The notes under the pieces are model-generated. The model saw only the letters and a list, made by a program, of their open reading frames with translations, was not told the DNA's origin and searched no databases. From an uncultured Clostridia bacterium (GTDB lineage: Bacteria > Bacillota > Clostridia > Christensenellales > UBA3700), in NCBI GenBank assembly GCA_945992255.1, contig CAMFVQ010000035.1, forward strand, positions 1 to 44,853: DNA of 44,853 bases, written 5' to 3'. Both the position numbers and the translations under genes were made by a program. Numbering within the stretch: position 1 is the stretch's first letter; the number at the start of each line of letters is the position of its first letter. This document shows positions 1-44,853 of this stretch, piece after piece.

Positions 1-46
1 GCCGTTCATAAGGATATTGCTGTCGCAAATGAGGGATTGTAAAAAA
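1..46. repeat. Dispersed repeat, partial copy at window edge
   Basis: The first bases contain a core (AAGGATATTGCTGTCGCAAA) that recurs, slightly changed, near 9488 and 25348. The left part of this copy is cut by the window edge. It matches the right end of the longer repeat at 9417-9517. Confidence 0.6.
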
Positions 47-98
47 CATTATATAAAATATAAAAATTCCAAAATGATATAAAACAAAAATTTAGAAA

Positions 99-137
99 AA
101 ACGCACCTCATAAAGTGGCTAACTTTTGGGTGCGTTT
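99..137 (-). terminator. Terminator after parB
   Basis: On the minus strand a 9-bp stem AAACGCACC/GGTGCGTTT closes a 21-nt loop and is followed by a run of T. It lies just past the parB stop codon and should end the mnmG-rsmG-parB transcript. Confidence 0.7.
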
Positions 138-162
138 CAAAAGATTGATTTGTTGAAAAAAA

Positions 163-996
163 TTATCTATTTTTACCTTTTTTCATAGCGTTGACTATAT
201 CGAAAATTCGAGATAGGTCATCTTGGGTGAAGTAGTCGATACAGATACGACCTTTGTTGTTATTGCCGATGACTTTGACTTTGGTGCCGAAAACTCGTTG
301 CATATCATTGACAAGGTCTTTGAGTTCTGTTGACAAAATTTCTTTGACCCTTTTTTGTTTTTTTGTTGGGTTGAGATAGTTGTAAACCATTACTTCAAGG
401 CTACGGACTGACATTTGTTTGTCACAGCATGCCTTGGCATAGCTCTCTTGGACAGACATTTGTTTGATAGATGCCAAGCATCTTGCGTGTCCTGCGCTCA
501 GTCTGCCACTGGCTACCATATCGATAACAGCAGGATTGAGTGTAAGAAGTCTGAGTGAATTGGTGATGACAGGGCGAGATTTACCTACTCTTTTGGCAAG
601 CTCTTCTTGGGTGATGCCGAATTCTTCAAGAATGGACTTGTAAGCATAAGCCTCTTCGATTGGGTTGAGGTCTTGGCGTTGTAAGTTCTCGATGAGAGCA
701 ACCTCTTTTCGCTCTTTGGTAGAAAAATCTTTGACAATAACAGGGACTGACAAAAGTCCTGCAAGTCGAGATGCTCTGTATCTGCGTTCGCCGGCAACAA
801 TTTGGTATTTGTTGCCAAGTTTGGTCACCAAAATAGGTTGGATAACGCCATGCTCTTTGATAGAAGATGCCAGTTCTGTAAGAGCATTTTTGTCGAACAT
901 TTTTCGTGGTTGGTTGACGTCGGCAATAACGTCGTTTATATCAACAACGATGACATTTTCTTGATTGGTTGAGTTGAATAAATCTGTCTTTGGCAT
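163..996 (-). CDS. parB: ParB/Noc-family DNA-binding CTPase
   Basis: 277 aa. ParB-family proteins bind palindromic centromere-like sites, use CTP to clamp and slide on DNA, and organise the chromosome (ParB/Spo0J) or block division over the nucleoid (Noc). Visible are the CTP-binding motifs GERRYR (residues 69-74) and ENLQR (103-107), followed by a helix-turn-helix near 125-148 and a C-terminal dimerisation region. I start at ATG 996, which has GAGGA just upstream; an in-frame extension reaches 1092 but overlaps rsmG. The N-terminus lacks the basic LGRGL-type segment with which Spo0J/ParB proteins usually stimulate ParA, and no parA is next to it: rsmG is directly upstream and a terminator downstream. 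In Bacillus, noc is the gene next to rsmG, so Noc is a real alternative. Confidence 0.85.
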   Translation of the reverse strand: MPKTDLFNSTNQENVIVVDINDVIADVNQPRKMFDKNALTELASSIKEHGVIQPILVTKLGNKYQIVAGERRYRASRLAGLLSVPVIVKDFSTKERKEVALIENLQRQDLNPIEEAYAYKSILEEFGITQEELAKRVGKSRPVITNSLRLLTLNPAVIDMVASGRLSAGHARCLASIKQMSVQESYAKACCDKQMSVRSLEVMVYNYLNPTKKQKRVKEILSTELKDLVNDMQRVFGTKVKVIGNNNKGRICIDYFTQDDLSRIFDIVNAMKKGKNR

Positions 997-1004
997 AGCG
1001 TTCC

Positions 1005-1691
1005 TCAAACGAGTGGATTTTGGCGTGGCTTGTTCTTTCCACGTGGAAATCCCTTTGGAGTTGGTGCATATTTTTGGACAATCAAAATACAACGATAATC
1101 ACCATTTGGTAGACACGTATCGACTTTTTCGATGATTTTGCCCTTCAAAGTGTCCAAGGCTTTGCTCGAACTTACAATCTCTTCTTGAACATTGCTGCCC
1201 TTGTAAGCAACAAGTTTTCCGCCTACTTTGAGAAGTGGCAAAGTGTATTCGAGAAGTGTAGGAAGTGGTGCAACTGCTCTAGCTACACAAATATCAAAAT
1301 CTTTGTGATTGGCTGCAAAATCTTCGGCTCTGCTGTGCAGACAAGTGCAATTGGAAAGTGCAAGTTGATCTACAACCTCATTGAGAAAACCAACACGCTT
1401 GGCAAGCGAATCTACCAAAGTAAAATTGCAATCAGGCTTGACAATCGCAAGTGGAATGCTTGGAAAACCTGCTCCACTGCCAATGTCGCAAACCTTGTCA
1501 CCGCTGTTGATAAAGTCCAAACCTAGCAAGCTGTCCACAAAGTGCTTTTGTTCGACTTCGTCTTTTTGGGTGATAGAAGTCAAGTTAAATTTTTCGTTCC
1601 ACTCTACCAAAAGCTCAAAATATTTCTCGAACTTGTCTGAAAGCGAGCTGTCTATATTGTGTTCTTTCAAAAATTGTTGGAGTATATCCAT
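1005..1691 (-). CDS. rsmG: 16S rRNA (guanine-527-N7)-methyltransferase RsmG
   Basis: 228 aa, the usual length for RsmG (GidB), the SAM-dependent enzyme that makes m7G527 in 16S rRNA. The SAM-binding motif VCDIGSGAGFPSIPLA is clear near residues 66-81, and the C-terminus keeps the family's basic PRG..KNPL ending. The start at 1691 is chosen because AAAGGAG stands 5 nt upstream; the longer in-frame reading adds a non-conserved leader. It begins 1 nt after the mnmG stop and ends 8 nt before parB, so the three genes form one tight operon. Confidence 0.95.
   Translation of the reverse strand: MDILQQFLKEHNIDSSLSDKFEKYFELLVEWNEKFNLTSITQKDEVEQKHFVDSLLGLDFINSGDKVCDIGSGAGFPSIPLAIVKPDCNFTLVDSLAKRVGFLNEVVDQLALSNCTCLHSRAEDFAANHKDFDICVARAVAPLPTLLEYTLPLLKVGGKLVAYKGSNVQEEIVSSSKALDTLKGKIIEKVDTCLPNGDYRCILIVQKYAPTPKGFPRGKNKPRQNPLV
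1035..1050. promoter_or_regulatory. parS-like palindrome inside rsmG end
   Basis: TTTCCACGTGGAAA (1036-1049) is a perfect 14-bp palindrome around CACGTG. It agrees with the central part of the parS consensus TGTTNCACGTGRAACA but differs at the outer bases. It encodes the PRG codons of the rsmG C-terminus and lies about 40 bp upstream of the parB start. It may be a degenerate ParB site or a coincidence of codon choice. Confidence 0.35.
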
Positions 1692-1692
1692 A

Positions 1693-3555
1693 TCAGCTCC
1701 TTTTGTGCAAATAAGCGAGTAGCACGGTGATATCAGCAGGTGAAACACCCGAAATGCGTGATGCTTGACCTAGATTGGTTGGCTTGATATTGTTGAGTTT
1801 TTGTCTTGCCTCGATACGCAATCCTTGGATAGATTGGTAGTCAATATCGGCAGGTAAAAGCTTGTTTTCTAGCTTTTTGTTTTCTTCGATTTGGGCTTGT
1901 TGTTTGGATAAATAGCCCTCATATTTGTACTTGGTGGACAACTCTTCGAGAATTCTAAGATCGATATCTTTTAACTCTTCAAAGTTATCTTTTAGTAAGC
2001 TTGCTGAGATTTTGGCTCTGCGCATCATATCCTTGAAAGTAAGTCCACGATTTGGAATAGTTTCGCCAATACTTTCGAACAAGTCGCCATAAACTTTTGG
2101 CGAGATTGACTTGTCAAGTAAGCTGTCTACACTCTCCATTGTTTGCATTTTAGCGGTAAATCTATCCCAACGCTTATCATCAACCAAACCAATTTCTCTG
2201 CCGAGTGGGGTAAGTCTTTGGTCGGCATTTTCTTGTCTGAGATAAAGTCTGTGTTCTGCCCTTGCGGTCATCATACGATAAGGCTCGTTGGTGCCTTTGG
2301 TGACAAGGTCGTCGATAAGCACACCAATATAAGAACTATCTCTGCCAAGCACGATTGGCGACAAACCATTCATATACCTAGATGCGTTAATACCTGCCAT
2401 CAAACCTTGGGCGGCTGCCTCTTCATAACCACTGCTACCGTTGAGCTGACCTGCACAGAAAAGTCCCGGAATATGTTTGACCATAAGTGCGTTGTTGAGG
2501 TACAAGCTGTCTAAGCAATCATATTCTATGGCATAAGCATAGCGGATAATGTGGCAATGTTCGAGTCCAATCACGCTGTGATACATTTGGAGTTGGACAT
2601 CGAACGGCAAAGAACTGGACATACCTTGGATATACATTTCGTTGGTAAAACTGCTCTCTGGCTCAACGAAAATTTGGTGTCTGTCCTTGTCTTTGAAACG
2701 CATAACCTTGTCTTCGATACTTGGACAATATCTAGGACCAATGCCCTTGATAGAACCATTGTAAAGTGGCGATCTGTGTATGTTGGCAAAAATAATATCC
2801 TTAGTTTGTTGGGTGGTGTAAGTGAGATAACAAGGCTCTTTGTTGACACCATATCCATCGTTCATAAATGAGAAAGGATAGATTTTTTCATCACCCTCTT
2901 GAATTTCCATTTTGGAAAAATCAATAGTGTTTTTGTCCACTCTGGCAGGAGTGCCTGTTTTGAACCTACGCATAGGAATGCCAAGGTCAATAAGATTTTG
3001 GGTGAGTGAAGTTGCCCTTGCAAAGCCGTTTGGTCCAACTTCTTGACTCCAATCACCTATGATAATGCGAGCATTGAGATAAACACCGCTTGCAATCACC
3101 ACGCTATCACACTCGAAAGTTTGACCAGTGCTTGTCTTAACACCTGTCACTTTGCCACCGCTTGTGACAATTTCGCTCACTTCGGCTTGAAGTAAGGTAA
3201 GGTGAGGAGTAGATTCTAAAGTTTTTTTCATATCGAGATGATACATTGTCTTGTCTTCTTGTCCACGCAAACTATGCACGGCTGGACCTTTGCCCATATT
3301 GAGCATACGAATTTGGAGAAGATTGCGATCGGCAGTGAGTCCCATTTGTCCGCCGAGAGCATCAATTTCTCTCACCAAGTGACCTTTGGCAGTGCCACCA
3401 ATATTTGGGTTGCACGCCATGAAAGATATGCTGTCCATAGACAATGTAAGCAAAAGCGTTTTGTGTCCGAGGCGAGCTAGAGCCAAAGCCGACTCTACGC
3501 CAGCATGTCCACCGCCTACAACTATTGCATCATAATGTTTTTGATAAATTTCCAT
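1693..3555 (-). CDS. mnmG: tRNA uridine-34 modification enzyme MnmG, FAD subunit
   Basis: 620 aa, full length. With MnmE it forms the complex that installs (carboxymethyl)aminomethyl groups at U34 of tRNA. The N-terminal FAD-binding motif GGGHAGVESALALARLG starts near residue 13, and family motifs such as CNPNIGGTAKGHLVREIDA and GPRYCPSIEDK are present. The ATG has no Shine-Dalgarno; instead TATAAT stands exactly 6 nt before it, so the mRNA is probably leaderless. It is divergent from mnmE across 217 bp, whereas the two genes are normally collinear in this block. Confidence 0.97.
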   Translation of the reverse strand: MEIYQKHYDAIVVGGGHAGVESALALARLGHKTLLLTLSMDSISFMACNPNIGGTAKGHLVREIDALGGQMGLTADRNLLQIRMLNMGKGPAVHSLRGQEDKTMYHLDMKKTLESTPHLTLLQAEVSEIVTSGGKVTGVKTSTGQTFECDSVVIASGVYLNARIIIGDWSQEVGPNGFARATSLTQNLIDLGIPMRRFKTGTPARVDKNTIDFSKMEIQEGDEKIYPFSFMNDGYGVNKEPCYLTYTTQQTKDIIFANIHRSPLYNGSIKGIGPRYCPSIEDKVMRFKDKDRHQIFVEPESSFTNEMYIQGMSSSLPFDVQLQMYHSVIGLEHCHIIRYAYAIEYDCLDSLYLNNALMVKHIPGLFCAGQLNGSSGYEEAAAQGLMAGINASRYMNGLSPIVLGRDSSYIGVLIDDLVTKGTNEPYRMMTARAEHRLYLRQENADQRLTPLGREIGLVDDKRWDRFTAKMQTMESVDSLLDKSISPKVYGDLFESIGETIPNRGLTFKDMMRRAKISASLLKDNFEELKDIDLRILEELSTKYKYEGYLSKQQAQIEENKKLENKLLPADIDYQSIQGLRIEARQKLNNIKPTNLGQASRISGVSPADITVLLAYLHKRS

Positions 3556-3561
3556 ACGAAA

Positions 3562-3589
3562 ATTATAACATAACTATTTGGTAAAACAA
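3562..3589 (-). promoter_or_regulatory. mnmG promoter, leaderless type
   Basis: On the minus strand TATAAT (3567-3562) carries an extended TG-T motif and is followed by TTTCGT and then the mnmG ATG. The -35 (TTGTTT, 3589-3584, 16-bp spacer) is weak. A start about 7 nt after the -10 would fall on the A of ATG. Confidence 0.6.
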
Positions 3590-3591
3590 AA

Positions 3592-3604
3592 TGTTTGTGA
3601 AACA
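3592..3604. other. Inverted repeat resembling a shortened parS
   Basis: TGTTTGTGAAACA equals the parS consensus TGTTTCACGTGAAACA with the central CAC missing. It lies in the mnmG/mnmE intergenic region just upstream of the mnmG promoter. It could be a decayed ParB site or simple chance. Confidence 0.25.
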
Positions 3605-3737
3605 TTATTTATATCTGTGGAACAAATTATGCAAGTTCCGTAAAAAAAAGCCTTGTATAAAAATGTATAATTATGCAAAATTATTAAAAACGTGCGAAAA
3701 TGACTAAAAAAGAATGTTTTCAACATATCCAATTATA

Positions 3738-3766
3738 TTGAAAATACCCGTGTAGTATGTTACAAT
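3738..3766 (+). promoter_or_regulatory. mnmE promoter, leaderless type
   Basis: TTGAAA (3738-3743), 17-bp spacer and TACAAT (3761-3766) form a good sigma-A promoter. Only TACACT separates the -10 from the mnmE ATG at 3773, so transcription should begin at or next to the start codon. No Shine-Dalgarno is present. Confidence 0.75.
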
Positions 3767-3772
3767 TACACT

Positions 3773-5107
3773 ATGAAAACAATAGCTACAATTTCCACTC
3801 CGTTTGGCAGTGGCGCAATAGGAATAATAAGAATGAGCGGTGACAATGCACTTGGCATTGCTGCCAAAATGTTCTCGAGTAAGAGTTTGGATAGTTTTGA
3901 AAATGCCATGCCTAACTATATGTATTATGGTACGCTGACTACCCAAAATTTCAAGGACAAAATCTTGGCAGTGTATTTCAAAGCTCCCAACTCATATACA
4001 GGTGAAGACTTGGTAGAATTCCAATGCCACGGCGGTATTAGATTGGTGAGTGAAGTGTTGGAAGAATGTATCAGACAAGGCGCTTTTCCTGCCGATAAGG
4101 GAGAGTTTACTAAGCGTGCTTTTCTCAATGGCAAGTTTGCGCTGTCCGATTGTGAAGGCATAATTGATATGATAAATGGCGAGTCTATCTCTTCTCTCAA
4201 AGCAGGCAGTAGACTTATGCAAGGCGGTGTTGCCGGCGAGATAGAGAATTGTCAAGAATTGCTCAAAGACAGCATTGCAGAGTTGGAAGCTAGCCTAGAT
4301 TATCCTGATGAAATGGAAGAAGAAAGTATATCGAGTTGTCGAACTACTTTGGACAAGGTAGAGAGTGAACTCCAAAGGTTGGTGGACACAAAACAAGTGG
4401 GCGGATATATAAAACAAGGAATTGTGGTAGGAATTGTCGGACAAGCCAATGTGGGCAAGTCCTCACTCCTCAATGCTTTGCTTGGCAGGGAGCGTGCGAT
4501 TGTTACGGATATTGCAGGCACAACAAGAGATAGTCTCGAAGAATGTATAGAACACAAAGGAATTATTCTCAGATTGGTGGACACGGCAGGTATCAGAGAT
4601 ACGGCGGACGTGGTGGAAGCTTTGGGCGTAGAACGCAGTTTGGAGATTGCTAAAAACAGCGACATAACATTGTTCGTTACCCCAAACGACAGACAACTCA
4701 ATCAAGAAGAAAAAAATCTTTTGGGAGAGCTGGAAAAGCAAAATGCCAAAGTCATTATGGTGTTCAATAAGTCGGATTTGGGTAATGCTCATCAAGAAAA
4801 TGGAGTAAAAATATCTGCAAAACATAAGCAAGGCATAGAAGAATTGAAAGACAAAATTGTAAGTTTGGTGGTGGGCGAAAGCTTGGATATGAGTGGCAAT
4901 ATTATCACCAACACTCGCCATGCTCAAGCTATATCGGACAGCTTGGTATCTATAAGATCCGCCAAAGATATGTTGGATATCCAACCGACTGAATGTATTT
5001 TGCTCGACCTCAGACAAGCATACTTTGAGTTGGGTAAAATCACAGGCAACACGGCAAGCGAAGATATTATTGATAGTATATTTAGTAAATTCTGCTTGGG
5101 AAAATAA
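3773..5107 (+). CDS. mnmE: tRNA modification GTPase MnmE (TrmE)
   Basis: 444 aa, typical length. MnmE is the GTPase partner of MnmG in U34 tRNA modification. An N-terminal folate-binding domain (about 1-118) precedes a helical region that carries an inserted G domain: Walker A GQANVGKSS from residue 223, then DIAGTTRD, DTAG and NKSD. The C-terminus ends FCLGK, the conserved FC-x-GK with catalytic Cys441. It is on the plus strand although every neighbour from rpmH to parB is on the minus strand; in most Bacillota it lies between jag and mnmG in the same direction. It has its own leaderless-type promoter and its own terminator, so it is a single-gene unit. Confidence 0.97.
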   Translation: MKTIATISTPFGSGAIGIIRMSGDNALGIAAKMFSSKSLDSFENAMPNYMYYGTLTTQNFKDKILAVYFKAPNSYTGEDLVEFQCHGGIRLVSEVLEECIRQGAFPADKGEFTKRAFLNGKFALSDCEGIIDMINGESISSLKAGSRLMQGGVAGEIENCQELLKDSIAELEASLDYPDEMEEESISSCRTTLDKVESELQRLVDTKQVGGYIKQGIVVGIVGQANVGKSSLLNALLGRERAIVTDIAGTTRDSLEECIEHKGIILRLVDTAGIRDTADVVEALGVERSLEIAKNSDITLFVTPNDRQLNQEEKNLLGELEKQNAKVIMVFNKSDLGNAHQENGVKISAKHKQGIEELKDKIVSLVVGESLDMSGNIITNTRHAQAISDSLVSIRSAKDMLDIQPTECILLDLRQAYFELGKITGNTASEDIIDSIFSKFCLGK

Positions 5108-5192
5108 TAAAATATCAACAATATAATATAGCTACCATAAGTAAATATTAAGGGGTGTTTCGCTACCTACCACAAAGGCGAACTCTAATGGA

Positions 5193-5215
5193 AAGCGACT
5201 AAGGTCGCTTTTTTT
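5193..5215 (+). terminator. Terminator of mnmE
   Basis: Stem AAGCGAC/GTCGCTT with loop TAAG is followed by five further T. It is the first strong hairpin after the mnmE stop codon. A weaker hairpin (TTCGC...GCGAA, about 5158-5182) precedes it. Confidence 0.8.
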
Positions 5216-5620
5216 ATGCCGATTGTGGGGAGAAGATACAACAAAAAATGTAAATAACTCGATACATATCGACATTTTTGACGCTGTTGCGTAAATTTGA
5301 TAAATCAAATATGTTGACAAATAGTGTAATAAAAAAGTAAAAATTGTAATATAAAGATAACGTAAGTTGGACTATATATAGTCGAAATAATAATACCAAC
5401 ATAACAAAACAAAGTCAATGTAAGTAGAACTAGAAGTAGTCGATAAGACAGTCCAAGGCAACAAAACAAATACAATAAAAACGACAAATAAAGTTGATAT
5501 TATTTTATAAAAATAAAAAACAATGCTAGTCTGAAAAGTTGATATGATAGAATGTAGAAAAAATACCGACAACTAAAACAAACAATATCTTTAAGCTAAC
5601 TGTTGTGAAAAATAAAAACG
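5216..5620. repeat. AT-rich gene-free stretch with imperfect tandem repeat
   Basis: I see no gene in these 405 bases; the minus-strand open frames are low-complexity and have no ribosome site. Two imperfect copies of a roughly 52-nt unit, each beginning GTAAGT and ending AACAAAACAAA, lie at 5362-5413 and 5420-5470. The stretch marks the junction between inverted mnmE and jag and may be rearrangement debris. Confidence 0.4.
5259..5272. repeat. TCGATA-CA-TATCGA inverted repeat
   Basis: TCGATACATATCGA has two 6-bp arms and is followed by C and a T-rich stretch. It belongs to a scattered family in this window (17871, 25513, 30621, 33781, 40971; half-like at 1114). Confidence 0.5.
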
Positions 5621-5621
5621 C

Positions 5622-5651
5622 AAAAAAATAGGCACGAATATCGTGCCTATT
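5622..5651 (-). terminator. Terminator of the rpmH-jag operon
   Basis: On the minus strand the perfect stem AATAGGCACGA/TCGTGCCTATT with loop TAT is followed by a T-run. It lies 10 nt past the jag stop codon. Confidence 0.85.
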
Positions 5652-5661
5652 TATGTTTGAT

Positions 5662-6462
5662 TTAGAAGTATTTTGACTTTGGAGCTCCGAAAGTTTTCAT
5701 CTTTCTTGCACCAGTTTTCTTGAAGTTGCGAGAATATTCTGAGTTGTACATATCTCTTTCTACTTCTGGTTTTGCCTCTGGTACAGGGATTTCGTCATCA
5801 TAGCTAGAATATTTCTTTTCGGACTTGAAGTTGTCCTTGCGTTCTCTTCTTTCTCTCTTTGGCTTGTTCGGAATGATTGTCACATATCTGTTTGGCTCTT
5901 CGCCTTCGCTGGTGGTGTTGACATATTTGTCATCAGCAAGTGCAGAGTGAATGATGCGTCTTTCAAACGGATTCATTGGTTCGAGAGAGATTGTTTCGCC
6001 TGACTTAGATGCCTTGAAAGCAAGCTTTTTGGCAAGTTTTGCAAGGGTTGCAGTGCGTTTTTCTCTATAATTTTCGCCATCGATGACTACTCTCTTGTTT
6101 TCCCAGTTGTTCTTGCCAGCAACTAGCAAAGTGAGATATTGAAGGGAGTCTAACACGTCGCCACGATAGCCGATTAGCTTGGAAGTGTCTTTACCACTGA
6201 GTTCTATATTGATAGTGGTGTCATCTTCACTGCCTTCTACATTTACTTCGAGATTCATTTTGGCAACTACTCCTTGGATAAAGCTTACTGCAATCTCCAA
6301 AGCGGTTGGTTTGGCGGTAACTGTGATTGTGGTCTTTTTGCGGATAACGCCTGAAGTTTTGACGTTGGTAATATCCACTTGTTTGAGTTGAAGCCCCAAC
6401 TCAGCAAGTGCTTTTTCAACCGCTTCATCGTATGTTGGTGCTGTCATTTCTATACTTTTCAT
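5662..6462 (-). CDS. khpB: RNA-binding protein KhpB (Jag)
   Basis: 266 aa. KhpB/Jag is an RNA-binding protein with links to cell elongation in Bacillota. It has a Jag-N domain (about 1-50), a KH domain with motif GKDTSKLIGYRGDVLDSLQYL near residue 90, and an R3H domain (EPMNPFERRIIHSAL, near 163-177). The C-terminal 60 or so residues are charged, low in complexity and probably disordered. It follows yidC by 17 nt, the standard yidC-jag arrangement, and ends its operon because mnmE beyond it is inverted. Confidence 0.93.
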   Translation of the reverse strand: MKSIEMTAPTYDEAVEKALAELGLQLKQVDITNVKTSGVIRKKTTITVTAKPTALEIAVSFIQGVVAKMNLEVNVEGSEDDTTINIELSGKDTSKLIGYRGDVLDSLQYLTLLVAGKNNWENKRVVIDGENYREKRTATLAKLAKKLAFKASKSGETISLEPMNPFERRIIHSALADDKYVNTTSEGEEPNRYVTIIPNKPKRERRERKDNFKSEKKYSSYDDEIPVPEAKPEVERDMYNSEYSRNFKKTGARKMKTFGAPKSKYF

Positions 6463-6479
6463 TCTTTCTCCTTGGACAA

Positions 6480-7481
6480 TCAGGCTGTTTCATTTGCCTT
6501 TTTCTTGTCGATAGTTTTGGTAATCAAATTGAATATTACAGTGGACAAAGTGCTGAGAATGTTGCTCATAACATAGTAAATTGCGAATGCCGCACTGTAC
6601 ATAATTGCGAAAAATCCGAGCATCAATGGCATGATATAGTTCATCATTTTCATTGTTTTTGCTTGGGCTTGTTGTTGCTCCTTGGTGCCTGACATGCTTT
6701 GTGGTTGCATTTTTTGAAGTAGCCAGGTCGAGAAGAAGCTGGTGGCTATTGCTAGGACTGGCAATACAAAATAACCATTCCATCTGCTAGCTTGCCAGAA
6801 AGATTGTTTGTTGTAGATTTCCATTGCTGGACCTACCAAAGTATCATAGCTTGCTGCAAGTCCGTTTGGAAGTGTTGCACCGATACCGCCCATGCCGGAA
6901 CTGGTGAAGTTCTCGAGGTTTGGAATAACGTTGGTGCCGATATCTGACATAAATACGTTCTTTATCCAAAGCCAAGACTCTGGTTGGTACATAGCTGCAA
7001 GTGCGGTTTTGATTTCTTCGGCACTTGCACCGGCTGCCACAAGTCTGACATATTCGTCATTTAGTCTTGCCAAAATAAGTTGGTTTTGGTATACAACCAA
7101 TTCTCTAAAGCCTGCGAACACTACAAAGAAGACAATCATTGTCACGATCATAGGCAAGCAAGATGCTAGCATACTAACGTCTGATGACCTTTGGAGTTCG
7201 TATTGCTTTTGGCGGAGCAAATCTGGATTGTTGGCATACTGCTTTTGAATTTTTGCAAGTTTTGGTTGCAAAATCGCCATTGCTTTTTGTTGTTTGCGCA
7301 TAGAAACTTTTTGCCAAACATCAAGTGGCGTAAGGATAAGTTTTAATATTATCGTAAATACAACAACAGTCCAACCAAAACTGCTACCAACGCTGTTGTG
7401 CAACGCAAGTAGGAGCTTGCCTACCCAGTTGGTCATGGTAACTTGGTCAGCTGTCGATGCTAAAAGTGTCATAAAAGCCAT
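6480..7481 (-). CDS. yidC: Membrane protein insertase YidC/Oxa1
   Basis: 333 aa. YidC inserts and folds proteins in the cytoplasmic membrane, alone or with Sec. The Oxa1-type core is visible: GWTVVVFTIILKLILTPLDV as the first core helix with its conserved Arg replaced by Lys in LKLILTPL, a charged cytoplasmic hairpin (residues about 55-98), and helices near 105-125, 235-255 and 280-320. Many Bacillota YidC carry a lipobox; I see none here. The start overlaps the yidD end by 13 nt, so translation is probably coupled. Confidence 0.95.
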   Translation of the reverse strand: MAFMTLLASTADQVTMTNWVGKLLLALHNSVGSSFGWTVVVFTIILKLILTPLDVWQKVSMRKQQKAMAILQPKLAKIQKQYANNPDLLRQKQYELQRSSDVSMLASCLPMIVTMIVFFVVFAGFRELVVYQNQLILARLNDEYVRLVAAGASAEEIKTALAAMYQPESWLWIKNVFMSDIGTNVIPNLENFTSSGMGGIGATLPNGLAASYDTLVGPAMEIYNKQSFWQASRWNGYFVLPVLAIATSFFSTWLLQKMQPQSMSGTKEQQQAQAKTMKMMNYIMPLMLGFFAIMYSAAFAIYYVMSNILSTLSTVIFNLITKTIDKKKANETA

Positions 7482-7708
7482 TTTATTGTTCCTTTATAAT
7501 TGTCTTTGACAGGGTCAAAACCGCCATTGTGCCAAGGATTGCACCTGCAAATGCGAGCGATACCCTTGCCTATTCCTACTACGACCCCTCGTTTGGCGAT
7601 AGCTTGTGCCATGTATGCCGAACAACTAGGAGTGTATATGCAAGAATCAGGGAGCAGCGGATTGATAAAATTTTTGTAATACCCAATCAAGCCAATTGAA
7701 ATTTTCAT
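7469..7708 (-). CDS. yidD: Membrane protein insertion efficiency factor YidD
   Basis: 79 aa, typical. The family pattern is complete: YYKNFINPLLPDSCIYTPSC, the middle AIAKRG, then RICRCNPWHNGGFDPV. YidD is a small membrane-associated protein that helps YidC-dependent insertion. It lies 6 nt after rnpA and overlaps yidC by 13 nt, in the canonical rpmH-rnpA-yidD-yidC order. Confidence 0.95.
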   Translation of the reverse strand: MKISIGLIGYYKNFINPLLPDSCIYTPSCSAYMAQAIAKRGVVVGIGKGIARICRCNPWHNGGFDPVKDNYKGTIKWLL

Positions 7709-7714
7709 AATGTT

Positions 7715-8050
7715 CTAATTGTTGGTCAATTTCGCTTTTTTTAGAAGATGTTCGAGCGATTTTTTTATCTCTTGATAAGTCATTGTCGCTACACAACTTC
7801 TGGCAACGATGATGATATTGTGCTTGTCCACAACATCAGGAATCATCGAGCGAAACGCTTCCTTTATACGCCTTCTCGCTTTGTTGCGAACGACTGCTTT
7901 GCCAACTTTTTTGCTGACAACTACCCCCACCCTAAGGGAGTATTTGGAAGGCGTATAAAATAGCACAAGCTGTCCGTTGGATACACTAGTACCCTTGCGG
8001 TAGATATAATTGAATGTTCGTCTGCCAGACAGCCTATACTTTTTTTGCAT
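7715..8050 (-). CDS. rnpA: Ribonuclease P protein component
   Basis: 111 aa. RnpA is the protein subunit of RNase P, which trims tRNA 5' ends. The RNR motif is present as VVRNKARRRIKEAFR (about residues 53-67), preceded by the YRLSGRRTFNYIYRKG N-terminus. It follows rpmH by 9 nt. The RNA subunit gene is not in the window. Confidence 0.96.
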   Translation of the reverse strand: MQKKYRLSGRRTFNYIYRKGTSVSNGQLVLFYTPSKYSLRVGVVVSKKVGKAVVRNKARRRIKEAFRSMIPDVVDKHNIIIVARSCVATMTYQEIKKSLEHLLKKAKLTNN

Positions 8051-8059
8051 GATTACCTA

Positions 8060-8194
8060 TTAGACAGTTAGGCTCTTTCTGCCCTTGTTGCGACGTCTTC
8101 TAAGAACATTTCTGCCGCTCTTAGAACGCATTCTCTCTCTAAATCCGTGTACCTTGCTGCGTTGTCTTTTTTTTGGTTGATAAGTTTGTTTCAT
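8060..8194 (-). CDS. rpmH: 50S ribosomal protein L34
   Basis: 44 aa, the exact usual size of L34, with the basic family sequence [20 protein letters not shown]. Start at 8194 has GAGAGGA upstream. An in-frame extension to 8287 is only promoter region. It is the first gene of the rpmH-rnpA-yidD-yidC-jag operon. In many Bacillota dnaA and oriC lie just upstream; here they are not seen. Confidence 0.97.
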
Positions 8195-8243
8195 AGTTAT
8201 ATCCTCTCTTATTATAATGTCTAAAATTTTATATAGCCAGTAA

Positions 8244-8272
8244 ATTATAATATAATATAGCATTGGTGTCAA
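8244..8272 (-). promoter_or_regulatory. Promoter of the rpmH operon
   Basis: On the minus strand TTGACA (8272-8267), 17-bp spacer and TATAAT (8249-8244) match the sigma-A consensus perfectly, giving a leader of about 43 nt. Confidence 0.85.
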
Positions 8273-8429
8273 GCAAATTGTATCCAAAATAATGATAGCC
8301 AGCTGTGGAAAGCAAAAGGAGCGAAGCCAAAGTGCAAAATGAGATTGCGAAAATCAATATAAAAGTCATACAAAAAGAAAAATATCAAGAGTGCTGAATA
8401 GTGGGAACGCAAAAAATGATTGGTTGGAA

Positions 8430-8499
8430 TAAAAAGAGTCAGGAACTAATTAAAACCCCCGGGGTACAATTCCCCGACAACCTTAATAGCCTGACTATA
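8430..8499 (-). ncRNA. Orphan hairpin RNA, about 70 nt
   Basis: A complete small transcription unit with no reading frame. A perfect promoter on the minus strand precedes a sequence whose ends pair: AGTCAGG (8496-8490) with CCTGACT (8443-8437), extended inward by CTATTAA against TTAATTAG. The inner part forms CGGGG/CCCCG around AATTGTA, with purine/U-rich internal loops. CTTTTTATT follows the closing stem, so the transcript should end near 8430. It resembles no riboswitch or sRNA family I know. A similar unit lies at 44587-44664. rpmH follows about 235 nt downstream but has its own promoter. Confidence 0.6.
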
Positions 8500-8505
8500 T
8501 ATATA

Positions 8506-8534
8506 ATTATACGCAAAGTAAAGGCGTTTGTCAA
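8506..8534 (-). promoter_or_regulatory. Promoter of the orphan hairpin RNA
   Basis: On the minus strand TTGACA (8534-8529), a 17-bp spacer and TATAAT (8511-8506): a perfect consensus promoter. The predicted start is about 8499, just before the closing stem of the RNA. Confidence 0.85.
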
Positions 8535-8654
8535 CATTTTTGAAGAAAAACCCGAAAATAAGCAAGATAAACAAAGAAATTGGGTGTGGAAAAGGTATAG
8601 ATAGAAAGAAAAGAAATATAATTTTTGCTTTTGTGTTGATTGTAAAATAGCAAG

Positions 8655-8683
8655 TTGACACGACTTAGTAAATCGGTTATAAT
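8655..8683 (+). promoter_or_regulatory. Promoter of the 66-aa protein gene
   Basis: TTGACA (8655-8660), 17-bp spacer, TATAAT (8678-8683), a perfect consensus match, followed by a short leader with AGGAGGT. Confidence 0.85.
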
Positions 8684-8706
8684 AAAACCAACAGGAGGTA
8701 TTGATT

Positions 8707-8907
8707 ATGACAGAAAATAAGAAAGTAGAATTGAGTGAAGACTCTCTCAAGGAAATAGCAAAAGCAATCGCACTTGCTGATATGGCAGCACAAGCCCCTA
8801 AAGAAAAAAATCCTCGTATTCCAATGGTGGAAGATGAACTCTACCATAAAGCAATGAAAGAGGGAATCGAAAAATACAATGCCATGAAAGAAGAGGGAAA
8901 AATTTGA
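8707..8907 (+). CDS. Small charged protein of unknown function
   Basis: 66 aa, not recognised. The sequence is hydrophilic, rich in Lys, Glu and Ala, with predicted helical stretches (SLKEIAKAIALADMAAQA and ELYHKAMKEGIEKYNAMKEE) and no membrane segment or Cys. Expression signals are unusually good: a perfect sigma-A promoter, AGGAGGT 8 nt before ATG 8707 and a terminator about 60 nt after the stop. It stands alone between the orphan RNA and a repeat-bearing stretch. A small structural or regulatory protein is possible, but nothing in the sequence fixes the role. Confidence 0.7.
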   Translation: MTENKKVELSEDSLKEIAKAIALADMAAQAPKEKNPRIPMVEDELYHKAMKEGIEKYNAMKEEGKI

Positions 8908-8968
8908 CAATATAGTATTTGTTTTTCCGAAGATAACGGCAGATAAAAGTGTTAAAATTAAACATGAG

Positions 8969-8999
8969 GAGCTTTGATATATGTCAAGGCTCTTTTTTT
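8969..8999 (+). terminator. Terminator of the 66-aa protein gene
   Basis: Stem GAGCTTTGA/TCAAGGCTC (one T-G pair) with loop TATATG and a run of seven T. Confidence 0.85.
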
Positions 9000-9416
9000 G
9001 TGGAGAAAACGAAATTAAGTCGGAACACGACAACTTTGAAAATGAATGCAAACTAGTGAAATCAAGTGAAAGAAATGAAGATTGGCAAGGTTTAGTAAGA
9101 AAAAGAATTTGGATATGGGGTGGAGTGTCATAAAGTGCGGTGTGATGAAACATTATGGTGGTTGGGTGTGAAACATAACGAAAACATGGTACAACCTATA
9201 ATGATATAAAATACTGAAAACAAGGGCATTTGGCGAGGAAAATTGCCTTCTGTGAAAATTGTAATAAAAACTCTTCCCCAAAATATAGACAATGTTCCAC
9301 GCATTTTATGAAACAATATAGCAAAAAGAAAAGTAATTGCAAAAATGCATATTTATGCAATAATATGCAAAAATCATAGTATAATTATGCAAAATGGGGA
9401 AAATAAGAAAAAATGG
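9000..9416. other. Gene-free stretch
   Basis: No supported gene in about 415 bases. Short open frames lack ribosome sites and family character. A run of TATGCAA motifs at 9341-9392 contains TATAAT at 9380-9385, a plausible -10 for the downstream pseudouridine synthase gene; its -35 is weak. Confidence 0.5.
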
Positions 9417-9517
9417 ACAATCCCTCAGTCTGACAGTCGTTGCACTTTGTGTCAGCCAGCTCCCTTTACACAAGGTAGCCGTTTAACAAGGATATTGTTG
9501 TCGCAAATGGGGAAAGC
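9417..9517. repeat. Dispersed palindromic repeat of the CCCTCAGTC...CAGCTCCC type
   Basis: The element starts TCCCTCAGTC, contains a small hairpin (TGACA...TGTCA), then CAGCTCCCTTTACACAAGGTAGCC, and ends with the GGATATTGTTGTCGCAAATG core shared with 1-46 and 25319-25460. Similar CCCTCAGTC/CAGCTCCC elements are scattered in many gut Clostridia genomes (recalled, not searched). It would lie in the 5' leader of the next gene. Confidence 0.65.
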
Positions 9518-9550
9518 ACCAAGCATAAAAATGCAACCAAAAGGAGAAAA

Positions 9551-10420
9551 ATGGACAAGATAACAAGAATATTACAACTCAATAGCGTGACGAGTGGAAG
9601 TGTGGAGCAGAACTTGCGACAGCTGGGCATTTCTTCATCTGTTTGCACAAGTTTGCGTAAGGAGTTGGGGCTTGTTTATGTGGTAGAAAATGGAGATAAA
9701 AAGCCACTGCGTTTGGTGGATTTTCTCGATACATGTCGCACGTTTTACATAATTCTCAAAGATTGGGACATAGAGCCAATTCCTCGCTATGATTACCCAC
9801 TGGACATTGTGTATGAAGATGAAGACGTGGCGGTCATAGACAAGCCAAGCGGTATGGCGGTTATACCTACGCACAACCATTATGGCAAGTGTTTGGTCAA
9901 TGCACTAGCCAATCTTTGGGGTGATTTTGTCTATCGCCCTGTCAATCGATTGGACAGGGATACAAGCGGACTGATGATTGTAGCCAAAAATCAACTGGCG
10001 CACAGCATTTTGTCGACTGCCGACATTGTCAAAAAGTACCACGCATTGTGCATGGGAGTGCTGAGCGGACAAGGGGTGTGGGAATATCCTATTGCGGACA
10101 GCGCCGATGAGTCGATGAAAAGATATGTGGCACCGCACGGCAAATCCGCTCTTACCAAGTACAAAGTGCTGACCAACTTTGAACAATACACTTTGGTAGA
10201 ATGCGAGCTTGTCACAGGTCGCACTCACCAAATAAGAGTTCACTCCGCTCATATCGGACACCCACTTGTTGCCGACAAGCTCTATGGCGACGGCAAGGCT
10301 ATGCTCGCTCCCAATGGCAAGCTGGTCACCACTCAAGCCTTGCACAGCTGTCATCTAGAATTTTGTTCGCCAATCACTCAGCAAAGGGTTGTGCTGGATA
10401 GCAAAGCCCCTTGGGAATAA
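9551..10420 (+). CDS. RluA-family 23S/tRNA pseudouridine synthase
   Basis: 289 aa. The family converts specific uridines in rRNA or tRNA to pseudouridine. The catalytic signature RPVNRLDRDTSGLMIVAK (about residues 131-147) holds the invariant Asp, and TGRTHQIRVHSAHIGHPLVAD and the closing HLEF motif are present. The His often found before RLD is Asn, a known variant. The N-terminal 80 residues are shorter and less S4-like than in RluD. AAAGGAG precedes ATG 9551. It is a single gene. The target nucleotide cannot be told from sequence alone. Confidence 0.9.
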   Translation: MDKITRILQLNSVTSGSVEQNLRQLGISSSVCTSLRKELGLVYVVENGDKKPLRLVDFLDTCRTFYIILKDWDIEPIPRYDYPLDIVYEDEDVAVIDKPSGMAVIPTHNHYGKCLVNALANLWGDFVYRPVNRLDRDTSGLMIVAKNQLAHSILSTADIVKKYHALCMGVLSGQGVWEYPIADSADESMKRYVAPHGKSALTKYKVLTNFEQYTLVECELVTGRTHQIRVHSAHIGHPLVADKLYGDGKAMLAPNGKLVTTQALHSCHLEFCSPITQQRVVLDSKAPWE

Positions 10421-10426
10421 TCGCTA

Positions 10427-10455
10427 TTGACACAAATGCATTTTGGTATTATAAT
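10427..10455 (+). promoter_or_regulatory. Promoter of the alcohol dehydrogenase operon
   Basis: TTGACA (10427-10432), 17-bp spacer, TATAAT (10450-10455), a perfect match with a leader of about 22 nt carrying AGGAG. Confidence 0.85.
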
Positions 10456-10483
10456 ATTTTCAGTATTTAAGTAGGAGAAATTT

Positions 10484-11707
10484 ATGAATTTTTTGCAAAA
10501 ATTCGGTTGCCGAGTTTATCAAAAAACAATGTATGTAGCATCTTGTTTTTTGCCTTGGCGCCAACCAAAAGTGTTGGATAAGATAGGCGGATTGCAAGGA
10601 CTGGGCAATTTTGTCAAAGACAACAATCTTGGCAATGTGTTGGTGGTGACTGGAAATACGGTCAAGACTCTCCAACCATTCGCCCAAATGATTAAATCTT
10701 TCGATGAGGCAGGGGCCAAGTATACTGTCTTTTCCAACGTGGTAGCCAACCCAACCATTGACAATGTGGAGGCAGGTGTTCAAGTTTACAAAGAGAATGA
10801 TTGTGCTTGTATAGTTGCTTTTGGTGGAGGTTCGCCAATGGATTGTGCCAAAGCAATCGGAGCTAGGATAGTTTGTCCAAACAAACCTGTGCAAAAAATG
10901 CGTGGATTGCTCAAAATCCGCAAAAAATTGCCACCATTTATTGCCGTTCCGACCACAGCAGGTTCTGGCAGCGAAACAACACTGGCGGCAGTTATATCTG
11001 ATGCAACCACTCACGAGAAGTATGCGCTCAATGACCCAAGTCTAATTCCGCATTATGTAGTGTTCGAGCCACGCTTGTTGGTAGGGCTTCCAAAACATAT
11101 ACTTGCAACCACAGGTATGGACGCACTCACTCACGCCATAGAGGCATATCTTGGCAAAGCAAATTGTTATATCACTCGAGAAGCTTCAATCAGAGCAATC
11201 AAGTTGATTTTCGAGTTCTTGCCAAAGGCATACAACGATGATGAGGACATAGATTCTAGACAAATTATGCAGATTGCATCATACTTTGCAGGGGTAAGTT
11301 TTACCAGAGCATATGTAGGTTATGTGCATGCAATCGCTCACCAACTTGGTGGCGTGTACGGCACTCCACACGGACTTGCCAATGCGGTAATTTTGCCATA
11401 TGTATTGGATTATTATGGTAAAAGCATAGACAAAAAGCTTCAAGAGCTTGCCACATATATTGGCGTTGCGGACAAGTCAAAATCCGTGGAAGAGAATGCT
11501 AAGCTATTTATGAAAGCACTCAGAGAACTTGGTGAAAAGCTCAATATCCCAACCAAAATAAAAGGCATAAAGGACGAGGATATTCCGCTGATGGCAGAGC
11601 GTGCTTACAAAGAAGCCAATCCGCTCTATCCAGTGCCAAAATTCATGGGAAAACAAGAACTAGAAGATATGTATCACACGATTAAGGAGAGAGAAAATGA
11701 AGCGTAA
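10484..11707 (+). CDS. Iron-containing alcohol dehydrogenase
   Basis: 407 aa. Group III (Fe-dependent) NAD(P)-linked alcohol dehydrogenase. The nucleotide-binding GGGSPMDCAKAIGA (about residues 113-126) and TTAGSGSETT are present, and the four metal ligands can be placed as Asp and His in GMDALTHAIEAY and the two His of HAIAHQLGGVYGTPHG. Substrate class (butanol, propanediol, lactaldehyde or other) is not evident. The 3' end overlaps the glycosidase start by 11 nt, so the pair is co-translated. Confidence 0.92.
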   Translation: MNFLQKFGCRVYQKTMYVASCFLPWRQPKVLDKIGGLQGLGNFVKDNNLGNVLVVTGNTVKTLQPFAQMIKSFDEAGAKYTVFSNVVANPTIDNVEAGVQVYKENDCACIVAFGGGSPMDCAKAIGARIVCPNKPVQKMRGLLKIRKKLPPFIAVPTTAGSGSETTLAAVISDATTHEKYALNDPSLIPHYVVFEPRLLVGLPKHILATTGMDALTHAIEAYLGKANCYITREASIRAIKLIFEFLPKAYNDDEDIDSRQIMQIASYFAGVSFTRAYVGYVHAIAHQLGGVYGTPHGLANAVILPYVLDYYGKSIDKKLQELATYIGVADKSKSVEENAKLFMKALRELGEKLNIPTKIKGIKDEDIPLMAERAYKEANPLYPVPKFMGKQELEDMYHTIKERENEA

Positions 11708-13322
11708 CGGAATGTGTCCTATTTGTTTTTTGAAACAACTTTTTACACCCAACAGCCGTATAACAAATGTGGACATCGAAGAAGAATATGACAACGGCGT
11801 AGCTCAAACACCGCCAATGGGTTGGTCGAGTTGGAATACTTTCAAGAACAATATTGATCAAGATATGATACTTGACACTGCCAAAGCTATGCAAGAAAAA
11901 GGCTTGGTAGATGCAGGTTATCGCTATCTCAATCTAGATGATTGTTGGCATGCCAACCTCAGAGATGAAAACGATGAACTCCAAGGCGATATGGTCAGAT
12001 TTTCGATGGGTATGCCAGCACTTGTCCAAGCTATCAACAGCCGTGGACTAAAAGTAGGTACATATTCGAGCAACGGCACATACACTTGCGAGGACTTGCC
12101 TGCAAGCCTAGGCAGAGAAGAAAAAGATGCACTCACCATTGCAAGGTGGGGCTTTGAATTTTTCAAATATGATTTTTGCCACAACATAGCCATTCCTAGC
12201 TATGCGCCACTCGTGTACAGCATCGAAATCAGCCAAGTGGGCAACGGCAAGGTAGTGCAAAAAATCTTGTGTGACCAAGCAGTTTTGCGTGGAACAGCTC
12301 GCTTGATGCCAACAAACAAAGTCGAGGGTAAAAAGTACATATCCGGTATGGACAAAGCCAAAGGTGAAGCCTTGTTCGACAATGTTTATGTAGAAGAAGG
12401 GGGCGAATATATCCTAACAATCAATGTATTCAAGAAGGGTATGTACGACAAATTCCTAAGAGCAAAAGTGGGAGATAGGGCATATTATTTTGAAATTCCA
12501 CCACAAAAGAAATGGAATGTAACAGCTCGTTTTAGCCAAAAAGTCCAACTCAAAAAGGGCGTAAATCAAATATCACTCACCAACCCAGTCGGCACTCGTG
12601 CGGATAGCGCTATGCTCCAATACTACAAAATGGGACAAGCCTTGAAAAAGGCAAGCGAGAGATTTGCCAAAGAAAACAATGAACCACTCAAACCTATCGT
12701 ATTTTCGGTATGCGAATGGGGAAGAAACCAACCATATTTGTGGGCAAGCAAAGTGGGCAATATGTGGAGAACAACACCTGACATTATACCAAATTGGTTG
12801 TGGATAAAGCATATTTATGAGCATAATGTAAAGCTCTATCAAAGCGCAAGTGTGGGACACTACAATGACCCAGATATGCTCGAAGTGGGCAACGGCAAAC
12901 TTACGCTCGAACAAAACAAATCGCACTTTGCGCTGTGGTGTATGATGAGCGCTCCACTTATGCTAGGCAACGATATACGCAGTATTACCCAAGACGTGCT
13001 CGATATTGTGACCAATGCGGATATGATAGCTATCGACCAAGACAAATTGGGCAAGCAAGCAAAGCGAATCATCAAAGGAGGGGTAGATATACTTGCAAAA
13101 CCTCTCGAAAAGGGTGTGGCAGTATGTTTGTTCAACAAAAAGTCATCATCAAAATGTGTGGCAGTGGATTGGAGCAAAATAAGTGGCGATGAATATATCA
13201 AAGCAAGTTGGACAGCGGACAGCTCAGCTGTCGAAGTTTGGACAGGCAAAGAGTGCAAACTTCAAGACCTATCCAACGTCAATCTCAAAGGATATGAGAG
13301 CAAAGTCTTTATTATAAGATAG
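11697..13322 (+). CDS. GH27-type alpha-galactosidase-like glycoside hydrolase with inserted domain
   Basis: 541 aa, with no signal peptide, so it is probably intracellular. The GH27 barrel opens with TPPMGWSSWN (38-47) and YLNLDDCWHA. The likely nucleophile is Asp159 in FKYDFCH and the acid/base Asp391 in HYNDPDML. Between the nucleophile strand and the next barrel strand (SVCEWGRNQPYLW, near 340) there is an insertion of about 130-140 residues (about 170-310) that reads as a beta-rich, CBM-like module. A C-terminal beta domain follows from about 440. A CPIC motif sits in an unusual 35-residue N-terminal leader. It overlaps the dehydrogenase gene by 11 nt. Alpha-galactosidase or alpha-N-acetylgalactosaminidase/isomaltodextranase-type activity cannot be separated. 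Confidence 0.85.
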   Translation: MKRNGMCPICFLKQLFTPNSRITNVDIEEEYDNGVAQTPPMGWSSWNTFKNNIDQDMILDTAKAMQEKGLVDAGYRYLNLDDCWHANLRDENDELQGDMVRFSMGMPALVQAINSRGLKVGTYSSNGTYTCEDLPASLGREEKDALTIARWGFEFFKYDFCHNIAIPSYAPLVYSIEISQVGNGKVVQKILCDQAVLRGTARLMPTNKVEGKKYISGMDKAKGEALFDNVYVEEGGEYILTINVFKKGMYDKFLRAKVGDRAYYFEIPPQKKWNVTARFSQKVQLKKGVNQISLTNPVGTRADSAMLQYYKMGQALKKASERFAKENNEPLKPIVFSVCEWGRNQPYLWASKVGNMWRTTPDIIPNWLWIKHIYEHNVKLYQSASVGHYNDPDMLEVGNGKLTLEQNKSHFALWCMMSAPLMLGNDIRSITQDVLDIVTNADMIAIDQDKLGKQAKRIIKGGVDILAKPLEKGVAVCLFNKKSSSKCVAVDWSKISGDEYIKASWTADSSAVEVWTGKECKLQDLSNVNLKGYESKVFIIR

Positions 13323-13348
13323 TATAAAGTAGTTTACATATATATTGC

Positions 13349-13378
13349 TTTACAAATATAACAAAAAAGTGTTACAAT
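13349..13378 (+). promoter_or_regulatory. Promoter of the glycolytic operon
   Basis: TTTACA (13349-13354), 18-bp spacer, TACAAT (13373-13378), with a leader of about 37 nt carrying AAAGGAG before pgk. Confidence 0.65.
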
Positions 13379-13421
13379 GATTATGCGAAAATTTTAACAC
13401 AAATAAAAGGAGTTTTTATTT

Positions 13422-14741
13422 ATGAACAAGATGTCAATCAAAGATGTAGATGTCAAAGGCAAAAGATGTTTGGTCAGAGTAGACTTCAACGTTCCTATGA
13501 AGGACGGCAAAATCACTGACGAAAACAGAATCAATGGTGCTTTGCCAACCATCAAATATTTGATGGAGAATGGTGCAAAGGTTATTCTTTGTTCTCACAT
13601 GGGCAAGCCACACAGCATTTTTAGTGATGACGTAAAATTGACAAAGAAGGACAAAAAGGCTATCGAAAAATTGCCAGTAGAAGAACAAGCTGCTGCTAAG
13701 CAAGAAATCATCGAAAAAGCTTTGAAGAATGATCCAGTTAAGCTTACTTTGAAGCCAGTTGCTGACAGACTTAACGAACTTCTTGATGGTAAAGTAACAT
13801 TCGCAAAAGACGTAATCGGCGAAGATGCACAAGCTAAGGTTGCAGCTTGCAAAGAGGGCGAATGTGTATTGCTTGAAAACTTGCGTTTCCATGCAGAAGA
13901 AGAGGCTTGCGACAAAGATTTTTGCAGCAAGCTTGCACAATATGCTGATATTTATGTGAACGATGCTTTCGGTACAGCTCACAGAAGCCACGCTTCTACT
14001 GCTGGTATCGTAGAATATGGCTTTGTCAAAGTTGCTGTATGTGGATTCCTCATCGAAAAGGAACTCAACGTTATGGCAAAATCTTTGGAGTCACCAGTTA
14101 GACCATTCGTAGCTATCCTTGGCGGCGCTAAGGTTGCTGACAAGCTCAAAGTTATCGACAACCTCCTCAACAAGTGCGATACACTCGTTATCGGTGGCGG
14201 TATGGCCTATACATTCCTTGTTGCTCAAGGCGGCAGTGTAGGTAAGTCTTTGGTTGACAACGAAAAGATTGATTATTGTAAAGATATGCTCGCTAAGGCA
14301 AAAGAGCTTGGCAAGACAATTTTGTTGCCAATCGACTCTGCTGTTGTAGATGAGTTCCCAGACCCAATTGATGCAAAGGTAGAAATTGAGAACGTTCCTT
14401 CCAATGCTATTCCAGCAGACAAAATGGGACTTGACATTGGTGTAGCTACCCAAAAGCTTTTTGCTGATGCAGTAAAGAGTGCCAAGACAGTTATTTGGAA
14501 TGGACCTATGGGCGTATTCGAGAATCCAACACTTGCTCAAGGAACAATTGCAGTTGCTAAAGCACTTGCAGAAGCAACCGACGCTACCACAATCATTGGC
14601 GGTGGCGACAGCGCAGCAGCAGTTGCACAACTCGGCTTTGCTGACAAGATGACCCACATCTCTACCGGTGGCGGTGCATCACTAGAACTATTTGAAGGTA
14701 AGGTACTCCCTGGTATCGCTTGCCTCAACGACAAAGAATAA
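13422..14741 (+). CDS. pgk: Phosphoglycerate kinase with an extra loop
   Basis: 439 aa, about 40 longer than common bacterial PGK. It transfers phosphate between 1,3-bisphosphoglycerate and ADP. Present are [30 protein letters not shown], the nucleotide site GGAKVADKL and the C-terminal GGGDSAAA...[10 protein letters not shown]. The extra length is one insertion of roughly 35 residues after SHMGKP (about 64-107), a Lys/Glu-rich segment in a place where the typical enzyme has a loop of about ten residues. The frame is intact through it. First gene of pgk-tpiA-gpmI. Confidence 0.97.
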
Positions 14742-14763
14742 AATACATATTGGAGATAGAAAA

Positions 14764-15513
14764 ATGAGAAGACCTATTATTGCAGGAAACTGGAAAATGA
14801 ACAACACAATCGCCGACACAAAGGCATTGATTGCGGACCTTATCCCACTCGTAGCTGATGCAGAGGCAGAAGTAGTTATTTGCACTCCTTACACTGACCT
14901 AGCTACAGCCGTAGAGATGACAAAGGGAACCAACATCAAAGTTGGTGCAGAGAATGTACACTGGGCAGAGAAAGGAGCTTTCACTGGCGAAATCAGTGCA
15001 AAAATGCTCGTAGAACTTGGTGTTGAGTATGTTATCATCGGACACAGCGAGAGAAGACAATACTTTGGCGAAACTGATGAAACAGTAAACAAGAGAGTAA
15101 AAGCTGCTCTTGCTAGCGGACTTAAACCAATCATTTGCGTAGGCGAATCACTCGAAGAGAGAGAAGCTGGCAAAGTTGAAGAAGTGCTTGTAAAACAAGT
15201 TGAGGGCGCTTTCGCAGACATTACAGCTGACGAACTCGACAAAATCGTTATCGCTTATGAGCCAATCTGGGCTATCGGTACAGGCAAGACTGCTACTAAG
15301 GAAGAGGCAAACGATACAATCGCTATCATTCGTAACAAAATGGCTGACCTATATTGTGCTGACTGTGCTGAGAACAAAGTTAGAATCCAATATGGTGGTT
15401 CTATGAATCCAAAGAATGCATCTGACCTTATGGCTATGCCACAAATCGATGGCGGACTTATCGGTGGTGCTTCACTCAAAGCGGTTGACTTCTCACAAGT
15501 AGTAAAATACTAA
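14764..15513 (+). CDS. tpiA: Triosephosphate isomerase
   Basis: 249 aa, usual length. It interconverts glyceraldehyde-3-phosphate and dihydroxyacetone phosphate. Catalytic Lys in GNWKMN (N-terminal), His in IIGHSERR, Glu in [12 protein letters not shown], and phosphate-binding [10 protein letters not shown] and GGLIGGASL are all present. ATG 14764 follows TTGGAGATAG; the upstream in-frame start at 14692 lies inside pgk. It follows pgk by 22 nt. Confidence 0.98.
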
Positions 15514-15535
15514 GAAGAAAACAAAAATAAATCTC

Positions 15536-15559
15536 AAGGCTCTCGATATCGGGAGCCTT
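15536..15559 (+). other. Intercistronic palindrome between tpiA and gpmI
   Basis: A 24-nt near-perfect inverted repeat running from AAGGCTCTCG to CGGGAGCCTT, with loop ATAT. No T-run follows, so it is not a standard terminator. It may be an RNA-stability or processing element that separates tpiA and gpmI messages. Confidence 0.5.
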
Positions 15560-15574
15560 ACTAAAAGGAAAAAA

Positions 15575-17107
15575 ATGAAATTTACTGGACTTATAATTAT
15601 GGACGGCTATGGCATCAACGCCCCAGCCGACAACAATGCAATATCTCCTATCACTTCACCAAACGTGACCAAAATGCTTTCGACTTATCCACATTCTGAG
15701 CTGCAAGCTAGCGGAATGAACGTGGGACTTCCTGACGGACAAATGGGCAACAGCGAAGTAGGTCACCTCAATATTGGTGCAGGTCGCATTATTTATCAAG
15801 AGCTTACTCGTATCACCAAAGCTATACAAGACGGCGACTTTTTCACCAACCCAGCACTTGTAGAAGTTGTAGAAAAAGCTAAGAAAAACAACAAAAAACT
15901 TCACCTTATGGGTCTTGTGTCCGACGGCGGTGTACACAGCCATATCGAGCATCTTTTTGCTTGTATCAAACTCGCAAAAGATATGGGACTCGACAATGTG
16001 TACGTTCACTGCTTTATGGACGGCAGAGACGTAGCTCCAACCAGTGGCAAAGAGTTTATCCAAAAGCTTGTTGACTATATGAACAGCATCAACTTTGGTA
16101 CAATCGCTACTATCAATGGTCGTTTTTATGCAATGGACAGAGACAACATTTGGGACAGAGTGGAGAAAGCTTACAACGCTATGGTAGAAGGCGAGGGCGT
16201 GATAGAGAGCGACCCAGTCGAGGCTATGCAACACAGCTATGACAAGGGCGTTACCGATGAATTTATGCTCCCAACAGTCTTGACAAAAGACGGCGTGCCA
16301 GTGGCTAAAGTGTCCAAGGGCGACAGCATGATTTTCTTCAACTTCCGTCCTGACAGAGCTAGACAAATCACTCGTTCATTCATCTTCGAGGACTTCAAAG
16401 GATTCGAGAGAAAGAGCGGATTTTTGGCTCCAAACTTTGTATCATTTACCCAATATGATGTGACTTTCAATGACAAACTCGATGTGGCTTACAAGCCAGA
16501 GAGCTACAACAACACTTTGGGCGAATATCTATCCAAGTGCGGATTGAAACAATTCCGTATCGCAGAAACACAAAAGTATGCGCACGTTACATTCTTCTTC
16601 AACGGCGGTGTGGAAGCTCCAAATCCAAACGAGGACCGTATTCTTATCGACTCTCCAAAGATTGCGACTTTCGATATGATGCCTGAGATGAGTGCTTATG
16701 GTGTATGCGACAAAGCTGTCGAAACAATCAAGTCAGGCAAGTATGATGTGATGATTCTCAACTTTGCCAACTGTGATATGGTAGGACATACAGGTGTGAT
16801 GGATGCCGCTAAGAAAGCTGTCGAGGTGACCGATGAGTGCGTACAAAAAGTTGTGGACGCTATCCTAAGCGTGGGCGGTCAAGCTCTTATCACTGCTGAC
16901 CACGGCAACTGCGATTATATGTATGAGCCAGATGGAACTCCATTCACCGCTCACACAACCAATCCAGTGCCATTCATTGCTATCGGCAACGATGATGTCA
17001 AGGGCTTGAAAGACGGCAAACTTTGTGATATTGCTCCAACAATGTTAGATATGATGGGACTTGCAATTCCTGCAGAAATGACAGGAAAGAGCCTTATTGT
17101 AAAATGA
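15575..17107 (+). CDS. gpmI: 2,3-bisphosphoglycerate-independent phosphoglycerate mutase
   Basis: 510 aa, standard iPGM length. Two Mn ions and a phosphoserine intermediate interconvert 3- and 2-phosphoglycerate. The nucleophile Ser lies in MGNSEVGHLNIGAGR (about residue 62), and SDGGVHSHIEHL, HCFMDGRDVAP, NFRPDRARQ, NCDMVGHTG and ADHGNCDYM mark the metal and substrate sites. AAAAGGA precedes the ATG. In Bacillus the Mn-dependent enzyme is linked to pH control during sporulation, which fits the spmAB genes here. Its stop overlaps the next start. Confidence 0.97.
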   Translation: MKFTGLIIMDGYGINAPADNNAISPITSPNVTKMLSTYPHSELQASGMNVGLPDGQMGNSEVGHLNIGAGRIIYQELTRITKAIQDGDFFTNPALVEVVEKAKKNNKKLHLMGLVSDGGVHSHIEHLFACIKLAKDMGLDNVYVHCFMDGRDVAPTSGKEFIQKLVDYMNSINFGTIATINGRFYAMDRDNIWDRVEKAYNAMVEGEGVIESDPVEAMQHSYDKGVTDEFMLPTVLTKDGVPVAKVSKGDSMIFFNFRPDRARQITRSFIFEDFKGFERKSGFLAPNFVSFTQYDVTFNDKLDVAYKPESYNNTLGEYLSKCGLKQFRIAETQKYAHVTFFFNGGVEAPNPNEDRILIDSPKIATFDMMPEMSAYGVCDKAVETIKSGKYDVMILNFANCDMVGHTGVMDAAKKAVEVTDECVQKVVDAILSVGGQALITADHGNCDYMYEPDGTPFTAHTTNPVPFIAIGNDDVKGLKDGKLCDIAPTMLDMMGLAIPAEMTGKSLIVK

Positions 17108-17604
17108 AAGTAGTCAGGAAACAAAAAAATTCTAAGTCTTGTATAGTGTGCGGCGTCAACAATCCGGCAGGGCTTGGGGCATCTTTCTATGAAATGGAAG
17201 ATGATAGCGTGGTGGCTTTGTTCGAGTACAAAGCCATACACCAAAGCTATCCGGGCAGAACTCATGGCGGTATGATTACTTGTATGCTAGATGAGTTGGC
17301 AGGCAGAGTTATTTGGGTGGGTAAACCTGTGGACAATCCGCCACTTGCGGTGACTTCTTCACTCAAAGTAAAATTCCGCAAACCTGTGCCGTTCGATGAA
17401 AAATTGGTAGGCATTGGAAGAATGGAAAAAGAAAACAGTCATGGATTTGTAGCCAGTGCCGAGATAAGGACCAAGGCAGGCGTTGTGCTTGCACAAGCCG
17501 AAGTGACCTATGTCAAACTCCCTGCAAGTGCTATCACTTCTGCCGATATGGTCGAAGAGCTAGATGTGTTTATTCCTGATGACATAACAGATATTGAAAT
17601 CTAA
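17104..17604 (+). CDS. Hotdog-fold thioesterase, PaaI-like
   Basis: 166 aa. The segment HGGMITCMLDELAGRVIW (about 57-74) is the typical PaaI/YiiD hotdog signature, with the acidic residue acting in acyl-CoA thioester hydrolysis. The N-terminus C-x-x-C-G-x-N-N-P-x-G-L (residues 13-24) is typical of a subgroup of this family. The gene overlaps gpmI by 4 nt (ATGA), so it is the last member of the glycolytic operon. The acyl-CoA substrate is unknown. Confidence 0.85.
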   Translation: MKVVRKQKNSKSCIVCGVNNPAGLGASFYEMEDDSVVALFEYKAIHQSYPGRTHGGMITCMLDELAGRVIWVGKPVDNPPLAVTSSLKVKFRKPVPFDEKLVGIGRMEKENSHGFVASAEIRTKAGVVLAQAEVTYVKLPASAITSADMVEELDVFIPDDITDIEI

Positions 17605-17605
17605 A

Positions 17606-17628
17606 AAGCTCCCTTAGGGGAGTTTTTT
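17606..17628 (+). terminator. Terminator of the glycolytic operon
   Basis: Stem CTCCC/GGGAG with flanking A/T pairs, loop TTAG, then six T. It starts just after the thioesterase stop. Confidence 0.8.
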
Positions 17629-17785
17629 GTTGGCAATTATGCGGTCGGTGCAAAGATAGTCGGCAAGATACTTCTCGATGATTGGCTCACAATAGTTGTG
17701 GATAATATAAAAAACATAAGACAAAAGACAAATTGTCGAAGAGAGTTGTTCAACCGAAACGAGCACGATCGAAAATCTCAAAGTT
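17614..17785 (-). pseudogene. Possible 3' remnant of a decayed gene
   Basis: On the minus strand a frame of about 57 codons without ATG runs from just after a stop codon near 17786 to TAA at 17616-17614. Its last 30 residues (NYCEPIIEKYLADYLCTDRI and neighbours) look protein-like; upstream the composition turns random and overlaps an imperfect direct repeat (about 17767-17800 and 17806-17845). It may be the C-terminal end of a lost gene, or chance. Confidence 0.2.
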
Positions 17786-17865
17786 GCTTAAGTCAACACA
17801 AACACTACCGAAAGTCACAAAGTTGCAAGCCAAGACAAGCACCTCTAAAAGACGATAAAAAATGT

Positions 17866-17892
17866 AAAAAGTCGATACGTATCGACTTTTTT
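17866..17892 (-). terminator. Bidirectional-type terminator built on GTCGATACGTATCGAC
   Basis: A perfect 16-bp palindrome (17871-17886) is flanked by five A on the left and six T on the right, giving a stem of about 21 bp. It lies 5 nt past the ygjP-like stop on the minus strand. It is also the best-preserved member of the TCGATA repeat family. Confidence 0.75.
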
Positions 17893-17897
17893 GCTTT

Positions 17898-18551
17898 TTA
17901 GATTATGTAAGGCACGTGGCAATATTCTTTGAGTTTTTGGCGGCGTATGGCATAGTCAGGCATATATGCTTGGACAAGTCGCCAAAATTCTTTGCTGTGG
18001 TTGAGCTGTCGCAGGTGACATAGCTCGTGCAGTATAACATAGTCGATGAGAGAAACATCGACCAACACCAGTCGCCAACTTAGCCTTATACCTGTGCGTG
18101 CGTTGCAAGTCCCCCAACTTGTTTTGGCGGAAGATAGTTTGAGTGAAACGCCCTCAATGTTGATAGAATGAGCAAGGCGTTTTGCTCGCTCGATAACCAA
18201 TTCTTGCGCCAAAGTTTTGTAGAAAGATATGAGGCTTTGGACAGGATTGTCTGAGCGTTGCAAGTACAAAATGCCTCCGTGTATGTGGTTCGGCTTGTCG
18301 GTATAAGTGATACAATATTGGTTGCCAAGGACCAGCACCATTTCGCCCTCTAGGGCAGTGTATGGTGTATAAAGGGGCATTCTTTTTTGTGCTTTTTGTA
18401 TGTGTTTTGCTATCCAATCGCTATGTTTTTGGACAAAGATTGCAACATCTTTGGTGCTTGTTTTCATAGGAACTTTGACAACAAGGTCGCCATTTGGCTG
18501 AATGCAGAGCGACATTGTACGGCGGTTGGAGCGAACAATTGAATAATCCAT
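17898..18551 (-). CDS. YgjP-like (SprT/DUF45) metallopeptidase
   Basis: 217 aa. The zinc motif HELCHLRQLNHSKEFW (His175, Glu176, His179, with His185 downstream) and the preceding SAKTSWGTCN (about 141-150) are the hallmarks of the YgjP/DUF45 group of M48-like cytosolic metallopeptidases. The physiological substrate is not known. The gene is a single unit with no Shine-Dalgarno: TATAAT stands 6 nt before the ATG, so it is probably leaderless. Confidence 0.88.
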   Translation of the reverse strand: MDYSIVRSNRRTMSLCIQPNGDLVVKVPMKTSTKDVAIFVQKHSDWIAKHIQKAQKRMPLYTPYTALEGEMVLVLGNQYCITYTDKPNHIHGGILYLQRSDNPVQSLISFYKTLAQELVIERAKRLAHSINIEGVSLKLSSAKTSWGTCNARTGIRLSWRLVLVDVSLIDYVILHELCHLRQLNHSKEFWRLVQAYMPDYAIRRQKLKEYCHVPYII

Positions 18552-18557
18552 AGCTTC

Positions 18558-18585
18558 ATTATATCACGCCCAAAGCAAAATGCAA
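18558..18585 (-). promoter_or_regulatory. ygjP-like promoter, leaderless type
   Basis: On the minus strand TTGCAT (18585-18580), 16-bp spacer with TGA extended -10, TATAAT (18563-18558), then GAAGCT and ATG. No ribosome site lies between -10 and start. Confidence 0.65.
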
Positions 18586-18683
18586 CAAACGAAGTCTGCA
18601 AGATAAACTTCAGTAAGTGTAAAAGTTGGGTAAATATAGATACTTTTTACCTAAATACTATCAAAAAATATAAAATAATATGT

Positions 18684-18689
18684 TAGAAT
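18684..18689 (+). promoter_or_regulatory. Extended -10 of the ABC transporter gene
   Basis: TGTTAGAAT fits TGn-TAnAAT; the -35 region is AT-rich and weak. The leader before ATG 18721 is about 25 nt. Confidence 0.45.
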
Positions 18690-18720
18690 ATAACTAAATC
18701 AAAAGAATTTGGGGTACAGA

Positions 18721-21156
18721 ATGCTAAAACTTGTTGATATTGTCAAAAACTATGGAAATGAAGACAATCTTGTAAGAGCGCTCAAAGGCATAAATGTGCA
18801 GTTTAGAAAGAGCGAATTCGTGGCTATTTTGGGGCAGTCTGGTTGCGGAAAAACAACCATGCTCAATATTATTGGTGGCTTGGATAGATATACTCAAGGC
18901 GACTTGATTATCGATGGAGTTTCGACCAAAGAATACAAAGATGTGGATTGGGACGCATACCGCAACTTCCGCATAGGCTTTATTTTCCAAAGCTACAATC
19001 TTATCTCGCATATATCCATTCTCGAAAACGTGGAAATGGCGCTTACTTTGTCTGGCGTGGGCAAGGAAGAACGCCGCCGCCGTGCTACCAAAGCATTGCA
19101 AGATGTGGGACTTGGCGACAAGCTGAACAAAAAGCCAAACGAATTGTCTGGCGGTCAAATGCAAAGAGTGTCCATTGCTCGTGCGCTTATCAACAACCCT
19201 GAGATTATTTTGGCGGACGAACCAACAGGTGCGCTCGACAGTGCTACAAGTGTCCAAATTATGGATATCCTAAAAGAAGTGTCCAAAGACAAGTTGGTGG
19301 TTATGGTTACGCACAACCCAGAGCTTGCCAAGCAATATGCAACTCGTACTATTAAACTCAATGACGGCGAGATTGTATCCGATGACAATCCTTATTTTGC
19401 CGAAGAGCCTACATCTCAAAAATTGGTCGTAGAAGATGAAAAAGAACGCAAAAAGCAAAACAAAAAAGACATAAAAAACAAGAAAAAACGCTTCAACAAA
19501 ACTTCTATGAACTTTTTTACTGCATTGAAGTTGTCTTTCAACAACCTAAAAACTAAGAAAGGTCGTACCATAATCACAGCAATTGCAGGAAGCATTGGTA
19601 TCATTGGTGTTGCGCTGGTGCTTGCAGTGTCCAACGGTATGAACAATTATATTGCCGATATTCAACAAAATGTGTTGGCATCTTACCCAATCAGTATCGC
19701 CAATGAGAGTATGGACAGCAACAAATTACTTGCTTTGATGATGACTCCAGGCGGCACGACCAACGCAAAACCATCATTCCCAGACGGCAATATCATCTAT
19801 CCTTATGACCCATCTCTCAACTACAAGGACTTGATTAAGAAAAACGATATAAGCCAAGAGTATGTAGATTATATCAAACAGCTCGAAAACAACAGCGCTG
19901 TGGATAGCATTCGCTATGGATATGGCATTGACATCAATGTTATCAGCAAGGTCAACACAGCATATCTTGGATACAAGAACAAGTATGACAAGGTGGCGCA
20001 CAAACTTAGCTATACCGAGATGATAACAAGTATGGCAAGCAATATGATGCCAGGGGCAAAGAAAAATCCTGACATTGGTTGGCAAGAGTTGCCGGGCAAT
20101 CAAAAATTCATTTTGGAAGGTTATGACATCATCGGCGGACAATACCCAACCAAAGCCAACGAAGTAGCGCTGGTGGTAGACAAGTCCAACCAACTCAACA
20201 AATCCGTGCTGGCAGCAATGGGAATCAAGTACAACAACGAAGTGACTTTCGAGGATATTTACAAAGTAAACTTGAAAGTTGCCACCAACAATGCTTTTTA
20301 TCGTTATGATGAAGAAAAGGGACTTTTTGTGCAGAACAACATCCAGTCATTGTACGAAAATTCTCCCGAGGGCGTGTTCGACCTAAAAATCGTGGGTGTC
20401 CTCCGCCAACGCGTGGACAACCAAATGCCAATCTTGTCATCAGGCATTGCATATACTTCTGAACTTACTCAATATATGATGAAAGATAGTATGGATTCGG
20501 ATATTGTCAAGGCTCAACAAAACAGCCCTGAGAAAGATATCATCACAGGCTATTCGCTAACAGAAGCTGAACTCCACAGCCATTTGGCTTTGCTCGGCGG
20601 CAGAAATATTCCAACGGTCATCAACATTTATCCAAAGGATTTTGCAGGCAAAAATCAAATCATATCATATCTTGATGAGTGGAACGAAAGCGATATTTAC
20701 TACAACGATATGTCCAAATTCGCAACGGATATGATGAGCCAAACCATTGATATTATATCCATAGCACTTATCTGTTTTGGTGCGGTGTCACTCGTTGTGT
20801 CAACGGTTATGATTGGTGTCATCACTTATGTGTCGGTGGTAGAGCGAACCAAAGAAATTGGTATTTTGCGAAGCCTCGGCGCTCGAAAAAAGGATATTGT
20901 CAATGTGTTCAATGCCGAAACATCTATCATCGGACTGGTGGCAGGACTTATTGGTGTCATTATTACATATCTTGTAAGCATACCTATCAACATTGTCATA
21001 TATAAGAAAATACAAATATCAACATTGTGCTTGCTGTCGCCATTGCATGCGATATTGCTCGTTTTGGTAAGCATAGCACTCACGCTCATTGCAGGACTTA
21101 TTCCGGCATATATTGCATCTAAACGAGATGTAGTAATAGCGTTGAGGTCAGAATAA
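18721..21156 (+). CDS. Fused ABC ATPase and FtsX-type permease (MacB-like)
   Basis: 811 aa. The ATPase domain occupies about 1-230: Walker A GQSGCGKT (38-45), signature LSGGQMQRVSIARAL, Walker B with DEPTGALDS. A Lys-rich linker (about 236-265) leads to the first transmembrane helix (TIITAIAGSIGIIGVALVLAVS). A large extracytoplasmic domain of roughly 340 residues follows, then three C-terminal helices with the FtsX motif VVERTKEIGILRSLGARKKDI. Such mechanotransmission-type transporters act on envelope substrates, peptides or lipoproteins; the substrate here is unknown. No periplasmic adaptor is nearby, as expected for a Gram-positive-type cell. I start at ATG 18721; a TTG four codons upstream is possible. 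Confidence 0.92.
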   Translation: MLKLVDIVKNYGNEDNLVRALKGINVQFRKSEFVAILGQSGCGKTTMLNIIGGLDRYTQGDLIIDGVSTKEYKDVDWDAYRNFRIGFIFQSYNLISHISILENVEMALTLSGVGKEERRRRATKALQDVGLGDKLNKKPNELSGGQMQRVSIARALINNPEIILADEPTGALDSATSVQIMDILKEVSKDKLVVMVTHNPELAKQYATRTIKLNDGEIVSDDNPYFAEEPTSQKLVVEDEKERKKQNKKDIKNKKKRFNKTSMNFFTALKLSFNNLKTKKGRTIITAIAGSIGIIGVALVLAVSNGMNNYIADIQQNVLASYPISIANESMDSNKLLALMMTPGGTTNAKPSFPDGNIIYPYDPSLNYKDLIKKNDISQEYVDYIKQLENNSAVDSIRYGYGIDINVISKVNTAYLGYKNKYDKVAHKLSYTEMITSMASNMMPGAKKNPDIGWQELPGNQKFILEGYDIIGGQYPTKANEVALVVDKSNQLNKSVLAAMGIKYNNEVTFEDIYKVNLKVATNNAFYRYDEEKGLFVQNNIQSLYENSPEGVFDLKIVGVLRQRVDNQMPILSSGIAYTSELTQYMMKDSMDSDIVKAQQNSPEKDIITGYSLTEAELHSHLALLGGRNIPTVINIYPKDFAGKNQIISYLDEWNESDIYYNDMSKFATDMMSQTIDIISIALICFGAVSLVVSTVMIGVITYVSVVERTKEIGILRSLGARKKDIVNVFNAETSIIGLVAGLIGVIITYLVSIPINIVIYKKIQISTLCLLSPLHAILLVLVSIALTLIAGLIPAYIASKRDVVIALRSE

Positions 21157-21157
21157 A

Positions 21158-21215
21158 ACAATATATTATGCAAATATGGAGATTGTCTCCAATTTAGAAC
21201 AATATATTATACAAA
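21158..21215. repeat. 17-bp direct repeats around a small hairpin
   Basis: ACAATATATTAT-G/A-CAAA occurs at 21158-21174 and 21199-21215 (16 of 17 identical). Between them GGAGA/TCTCC (21178-21190) forms a 5-bp hairpin. It sits between the ABC gene and its terminator, upstream of glnN. Confidence 0.5.
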
Positions 21216-21219
21216 AAGT

Positions 21220-21256
21220 AAAAATAGTAAGGGAATATCCTTGCTATTTTTATTCT
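21220..21256 (+). terminator. Terminator of the ABC transporter gene
   Basis: Stem AAAAATAGTAAGG/CCTTGCTATTTTT (one T-G pair) with loop GAATAT and a T-rich tail. Confidence 0.75.
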
Positions 21257-21299
21257 CTTATAATAAAATATAACTACTATATAATTGTAGGAGAAAAAT

Positions 21300-23420
21300 A
21301 TGCGTATAACAGAAAGTAAAAAGATAACAGACTTTTTTGGTAGCAATGTTTTCAACGATGCCACGATGAAGAAGTATCTTTCTGAGAGTGCGTACAAAGA
21401 GCTGAGAGAAGTTATCGACCAAGGCAAACAACTGGGCAAAGACCTTGCCAACGAAGTTGCTTCTGCGATGAAAGAGTGGGCATCTCAAAATGGTGCAACC
21501 CACTATTCTCACTGGTTCCAACCACTCACAGGCACTACCGCCGAGAAGCACGACAGCTTCATTTCGACAGACAAAAAGGGCAATGTAGTGTTAGAATTTA
21601 CAGGTAGCAATTTGCGTAAAGGCGAAGCCGATGCCTCTTCTTTCCCAAGTGGTGGTATCCGAGCTACATTCGAGGCAAGGGGCTACACGGTATGGGACAG
21701 CTCATCACCAGCATTCATCAAGCGTAGTAAAAATGGTGCAGGTGTGCTTTATATTCCGACAGCATTTTGCAGTTATACAGGCGATGCTTTGGACAAGAAA
21801 ACTCCACTCCTAAAATCAATGGAAGCTATCAATCGCCAAGGACTCAGGCTTTTGCGTATCTTGGGCATAGAGGCAAAAAAAGTTGTGGTAAATGTGGGCG
21901 GAGAACAAGAATATTTCTTGATTGACAAGGACGACTACAACAAGAGAGATGACCTAAAATTCACAGGTAGAACATTGTTCGGCGCACTCCCTCCAAAGGG
22001 ACAAGAAAAGAACGACCAATACTATGCATCTATCAGAGATAGAGTAGGCGATTTCATGGCGGACGTCAACGAAGAGCTTTGGAAGCTTGGTATCACCGCC
22101 AAGACAGAGCATAACGAAGCCGCTCCAGCCCAACACGAGCTTGCTCCAATTTTCAGTGTTGCCAACGTTGCAACCGACCAAAACCAACTCATTATGGAGA
22201 CGCTCAAAAAGGTTGCGGAAAATCACAATCTTGCATGTTTGTTGCACGAAAAGCCATTCGCCAACATCAACGGCTCAGGCAAGCATTGCAACTGGTCACT
22301 CAGCACAGATGATGGTGTCAACTTGTTGAAACCGGGGTCAGACCCAAGCCACAACCGCACATTCTTGTTGTTCTTTACAGCGGTGATTTCGGCAGTGGAC
22401 AAGTATGCCGACCTCATTCGTATGAGTGCTGCCAACCTCGGCAACGAAGCTCGTTTGGGTGGCAACGAAGCTCCACCATCTATCATTTCAGTTTACACAG
22501 GCGAGGACATGGAAAAAATGTTCAACGCTATTTGTGCAGGCGAAGAGGTGGGCGTAAGAGTAAAAGAATATATCAAGTCAGGTGTCAACTATCTTGCTGA
22601 GCTTGGCAAGGATACAAGCGACCGCAATCGTACATCACCATTTGCTTTCACAGGCAACAAGTTTGAGTTCCGTATGGTTGGCTCATCAGCTACATTGTCT
22701 ACACCTTGCGTTATCATCAACACCGCCACCGCCGATGTGATTGCCGACATTTGCGATGAGCTAGAAAAGGTAGATCCAAATGATTTGGACAAGGCAGTTG
22801 TCGAGTTGGTCAAGAGAATGTACAAAGAACATTCTCGAGTTGTGTTCAACGGCAACAGCTACAGCAAAGAGTGGAACAAAGAGGCAAAGCGTAGAGGTCT
22901 AGAGATTTTGGATAACAGCGTAGATGCTTACGGAGTGTTCACTCGCCAAAAGAATATCGACTTGTTCGACCGCCACAAGGTACTTACAAAGAGGGAAATC
23001 GAAAGTCGCCAATCCATTTATTTGGAGAACTATATCAAGAGCGCAGGCATAGAAGCCGAAACATTGTTGATGATGGCGAAACAAAATATCATACCAGCAG
23101 TGATGAGATACCAAGCCGAGCTTGCTGCACAAGTGGAAACTCTCAACAAGATTTCACCTGCAATCAGCTCAGTGCAAAGCAAACAACTTGCCAACATCTC
23201 AGGACTACTTAGTGAACTTGCGACAGGTATCGAGAAGTTGAAGTTCGCCAAGAACACTGCTAGCCTAAGCAAAGATATTAACAAACAAGCTTTTCTTGTG
23301 CGTGACCAAGTAATGGTACTTATGGAGAGCATAAGAGAAGTCATCGACAAGCTCGAAACAATTATGCCAAAGCAAGATTGGCCATATCCAACCTATGCAG
23401 ACATACTATTTTACAACTAG
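21300..23420 (+). CDS. glnN: Glutamine synthetase type III
   Basis: 706 aa, the length of GSIII rather than GSI (about 450). It makes glutamine from glutamate, ammonia and ATP. Family features are the long N-terminal extension with VFNDATMKKYLSESAYKEL, HWFQPLTGTTAEKHDSF, FPSGGIRATFEARGYT, the EHNEAAPAQHELAPIF metal/substrate segment, NINGSGKHCNWS and NRTSPFAFTGNKFEFR. TATAAT at 21280-21285 and GTAGGAG precede the ATG. alaS follows by 22 nt, so the two are probably co-transcribed. No GlnR box was recognised. Confidence 0.95.
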   Translation: MRITESKKITDFFGSNVFNDATMKKYLSESAYKELREVIDQGKQLGKDLANEVASAMKEWASQNGATHYSHWFQPLTGTTAEKHDSFISTDKKGNVVLEFTGSNLRKGEADASSFPSGGIRATFEARGYTVWDSSSPAFIKRSKNGAGVLYIPTAFCSYTGDALDKKTPLLKSMEAINRQGLRLLRILGIEAKKVVVNVGGEQEYFLIDKDDYNKRDDLKFTGRTLFGALPPKGQEKNDQYYASIRDRVGDFMADVNEELWKLGITAKTEHNEAAPAQHELAPIFSVANVATDQNQLIMETLKKVAENHNLACLLHEKPFANINGSGKHCNWSLSTDDGVNLLKPGSDPSHNRTFLLFFTAVISAVDKYADLIRMSAANLGNEARLGGNEAPPSIISVYTGEDMEKMFNAICAGEEVGVRVKEYIKSGVNYLAELGKDTSDRNRTSPFAFTGNKFEFRMVGSSATLSTPCVIINTATADVIADICDELEKVDPNDLDKAVVELVKRMYKEHSRVVFNGNSYSKEWNKEAKRRGLEILDNSVDAYGVFTRQKNIDLFDRHKVLTKREIESRQSIYLENYIKSAGIEAETLLMMAKQNIIPAVMRYQAELAAQVETLNKISPAISSVQSKQLANISGLLSELATGIEKLKFAKNTASLSKDINKQAFLVRDQVMVLMESIREVIDKLETIMPKQDWPYPTYADILFYN

Positions 23421-23442
23421 AACTAATTGAGAGGATATATAA

Positions 23443-25245
23443 ATGAAGAATTTTACATCAAAAGAACTAAGAAGCAGTTATTTGGAGTTTTTCAAGTCCA
23501 AAGGACACGCCATAATTCCATCAGCATCACTCATTCCTGAGAACGACCCATCAGTGTTGTTTACCACAGCAGGTATGCACCCACTTGTGCCATATCTTCT
23601 CGGACAAAAGCACCCTGCAGGCAAAAGACTTTGCGACGTGCAAAAATGCGTGAGAACAGGCGATATTGACGAAGTAGGAGATGCAACTCATTGCACATTT
23701 TTCGAGATGCTAGGCAACTGGTCACTCGGCGACTATTTTAGAAAGGAGTCAATCGAATTCAGCTATGAGTTCTTGACCAAAGTGCTCGAAATACCAGTAG
23801 AGAAAATTGCCGTAACAGTTTTTGCAGGCGATGAAGATTGCCCTCGTGATGAAGAGGCAGCTGCAAAATGGAACGAAATGGGCATTGCAAAAGATAGAAT
23901 TTTCTATCTTCCAAAAGAAAACAACTGGTGGTATGCAGGTGCAACAGGTCCTTGCGGAAGCGATACTGAGATTTTTATCGACACCGGCAAAGAGCCATGC
24001 TCAGACCATTGTGACCCAAGCTGTGATTGTGGCAAGTATGTAGAAATTTGGAACAACGTGTTTATGCAATTCAACCGTGACAAGGACGGCAAGTTCTCAC
24101 TTTTGTCCCAAAAGAACGTGGACACAGGTATGGGCTTGGAGAGAACTATTTGTATGCTCAATGGCTACAAGTCAGTGTACGAAACCGACCTATTTGCCGA
24201 CGTGATTGCCAAAATCAGTGAGTTGTGTGGCAAGGAATATGGCAAAGATGAAGAAGAAACTCGTGCTATGCGTATCATTGCTGACCATATGCGTACCGCA
24301 ACATTTATGATTGGTGATGAGAAGGGCATTGTGCCATCCAACGTTGACCAAGGCTATGTGCTTCGCAGATTGCTCCGTAGATCTATTCGTTTTGCAAGAC
24401 AACTTGGTATGGATTCTAGAGAGCTAGTTGGCATTGCTGAAATGTATGTGGAAAAGTACAAAGAAGTATATCCAGAGCTTGAGCAAAATAGAGAAAAGAT
24501 TTTGAGCGAAATTGCCAAAGAAGAAGAAAGATTTGCCAAAACTCTCGAGAACGGCATCAAAGAAATCGAGAAAGTGCTAAAATATGTCAAGGACAACACT
24601 TTGAACGGCAAGACAGCATTCAGACTTTATGATACATTCGGATTCCCTATCGAAATGACCCAAGAAATTTGCAAAGAAAAGGGCTTTGAGGTGGATATTG
24701 AGGGCTATCACAACGCTTTTGCAGAGCATCAAAAGAAATCTCAAGCAGGCGCTGAACAAAAATTCAAGGGCGGACTTGCTGACAGCGGAGAGCAAACAAC
24801 CCTCTTGCACACCGCAACTCACTTGCTTCTTGCTAGCTTGAAAAAAGTGCTTGGCAGAGATGACATCGAGCAAAAAGGTAGCAACATTACAGCAGAAAGA
24901 CTTAGATTCGACTTCAATTTTGAGCGTCCACTTACTGCTGAAGAAAAACAAGCTGTCGAAGATGCTGTCAATGAGGCAATCAAGAGAGATATTGACGTAG
25001 TTTGTGAAGAAATGCCAATCGAAAAAGCAAGAGAAATCAATGCAGTCGGTGTGTTCGGCTCTAGATATGGTGAAGTCGTAAAGGTATATACAATCGGCGA
25101 TGTGGATTGTCAAATCTGTGGCGGACCACACGCAACACATACTGGTCAACTTGGCGAATTCAAGTTGGTCAAAGAGCAGTCTTCATCCGCAGGTATCCGC
25201 CGTATCAAAGCAACAATCGACACAAGCAAAGCAATCAACAGATAA
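23443..25245 (+). CDS. alaS: Alanyl-tRNA synthetase, short form lacking C-Ala
   Basis: 600 aa against about 870 for a standard bacterial AlaRS. The catalytic domain (PSASLIPENDPSVLFTTAGM, RMFEM-type CTFFEMLGNWSLGDYF), the tRNA-recognition domain and the editing domain with HTATHLL and CGGPHATHTGQLG are all present. The protein ends directly after the editing domain; the coiled coil and the C-Ala/DHHA1 domain are missing. The end is natural: TAA is followed 16 nt later by a perfect terminator, and no C-Ala-like frame follows. AlaRS usually keeps C-Ala to help bind the tRNA elbow, so this form should rely on the other domains. It follows glnN by 22 nt. Confidence 0.95.
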   Translation: MKNFTSKELRSSYLEFFKSKGHAIIPSASLIPENDPSVLFTTAGMHPLVPYLLGQKHPAGKRLCDVQKCVRTGDIDEVGDATHCTFFEMLGNWSLGDYFRKESIEFSYEFLTKVLEIPVEKIAVTVFAGDEDCPRDEEAAAKWNEMGIAKDRIFYLPKENNWWYAGATGPCGSDTEIFIDTGKEPCSDHCDPSCDCGKYVEIWNNVFMQFNRDKDGKFSLLSQKNVDTGMGLERTICMLNGYKSVYETDLFADVIAKISELCGKEYGKDEEETRAMRIIADHMRTATFMIGDEKGIVPSNVDQGYVLRRLLRRSIRFARQLGMDSRELVGIAEMYVEKYKEVYPELEQNREKILSEIAKEEERFAKTLENGIKEIEKVLKYVKDNTLNGKTAFRLYDTFGFPIEMTQEICKEKGFEVDIEGYHNAFAEHQKKSQAGAEQKFKGGLADSGEQTTLLHTATHLLLASLKKVLGRDDIEQKGSNITAERLRFDFNFERPLTAEEKQAVEDAVNEAIKRDIDVVCEEMPIEKAREINAVGVFGSRYGEVVKVYTIGDVDCQICGGPHATHTGQLGEFKLVKEQSSSAGIRRIKATIDTSKAINR

Positions 25246-25261
25246 CACAAAAACACAAAGT

Positions 25262-25290
25262 AAAGCTCCCTACGATTAGGGAGCTTTTTT
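25262..25290 (+). terminator. Terminator of glnN-alaS
   Basis: Perfect stem AAAGCTCCC/GGGAGCTTT with an 8-nt loop and a run of T. Confidence 0.9.
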
Positions 25291-25318
25291 GATGAGCGGA
25301 GTAGTCCTTGCTGATAGC

Positions 25319-25460
25319 GCCCCTTACTAAGGGGGCAGTCTTTCGCAAGGATATTGCTATCGTAAATGAGGGGCAATCCCTATCGGCTTGTTTCCGCTTT
25401 CAGCTCCAACAACCCACTTCGCTTACTAAGGGGCAGTCTTTTACAAGGATAGTTGCTTGA
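25319..25460. repeat. Dispersed repeat, two degenerate copies in tandem
   Basis: Two units share TTACTAAGGGG-CAGTCTTT followed by CAAGGATA-TTGC: one from about 25322 with GGATATTGCTATCGTAAATG, one from about 25421 with GGATAGTTGC. They correspond to the right half of the element at 9417-9517. The whole stretch between alaS and the lipoprotein gene holds no gene. Confidence 0.55.
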
Positions 25461-25482
25461 AAATGTGATAAAAACTGCATTT

Positions 25483-25509
25483 AAAAAGCGAACTTGTTGT
25501 TCGCTTTTT
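25483..25509. terminator. Bidirectional terminator, lipoprotein gene end
   Basis: Perfect 11-bp stem AAAAAGCGAAC/GTTCGCTTTTT with loop TTGTT. A-run and T-run on the two sides let it work in both directions; the lipoprotein gene on the minus strand ends at 25533. A TCGATA-family copy (TGATATGTATCGA, 25512-25524) lies between. Confidence 0.8.
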
Positions 25510-25532
25510 GTTGATATGTATCGAGTTTTTGC

Positions 25533-26576
25533 TTATTTTGCTTTGCTTATCCAATCTACATTTGGGATAGCTAGGCGTTTTACATGTTCACGATTGTAGG
25601 TGAAATAGCGGTAGTAGTGGTTTTTAGAAGCACCATTGAAAGTCAAGATTTTTGCTTTCCAGCTGTTGTCGGTAGAGTACATACGGAACACACCATCTTC
25701 CCATACAGAGAAAGCAACTTTTTGGTAAACATAGTCCATATTGTCGGAGCCTAGTGATCTACGCAAAGATTGTCTGCCTAGCTCGAGGGCAGGGCTGGTT
25801 GGGATAACTTCATAATATACCTCATAGAAGCCTTCTTTTTTGTTGTGGGTTACCTTTGCATTTTGGAGATATTGGGGTTGGATATCCGCATTGTCTATCT
25901 CGAAATAGTGATTGCGGATTTTGTCTTCAGCTCTCCAACTTTCCGAATCGAATTTGCGTGTTTTCTTGATTTTGTCCCAATTTACATAATCTGTTTGAGG
26001 TGGGGCAAAATTCTTGATAGTGTTCTCGTCTACAACCTTGTCACGTTGTTTGTAGAAAGTGTTGCCATCGGCAGTATAGTTACGCTCAGCATAGTTGAGA
26101 ATGTTGCGGACAACTCCAAGTAAGCTCTCGATATCCTTGCCGTTGGACAAGTTTTCGCCACTCATTACTACGCCAATAGTCTCGAAATATTTTGCTGCAC
26201 CTTCTTTGAAATAATAGTCTCTTACTTCCATATTGCCACGCAAAGCAAGACCATTGGAAGTCACATCTGCAATGCCTTTGCCCTCAGAAATGAAAGCGGC
26301 AAAATTTACATTCTTGGCATTGGTGTTGGCTAGGTGATAGAGATAACAAGCAGTCTCTTTGACAACCATATCCTCGGTTATATCATTGGAAGTGGTGACT
26401 TTGTTTGGGTCAACTTTGTTGACGTTGGTCAAGTTGTGTGCGGTTGGTTTTACCAAAAAATCATCGTATGCGATGTCAACTTCTTTGCCATTGTACTTTT
26501 TTCCATCGCAACCGAATGCCGAAAAGCAAAGTGGCATAACAACGAGCATAATTGCAAAAATTTTAAGTTTTTTCAT
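25533..26576 (-). CDS. Lipoprotein of unknown function
   Basis: 347 aa, not recognised. The N-terminus is a type II signal peptide: MKKLKIF, a hydrophobic core and lipobox SAFGC with Cys23 as the lipidation site, so the mature protein is tethered outside the membrane. The mature part is about 325 residues, mixed alpha/beta in character, rich in Asn, Tyr and Lys, with one later Cys (residue 77) and no motif I can name. GGGGAG precedes the ATG. It is a single gene with its own promoter and terminator. Confidence 0.85.
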   Translation of the reverse strand: MKKLKIFAIMLVVMPLCFSAFGCDGKKYNGKEVDIAYDDFLVKPTAHNLTNVNKVDPNKVTTSNDITEDMVVKETACYLYHLANTNAKNVNFAAFISEGKGIADVTSNGLALRGNMEVRDYYFKEGAAKYFETIGVVMSGENLSNGKDIESLLGVVRNILNYAERNYTADGNTFYKQRDKVVDENTIKNFAPPQTDYVNWDKIKKTRKFDSESWRAEDKIRNHYFEIDNADIQPQYLQNAKVTHNKKEGFYEVYYEVIPTSPALELGRQSLRRSLGSDNMDYVYQKVAFSVWEDGVFRMYSTDNSWKAKILTFNGASKNHYYRYFTYNREHVKRLAIPNVDWISKAK

Positions 26577-26587
26577 AAACTCCCCTT

Positions 26588-26644
26588 GTTTGTACTATCA
26601 TTTGTACTATCACCAGTATAATAGAAATGTAAAGTTTTTGTCAA
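26588..26644 (-). promoter_or_regulatory. Lipoprotein promoter with tandem 12-bp repeat in the leader
   Basis: On the minus strand TTGACA (26644-26639), an 18-bp spacer and TATACT (26620-26615). Immediately downstream the 12-mer TGATAGTACAAA occurs twice in tandem (about 26611-26588), before the ribosome site. The repeat could be an operator or an RNA element. Confidence 0.6.
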
Positions 26645-26745
26645 GAGAGACCTTCCAAAACGCCTCGAAAGTTTACTTATAACCGCTTTGGGGGCAAAAA
26701 TATCCAAAAAAGATATAAAATATTAGAATAACCTATCAATCTCTG

Positions 26746-26774
26746 TTGATAAAAACTCCAAAAAGTGGTAAAAT
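26746..26774 (+). promoter_or_regulatory. plsY promoter, leaderless type
   Basis: TTGATA (26746-26751), 17-bp spacer, TAAAAT (26769-26774), then TTTCGT and ATG. The six-base link TTTCGT is identical to that of mnmG. No Shine-Dalgarno. Confidence 0.75.
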
Positions 26775-26780
26775 TTTCGT

Positions 26781-27515
26781 ATGAGTACAGCCAAAATAAT
26801 CATATATGTTGTTTTGTGTATTCTTGCCTATTTTATCGGTGCAATCAATTTTGCAATTATTATAGCCAAGAAAGGTGCAAAAGTGGACATCAAAAATGTG
26901 GGTAGTGGCAACCCTGGTACAATGAATGTACTTCGCACGATAGGCAAAAAGTGGGGAGCGCTAACATTTGCTTGCGACGCTCTCAAAGGCTTGACTTTTG
27001 GGCTTGTTGGCAGATTGGCTTTCAACGAATATGGCATGGCATTGGCTTTTGGATTGGGGCTATGTGCAATAGTGGGACATATTTTCCCTGTTTATACCAA
27101 ATTCAAGGGCGGAAAAGGCGTGGCGACGTCCATAGGATTTTTTATGGCAATCATACCAGTCATCACTGTCGTGGTGTTGGCGATTTTGATAATATGGCTG
27201 TTCTATGGCAAATACGGCTTCATCGGCTCTTTGACTGCAATAGCCGTGTTGGCTGTCAGCTCGTGCATTATATATCGCCAAAGTGTGGCGGTCATCATCA
27301 TAGCGTTGGTCATTTTTGGTTTGGTGGTGTTCGCTCACAGGAGCAATATCAAAAGGTTGTCGACAGGCAAAGAAAACACTCTTCAACTTGCCAAAAAGTC
27401 GGATTCTCAGGCAAGTGAAAAGTCAAAAGAAGATGAGGTCAAAGAAGAAATGTCCAACATCTCAGCCAACGCAAATACCGATGAAAATCCATCGAACGAC
27501 AAAGAAAACAAATAA
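26781..27515 (+). CDS. plsY: Acyl-phosphate:glycerol-3-phosphate acyltransferase PlsY
   Basis: 244 aa. PlsY is the membrane enzyme that acylates glycerol-3-phosphate from acyl-phosphate, the first step of phospholipid synthesis. Several hydrophobic helices fill residues 1-195, and the conserved active-site loops are visible: NVGSGNPGTMNVLRTIGKKWG (near 38-58), CDALKG and FKGGKGVATSIG. The last 45 residues are a Lys/Glu/Asn-rich hydrophilic tail that most PlsY lack. First gene of plsY-ychF-argS, probably read from a leaderless mRNA. Confidence 0.95.
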   Translation: MSTAKIIIYVVLCILAYFIGAINFAIIIAKKGAKVDIKNVGSGNPGTMNVLRTIGKKWGALTFACDALKGLTFGLVGRLAFNEYGMALAFGLGLCAIVGHIFPVYTKFKGGKGVATSIGFFMAIIPVITVVVLAILIIWLFYGKYGFIGSLTAIAVLAVSSCIIYRQSVAVIIIALVIFGLVVFAHRSNIKRLSTGKENTLQLAKKSDSQASEKSKEDEVKEEMSNISANANTDENPSNDKENK

Positions 27516-27545
27516 CCAAAGAAATAAATACAATCAGGTGAAAGA

Positions 27546-28637
27546 ATGAAACTAGGTGTAGTAGGACTTCCAAATGTCGGAAAGAGTACATTGTTCAACG
27601 CAATCACTCAAGCTGGTGCAGAAAGCGCCAATTATCCATTTTGTACAATCGAGCCAAACGTTGGCGTGGTAGCAGTGCCAGACCCAAGGCTTGATGCACT
27701 TGCAAAGCTTTACAACAGCAAAAAAATCACCCCAACCGTGCTAGAATTCGTAGACATAGCAGGACTTGTAAAGGGTGCTTCCAAGGGCGAGGGACTTGGC
27801 AACAAGTTCTTGTCACATATCCGTGAAGTTGATGCAATCGTGCATGTTGTAAGATGTTTTGATGATGCCAACATAACCCACGTGGACGGCTCTGTCAATC
27901 CATTGAGAGATATCGAAACAATCGAATTCGAGCTTATTTTTGCCGATATGGAAATGGTACAAAGAAGAAGTGCCAAAGCAAGACAAGCTGCCAAAGGCGG
28001 TGACAAAAAGTTCTTGGTAGAGGCAGACTTTTTGGATAGAGTATATGCAGAACTCGAGGGTGGTAAGCCAGCGAGACTTATCGAGATGAGTGATGAAGAA
28101 AAGGAAATCATCGATGAAATGTTCCTCCTCACCACCAAGCCAGTCATCTATGCTGCCAACATTGGCGAAGATGACATCGGCAAAGAGGACAACCAATATG
28201 TCAAAGCTGTCAAAGAATATGCTTCCAACAACTCAGCATCGACCATTGTGTTGTGTGCAAAGATAGAGGAAGATTTGGCAGGAATGGAGCCAGAAGACAA
28301 GGCAATGTTCCAAGAAGAATTGGGCATAGATGAGAGCGGACTTGACAAGCTTGTCAGCGCTTGTTATGACCTACTCGGACTTATCAGCTACCTTACAGCA
28401 GGCGAAAAGGAAACTCGTGCTTGGACAATCAAGCGTGGCACCAAAGCTCCACAAGCAGCAGGTAAAATTCACTCAGACTTCGAGAAAGGCTTCATCAGAG
28501 CCGAAATCGTTGACTGGCAAACTCTGTTGGAGCTTGGCTCTTACACAGCAGCAAAAGAAAAAGGAAAAGTAAGAAGTGAAGGCAAAGAATACGTCATCAA
28601 AGATGGCGATGTTGTGTTGTTCCGCTTCAATGTATAA
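27546..28637 (+). CDS. ychF: Redox-regulated ATPase YchF (OLA1 family)
   Basis: 363 aa, the typical length. An Obg-related P-loop protein that prefers ATP and binds ribosomes. Walker A GLPNVGKSTLFNAIT (residues 7-21), DIAGLVKGASKGEGLGNKFL, and the C-terminal TGS domain with AWTIKRGTKAPQAAGKIHSD and FEKGFIRAEIV are clear. GTGAAAG precedes the ATG, and argS follows by 8 nt. Confidence 0.97.
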   Translation: MKLGVVGLPNVGKSTLFNAITQAGAESANYPFCTIEPNVGVVAVPDPRLDALAKLYNSKKITPTVLEFVDIAGLVKGASKGEGLGNKFLSHIREVDAIVHVVRCFDDANITHVDGSVNPLRDIETIEFELIFADMEMVQRRSAKARQAAKGGDKKFLVEADFLDRVYAELEGGKPARLIEMSDEEKEIIDEMFLLTTKPVIYAANIGEDDIGKEDNQYVKAVKEYASNNSASTIVLCAKIEEDLAGMEPEDKAMFQEELGIDESGLDKLVSACYDLLGLISYLTAGEKETRAWTIKRGTKAPQAAGKIHSDFEKGFIRAEIVDWQTLLELGSYTAAKEKGKVRSEGKEYVIKDGDVVLFRFNV

Positions 28638-28645
28638 AGGAAAAT

Positions 28646-30337
28646 ATGGATTATAAAAAACTAATTGCACAAACAATCAAAATCGAGGGAGTGAGTGAAC
28701 AAGAGATTGAAGAGCTTATCACCATTCCAAAAGATAGTAGCATGGGCGACTGGTGTTTGCCATGCTTCAAGTTTGCCAAGGCTATGAGAAAGTCTCCTAT
28801 GGTCATTGCGACTGATATTGCGAATTCTGTCCAAGAAGTTGACTTTTTGTCCAAAGTGGAGAGCGTGGCTGGCTATGTCAACTTTACACTCAACAAGACC
28901 CAATTCGCAAAGGGTGTGTTGGACAAAGTAGCCAAAATGGGCGATGACTATGGCAAATGCGATGAGGGCAAAGGCAAGACTATTTGTATTGACTATTCTT
29001 CTGTCAACATTGCCAAGCCGTTCCACATGGGACATTTGCTCAATACCGTAATCGGCGGAGCGCTCTATCGTATCCTTGGTACAATCGGCTACAATGTGGT
29101 AGGCATCAACCACCTAGGCGATTGGGGCACTCAGTTCGGCAAGCTCATCGTGGCTTACAAACTTTGGGGCGACAAGGCAGACATTGACAAGCGTGGCGTA
29201 AGAGGCTTGGTAGATATTTATGTTCGTTTTCACAAAGAGGCAGAGAGCAATCCAGAGCTTGATGATCAAGCAAGAGCATGGTTCAAGGCGATTGAAGATG
29301 GCAATCAAGAGGCGTTGGAGCTTTTTGGTTGGTTCAAAGAAATCACCCTCAAAGAAGTGGACAAAATCTATGACAGATTGGCTATCAAATTCGACAGCTA
29401 TGCAGGTGAGAGCTTCTACAATGACAAAATGCAACCAGTGCTGGAAGAACTCAAAGCAAAAGGCTTGCTCGAAGAGAGCCAAGGCGCTCAAATCGTTAGA
29501 TTCGATGAAAAGGAAGATATGCCTCCTTGCTTGTTGCAAAGAGCTGATGGAGCTACATTGTACGCAACTCGTGACCTAGCCGCTGCATTCTATCGCAAAA
29601 AGACTTATGACTTTGACAAGTGTTTGTACGTGGTAGCTTACCAACAAAACTTGCACTTCAAACAAATCTTCAAAGTCATCGAAATGATGGGCTGTGATTG
29701 GTACAAAGATATGGTACACGTGGCACACGGTATGGTATCACTCGAAGATGGTTCTTTGTCTACTCGTGGTGGCAAGGTTGTATTCCTCGAAGACGTCCTC
29801 AACAAGGCTGTCGAAAAGGCACTCCAAATCATCAATGACAAAAACCCAACCCTTGCCAACAAGGAAGAAACAGCAGAACAAGTGGGCGTAGGTGCAATCA
29901 TCTTTGGAGTGTTGTTCAACTCTCGTATCAAAGATATGGTGTTCAGCTATGACAAGGCGCTCAACTTTGATGGCGAAACAGGACCATACGTTCAATATAC
30001 CTATGCTCGTTGTAACAGCTTGCTCGAAAAATGTGGCAAAATCGGCGACAATATCGACTATGAAGGTATCAACAATGACGAGGCAAATGAGCTTGTTAGA
30101 CTCATCGACAGATATCAAGATATACTCAAAGATTGCGCACGCAAGTATGAGCCAAGCATTTTGACAAGACATATTGTAGAGATTGCAAAGGCATTCAACA
30201 AGTTCTATTTTGAGCATAATATCAACAATGCAGAAGAGCCAATCAAGAACGCAAGATTGCTCCTTGTGAGTGCAACAAAGCAAGTTATTGGCAACGGACT
30301 TGCCTTACTCGGCATCAAGGCGCCAAGCAAAATGTAA
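28646..30337 (+). CDS. argS: Arginyl-tRNA synthetase
   Basis: 563 aa, full class I ArgRS. The N-terminal Add1-like domain (1-100) is followed by the HIGH-type motif in SSVNIAKPFHMGHLLNTVIGG, the NHLGDWGTQFGKL segment, the KMSKS-region equivalent SLEDGSLSTRGGKVVFLED, and the anticodon-binding alpha-bundle ending in GLALLGIKAPSKM. It lies 8 nt after ychF; no T-box precedes it. The cysES T-box promoter starts 8 nt after its stop. Confidence 0.97.
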   Translation: MDYKKLIAQTIKIEGVSEQEIEELITIPKDSSMGDWCLPCFKFAKAMRKSPMVIATDIANSVQEVDFLSKVESVAGYVNFTLNKTQFAKGVLDKVAKMGDDYGKCDEGKGKTICIDYSSVNIAKPFHMGHLLNTVIGGALYRILGTIGYNVVGINHLGDWGTQFGKLIVAYKLWGDKADIDKRGVRGLVDIYVRFHKEAESNPELDDQARAWFKAIEDGNQEALELFGWFKEITLKEVDKIYDRLAIKFDSYAGESFYNDKMQPVLEELKAKGLLEESQGAQIVRFDEKEDMPPCLLQRADGATLYATRDLAAAFYRKKTYDFDKCLYVVAYQQNLHFKQIFKVIEMMGCDWYKDMVHVAHGMVSLEDGSLSTRGGKVVFLEDVLNKAVEKALQIINDKNPTLANKEETAEQVGVGAIIFGVLFNSRIKDMVFSYDKALNFDGETGPYVQYTYARCNSLLEKCGKIGDNIDYEGINNDEANELVRLIDRYQDILKDCARKYEPSILTRHIVEIAKAFNKFYFEHNINNAEEPIKNARLLLVSATKQVIGNGLALLGIKAPSKM

Positions 30338-30345
30338 CAGATTGC

Positions 30346-30374
30346 TTGACAAAAGCACACTTTTTGCGTATACT
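30346..30374 (+). promoter_or_regulatory. Promoter of the T-box-cysE-cysS-rsmI operon
   Basis: TTGACA (30346-30351), 17-bp spacer, TATACT (30369-30374). Confidence 0.85.
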
Positions 30375-30380
30375 ACATAC

Positions 30381-30610
30381 AATAACAATATATAAGCGAT
30401 AGTTTGGTAAGAGTATTTTGACTAGTCTAAACAGCGAGAGTGGTCGGCGGATGAGAGCCACTTTGGACGAATCGAAAGAAAGTGCGACCGAATTGCTCCC
30501 GGTAGGAAATGACTGGGCGGTGGGACCGTTATCTCTCACACGAGTGGGGCTTATGCCCAATCAAAGTGGAACCACGCACAAGCGTCTTTGGATATCAAGG
30601 ACGCTTTTTT
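30381..30610 (+). ncRNA. T-box leader, probably cysteine-specific
   Basis: The leader has the T-box layout: a long Stem I region from AACAGCGAGAGTGG (near 30430), the conserved antiterminator sequence AAAGTGGAACCACGC (30563-30577), and a terminator with stem GCGTCTTTG/CAAGGACGC (30582-30604) and T-run. Uncharged tRNA would pair with the antiterminator and allow read-through into cysE-cysS. The downstream genes argue for tRNA-Cys; a TGC triplet at 30494-30496 in GAATTGCTC is the best specifier candidate, but I have not folded Stem I. Confidence 0.9.
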
Positions 30611-30618
30611 GTTCAAAA

Positions 30619-30634
30619 AGTCGATACATATCGT
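30619..30634. repeat. TCGATACATATCG copy in the cysE leader
   Basis: GTCGATACATATCGTG follows a run of A. It belongs to the TCGATA-family inverted repeat and lies between the T-box terminator and the cysE ribosome site. Confidence 0.45.
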
Positions 30635-30655
30635 GTATTTGACAAAGGAGAGTAT

Positions 30656-31360
30656 ATGGGTAAGGTAAAACAAGACCTTCAAGTAGCTATGGAAAAAGAC
30701 CCTGCAGCACGCAGCAAAGCAGAAGTTTTTTTCACTTATGGCGGATTCAAAGCATTGTATAGACACCGCATTGCACATTGGTTTTACAATCACAAAATGA
30801 TTTTTATTGCCAAGTGGATAGCGGCACGCACACGCCGCAAAACTGGTGTGGATATTCACCCTGCAGCACAGATTGCCGGCGGAGTTTTCATTGACCACGG
30901 TGTAGGAGTTGTCATCGGCGAAACTGCTGAGATTGGCACCAACGTTGTGATTTATCAAGGCGTTACTTTGGGCGGAACAGGCAAGGACACAGGCAAGCGA
31001 CACCCAACCATTCAAGACAACGTTATGATATCCTCTGGTGCAAAAATCCTTGGACCTATCACCATTGGACACGACTCTAAGATTGGCGCAGGAAGCGTTG
31101 TGTTGAAGAATGTTCCACCACATTGTACAGTAGTGGGCGTGCCAGGTCGCATTGTTAGACAAAACAAAGAAAGAGTGGACGACCTCAATCAAATCAAGTT
31201 GCCAGACCCAATACTTGAAGAGTTCAAAAGGCTCAATGACCGTATCAACAACCTAGAAGAAAAACTAGATATACATGCTTGCAAGTACAGCATAACGATG
31301 ACTGATGACAACTTGCTTGCAGAAGAATTTGAAGACAACGACCAAGAAAAAGGAGAATAA
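30656..31360 (+). CDS. cysE: Serine O-acetyltransferase
   Basis: 234 aa. It makes O-acetylserine from serine and acetyl-CoA, the entry step of cysteine synthesis. The sequence DPAARSKAEVFFTYGGFKAL leads into the left-handed beta-helix with HRIAHW, IDHGVGVVIGETAEIG, YQGVTLGGTGKDTGKRHP and the trimer tail. ATG 30656 is chosen because AAAGGAGA lies 5 nt upstream; the frame stays open back to 30509 only because it runs through the T-box. The last 40 residues are acidic and unlike short CysE forms. cysS begins 1 nt after the stop. Confidence 0.96.
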   Translation: MGKVKQDLQVAMEKDPAARSKAEVFFTYGGFKALYRHRIAHWFYNHKMIFIAKWIAARTRRKTGVDIHPAAQIAGGVFIDHGVGVVIGETAEIGTNVVIYQGVTLGGTGKDTGKRHPTIQDNVMISSGAKILGPITIGHDSKIGAGSVVLKNVPPHCTVVGVPGRIVRQNKERVDDLNQIKLPDPILEEFKRLNDRINNLEEKLDIHACKYSITMTDDNLLAEEFEDNDQEKGE

Positions 31361-31361
31361 T

Positions 31362-32750
31362 ATGCTTAAAGTTTACAACACATTGACTCGTAAAAAGGAA
31401 GATTTTCAACCTATCAGCGACAAAAAAGTTTGCATGTACAGCTGTGGACCTACCGTTTACAACTATGCACACATCGGCAACTTGCGTACCTATGTATTTA
31501 TGGACATTCTTCGCAGAGTGCTTCACTATGACGGATACAAGACCAAGGGAGTGATGAATATCACCGATGTAGGACACTTGATGAGCGATGGAGATGACGG
31601 CGAAGACAAAATGGCTAAGGCTAGCCGTGAGCAAAAGAAAACTCCTTATGAGATTGCAGAATATTATACAGGCGTTTTCTATGAGGACCTTGCAAAACTC
31701 AACATTGGCAAGCCAGAAATCATTGCCAAAGCTACCGACCATATCGAGGATATGATCAAGTATGTCCAAGCTTTGATTGAGAAAGGTTATGGATACGAAA
31801 TCGATGACGGAATTTATTTTGATATATCTCGTTTTCCAGAGTACGGCAAGCTCTCTCGCCTAAAATTGGATGAGCAACAAGCAGGCGCTCGTGTAGACGT
31901 GAACAGCCAAAAGCGTCACCCTGCAGACTTTGCACTTTGGAAAAAGGCTGACCCTAACCACATTATGCAATGGGAAAGCCCTTGGGGTATGGGTTATCCG
32001 GGTTGGCATATCGAGTGTTCGACTATGAGCAGAAAATACCTCGGACCTGTGTTCGATATTCATACAGGCGGTGTGGACCATATTCCAGTCCACCACGAAA
32101 ACGAAATTGCTCAGAATGAGGCTTTGGCAGGTTGTAAGAGTGTCAACTATTGGATGCACGGCGAGTTTATGCTTGTCAACAACGGCAAAATGTCCAAGAG
32201 CCTTGGCAACACTTACCGCATAAGTCAGCTCGAAGAAATGGGATATAGCGCAATGGATTTTAGATATTTTTGTCTGAATGCCCACTATCGCAAAAAGCTC
32301 AACTTTACATTCGAGGGAATGGACGGAGCAAAAGTTTCGTACGAAAGACTTCTCAATGTTTTGTATGCACACAAAATGGCAAATGCTCCTGCAGACAGCG
32401 CCAAGTTGGAGGCTTACAAGAGCGAATTCCAAGAAGCAATCGATGATGACCTCAATATCCCTATGGCACTTGGTGTGCTTTGGAAAATGGTCAAGGAAGA
32501 AAAGAGCAAAGATATCTATGCAATGGCACTCGACTTTGACAAAGTGCTTGGTTTGAGTTTGGATAAGGCTCACCCAGCAGAAGAAGAAAAAGTCGAAGCT
32601 CCAGCCGAGGTTGTAGAACTCGCAGAGAGCAGAAAACAAGCCAAAGCAGAGCGTAACTTTGCACTAGCTGATGAGTTGAGAGCAAAAATTGGTGAACTTG
32701 GATACAGCGTTATGGACACCAAAGAAGGCTACAAACTTACCAAAAACTGA
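31362..32750 (+). CDS. cysS: Cysteinyl-tRNA synthetase
   Basis: 462 aa, standard. Zinc-ligand Cys in YSCGPTVYNYAHIGNLR, which also carries the HIGH-type HIGN, the catalytic GWHIECSTMS, and KMSKSLGN in NNGKMSKSLGNTYR. ATG 31362 has AAGGAGAAT upstream; the longer frame into cysE is not used. Co-regulated with cysE by the T-box, so charging level controls both amino acid supply and charging. Its TGA shares an A with the rsmI start. Confidence 0.97.
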   Translation: MLKVYNTLTRKKEDFQPISDKKVCMYSCGPTVYNYAHIGNLRTYVFMDILRRVLHYDGYKTKGVMNITDVGHLMSDGDDGEDKMAKASREQKKTPYEIAEYYTGVFYEDLAKLNIGKPEIIAKATDHIEDMIKYVQALIEKGYGYEIDDGIYFDISRFPEYGKLSRLKLDEQQAGARVDVNSQKRHPADFALWKKADPNHIMQWESPWGMGYPGWHIECSTMSRKYLGPVFDIHTGGVDHIPVHHENEIAQNEALAGCKSVNYWMHGEFMLVNNGKMSKSLGNTYRISQLEEMGYSAMDFRYFCLNAHYRKKLNFTFEGMDGAKVSYERLLNVLYAHKMANAPADSAKLEAYKSEFQEAIDDDLNIPMALGVLWKMVKEEKSKDIYAMALDFDKVLGLSLDKAHPAEEEKVEAPAEVVELAESRKQAKAERNFALADELRAKIGELGYSVMDTKEGYKLTKN

Positions 32751-33565
32751 TGGCAAAACTTTATCTAGTAGGCACTCCAATAGGCAACCTTGGAGATATA
32801 TCGTTGCGTGCAATCGACACACTCAAAAGTGTCGATGCGATTGCGTGCGAAGATACTCGTCATTCGCTAGGGCTTCTCAACTATTATGAGATTTCCAAAC
32901 CGCTCTTTAGCTGTCACAAATACAACGAAAAAGAGAGCGTAGACAAGATTGAAGGTTATCTAAACAGTGGCAGGAGTGTTGCACTCATCACCGATGCGGG
33001 TATGCCTTGCATATCTGACCCTGGAGCTGTGGTGGTGCAAGGCTTACAAGAGAAAGGCTGTGAGATAGAAGTCGTGCCTGGACCTACCGCAGTGGCAAGT
33101 GCAATGGCGCTCAGCGGAATTGTAAGACCTATTTGGACTTTTGTCGGATTTTTGCCTGCCAAGAACAAAGAGAGACAAGCTTTGCTAGCCGACCTTGCAA
33201 AATACAATAGTGCATTGGTCTTTTATTCTTCTCCTTATGATATCAACAAAGACTTAGACAGCTTGAACAAAGCTTTTGGGGATAGGGTTGTTCATATCGT
33301 AAAAGAGATAACCAAAATGCACGAGAGCCATAGCGTGGGCGTGTTGGGAGAGATAAATATCGACAATCCAAAAGGCGAATATGTAGTCATTGTCGAACAC
33401 CCTCCAATCGTAGAGCAATCTGCTCCAAGTGGCAGTATCGAGGAGCAACTCCAAACCAAGCTTGATGAGGGAATGGACAAAAAGTCTGCAATCAAGCAAG
33501 TTGCCAAAGACAACAAACTCACCAAAGATGAAGTGTACAAGGTCGCATTGGATATGGGATTGTAA
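32750..33565 (+). CDS. rsmI: 16S rRNA (cytidine-1402-2'-O)-methyltransferase
   Basis: 271 aa. RsmI methylates the ribose of C1402 in the decoding centre. The tetrapyrrole-methylase fold is clear: LVGTPIGNLGDISLRAI at the N-terminus, CEDTRHSLGLLNYY, LITDAGMPCISDPGAVVV (near 80-97) and VPGPTAVASAMALSG. It starts within the cysS stop codon (TGATG), so it is the third gene of the T-box operon, an unusual placing for rsmI. Confidence 0.96.
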   Translation: MAKLYLVGTPIGNLGDISLRAIDTLKSVDAIACEDTRHSLGLLNYYEISKPLFSCHKYNEKESVDKIEGYLNSGRSVALITDAGMPCISDPGAVVVQGLQEKGCEIEVVPGPTAVASAMALSGIVRPIWTFVGFLPAKNKERQALLADLAKYNSALVFYSSPYDINKDLDSLNKAFGDRVVHIVKEITKMHESHSVGVLGEINIDNPKGEYVVIVEHPPIVEQSAPSGSIEEQLQTKLDEGMDKKSAIKQVAKDNKLTKDEVYKVALDMGL

Positions 33566-33660
33566 TCACCAATCAACCAAAAGCGTACAGCAAATTGGTT
33601 TTAAGCTATTGATATAACAGAAAAAAATGAGTTGTTGCAAAACAACAATTAAGTAAAAAT

Positions 33661-33688
33661 AAAGGGCAATCATATGATTGTCCTTTTT
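33661..33688 (+). terminator. Terminator of cysE-cysS-rsmI
   Basis: Stem AAAGGGCAATC/GATTGTCCTTT (one G-T pair) with a short TATA-type loop and five T. A-rich sequence on the left may let it serve the histidine kinase gene on the minus strand. Confidence 0.75.
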
Positions 33689-33780
33689 GCATTAGTGTGA
33701 GTTGGTTGCACTTTGTTAGGGTGTTATACTAGCGTGCCAAAAGCTGTGTTGTCGTTGGTATGTTGTGGAGTGCATTTTGT

Positions 33781-33794
33781 TGATATGTATCGAC
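33781..33794. repeat. TGATATGTATCGAC copy of the TCGATA family
   Basis: The complement-orientation core with one arm changed (TGATA), followed by TTTTT. It lies just beyond the histidine kinase stop codon. The rest of 33689-33802 holds no gene. Confidence 0.45.
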
Positions 33795-33802
33795 TTTTTG
33801 GG

Positions 33803-35050
33803 TTATTTATTCTTTTGTTTTCCTGTCTGGTGGAGCTTTGTTGGCAAGGTTACCTCGAAAGCTGTCCAACTCTCTCCATTGCTCTTGCAAACTATGTCAC
33901 CACCTAGCGAGAGTGCAATAGACTTGGCTATGCTAAGTCCTAGTCCAAAGCTATTGCCACTTTCGGCATGAGAGGAATCGGATTTATAAAAACGCTCGAA
34001 CACATTGTCGAGTTCCTCAGGCTTGATACCACTGCCAGAGTTGGTGACAATGAGCTTGACAAACCTTGGCGACTGAACAAGCCTACAATTTATTTCGCCA
34101 TCGGCAGGAGTGTATTTTTTGGCATTGTCGATGAGAATGGTAATGAGCTTTTCCATTTCTATCATATCACACTCGTAGGTTACATTTTGGTCAATGTCAC
34201 TGGTGAGCAAAATGTTTTTTTCGTACATTGCAGCCTCGAAAGAAAGCAGTGTGCCTTGCACGAGCTGAGTCAAATCTACTTGGTCATAGTGTTGGAGCTT
34301 TTTGCCGTTCATTTCCAAAGTGGACAACTCGAGCATTTGCAGTACGAGCGAATTCATACGGCTGAGTTGGTAGCTTGCGCTGTCCAACCATTTGTGATTT
34401 TGAAGCACAGTTTGGTCAGGTTCACTCATCACCAAGTCGAGGTTTGTTTGGGCAATGGTGAGAGGAGTTTTGAGTTCGTGAGAAGCATTGGCAACAAGTT
34501 CTTGCTGTTTTTTGAAAGCTATTTTGAGCGGTTCTACTGCACTTGCTGAGAAGATATAAGCAATCACACCAATCGCAAGAATTGTCACGAAGTATACCGC
34601 AATAAGTGTTTTGAGCAAACTTTGCAGAGAGGCATATTCGGTCGAAAAGTCATACAAGGCATATCTCAACACAGGCAGTTCGAGATAGGTGTCCTTCTTT
34701 GCACCGACCATGATAACACGCCCATTGAATTTGATGATAGAAGAGTTTTCTTGTTGGATATACTTGACCAACTCATCTAGATTGTCTTCACTGACAAAGT
34801 AGTTTTCTTTAGATGAAGCAACATCGCCATTTGGAGTTTGATAAATTGTGATACATTTTTCGTAAAAACCTGCATTGAGGGCAGTGTCAAGGTTGGTAGA
34901 CAGGGAGATTTCCAAAGATTTTTCCGCATTTTTGGTAGATGATTTTGATGCAATGCCGAATATAAAAGAAAATACAACCAGCATAAGCAATGCACACACC
35001 AGCACAGGTATGAGCCAAAACTTTATTTGCACCTTTTTGAACATATTCAT
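33803..35050 (-). CDS. Sensor histidine kinase
   Basis: 415 aa. Two membrane helices (about 12-34 and 146-168) enclose an extracytoplasmic sensor domain of about 110 residues. The H box is NASHELKTPLT with His191; the N box LIDNAKKYTP, GSGIKPEEL, ERFYKSD and GLGLSIAKSIALSLGG complete the ATPase domain. No HAMP domain is evident; only a short linker separates the second helix from the H box. The start overlaps the response regulator stop by 4 nt (ATGA), so the two are co-translated. The signal sensed is unknown. Confidence 0.93.
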   Translation of the reverse strand: MNMFKKVQIKFWLIPVLVCALLMLVVFSFIFGIASKSSTKNAEKSLEISLSTNLDTALNAGFYEKCITIYQTPNGDVASSKENYFVSEDNLDELVKYIQQENSSIIKFNGRVIMVGAKKDTYLELPVLRYALYDFSTEYASLQSLLKTLIAVYFVTILAIGVIAYIFSASAVEPLKIAFKKQQELVANASHELKTPLTIAQTNLDLVMSEPDQTVLQNHKWLDSASYQLSRMNSLVLQMLELSTLEMNGKKLQHYDQVDLTQLVQGTLLSFEAAMYEKNILLTSDIDQNVTYECDMIEMEKLITILIDNAKKYTPADGEINCRLVQSPRFVKLIVTNSGSGIKPEELDNVFERFYKSDSSHAESGNSFGLGLSIAKSIALSLGGDIVCKSNGESWTAFEVTLPTKLHQTGKQKNK

Positions 35051-35724
35051 TGTTTTGCACCCAATTGATAACCGACGCCACGGATAGAGTTGATGACAAA
35101 TGGAGCATCAATAAAAGCCAATTTTTTACGCAAAAATGATATAAAAACTTCTAGAGAATTGGACTCAAAAGTGTTGTCGAAGCCCCAAACTTTGTTTATG
35201 AGAGCTTCTTTTTCTGCCACATATCTTGGTTTTTCTAAGAAGAATCTCATGATGTCGCACTCTTTTTGGGAGAGTTTGACAGACTTTGTGCCGTGCAAGA
35301 GTTGATAGCTTGACAAGTTAAGAACGACTCCCTCATATGTCAAAGTGTTCTCAGTGGTCACATCTCCACGGCGGCGAAGCACAGCTCTTATACGAGCAAG
35401 TAGCTCTGGCGTGGAAAATGGTTTGGATAAATAGTCATCTGCCCCCATATCCAAGCCATGCACTTTGTTGGACTCCTGAGATAGGGCGGTGAGCATGATG
35501 ATTGGTGTCGCAATCTTGCTTTGTCTGAGTTCTGATAGCACCTCGAAGCCATTTTTCTTTGGCATCATCACGTCCAAAATAATCAAATCGAAGATATTTG
35601 TTTTCGCTATAGAAAGTCCTTGTTCGCCGTCATAGGCACATTCTACAGTGTATTTTTCTTTTTCTAGCACAGTAGTTAGGACTTCACATAGGCTGATAGA
35701 GTCTTCCACGAGTAGTATTCTCAT
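35047..35724 (-). CDS. OmpR/PhoB-family response regulator
   Basis: 225 aa. The receiver domain has phosphoacceptor Asp51 (LIILDVMMP), acidic pair ED and Lys101 (LSKPF). The C-terminal winged helix (about 128-223) ends VINSIRGVGYQL, typical of OmpR/PhoB. I start at ATG 35724, with AAGGAGGA upstream. Directly upstream lie two pairs of TTTAATA heptamers with 11-bp spacing, the form expected for a site bound by this protein class, so autoregulation is likely. Confidence 0.95.
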   Translation of the reverse strand: MRILLVEDSISLCEVLTTVLEKEKYTVECAYDGEQGLSIAKTNIFDLIILDVMMPKKNGFEVLSELRQSKIATPIIMLTALSQESNKVHGLDMGADDYLSKPFSTPELLARIRAVLRRRGDVTTENTLTYEGVVLNLSSYQLLHGTKSVKLSQKECDIMRFFLEKPRYVAEKEALINKVWGFDNTFESNSLEVFISFLRKKLAFIDAPFVINSIRGVGYQLGAKQ

Positions 35725-35738
35725 ATTTCCTCCTTGTC

Positions 35739-35789
35739 TATTAAACAAATATTAAAAAAATTTTTTTGGTTTTTAATACTGATTTAATA
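35739..35789. promoter_or_regulatory. Candidate response regulator operator, four TTTAATA boxes
   Basis: TATTAAA at 35739-35745 and 35750-35756, and its complement TTTAATA at 35772-35778 and 35783-35789. Each pair is a direct repeat with start-to-start distance 11 bp; the two pairs face opposite ways. OmpR/PhoB regulators bind direct repeats of this period. The site lies 15-65 bp upstream of the regulator's ATG. Confidence 0.5.
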
Positions 35790-35860
35790 TACGTCGTTTA
35801 TTATGTAGTTGTAGATAAATAGCAAACGACATAATTTTTTTCTTCATAATCTGATACTAA

Positions 35861-35885
35861 AAGCCCTAACTTGTTAGGGTTTTTT
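35861..35885. terminator. Bidirectional terminator after rlmB
   Basis: Stem CCCTAAC/GTTAGGG with loop TT, A-rich left and T-rich right. The minus-strand rlmB operon ends 3 nt away. Confidence 0.75.
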
Positions 35886-35888
35886 AGT

Positions 35889-36608
35889 TTATTTCAGTCT
35901 TTGTCTTACGATTTCATAACAAATAATACCACAGGCTACACTTGCATTGAGCGAATTGACTTTGCCGAATTGTGGAATAGACACGGTGGTGTCGCACAAT
36001 TTTTTGGTCAAAGCTTTTACACCCTCACCCTCGCTGCCTACCACCAAAGCGACATCGCCAGTGAGATGAGCATCATATAGAGTTTCGCCGTCCATATCCG
36101 CACACACAATGTTGACAAAGTTGTCTTTTAGATTACGGATAGTATCGTTGATATTGCCCACCATAGCGATAGGCAAGTGACTTGTAGCGCCTGCTGCAAC
36201 TCTTTGAACGGTAGGGGTAACTCCCACAGCACGGCGTGATGGAATAACAATGCCGTCAGCACCGCAACATTCTGCCACACGCACAATGCTACCAAGATTG
36301 TGAGGGTCAACTATGCCGTCAAGAATAATCAAGAACAAGTCGTGTCCTTTGGCTTTGGCACTCTCGATTATTTTGTCGAGAGGCGTGTATTTGAAGTCTT
36401 CACAGATTGCCACCAACCCTTGGTGTCTACCAGTTTCGGACAACTTGTCCAGCTCATTTCTGTCGACAAAAGTCAACCTAATGCGTTTGGCTTTGGCTTT
36501 GTCGATGATAGGTTGGAGATCGTGCATATTCTTGGCAACATAGAGTTTGGATATTTCAATATCGCTATCTAGCGCCTCTTTGACAGGGTTTTTTCCTTCT
36601 ATTTGCAT
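35889..36608 (-). CDS. rlmB: 23S rRNA (guanosine-2'-O)-methyltransferase RlmB-type
   Basis: 239 aa. SPOUT (SpoU) methyltransferase with an N-terminal substrate-binding domain (EGKNPVKEAL at the start) and the knot motifs LDGIVDPHNLGSIVRVAECCGADG, VVGSEGEG and IPQFGKVNSLNASVACGI. It acts on 23S G2251 in E. coli; the exact target here is inferred. Last gene of a six-gene minus operon, 9 nt after the UPF0210 gene, with a weak AAAGG site. Confidence 0.93.
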   Translation of the reverse strand: MQIEGKNPVKEALDSDIEISKLYVAKNMHDLQPIIDKAKAKRIRLTFVDRNELDKLSETGRHQGLVAICEDFKYTPLDKIIESAKAKGHDLFLIILDGIVDPHNLGSIVRVAECCGADGIVIPSRRAVGVTPTVQRVAAGATSHLPIAMVGNINDTIRNLKDNFVNIVCADMDGETLYDAHLTGDVALVVGSEGEGVKALTKKLCDTTVSIPQFGKVNSLNASVACGIICYEIVRQRLK

Positions 36609-36617
36609 AAGATACCT

Positions 36618-37967
36618 TTAGTTTTTGTTGCTGTGTAGTGGAGCAGGGATACGGCCACCACGAGAGATGAACTTGCTTGGGGAGTACTCACTGATTTTCA
36701 TAATTGGAGCACGACCGAGAAGTCCGCCGAATTTGGCATATTCGCCCACACCTTTGCCATAAACAGGGATAACTCTTACGGCAGTTGTCTTGGTGTTGAC
36801 CACACCGATTGCGATTTCGTCAGCAATGAGAGCAGAGATAACATCTGCACTTGTGTCGCCCGGGATAGCAATCATATCAAGACCAACCGAGCAAACAGCT
36901 GTCATAGCTTCGAGCTTTTCGAGGTTGAGAGCACCGATTTCGCTTGCCTTAATCATACCGGCATCTTCTGATACAGGAATGAACGCACCGCTTAGTCCGC
37001 CTACATGGCTGCTTGCCATAATACCGCCTTTCTTGACTGCATCATTGAGCATAGCAAGGGTAGCGGTTGTACCGCAAGCGCCCACGCTTTCTAGACCGAT
37101 CTCTTCCAAAATATGAGCCACACTGTCGCCCACCACTGGAGTTGGAGCAAGTGATAGGTCTACGATACCGCTTGATACGCCAAGCCTTCTGCTAGCTTCT
37201 TGGGCAACGAGTTGTCCCACACGAGTAATCTTGAAAGCAGTTTGTTTGATACATTCTGCCACTTGTGTTAGGTCACCGCTTACGCTTTCGAGAGCCGATT
37301 TGACAACACCAGGACCTGATACACCTACGTTGATGACAGCATCATCTTCACCGCTGCCTAGGAAAGCACCTGCCATGAATGGATTGTCCTCTACCGCATT
37401 GGCAAACACAACGAGCTTTGCGCAAGCTAGAGAGTCGTTGTCACGAGTGAGATATGCACACTCTTTGACAATTTTACCCATAAGTGCCACAGCATCCATA
37501 TTGATACCAGCCTTAGAAGTTGCCACGTTGACAGAAGAGCAAATCTTGTTGGTGGTGGACAAAGCCTCAGGAATAGAACGGATAAATTCTTCTTCATAAG
37601 GACTCATAGCCTTGTGTACAAGGGCAGAATATCCGCCAAGGAAGTCGATGCCGATTTCGTCAGCAATCTTGTCGAGAGTGCGAATGATTTCGAGATGACC
37701 ATGGCTTGATGCACTTACCAAACTGATAGGGGTGACAGAGATACGCTTGTTGACGATAGGCACACCAATCTCGTTGGATATATCTTCGCCGACTTTGACA
37801 ATGTTTCCAGCCTTTTTCATAATCTTGTCATAGATTTTTTGGCAAGTTTTGGTCTTGGAGTCGCTTATACAATCCATAAGCGAGATACCCATGGTGATAG
37901 TTCTCACGTCAAGGTGTTGGTGAGATACCATATTGATTGTTTCAAGAATTTCATTGTTTGTATACAT
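36618..37967 (-). CDS. UPF0210 (DUF711) PFL-like family protein
   Basis: 449 aa. Strongly conserved family of unknown biochemical role, distantly similar in fold to pyruvate formate-lyase. Visible conserved segments include [52 protein letters not shown] and [16 protein letters not shown]. It is nearly always paired with the small ACT protein, which here precedes it by 11 nt. A role in amino acid-linked regulation is only suggested by that pairing. Confidence 0.92.
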
Positions 37968-37978
37968 AGCGACTACCT

Positions 37979-38269
37979 TTATAGAGTTTTTGTGTTGGTT
38001 GTGAGCTTGTGCATACTTTCAAAAATGCTTTGAGATTGGATATGAATTTCCACGCCAAGTTCTTCGCCAGTAGCGGTGAGTTTGTCCTTGATTTGTGCAA
38101 AATTGAGCTTGCTTTCTCCAAGGTCAACAGCCATTATCATTGTAAAATAATTTTGCATAATTGTTTGAGAGATATCTTCGATATTTACATCGATATCACT
38201 GAGTGTAGTTGCAACTTTGGCAATGATACCTTTTTTGTCCATGCCGATTACAGAAACGATTGCTTTCAT
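37979..38269 (-). CDS. ACT domain protein, UPF0237 family
   Basis: 96 aa, two-thirds of it one ACT domain ([23 protein letters not shown]). ACT domains bind small ligands, usually amino acids, and act as sensors. Start at 38269 has AAAGGAG upstream; an in-frame extension to 38311 overlaps lepB. It forms the standard UPF0237-UPF0210 pair and lies 2 nt after lepB. Confidence 0.93.
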
Positions 38270-38271
38270 AT

Positions 38272-38817
38272 TTACTCCTTTGTTTTTATCAAAACTTTTC
38301 CTATTATCCAAGATTTGTTGATACAGCCGTATACATGGCTGTCGAATGAGACGTTGCGATTGTCGCCCAGCACGAAAAGCTCATCCTTTTTGACAATAAG
38401 TCCTGTGGTGGTGAGTAGTGTTTTCACCAAAGGGTCTTGATGATCGCTGTCTAGATAGTTGGGAATATATCCGCCGGATAGGGTTGTCAAATAGTTTTCT
38501 TCCAATACTTTGCCGTTGACAATCCAACCTTGTTGTTTGTCGAATAGCACGGTGTCACCCTCCATAGCAATGATTCGCTTGACAGGCGGACCTTCGCTAG
38601 TTGGGCGTTGGAAAACTATTATATCTCCGACAGACAATTTATAATTGACTTTTTGTACCCAAATTATGTCGTTGTCGTGCAATGTATCACGCATTGAGTC
38701 GCCCTCCACCCTCATAGGCGAGATGAGCCACAACAGCGAAACTATTGCCACAATAAGCACGATTATCACCAAGGTGAGAATGATATTGATGATTGTAAGC
38801 ATAGGACTTTTACTCAT
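38272..38817 (-). CDS. lepB: Signal peptidase I
   Basis: 181 aa, the Gram-positive single-anchor type. One N-terminal membrane helix (about 7-33) is followed by the catalytic Ser41 in VEGDSM and Lys80 in PPVKRIIAMEGD, with VLGDNR near the C-terminus. It cleaves signal peptides of secreted proteins on the outer face of the membrane. It overlaps the DUF951 gene by 8 nt and is followed by the ACT gene after 2 nt. Confidence 0.96.
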   Translation of the reverse strand: MSKSPMLTIINIILTLVIIVLIVAIVSLLWLISPMRVEGDSMRDTLHDNDIIWVQKVNYKLSVGDIIVFQRPTSEGPPVKRIIAMEGDTVLFDKQQGWIVNGKVLEENYLTTLSGGYIPNYLDSDHQDPLVKTLLTTTGLIVKKDELFVLGDNRNVSFDSHVYGCINKSWIIGKVLIKTKE

Positions 38818-38995
38818 TTTTATCCACCTTACTTTTTATGGATTTTTGAGCTTGCTCGCTGGTCAGCATAACAACTTTGCCACAATGTAGGCATTTTAGC
38901 TTCCAGTCCGCACCAGTGCGTACAACTTCCCATTCATTGGCACCGCAAGGGTGTTGTTTTTTTGTTTTTACTATATCCCCAATCATTATTTGCAT
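38810..38995 (-). CDS. DUF951 small zinc-ribbon-like protein
   Basis: 61 aa. Matches the DUF951/YyzM pattern: GDIVKTKKQHPCGANEWEVVRTGAD, then CLHCGKVVML with a CxxC. The function is not known. I keep ATG 38995 because family members have about five residues before GD; ATG 38986 is the alternative. It starts 1 nt after the stop of the hydrolase-like gene. A TATAAT across that stop (39001-38996) could be an internal promoter but lacks a good -35. Confidence 0.88.
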   Translation of the reverse strand: MQIMIGDIVKTKKQHPCGANEWEVVRTGADWKLKCLHCGKVVMLTSEQAQKSIKSKVDKNE

Positions 38996-38996
38996 A

Positions 38997-40643
38997 TTAT
39001 ACCCACAAAATATTGTTGATTAGCACACCGCCAATATCTTTGAAAGCCAACTTCTTGATACCTCTCCAAGACTTCATCGCCATCATATCGGCTGTCTTGA
39101 AACTTTGCAGTTCGATAGGGTGCTTTTGCCATTGCTCAGAGCCGTTGAGTTGGACTGTGGTGGTGTAGATTGTAGTTTTGTCGTTTTCTTGCACGGTGAG
39201 TTCCACTTCTAGCTCTCGCTCTTCTTGGCAGTAGCAGTCGAATTGGAACAAATTGTTCTCATCGGCAGGGTATTTGTTGTCGCCGATAGAATATGTCACG
39301 AGGTTGCCTTTGCTTGCGGTCACGCCGAGTATGTCGAACGCTCCTGCTTGCAAGCTAGGATATTCGGCAATTTCGTTTTCTTTGGATTCTTCAAGCCAAG
39401 CTTTTGTGCCGTTCTTGCGTTCATAAATTATTTGACTTTTCTTGAATGGTGCAAAGTCGATTTCTTCATCTTCTATCTCGAAACATTGGGGTAGTGATGA
39501 CATACAAAATCCGTTTTGGAAGAGGGTGTTGGCATATACAAAAATGTATTTTGTATGCTCATAAACAGGGATTTCGCCCTTACCCTTTTCGTCCAAAGTG
39601 AGCTTTCGCCAATTCCTGAGGCGAGGATTGAGTTCATCATAGCAGTAGTATGCACAATTTTCTTCAATCGGCTCTTCCTTGTCGCACTCGACTTTGACAA
39701 TGAATTTTTTGTCCACCACTCCAATATCGAGCAGTGGAGTCTTTGGCATAGGAGCTTTGAAACTTGTACGCTCCAACCATTCTGGCACGAGCATAACCGC
39801 ACTTTGGTAAATGTTGGAGGTAAGTCCTGCACAAATGCATTTGGTCACGCTTGCTTTTTCGGCAACGATATTGAGAGTGTTTTCAAGTCTGTCCACAGGG
39901 GTTAGGTCGCAATTGGTAGTGCCTACAAATAGTGTAGGGCATTTTACCAGTTTGGCATAAGTTTGGGAAGCGCAACCTGTCAACCACCTTTCTCGCTCAT
40001 CAGTGAGTTCGATATCTTTTTCGCTGAATTTGTGAAAGTTGGCATATTCTTTCCAGCCTGCATTGAACACAGCAATCAAACCATTTACACGGCTGTCGGT
40101 TGCGGCAGTTTGCCAAGCAATGTCAGCTCCACGCCTAAGTCCTAGGATATAAATCAAGCTGTCTTTGCCAATGAGTTGTTGGGCAAGAGAAATCACCCTT
40201 CTGCATACCTTTGTCCACACGAACACGCAGGTATCTTTGGCTGTCGGAATGGCATAGTCTAGGTGTTTGCCTGCATGCAAAAGGTTGGCATAGTCTACGC
40301 TAGGCGGATAAATGGTGTGCGGAAGGTCGTTTTGCATATCGCCACGATAATCAAAATAAAGCACGCCAAACTCGTGTTTGACAATGCTAGACAGGTCAGA
40401 TTCCAACAATTTGCCGGCATGACCGTCAGCTATGATAACCATTTTTTTGCATTTAATTTTTGGCAAAAAGCCGTGAAAAAAGATACGAATTGTGCCGTCT
40501 GCATAAGTATCGCCATTGAAATAGCCTTTGATAGAATAAAACTCCCCCAAGTCCTTGTATTCTTGAAATGCTATTTGCAAGGTTGTACTATCAGGATTGT
40601 AGTCTGCCCACAGTTGGTTGGGCGTCAAAATAATATTGTCCAT
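38997..40643 (-). CDS. Alpha/beta-hydrolase-fold protein, nucleophile missing
   Basis: 548 aa. An N-terminal beta region (1-65), an alpha/beta-hydrolase core (about 66-330) and a C-terminal beta domain (about 440-548) that reads like a carbohydrate-binding sandwich. The core resembles acetyl-xylan-esterase-type hydrolases: GVLYFDYRGD, the elbow LGLRRGADIAWQTAATDSRV, and CPTLFVGTTNCDLTPVDRL. The elbow G-x-S-x-G has Arg170 for Ser (codon AGG, one base from AGC/AGT), and I find no His at the usual late position (ICAGLTSNI). Catalysis by the classical triad is therefore unlikely. No signal peptide. I start at ATG 40643; the frame upstream to 40865 is non-coding in character. TATAAT lies 6 nt before the ATG with no Shine-Dalgarno, so it is probably leaderless. 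First gene of the lepB operon. Confidence 0.8.
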   Translation of the reverse strand: MDNIILTPNQLWADYNPDSTTLQIAFQEYKDLGEFYSIKGYFNGDTYADGTIRIFFHGFLPKIKCKKMVIIADGHAGKLLESDLSSIVKHEFGVLYFDYRGDMQNDLPHTIYPPSVDYANLLHAGKHLDYAIPTAKDTCVFVWTKVCRRVISLAQQLIGKDSLIYILGLRRGADIAWQTAATDSRVNGLIAVFNAGWKEYANFHKFSEKDIELTDERERWLTGCASQTYAKLVKCPTLFVGTTNCDLTPVDRLENTLNIVAEKASVTKCICAGLTSNIYQSAVMLVPEWLERTSFKAPMPKTPLLDIGVVDKKFIVKVECDKEEPIEENCAYYCYDELNPRLRNWRKLTLDEKGKGEIPVYEHTKYIFVYANTLFQNGFCMSSLPQCFEIEDEEIDFAPFKKSQIIYERKNGTKAWLEESKENEIAEYPSLQAGAFDILGVTASKGNLVTYSIGDNKYPADENNLFQFDCYCQEERELEVELTVQENDKTTIYTTTVQLNGSEQWQKHPIELQSFKTADMMAMKSWRGIKKLAFKDIGGVLINNILWV

Positions 40644-40649
40644 ATAAGC

Positions 40650-40678
40650 ATTATAATATTTTGGAGTAGAAAATGCAA
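40650..40678 (-). promoter_or_regulatory. Promoter of the hydrolase-lepB-rlmB operon, leaderless type
   Basis: On the minus strand TTGCAT (40678-40673), 17-bp spacer, TATAAT (40655-40650), then GCTTAT and ATG. Confidence 0.75.
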
Positions 40679-40730
40679 CAAAAGTATTATTTATTTTTAT
40701 TTTCATATATATTATTAAGGAGAATCGACC

Positions 40731-41192
40731 ATGTATGATGATTTTAGAATGCCCACAGATGACCAAATAGAGATGATGAGAAAAGCATACGACACCTCCA
40801 ATATGCAAGATAAACCATGTGTTTTGCCCATATTTTTGAGTCACAACCTGTCCAAACTTGGACAAATGACAAGCACTCAGTCACGCATAGTGGGCAAAAT
40901 TCGTACCCTATCTTCCAATGCTCGCACTCGCCAAATTGGGCGACAAATACAGTCAATATTGTCCGAAAACTCGATACATATCGCCCAAAATACAATCATC
41001 GCTATACAACAGAGTGATGTCAAACTTGATGATATTGGGGTAAAAGTTTTGTTCGGCAACTTGTTCGAGATTGTGTCAGATAGCCTTGATATACTTTGCA
41101 AAATGTTGGATATGACAGACAATATGATATTGAGAGATATGTTGCTAAGACAGCTCGCCGTGTCTACACTTTGTCAAATATTGTATTTGTGA
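40731..41192 (+). CDS. Hypothetical protein, helical
   Basis: 153 aa, not recognised. AAGGAGA stands 7 nt before the ATG. The sequence has no signal peptide or membrane helix; it reads as mostly helical, with a hydrophilic N-terminal third and a leucine/isoleucine-rich C-terminal part (LFEIVSDSLDILCKMLDMTD...MLLRQLAVSTLCQ) that could form a helical bundle. It is divergent from the hydrolase-like operon and about 100 nt before the next gene. A TCGATACATATCG repeat copy (40971-40983) lies inside the frame, encoding SIHI. Confidence 0.65.
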   Translation: MYDDFRMPTDDQIEMMRKAYDTSNMQDKPCVLPIFLSHNLSKLGQMTSTQSRIVGKIRTLSSNARTRQIGRQIQSILSENSIHIAQNTIIAIQQSDVKLDDIGVKVLFGNLFEIVSDSLDILCKMLDMTDNMILRDMLLRQLAVSTLCQILYL

Positions 41193-41298
41193 GGGGTGTA
41201 TTTTCGCCAAAGATTGTCTAAATTTTTTGTAAGGTAAAAGAAAATTTATTGAAAAATACTATTTTTTGTTTTATAATATACAAAACAAAGGAGTATTT

Positions 41299-42090
41299 AT
41301 GGCGAGCAGAGCAAAGAAAAAAAACGGCACAGAGGCCAAAGAAGAAGCTAAGAAAAATCTTTTGCTAGACAAAGCAATTCAAGAGCGAGAAAAACATTCT
41401 AGACAAGTTCCGTTTGTTATGCTTGTGGGATTGTTGTTGATACTTGTATGTTTTTGTATACCATTCACTGGCATAAGTGTAAAGTTGTCGAACAGTGAGC
41501 TTAGCGAAATGATGGGTTCGTCTGGCTCTGATTCGAGTGAAGAAACGACTACCACGACCAATCAATATACAGAGTTCGGCAAGTCTTTTAGCTTGGTGAC
41601 AATTATGTTTGCACCTGTCAATATGAGCGGACTCGGCGGCGATGATTGGTTAGGCTTTATGACAACTCAAATGATAGAAAATGCCTCCAACAAAGAGCTT
41701 ATGTCCAGCATTGTTCAAAATTTTATCAACGCCAAATACTCCGACAACGACAAAGAAATGTTCGCCAAAGTTATGAACGTCCAACTTTTTGTCGCATATG
41801 TCATGGCAGTATTTTGGATAGTGCTTGTCGTGATGGCTTGCATTGTGGGAACAAGAGGCAAGGGTGTGCTCACATTGTTGGTGGTAAGTTGTGTATTTGC
41901 CCTCATCAGTGTGGTAGAAATGCTTACTTTGATGATAATATCGCTTTCAGGAGTGGCAGGCAGTTCGTTTGTTACCAATGTTGGCGCATATTTTATGACA
42001 ATAGTTGGTGTAGGAATGAGCCTTATGCTCGCAAGAAATCTTATGCTGATTCGTGAGCAAAACAAAACTATAAAGGAGCTCGAGAAATGA
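41299..42090 (+). CDS. Hypothetical membrane protein with four helices
   Basis: 263 aa, not recognised. A basic cytoplasmic N-terminus (about 1-36, rich in Lys and Glu) leads to a first membrane helix (VPFVMLVGLLLILVCFCIPF), an outside region of about 110 residues with a Ser/Thr-rich patch (SSGSDSSEETTTTT), and three more helices (about 160-182, 188-212, 222-245). A short Lys/Glu coil ends it. AAAGGAG precedes ATG 41299; the earlier in-frame start at 41266 has no site. It overlaps the next gene by 4 nt (ATGA), so the pair is co-translated. Confidence 0.75.
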   Translation: MASRAKKKNGTEAKEEAKKNLLLDKAIQEREKHSRQVPFVMLVGLLLILVCFCIPFTGISVKLSNSELSEMMGSSGSDSSEETTTTTNQYTEFGKSFSLVTIMFAPVNMSGLGGDDWLGFMTTQMIENASNKELMSSIVQNFINAKYSDNDKEMFAKVMNVQLFVAYVMAVFWIVLVVMACIVGTRGKGVLTLLVVSCVFALISVVEMLTLMIISLSGVAGSSFVTNVGAYFMTIVGVGMSLMLARNLMLIREQNKTIKELEK

Positions 42091-42884
42091 AAAAATGTCC
42101 TATCTGCGGCAAAGAAATAGATGAAAATCTTCCATTTTGCCCACATTGTGGTGCCCAAGTAAAGTCTGACAAAGAGAGCTTGACTTGGGGCGAAAAAAGG
42201 CAACAAAGAGAGCGTGTCAACCAACAAAATATCGAAAAATCTTATTTGCACCAAGATGAAATTGTGGGACTCGAATATGTTCCGCACGACCAAATAACCC
42301 TAAAAGCAAAGGGCAAAACCCAAAAAGAATGGCAAAAAAATGTGATATGGATATGTGTCGCAACGCTCATTGTTTTGGTAGGATTTGCATTGTTTTTCGT
42401 GTTCAAAAAATTCGAATTCAACAAAACGCTCAAGGTATTTTTGGTGTTGGCAGTGTTCTTGTTCGAAGCTTTTGCACTCTCCAAAATCGTGGAATGTGTG
42501 TATGCTGTCCGTATGCTGAGTGCTATGAAAAAATCGAATTTTGCTATCAAGAAGATAGAGTACGGCAAGCCACCAAAGGTGAATATTGATGGCGATTTGT
42601 ACGAAATTTTGGTCAATACGGGATGTCCGGAATGTCTGTGTCCAACTCGCCATATCGAAGAATTGGACGGAAAGTTCGTGGTTGTTTGTGACCAAAATCG
42701 TACCCACCTTATGTTGCTAGACACCACAGCATTCAATCCGCACAGCAAGGAAGAACAAACATCACAAGATGAAGAAATCCAAGAAGTCACCGCCCAAGTT
42801 GATGAAAGTGAGGACAAAGAAAGTGTGGAGGGCGGAAAAATCGTAGAGAGCAACGAGCAATCCGCAGAAAATGTCGAGCAATAG
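42087..42884 (+). CDS. Zinc-ribbon membrane protein of unknown function
   Basis: 265 aa, not recognised as a named family. The N-terminus is a zinc ribbon: Cys4, Cys7, Cys18, Cys21 in CPICGKEI...FCPHCG. Two membrane helices follow (about 87-107 and 113-133). A second Cys cluster (GCPECLCPTRH, about 179-189, and VVCDQNRTH) may bind a second zinc. The last 45 residues are acidic and disordered. With the membrane protein upstream, overlapping by 4 nt, it may form a membrane complex; this is inferred only from gene order. Confidence 0.78.
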   Translation: MKKCPICGKEIDENLPFCPHCGAQVKSDKESLTWGEKRQQRERVNQQNIEKSYLHQDEIVGLEYVPHDQITLKAKGKTQKEWQKNVIWICVATLIVLVGFALFFVFKKFEFNKTLKVFLVLAVFLFEAFALSKIVECVYAVRMLSAMKKSNFAIKKIEYGKPPKVNIDGDLYEILVNTGCPECLCPTRHIEELDGKFVVVCDQNRTHLMLLDTTAFNPHSKEEQTSQDEEIQEVTAQVDESEDKESVEGGKIVESNEQSAENVEQ

Positions 42885-42940
42885 TTGCAACCATTGCCAA
42901 CATAGCAACTGCACACTATATGTTAGTCGAAAGACCAATC

Positions 42941-42964
42941 AAAGCGCTCTTTGGAGTGCTTTTT
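42941..42964 (+). terminator. Terminator of the zinc-ribbon gene pair
   Basis: Stem AGCGCTC/GAGTGCT (one G-T pair), loop TTTG, followed by a T-run. The rest of 42965-43056 holds nothing I recognise. Confidence 0.75.
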
Positions 42965-43056
42965 ATGTTTTCGCCAACTTTGGAAGTAAAACCCAAAAAT
43001 ATAATGTACGAGTGCACAATCAAAGTCCAAATAGAGAACATAAGACAATAGCCTTG

Positions 43057-43563
43057 TCACATAAATCTACACAGCAGACAAGAGATAATTGCTCCTGCAT
43101 AGCAAGCAAAAATAGAGATAGGCAAGCCGTAACGCAACTTTTTTACTTTGGTGGTAGAGAAGTAAACTGTGGCAATATAAAAGACCGTTTCGCTAGCACC
43201 CACGATGACAGATGCACAGCGAGAAATATAGCTGTCCACACCATAGGTATTGTAGATATTTTCGAGCATTGCCACACTTCCGTTGCCTGACAATGGACGG
43301 ATAACGAGCAATTCGCACAGCTCTTCTGGTATGCCCACCAATCGCAACAGCGGAGCAAAAATTTTGCTGAAATATATGTTAAGTCCGCTGAGAGAAAACA
43401 GCTCGACAGCTATCAAAATTGCACACACGAACGGAAAAATCGACAGCACAAGGGTTATGCTTTCTTTGGCGCCGTCTACAAAACAATCGAAAACATTGAC
43501 CTTTTTACAAAAGCCCACCACGACAATTAAAATGATGAAAACAGGTATGATATATTTACTCAT
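43057..43563 (-). CDS. spmB: Spore maturation protein SpmB
   Basis: 168 aa. Integral membrane protein of the nucleoside-recognition (Gate) type that, with SpmA, is needed for normal dehydration of the spore core in Bacillus and Clostridium. Conserved segments include SIFPFVCAILIAVELFSLSG, PEELCELLVIRPLSGNGSVAML and ASETVFYIATVYF. ATG 43563 has CAGGAG upstream and overlaps the spmA end by 8 nt. Its presence indicates a spore-forming lineage. Confidence 0.92.
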   Translation of the reverse strand: MSKYIIPVFIILIVVVGFCKKVNVFDCFVDGAKESITLVLSIFPFVCAILIAVELFSLSGLNIYFSKIFAPLLRLVGIPEELCELLVIRPLSGNGSVAMLENIYNTYGVDSYISRCASVIVGASETVFYIATVYFSTTKVKKLRYGLPISIFACYAGAIISCLLCRFM

Positions 43564-44146
43564 CGAGGCTCCTGAGCGGAAGGGATTGGGGCTTGTTTGG
43601 CTTGGCAAAAACTTTGGCAAGAATGACTCCAATCAAGGTGGATAGGGTGGTCGCAACGAGCGAAGGCAAGATGATGTCCGATGCCGATTGAGAGCCTGCC
43701 GCTGCTCGCATACCTATGATTGTGGCAGGCAAAAGCTGAATGGAAGTGGAGTTGATGACCATAAAAAGTATCATATTGTCAGTGGCTTTGTCCGTGCCGT
43801 CTTGCATACATTCCATAGCTTTGATGCCTAGCGGAGTTGCTGCACCGCCCATACCGAGCAGATTGGCGGAAAAGTTGAGCGAAATATATTGAAGAGCCAT
43901 GTCACTCTCGCCTTTGAAGAGCTTTTTTGTCACAGGGCGGAGCATACGATAGAGAAGCTTGTTGGCGCCGATCTTTTCCATAATTTTGAGGACAGACAGC
44001 CAAATAGCATATATGGAAACAAGTATGATTGCCAGTTCGATAGCAGTCTTTGTGCCACCGAGCATTATTGAAAATGCCGACTCAGGAGCTATGGCGGTTA
44101 TCAAAATTAGTGACGAAATTGTCATCACGAAATATACAATATTCAT
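43556..44146 (-). CDS. spmA: Spore maturation protein SpmA
   Basis: 196 aa. Gate-domain membrane protein acting with SpmB. The pattern GGTKTAIELAIILVSIYAIWL, LNFSANLLGMGGAATPLGIKAMECMQ and FMVINSTSIQLLPATIIGMRAAAGS is typical. The first gene of the pair. No ribosome site precedes ATG 44146; TACATT lies 5 nt upstream, so it may be another leaderless start, though the -35 is poor. In Bacillus the genes are read in the mother cell or forespore programme; I see no clear sporulation-sigma site. Confidence 0.92.
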   Translation of the reverse strand: MNIVYFVMTISSLILITAIAPESAFSIMLGGTKTAIELAIILVSIYAIWLSVLKIMEKIGANKLLYRMLRPVTKKLFKGESDMALQYISLNFSANLLGMGGAATPLGIKAMECMQDGTDKATDNMILFMVINSTSIQLLPATIIGMRAAAGSQSASDIILPSLVATTLSTLIGVILAKVFAKPNKPQSLPLRSLDE

Positions 44147-44181
44147 ACCATAATGTATGGAAAAATCCGTGCAAAAATTAC

Positions 44182-44203
44182 AAAAAAAGAGAGCAAAGCT
44201 CTC
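44182..44203 (-). terminator. Terminator of the 75-aa gene
   Basis: On the minus strand stem GAGAGC/GCTCTC with loop TTT, then seven T. It separates the 75-aa gene from spmA. Confidence 0.8.
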
Positions 44204-44218
44204 GAATTGATGGCAGAA

Positions 44219-44446
44219 TTAGTCAACCAGCTCGATATGCTCGATATTTACTAGCATACAAGTGCCAAAATAGTTGTCGTCCTCGTCTACACCTGAGAAG
44301 TCAACTCGGACACAGCCGTCCACCAAAATATTGTCCACCACGCAACCTAGGTCATCAGGGTAGATATCATTGTCGATATATTCGGCACTTATCATACGCA
44401 CCGTGCAGTATTTTGGAAAGTCATTGCAGAGATTGTTATTTGTCAT
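44219..44446 (-). CDS. Small acidic protein of unknown function
   Basis: 75 aa, not recognised. Acidic (many Asp and Glu, few Lys), four Cys (residues 7, 14, 35, 45 region and one near 63), and a beta-like pattern (GCVVDNILVDGCVRVDF, TCMLVNIEHIEL) suggesting a small beta barrel. CAGGTG lies 6 nt before the ATG, a good promoter upstream and a terminator downstream. It may be a single-gene unit; no function can be read from the sequence. Confidence 0.65.
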   Translation of the reverse strand: MTNNNLCNDFPKYCTVRMISAEYIDNDIYPDDLGCVVDNILVDGCVRVDFSGVDEDDNYFGTCMLVNIEHIELVD

Positions 44447-44461
44447 AATTCACCTGTGTAT

Positions 44462-44490
44462 ATTGTATACCATTTTGCCCGCTTTGGCAA
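44462..44490 (-). promoter_or_regulatory. Promoter of the 75-aa gene
   Basis: On the minus strand TTGCCA (44490-44485), 17-bp spacer, TACAAT (44467-44462). Confidence 0.65.
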
Positions 44491-44551
44491 ACAAGTGGAT
44501 AGAGTATGCAAAAACACAATTTGAAAAATTTTCAAAAACTATAAATTTTAG

Positions 44552-44580
44552 TTGACAAATATACCGAAAAGATATATTAT
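44552..44580 (+). promoter_or_regulatory. Promoter of the second orphan hairpin RNA
   Basis: TTGACA (44552-44557), 17-bp spacer, TATTAT (44575-44580). The start is expected near 44586-44587, right at the closing stem of the RNA. Confidence 0.8.
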
Positions 44581-44586
44581 GTAAGG

Positions 44587-44664
44587 GAAGTAACTATTAG
44601 GACTCTTTGAGCCTGGCTTAGCTTAATTTATATCAAGCAATGGCACGTAATAGTTACTTTTTTT
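44587..44664 (+). ncRNA. Orphan hairpin RNA, about 75 nt
   Basis: The first bases of the transcript, AAGTAACTATTA (44588-44599), pair perfectly over 12 bp with TAATAGTTACTT (44648-44659), followed by a T-run. The 48-nt interior contains GGACTCTTTGAGCC, GGCTTAGCTT and CAAGCAATGGC, which can form one or two short helices (GCTT/AAGC). No reading frame of note. Like the RNA at 8430-8499 it has a strong promoter, a stem closing the two ends, CTATTA near the 5' side and an intrinsic end. It may be an sRNA, or a leader attenuator for a gene beyond the window. Confidence 0.55.
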
Positions 44665-44853
44665 ATTGCTTTTATATTTTTTACAGCATTCGAATACATA
44701 ATTGTTTTATCTTCATAAGGGAACAGTAGCCAAGAAACAATGCACGCAACCAAAGTGAGCTAGCAAGTAAGATGTGACCTATAACCAATTTACAAAATTT
44801 ATAGTTATCGAAAAACAAGTAAATTGTCAAGCGAAGTGCAACACTTTAGATAA
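44665..44853. other. Gene-free end of window
   Basis: No supported feature in the last 189 bases. If the RNA at 44587-44664 is an attenuator, this would be the start of its downstream leader. Confidence 0.4.

Follow-up and report, generated by a model that had tools for sequence, protein, structure and literature searches.

Leaderless mRNAs are known to be translated by a route in which the 70S ribosome and the initiator tRNA bind directly at the 5' AUG, and in E. coli AUG is the preferred start codon of such messages. For the Firmicutes, a 2011 survey by Zheng et al. (PMC3160421) reports leaderless genes in 56 of 209 genomes, with a mean of 4.2% of genes there, concentrated in the Lactobacillales and Mycoplasma (the groups given are Lactococcus-Streptococcus, Oenococcus-Leuconostoc and five Mycoplasma genomes). 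Because of these counts, the statement in the first-pass annotation of the present DNA that leaderless mRNAs are rare in Bacillota is too strong. Among the cultured clostridia, potentially leaderless starts make up 4% of the intergenic sense transcription start sites (TSS) of Clostridium phytofermentans (PMC5171806) and about 2 to 3% of the transcripts of three solventogenic strains (PMC9045289), and 15 genes of C. difficile have a potentially leaderless TSS (PMC7438776).

For the order to which our genome belongs, no report of leaderless genes was found in the open-licence literature searched. The GeneMarkS-2 study, as described in a paper that cites it (PMC9581028), took in 5,007 genomes, and 21.6% of the bacterial species were predicted to have leaderless transcription; it may therefore already list genomes of this order.

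Candidate leaderless starts in the window

The window (the whole stretch of 44,853 nucleotides that was analysed, from an uncultured Clostridia bacterium) contains five genes for which a -10 box had been described exactly 6 nt before the ATG, with no Shine-Dalgarno (SD) motif. Reading the sequence confirms the positions and letters of all five -10/ATG pairs (Table 1) and the 6-nt spacing common to them, and no SD is seen upstream of the five ATGs. The -35 hexamers described at a 17-bp spacer for mnmE, plsY and the gene starting at 40643 are also present, although for the last of these TTG alone fits the consensus. The best -35 candidate of the ygjP-like gene is TTGCAT at 16 bp, and a clear -35 is not found on reading the sequence upstream of mnmG.

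Table 1. Promoter elements and genes at the candidate leaderless starts of the window.
Feature	Position	Strand	Detail
mnmG -10 TATAAT	3562..3567	-	TATAAT-TTTCGT-ATG, 6 nt to ATG
mnmG, 620 aa, predicted leaderless	1693..3555, ATG 3555-3553	-	Pfam GIDA 1.7e-151
mnmE -35-like TTGAAA	3738..3743	+	17 bp before -10
mnmE -10 TACAAT	3761..3766	+	TACAAT-TACACT-ATG, 6 nt; layout in 13/13 g1, g2, g4 loci
mnmE, 444 aa, predicted leaderless	3773..5107, ATG 3773-3775	+	Pfam TrmE_N from residue 3
YgjP-like -10 TATAAT	18558..18563	-	TATAAT-GAAGCT-ATG, 6 nt
YgjP-like metallopeptidase gene, 217 aa, predicted leaderless	17898..18551	-	Pfam YgjP-like 1.5e-50
plsY -35-like TTGATA	26746..26751	+	17 bp before -10
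plsY -10 TAAAAT	26769..26774	+	TAAAAT-TTTCGT-ATG, 6 nt
plsY, 244 aa, predicted leaderless	26781..27515	+	Pfam G3P_acyltransf 2.9e-45
40643 gene -35-like TTGCAT, weak, 3/6	40673..40678	-	17 bp before -10
40643 gene -10 TATAAT	40650..40655	-	TATAAT-GCTTAT-ATG, 6 nt
40643 gene, 548 aa, predicted leaderless	38997..40643	-	Inside an ORF listed from an upstream TTG
spmA candidate TACATT, 5 nt before ATG	44152..44157, ATG 44146-44144	-	Name as in the first-pass annotation

The names MnmG, MnmE, YgjP-like and PlsY agree with Pfam. The label "hydrolase-like" is unsupported for the 548-aa product of the 40643 gene, because a match to Pfam is lacking at E 0.001. With strict start choice the gene caller finds mnmG, plsY and the 40643 gene and a looser choice adds mnmE; the ygjP-like gene is missed under either.

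The start of the putative spmA is a candidate sixth case, in which no SD is seen. Support from a genome-wide peak is missing at its 5-nt distance (1 site in its own genome). Its orthologue in genome G003 (58% identical, with the starts aligned) has the 6-nt layout, as TAAAAT-AGCGGT-ATG.

A spacing peak and its promoter signature

Is the 6-nt distance a property of the genome or of these few genes? The set examined holds 441 called ATG starts, from 629 kb of a 1.48 Mb genome. In 20 of them a TATAAT-like hexamer has its end exactly 6 nt before the ATG, with a single case at each of 5 and 7 nt; the mean over 3-5 and 7-10 nt is 1.71 (Poisson P 4e-15). Pooling six genomes of the order gives 53 sites at 6 nt among 1742 starts, with 4 at 5 nt and 6 at 7 nt. 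G003, with a GC of 0.56, gives 12/259 at 6 nt and 0 at both neighbouring distances (P 8e-16), while G075 gives 3/317 and G278 1/165 (P 0.5). Across the six genomes the class makes up between 0.6% and 4.6% of the called ATG starts, and our own genome stands at 4.5%. The genome-wide peak that had been proposed as a check is present and is confined to 6 nt. It belongs to the near-consensus hexamer: a degenerate TANNNT class was considered and rejected, as the looser pattern gives 22 sites at 6 nt in the own genome, just 2 above the near-consensus set. A count over the whole own genome gives 43 copies of the exact string TATAAT-N5-TATG and 14 of its counterpart with the spacing set to 9 nt.

The 53 pooled sites were chosen at ATG starts. 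Before GTG (3 at 6 nt, 3 at 5, 5 at 7) and before TTG (4 at 6 nt, 6 at 5, 4 at 7) there is no 6-nt peak, in samples whose few starts give low power. The layout is a strict one: a near-consensus -10, exactly 6 nt, a pyrimidine at -1 and, apparently, AUG.

Other signals accompany the spacing. The base at -1 is T or C in 53/53 sites, as against 1021/1689 other starts of the six genomes. A TTG-type -35 hexamer lies about 17 bp before the -10, as in a sigma-70/sigma-A type promoter: TTG at a 17-bp spacer is found in 30 of the 53, and the other spacers from 12 to 22 give 0 to 5 each. In a loose set of 30 sites of the own genome, a -35 matching at least 4/6 is found in 23, against about 4.5 in shuffles, and one site overlaps an SD-like stretch. 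An SD motif occurs in 1/53 sites and in 973/1689 other starts (P 4e-18). In the own genome the layout is also commoner in first-gene proxies (16/219) than in inner genes (2/191).

The favoured TSS is reported to lie 7 bp downstream of the -10, with a template purine preferred just upstream of it (PMC5730371). Because of this preference, the 6-nt spacing fits a TSS on the start codon. We consider that the five genes very probably belong to a genome-wide leaderless class. A housekeeping promoter (sigma-70/sigma-A type), with its -35 and near-consensus -10, would position the TSS on the A of the ATG, the pyrimidine at -1 would help to fix initiation on that A, and the mRNA would begin 5'-AUG without an SD. 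An assembled 70S ribosome and the initiator tRNA would then most likely bind the 5' AUG directly; ordinary SD initiation serves many genes of the same genome alongside. The peak, the pyrimidine, the TTG hexamer and the near-lack of SD all support this leaderless reading, and the first-gene bias and the mnmE layout in three genera, described below, support it further.

Conservation and spread among relatives

The 6-nt layout of mnmE is kept in 13/13 genomes of three genera (g1, g2 and g4). Common to all 13 loci are a T at -35, a TG at -15/-14, the spacing and the -10, whose third base is free; most positions outside these are variable. In a fourth genus (g3) mnmE is SD-led in 6/6, with a leader between promoter and ATG. 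In g6 the spacing is 7 nt, and one mnmE of this genus starts with GTG at 7 nt. Six mnmE loci from other families all lack the 6-nt layout. In uvrC the layout is present in all four sampled genomes where uvrC was found (our own, G001, G075 and G278), which represent three families.

Over all directed orthologue comparisons, excluding those whose alignment starts past residue 12, 24 of 49 retain the 6-nt layout; the many orthologues without it count against the leaderless reading. From the own genome, 5/7 orthologues retain it in G001, 2/4 in G003 and 2/8 in three genomes of other families, both of the last being uvrC.

For the wider spread, the pattern read backwards looked unsuitable as a control in AT-rich genomes, where by our reasoning the forward pattern may gain an advantage in one frame from codon composition; the control is therefore the pattern with its spacing set to 9 nt, so that the frame is preserved. 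In the family the exact pattern occurs 1253 times at 6 nt and 512 times at 9 nt, and 6 nt is the higher in 34/34 genomes, our own included. In the order outside this family the counts are 1563 and 823, with 556 for the pattern backwards; the enrichment of family and order remains with the 9-nt control, and the effect is smaller than against the backwards one. The family shows a strong 6-nt excess, as do several others of the order, and in further families it is absent. Family f28 shows it (106 at 6 nt vs 32 at 9 nt) though its member G278 gives so few sites, and f31 does not (70 vs 66) though its member G075 has three. In the remainder of the class and phylum the excess is weak, and exact-pattern counts in the phylum sample are near background. 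A preliminary lead from TATAAT-N(5-7)-ATGAAA across 99 relatives, with 16 in G000 against 2 backwards, varies widely, and in five further genomes the 6-nt pattern shows no clear excess over the backwards one (3/1, 12/8, 2/0, 11/14, 14/12).

Competing readings and comparison with known systems

One alternative is that the promoter next to the ATG, though genuine, is a secondary one, so that the main transcript starts upstream and is translated from a leadered RNA. The potentially leaderless TSS of C. phytofermentans have been described in that way. Such a transcript would be translated here from sites of which all but one lack an SD motif, in contrast to other starts, and in g1, g2 and g4 an SD motif is missing from all 13 mnmE sites; we regard this alternative as improbable. 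The start codons may instead be misassigned: a real promoter would then be followed by a normal leader and a true start further downstream, the ATG after the -10 being incidental. The start caller is simple, and several loose-set genes have their coding-potential optimum at a point far downstream of the ATG (m_off as low as -558). Against this, the Pfam domains start at residue 1 in RuvA, 4 in PrmA and 3 in MnmE, and the MnmE N-termini of relatives align from ATG 3773-3775, in keeping with a conserved N-terminus. An incidental ATG would show neither the one-base phasing nor the invariable pyrimidine at -1. On the domain starts, the orthologue comparisons and the MnmE N-termini, misassignment is rejected as a general cause, and we think it very improbable. 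Chance placement of TATAAT-like hexamers in AT-rich intergenic DNA, to which the own set's 5 reversed hexamers at 6 nt and the near-background phylum counts might point, is rejected as hardly credible in view of the single-base spike in the own genome and in G003, the -1 and -35 signals, which played no part in picking the sites, and the conservation of the layout in relatives.

If the leaderless reading is true, gene finders that weigh the SD may misplace the starts of a few percent of the order's genes. Under stress, or under antibiotics that target initiation, these genes may also behave as other leaderless mRNAs do; leaderless transcripts are spared by some antibiotics (PMC9581028). The genus-level switching of mnmE between leaderless and SD-led forms would be a natural experiment on the gain and loss of ribosome-binding leaders, of the sort that the 2011 survey measured in Actinobacteria and Streptococcaceae (PMC3160421).

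How does the class compare with those already described? With the Actinobacteria and Deinococcus-Thermus it shares a -10 placed so that the RNA would start at the start codon. The proportions differ, since about 20% and 40% of genes are leaderless in those groups, and the signal there is the looser TAnnnT, in contrast to TAtAAT here (PMC3160421); a class of that type, with 20 to 40% of genes and a degenerate hexamer, is not what we observe. GUG is used efficiently in some Actinobacteria (PMC9031893), whereas the starts examined here show no 6-nt peak before GTG or TTG, at low power. The Firmicutes of the 2011 survey resemble our genomes in having TAtAAT near the start in a minority of genes, SD initiation dominant and a share of 4.2% against 4.5% in the own genome, but by all signs they are another clade; the survey suggests that Lactococcus lacks the -35 (PMC3160421), whereas TTG at 17 bp is frequent here. 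The cultured clostridia resemble our genomes in the small share of genes, obtained there by TSS mapping and here from sequence. In C. phytofermentans the ribosome-binding site and an upstream TSS are generally kept (PMC5171806), whereas the SD motif is absent in 52 of the 53 sites here, and the one-base phasing and the mnmE layout common to three genera set the present class further apart. We see this as a new clade of a known leaderless kind. It seems rather likely to us, from the sequence patterns, to be a further Bacillota leaderless clade next to the Lactobacillales and Mycoplasma, formed by several families of a Clostridia-like order with the unusually strict layout, in which a given housekeeping gene may be leaderless in one genus and SD-led in another.

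Spacing of the -10 hexamer in the source genome and its relatives

We begin with the five genes of the window (mnmG, mnmE, a ygjP-like gene, plsY and one labelled hydrolase-like) for which the first-pass annotation claimed a TATAAT-like -10 hexamer ending exactly 6 nt before the ATG, a layout predicted to be leaderless. On reading the sequence, all five -10/ATG pairs are exactly as described. Does the same spacing stand out elsewhere in the source genome (1.48 Mb, 62 contigs, 97.95% complete)? Forty further stretches together with the window (628,896 bases, GC 0.405) give 473 genes called by codon usage, with the start chosen as the ATG closest to the coding-potential optimum, blind to upstream motifs. 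A hexamer is accepted as TATAAT-like with at most one change, only at the three middle positions. The genome-wide peak raised in that annotation is present, with 20 genes at 6 nt and a single gene each at 5 nt and 7 nt, among 442 or 441 ATG starts (the filter differs slightly between counts). The layout occurs in 13 of 248 starts in the first 20 stretches, which were partly picked on contigs with earlier pattern matches, in 4 of 159 in the second 20, picked by contig number from the remaining contigs (none at 5 nt or 7 nt), and in 3 of the window's 34 called ATG starts; the layout thus precedes roughly 2.5 to 5% of the ATGs called as starts. It is commoner in first genes: proxies for transcription-unit starts carry it in 16 of 219 cases versus 2 of 191 for inner genes.

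Genome by genome, the counts at 6 nt are 20/441 in the source genome G000 (P 4e-15) and, in relatives of the same order, 10/288 in G001 (P 1e-5), 12/259 in G003 (P 8e-16), 7/272 in G258 (P 3e-5) and 3/317 in G075 (P 0.004), while the spike is absent from the called ATG starts of G278 (1/165, P 0.5).

Promoter anatomy and identity of the genes

When any candidate ATG is allowed, G000 has 30 loose sites at 6 nt versus 8 for the reversed hexamer. The base at -1 is T in all 30, compared with 57% of ATG starts overall. A TTGACA-like hexamer (at least 4/6 matching) accompanies 23 of the 30; shuffles give about 4.5. Taken together, the strict sets of the six genomes comprise 53 sites among 1742 starts, with T at -1 in 47, C in 6 and a purine in none; TTG lies at a 17-bp spacer in 30, and a Shine-Dalgarno (SD) motif is found at 1 of the 53 versus 973 of the 1689 other starts. 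Transcription is described as preferring to start 7 bp downstream of the -10, with a purine on the template strand, hence a pyrimidine on the coding strand, immediately before the start (PMC5730371), and the spacing and -1 pyrimidine of the 53 sites match these preferences if +1 is the A of the ATG. Translation would then most likely proceed by direct 70S initiation at the 5' AUG, by analogy with the route outlined in a review of leaderless mRNAs (PMC9031893). SD motifs in G000 peak at 5 to 7 nt, so the ordinary SD mechanism is also in use. TATAAT-like hexamers also show a lesser peak 22 nt before the ATG (14 strict and 24 loose, reversed control 6 and 13), which would fit a minimal leader barely long enough for an SD.

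Pfam identifies MnmG, MnmE, YgjP-like and PlsY among the window's predicted leaderless genes and, for ten of the 30 loose sites, UvrC, a HAD hydrolase, Ppx/GppA, a biotin/lipoate ligase-like protein, a DEAD-box helicase with a DbpA domain, RuvA, a SpoU methylase, PrmA, Asp23 and a metalloenzyme-superfamily protein, which we take to be phosphopentomutase-like. Many of these appear to have housekeeping or repair roles. The hydrolase-like label could not be upheld, as that product has no Pfam match at E 0.001. Elsewhere in G000, a divergent pair, encoding a presumably SDR-like protein and a DEAD-box helicase, has only 56 bp between its ATGs, so that two predicted leaderless promoters share a minimal intergenic region, facing away from each other.

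Coordinates of the features discussed
Feature	DNA	Position	Strand	Description
mnmG-mnmE intergenic region	window	3556-3772		217 bp between divergent genes, both predicted leaderless
Gene labelled hydrolase-like	window	38997-40643		548-aa protein
Divergent pair, first gene	L025 (fetched stretch, G000 contig 22)	11708	minus	6-nt layout
Divergent pair, second gene	L025	11765	plus	6-nt layout

Conservation at mnmE and other orthologues

MnmE-like matches are found in 45 of 45 relatives, and at 38 to 39% identity in named genomes that include a 'Clostridia bacterium', an 'uncultured Ruminiclostridium' and an 'uncultured Clostridiales bacterium', which suggests that G000 is Clostridia-like; 30 mnmE loci, G000 included, were fetched and examined. 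The 6-nt layout is present in genera g1 (2/2), g4 (6/6) and g2 (5/5), and in none of the six loci examined from other families. In these 13 loci the T at -35, the TG at -15/-14 and the -10 minus its third base are invariant, and most remaining positions are variable. An SD is found in 6/6 loci of genus g3 and, by the motif used, in 1/2 of g5. Five of the six g3 loci have a similar promoter-like stretch, GTGATATATTATAA, followed by an SD-bearing leader before the ATG, so the difference between the two mnmE states may lie in a short leader. In genus g6 (L061, L063, L064) the -10 lies at 7 nt in 3/3 loci, one with a GTG start; judged from the sequence, this is a shifted variant of the layout.

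Compared with G000, orthologues in the sampled stretches retain the layout in 5 of 7 cases in G001, 2 of 4 in G003 and 2 of 8 in G075, G278 and G258 together, with uvrC carrying it in G000, G001, G075 and G278. Directed comparisons overall keep it in 24 of 49.

Breadth of the layout and comparison with known leaderless genes

For genomes at least 90% complete, we count the exact pattern TATAAT-N5-TATG, a crude measure of leaderless starts, with its counterpart at 9 nt as the control. In the G000 sample the pattern matches 25 times at 6 nt, with 16 matches falling at called starts and another 6 at open frames that were not called, and 2 times in total at 9 nt; the whole genome gives 43 versus 14. 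The family totals 1253 versus 512, with all 34 genomes (G000 included) higher at 6 nt, and the order outside the family 1563 versus 823 in 94 genomes (77 higher, 15 lower). Families of the order with an excess are f16 (162 vs 38), f28 (106 vs 32), f32 (146 vs 47), f14 (111 vs 40), f3 (115 vs 42) and f24 (179 vs 76); the f28 excess is to be held loosely because only one of the five matches in G278 is at a called start. No excess is found in f4 (29 vs 31), f12 (39 vs 42), f31 (70 vs 66) or f33 (9 vs 11). In the class outside the order the excess is 13% (4724 versus 4166; of 186 genomes, 110 are higher and 62 lower). The phylum sample, which shares three genomes with the class sample, gives 1489 versus 1375 in 148, with G000 ranking first. 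Smaller excesses in f143 (75 vs 38), f140 (123 vs 79), f34 (118 vs 76) and f129 (124 vs 81), selected as the best of 62 families in the class outside the order and uncorrected for that selection, point to possible further leaderless lineages.

In the survey of Zheng et al. 2011, 56 of 209 Firmicutes genomes have leaderless genes, which make up on average 4.2% of their genes (range 2.4 to 16.6), the concentration being in Lactobacillales and Mycoplasma (PMC3160421). Among cultured clostridia with mapped start sites, 4% of the intergenic sense starts of C. phytofermentans are potentially leaderless (PMC5171806), and other maps put the class at about 2 to 3% of transcripts (PMC9045289) and at 15 genes (PMC7438776). 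The kind is thus already known and the share ordinary. In C. phytofermentans such genes generally retain a ribosome-binding site. Within the literature searched, what seems new is the clade, the single-base-strict layout lacking a ribosome-binding site, and the visible switching between genera.

Follow-up and report, generated by a model that had tools for sequence, protein, structure and literature searches.

What is the short minus-strand unit, led by a perfect promoter, that lies upstream of rpmH in the genome of an uncultured Clostridia bacterium, and what might it do? The window (the whole 44,853-nt stretch of contig CAMFVQ010000035.1 that was analyzed) comes from a 1.48-Mb draft genome. 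An earlier note on this DNA had proposed a stand-alone minus-strand hairpin RNA gene with a TTGACA-17-TATAAT promoter, and direct reading confirmed its bases and coordinates (Table 1). The pairing that it described, of AGTCAGG and CCTGACT ends before a U-run with CGGGG/CCCCG inside, was borne out by sequence and fold.

The hairpin unit and its surroundings

Table 1. Features of the unit and its neighborhood in the window
Feature	Position	Strand	Basis or remark
-35 box TTGACA	8534-8529	minus	exact consensus; kept in relatives
-10 box TATAAT, spacer 17 nt	8511-8506	minus	exact consensus; kept in relatives
Predicted RNA, ~66-70 nt, start region to end of U-run	8431-8500	minus	inferred from promoter, hairpin, and U-run
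Long hairpin, 60 nt (outer stem AGTCAGG/CCTGACT, middle stem, CGGGG/CCCCG)	8496-8437	minus	fold and covariation
Outer stem arms AGTCAGG and CCTGACT	8496-8490 and 8443-8437	minus	read from sequence
Apical loop AAUUGUA, 7 nt, closed by CGGGG/CCCCG	8471-8465	minus	family form AAUYGNA; positions invariant or near-invariant
U-run UCUUUUU, intrinsic terminator tail	8437-8431	minus	read from sequence; kept in relatives
MuF_C domain tail relic (..WNKKSQELIKTPGVQFPDNLNSLTIYIIIRKVKAFVN), 40 aa	8410-8535	plus	tblastn E 5e-13, 69% identity to tail of MuF_C protein of genome G002
rpmH	8060-8194	minus	neighbor with its own promoter (8272-8244); outside the element

The hairpin by itself folds to a minimum free energy of -24.7 kcal/mol (z = -2.4; 3 of 200 shuffles were equally good). 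None of 60 dinucleotide-shuffled versions of the window contained a promoter-hairpin-U-run unit of equal quality (0 promoter mismatches, hairpin <= -24 kcal/mol). Perfect TTGACA-N16..18-TATAAT promoters number four in the window (0.03 expected), and the other three, that of rpmH included, resemble ordinary gene promoters. On the plus strand, at 8655-8907, a perfect TTGACA-17-TATAAT is followed by a ribosome-binding site and a 68-aa open reading frame (ORF) without a confident family.

Searched against Rfam, the window gave no match at the gathering score, in keeping with the note's remark that the RNA is unlike known families. The best sub-threshold match, to the Listeria small RNA rli48 (RF01479), reached 26.4 bits against a cut-off of 100, and permissive thresholds gave nothing more; this weak alignment shares a GGGGA..UU..ACCCC hairpin core and a U-rich stretch but misses about 60 consensus positions. 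At 13 related loci the unit was likewise without an Rfam match, the sole match there being a plasmid RNAI elsewhere in locus L302 (positions 6-109; RF00106, 59.6 bits), an Aeromonas plasmid that also bears a MuF_C gene and a hairpin unit. Judged by these sequence searches and shuffles, the window holds a genuine RNA gene that is missing from Rfam.

The statement that no ORF fits did not hold: a plus-strand ORF (8401-8604, 67 aa) overlaps the unit, though it represents the MuF_C tail relic and is not a likely gene. A PF18819 profile run over the window's genome found no MuF_C domain. Because only a tail-peptide relic remains on the plus strand and the genome has no PF18819 domain, we class the window unit as a solitary copy; the position antisense to a MuF_C domain tail, usual but not universal among its relatives, was not found here.

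The unit does lie upstream of rpmH, as had been noted, but the position is incidental. Among 30 rnpA/rpmH loci scanned, one other (genome G034) carries a unit, of another subtype and in the opposite orientation. A same-genus genome, G001, has no unit at rpmH, and the window contains neither a DnaA-box cluster nor parS; on these grounds a link of the unit to rpmH or oriC was rejected. In G001, a long intergenic region upstream of rpmH (locus L288, 3100-3700) holds several parS-like GTTTCACG(A/T)GAAAC sites.

Homologues and their place in MuF_C genes

True homologues were found with blastn in three other genomes of the same family, and tblastn of the opposite strand added further ones. Aligned with one another, all have promoter, loop, and U-run in common; the stems differ yet still pair. 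A first covariance model, built from 8 sequences, found strong representatives in 8 of the family's 46 genomes, and order-wide it matched 18 of 297 genomes (E <= 0.01, some weak); a second model added just one genome among 348 of the phylum. Covariance models R1 and R2 match the window at 8428-8534.

The compensatory changes in relatives that the earlier note had named as a check are present. When 22 relatives were aligned by sequence only, both sides had changed in 20 of the 22 pairs of the tested structure, a structure derived from one of the aligned sequences. The covariation score was 0.503; slid controls did not exceed 0.22, and none of 500 shuffles scored as high, a count that is not a probability because the sequences are related; the slid controls address relatedness. 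Solitary copies alone (n = 11) gave 18 of 22 covarying pairs and a score of 0.521.

Members are defined by a TTGAC(A/T)-16..18-TATAAT-like promoter directly before the hairpin (8534-8506 in the window unit) and by a single long hairpin with a covarying stem and an AAUYGNA loop, followed by a U-run; the window unit has each of these. The apical core GGGCAATTGnAGCCC is recognizable from Clostridia to Escherichia coli phages. The exact core was not found in viral contigs, and a loose promoter-plus-loop scan of such contigs proved unspecific. Matches from a pattern search with the core alone were mostly coding (rho and others) and hence not relatives. Mimicry of a tRNA anticodon loop, considered because the loop has 7 nt, was rejected because the register does not fit.

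The unit's usual place is antisense to the 3' end of a MuF_C (PF18819) coding sequence inside large polyvalent proteins. In this embedded setting, homology has one limit at the RNA promoter, from which it extends over hundreds of bases of MuF_C coding sequence. A protein profile alone picked out seven MuF_C genes in the order and phylum, and in all seven the domain end carries a promoter-hairpin-U-run unit in antisense; the RNA model misses two of these units. An ORF with three tandem MuF_C modules carries three units. Wider loci were taken from IMG/VR contigs, E. coli Sepvirinae-type/Stx-type phages, Pasteurella phage Pmp11, an Acinetobacter plasmid, a 3.6-kb Aeromonas plasmid, and an Opitutaceae (Verrucomicrobia) plasmid. 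At the domain end, all 13 had an antisense hairpin followed by a T-run, with energies of <= -24 kcal/mol; 4.3% of 690 background windows from the same loci reached this energy. Several of the 13 are close relatives, and they therefore count as about nine independent lineages. Most have a clear promoter, but those of the Opitutaceae plasmid and the E. coli phages match the consensus poorly. The 3' end of the phage Mu F gene has no such hairpin, and the MuF-C of phage Mu has been called inactive (PMC5512222); every MuF_C gene examined outside phage Mu carries the unit.

Partner proteins match PF18819 above its cut-off (E 6e-21 to 2e-25). MuF-C has been described as a PBECR RNase domain (BECR/PBECR RNase-like) of proteins delivered with DNA, and as a hub domain of phage and conjugative-element polyvalent proteins (PMC5512222). 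The PBECR His and Ser (per PMC5512222) are kept in 10 of 10 aligned MuF_C modules. A first structure model of MuF_C was set aside (pLDDT 49). A usable one (pLDDT 71) gave weak matches to the HigB, RelE, and CdiA RNase toxins among unrelated rows (Z 2.6-3.3) and no significant Foldseek match, and the MuF_C profile found nothing credible among PDB sequences. The MuF_C domains studied here are predicted RNase modules. We regard the RNA family and its link to MuF_C as well supported and very probably correct; by the sequences compared, the family spans elements of Clostridia, Gammaproteobacteria, and Verrucomicrobiota and is absent from Rfam.

Might promoter and hairpin merely fall out of the MuF_C tail peptide (GLQLP...NTIIRKAKAFVN)? 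That peptide is conserved in many MuF_C proteins, but a by-product of coding is already contradicted and very improbable. Across embedded genes, Val at the -35 is written GTC and the -10 is spelled ATT ATA CGC; GTC and CGC are fixed at these sites even though most of the genes use them as minor codons. E. coli phages encode GLQLP as GGG CTC/CTT CAA TTG CCC, and in PhiR5_2 CAA accounts for 3 of 51 Gln codons and CCC for 2 of 56 Pro codons. Where the peptide changes, the RNA features persist: pairs are retained in G079 (GLQLP to ELQSL), the stem in the E. coli phages despite a changed surrounding peptide, and the promoter in G001 and L235, in G001 in another frame. In Aeromonas the hairpin persists beyond the end of the ORF, and solitary copies show stops and frame changes in the opposite-strand reading. 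On this evidence, the constraint lies on the nucleotides of the RNA and not on the protein.

Another reading is a sense-strand signal, by which a hairpin after an A-rich slippery stretch in MuF_C mRNAs would cause frameshifting or pausing. In the mRNA the hairpin is indeed preceded by an A-run, the complement of the antisense U-run, but A-run and stem have no spacer between them and solitary copies keep the antisense promoter without a gene, which leaves this reading scarcely credible.

In locus L231 (JAFVRR010000011.1, 3977-6249), five promoter-hairpin units with different hairpins lie within 2.3 kb, all on the minus strand; the cluster adjoins an ADP-ribosylglycohydrolase gene and short ORFs with repeated linkers (ILNTEEKVNN).

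Solitary copies

Solitary units, for which homology is limited to the unit itself, lie between core genes in about ten Clostridia genomes, a minority. Their sites include HD-domain/trypsin-like protease genes, SpoU methylase/SIS-domain genes, rplQ/class II tRNA synthetase genes, and places near dnaX and upstream of rpmH.

A solitary unit in G034 is 99-100% identical to a MuF_C-embedded unit in G260, a genome of another family, and their flanks are unrelated. G034 has a second, different unit, which is the one upstream of its rpmH. Two of its contigs (G034:C8:35163-35253 and G034:C25:1-67) both end inside the first of these units, with an exact 55-nt overlap, as would be expected if the unit is multicopy or strain-variable; the two contigs may join.

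Near identity of this kind, over about 114 bp between unrelated flanks in G034 and G260, could mean that the hairpin unit acts at the level of DNA, as a recombination or mobilization site for domain shuffling, and that solitary copies have hopped. MuF_C homology between genes also ends at the unit, and units are clustered in L231. Such an element, however, would leave the kept sigma-70 promoter, the U-run, and the one fixed orientation to MuF_C unaccounted for; the stems covary, G-U pairs included, and no terminal repeats or target duplications were seen. We consider it quite unlikely.

In E. coli, 102 of 5,426 genomes have a solitary copy, outside any MuF_C gene, that is akin to the PhiR5_2 hairpin (L305, L306, and L307, ~1500-1570). 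It adjoins genes for PerC, ProQ/FinO, and SSB (single-stranded DNA-binding protein), has a TATAAT box, and lies in frames broken by stops; we rank it as a weaker member because the strict hairpin-plus-U-run scan did not score it. The ProQ-family neighbor might handle this RNA. We also considered, from its map position between lom and vb_24B_43, whether the microRNA-size phage RNA 24B_1 might be the same RNA (PMC4426718, PMC10732415).

Placement between core genes, with good promoters, and the E. coli copy beside PerC and ProQ/FinO genes in those 102 genomes would suit a host regulatory RNA, domesticated for a function unrelated to MuF_C. Presence is patchy, however, as the few strong matches within the family indicate, and the neighbors differ each time; this origin of the solitary copies seems improbable.

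In genome G025, three tandem hairpins that share a GTYGTCGGG..CCCGGG core, with one promoter upstream, occupy one intergenic region between leuA-like and phoU-like genes (L041/L255, ~9880-10025, minus strand).

A candidate RNA inhibitor of MuF_C effectors

The RNA is a constant partner of a predicted RNase, and detached copies of it lie in core chromosomes; for these reasons the best explanation is, in our view, a cognate RNA inhibitor (an antitoxin or immunity RNA) of the MuF_C effector, with solitary copies as orphan immunity, a reading to which we give an even chance. Its usual place at the end of a predicted RNA-cutting domain suggests that the RNA controls or neutralizes an effector delivered by the element. 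That it inhibits the MuF_C effector is plausible, if somewhat short of an even chance. The RNA would be made in the donor and would restrain the RNase module, either through decoy or inhibitor binding, as RNA antitoxins do, or through base pairing with the module's mRNA. A cell with the RNA alone, as in the window, would gain protection from incoming elements that deliver the effector or express it. Adjacency of two of the roughly ten solitary sites to rpmH was counted against this explanation, as were the poor promoters of the E. coli phages and the Opitutaceae plasmid and the small share of genomes with a solitary copy. More tentatively, a cross-phylum effector-immunity system may exist, in which phages and conjugative elements deliver a MuF_C RNase, the antisense-nested RNA protects the carrier, and detached copies at core sites are inherited immunity.

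The main rival is control of mRNA: the RNA would pair with the mRNA of its own polyvalent protein and limit synthesis, and solitary copies would act in trans, base-pairing with incoming MuF_C mRNAs to silence them, with no binding of the protein. The unit is antisense by position, and the embedded RNA could act on its mRNA instead. Single-hairpin antisense RNAs exist; RNA-OUT of IS10, for one, is a ~70-nt RNA that forms one long imperfect hairpin and is made from a strong promoter. Our RNA resembles it in each of these respects, although no transposase is present here, and the loop and stem are conserved across phyla with MuF_C. The window unit also shares ~81% identity with the unit of G260 and is therefore to a large extent complementary to the MuF_C mRNA of that genome. 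Yet in solitary copies the stem has changed in sequence but fold and loop have not, which makes them less complementary to distant targets; the AAUYGNA loop persists from phylum to phylum, more like protein recognition; and in long ORFs the start codon is a great distance upstream of the unit. From the covarying stems and fixed loop we infer that protein recognition is favored over full-length pairing, and we consider the antisense reading unlikely, though a serious one.

A cognate RNA inhibitor would resemble several known systems in part. Like type III toxin-antitoxin systems (ToxIN, CptIN, TenpIN), it would join a small structured RNA to an RNase-type effector on phages and plasmids, the inhibition being presumed here. 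The type III arrangement of a tandem-repeat antitoxin RNA upstream of the toxin gene was not found, however: there is one hairpin here instead of tandem repeats, the RNA is antisense within or just past the effector domain instead of upstream in the same direction, and the effector, of predicted BECR fold, is part of a large polyvalent protein. With type I antisense RNAs it shares a strong promoter of its own and an overlap with a gene in mobile elements. Those RNAs are antisense to the mRNA of a small hydrophobic toxin, a small membrane peptide, whereas the partner here is the RNase-like MuF_C domain of large proteins, and the conserved loop, covarying stems, and gene-less solitary copies further set the present RNA apart.

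If the antisense RNA gene inside MuF_C is a real partner, it would provide the partner that this hub domain has lacked, allow a ready test of MuF_C as a toxin, and illustrate how RNA-only immunity genes might be kept by bacteria. Its location in coding sequence is why the RNA gene was overlooked. Orphan immunity genes of polymorphic toxins offer a further likeness (an effector module, a linked partner, and detached partner copies elsewhere), but here the partner is no protein; it is an RNA gene that lies antisense within the effector domain.
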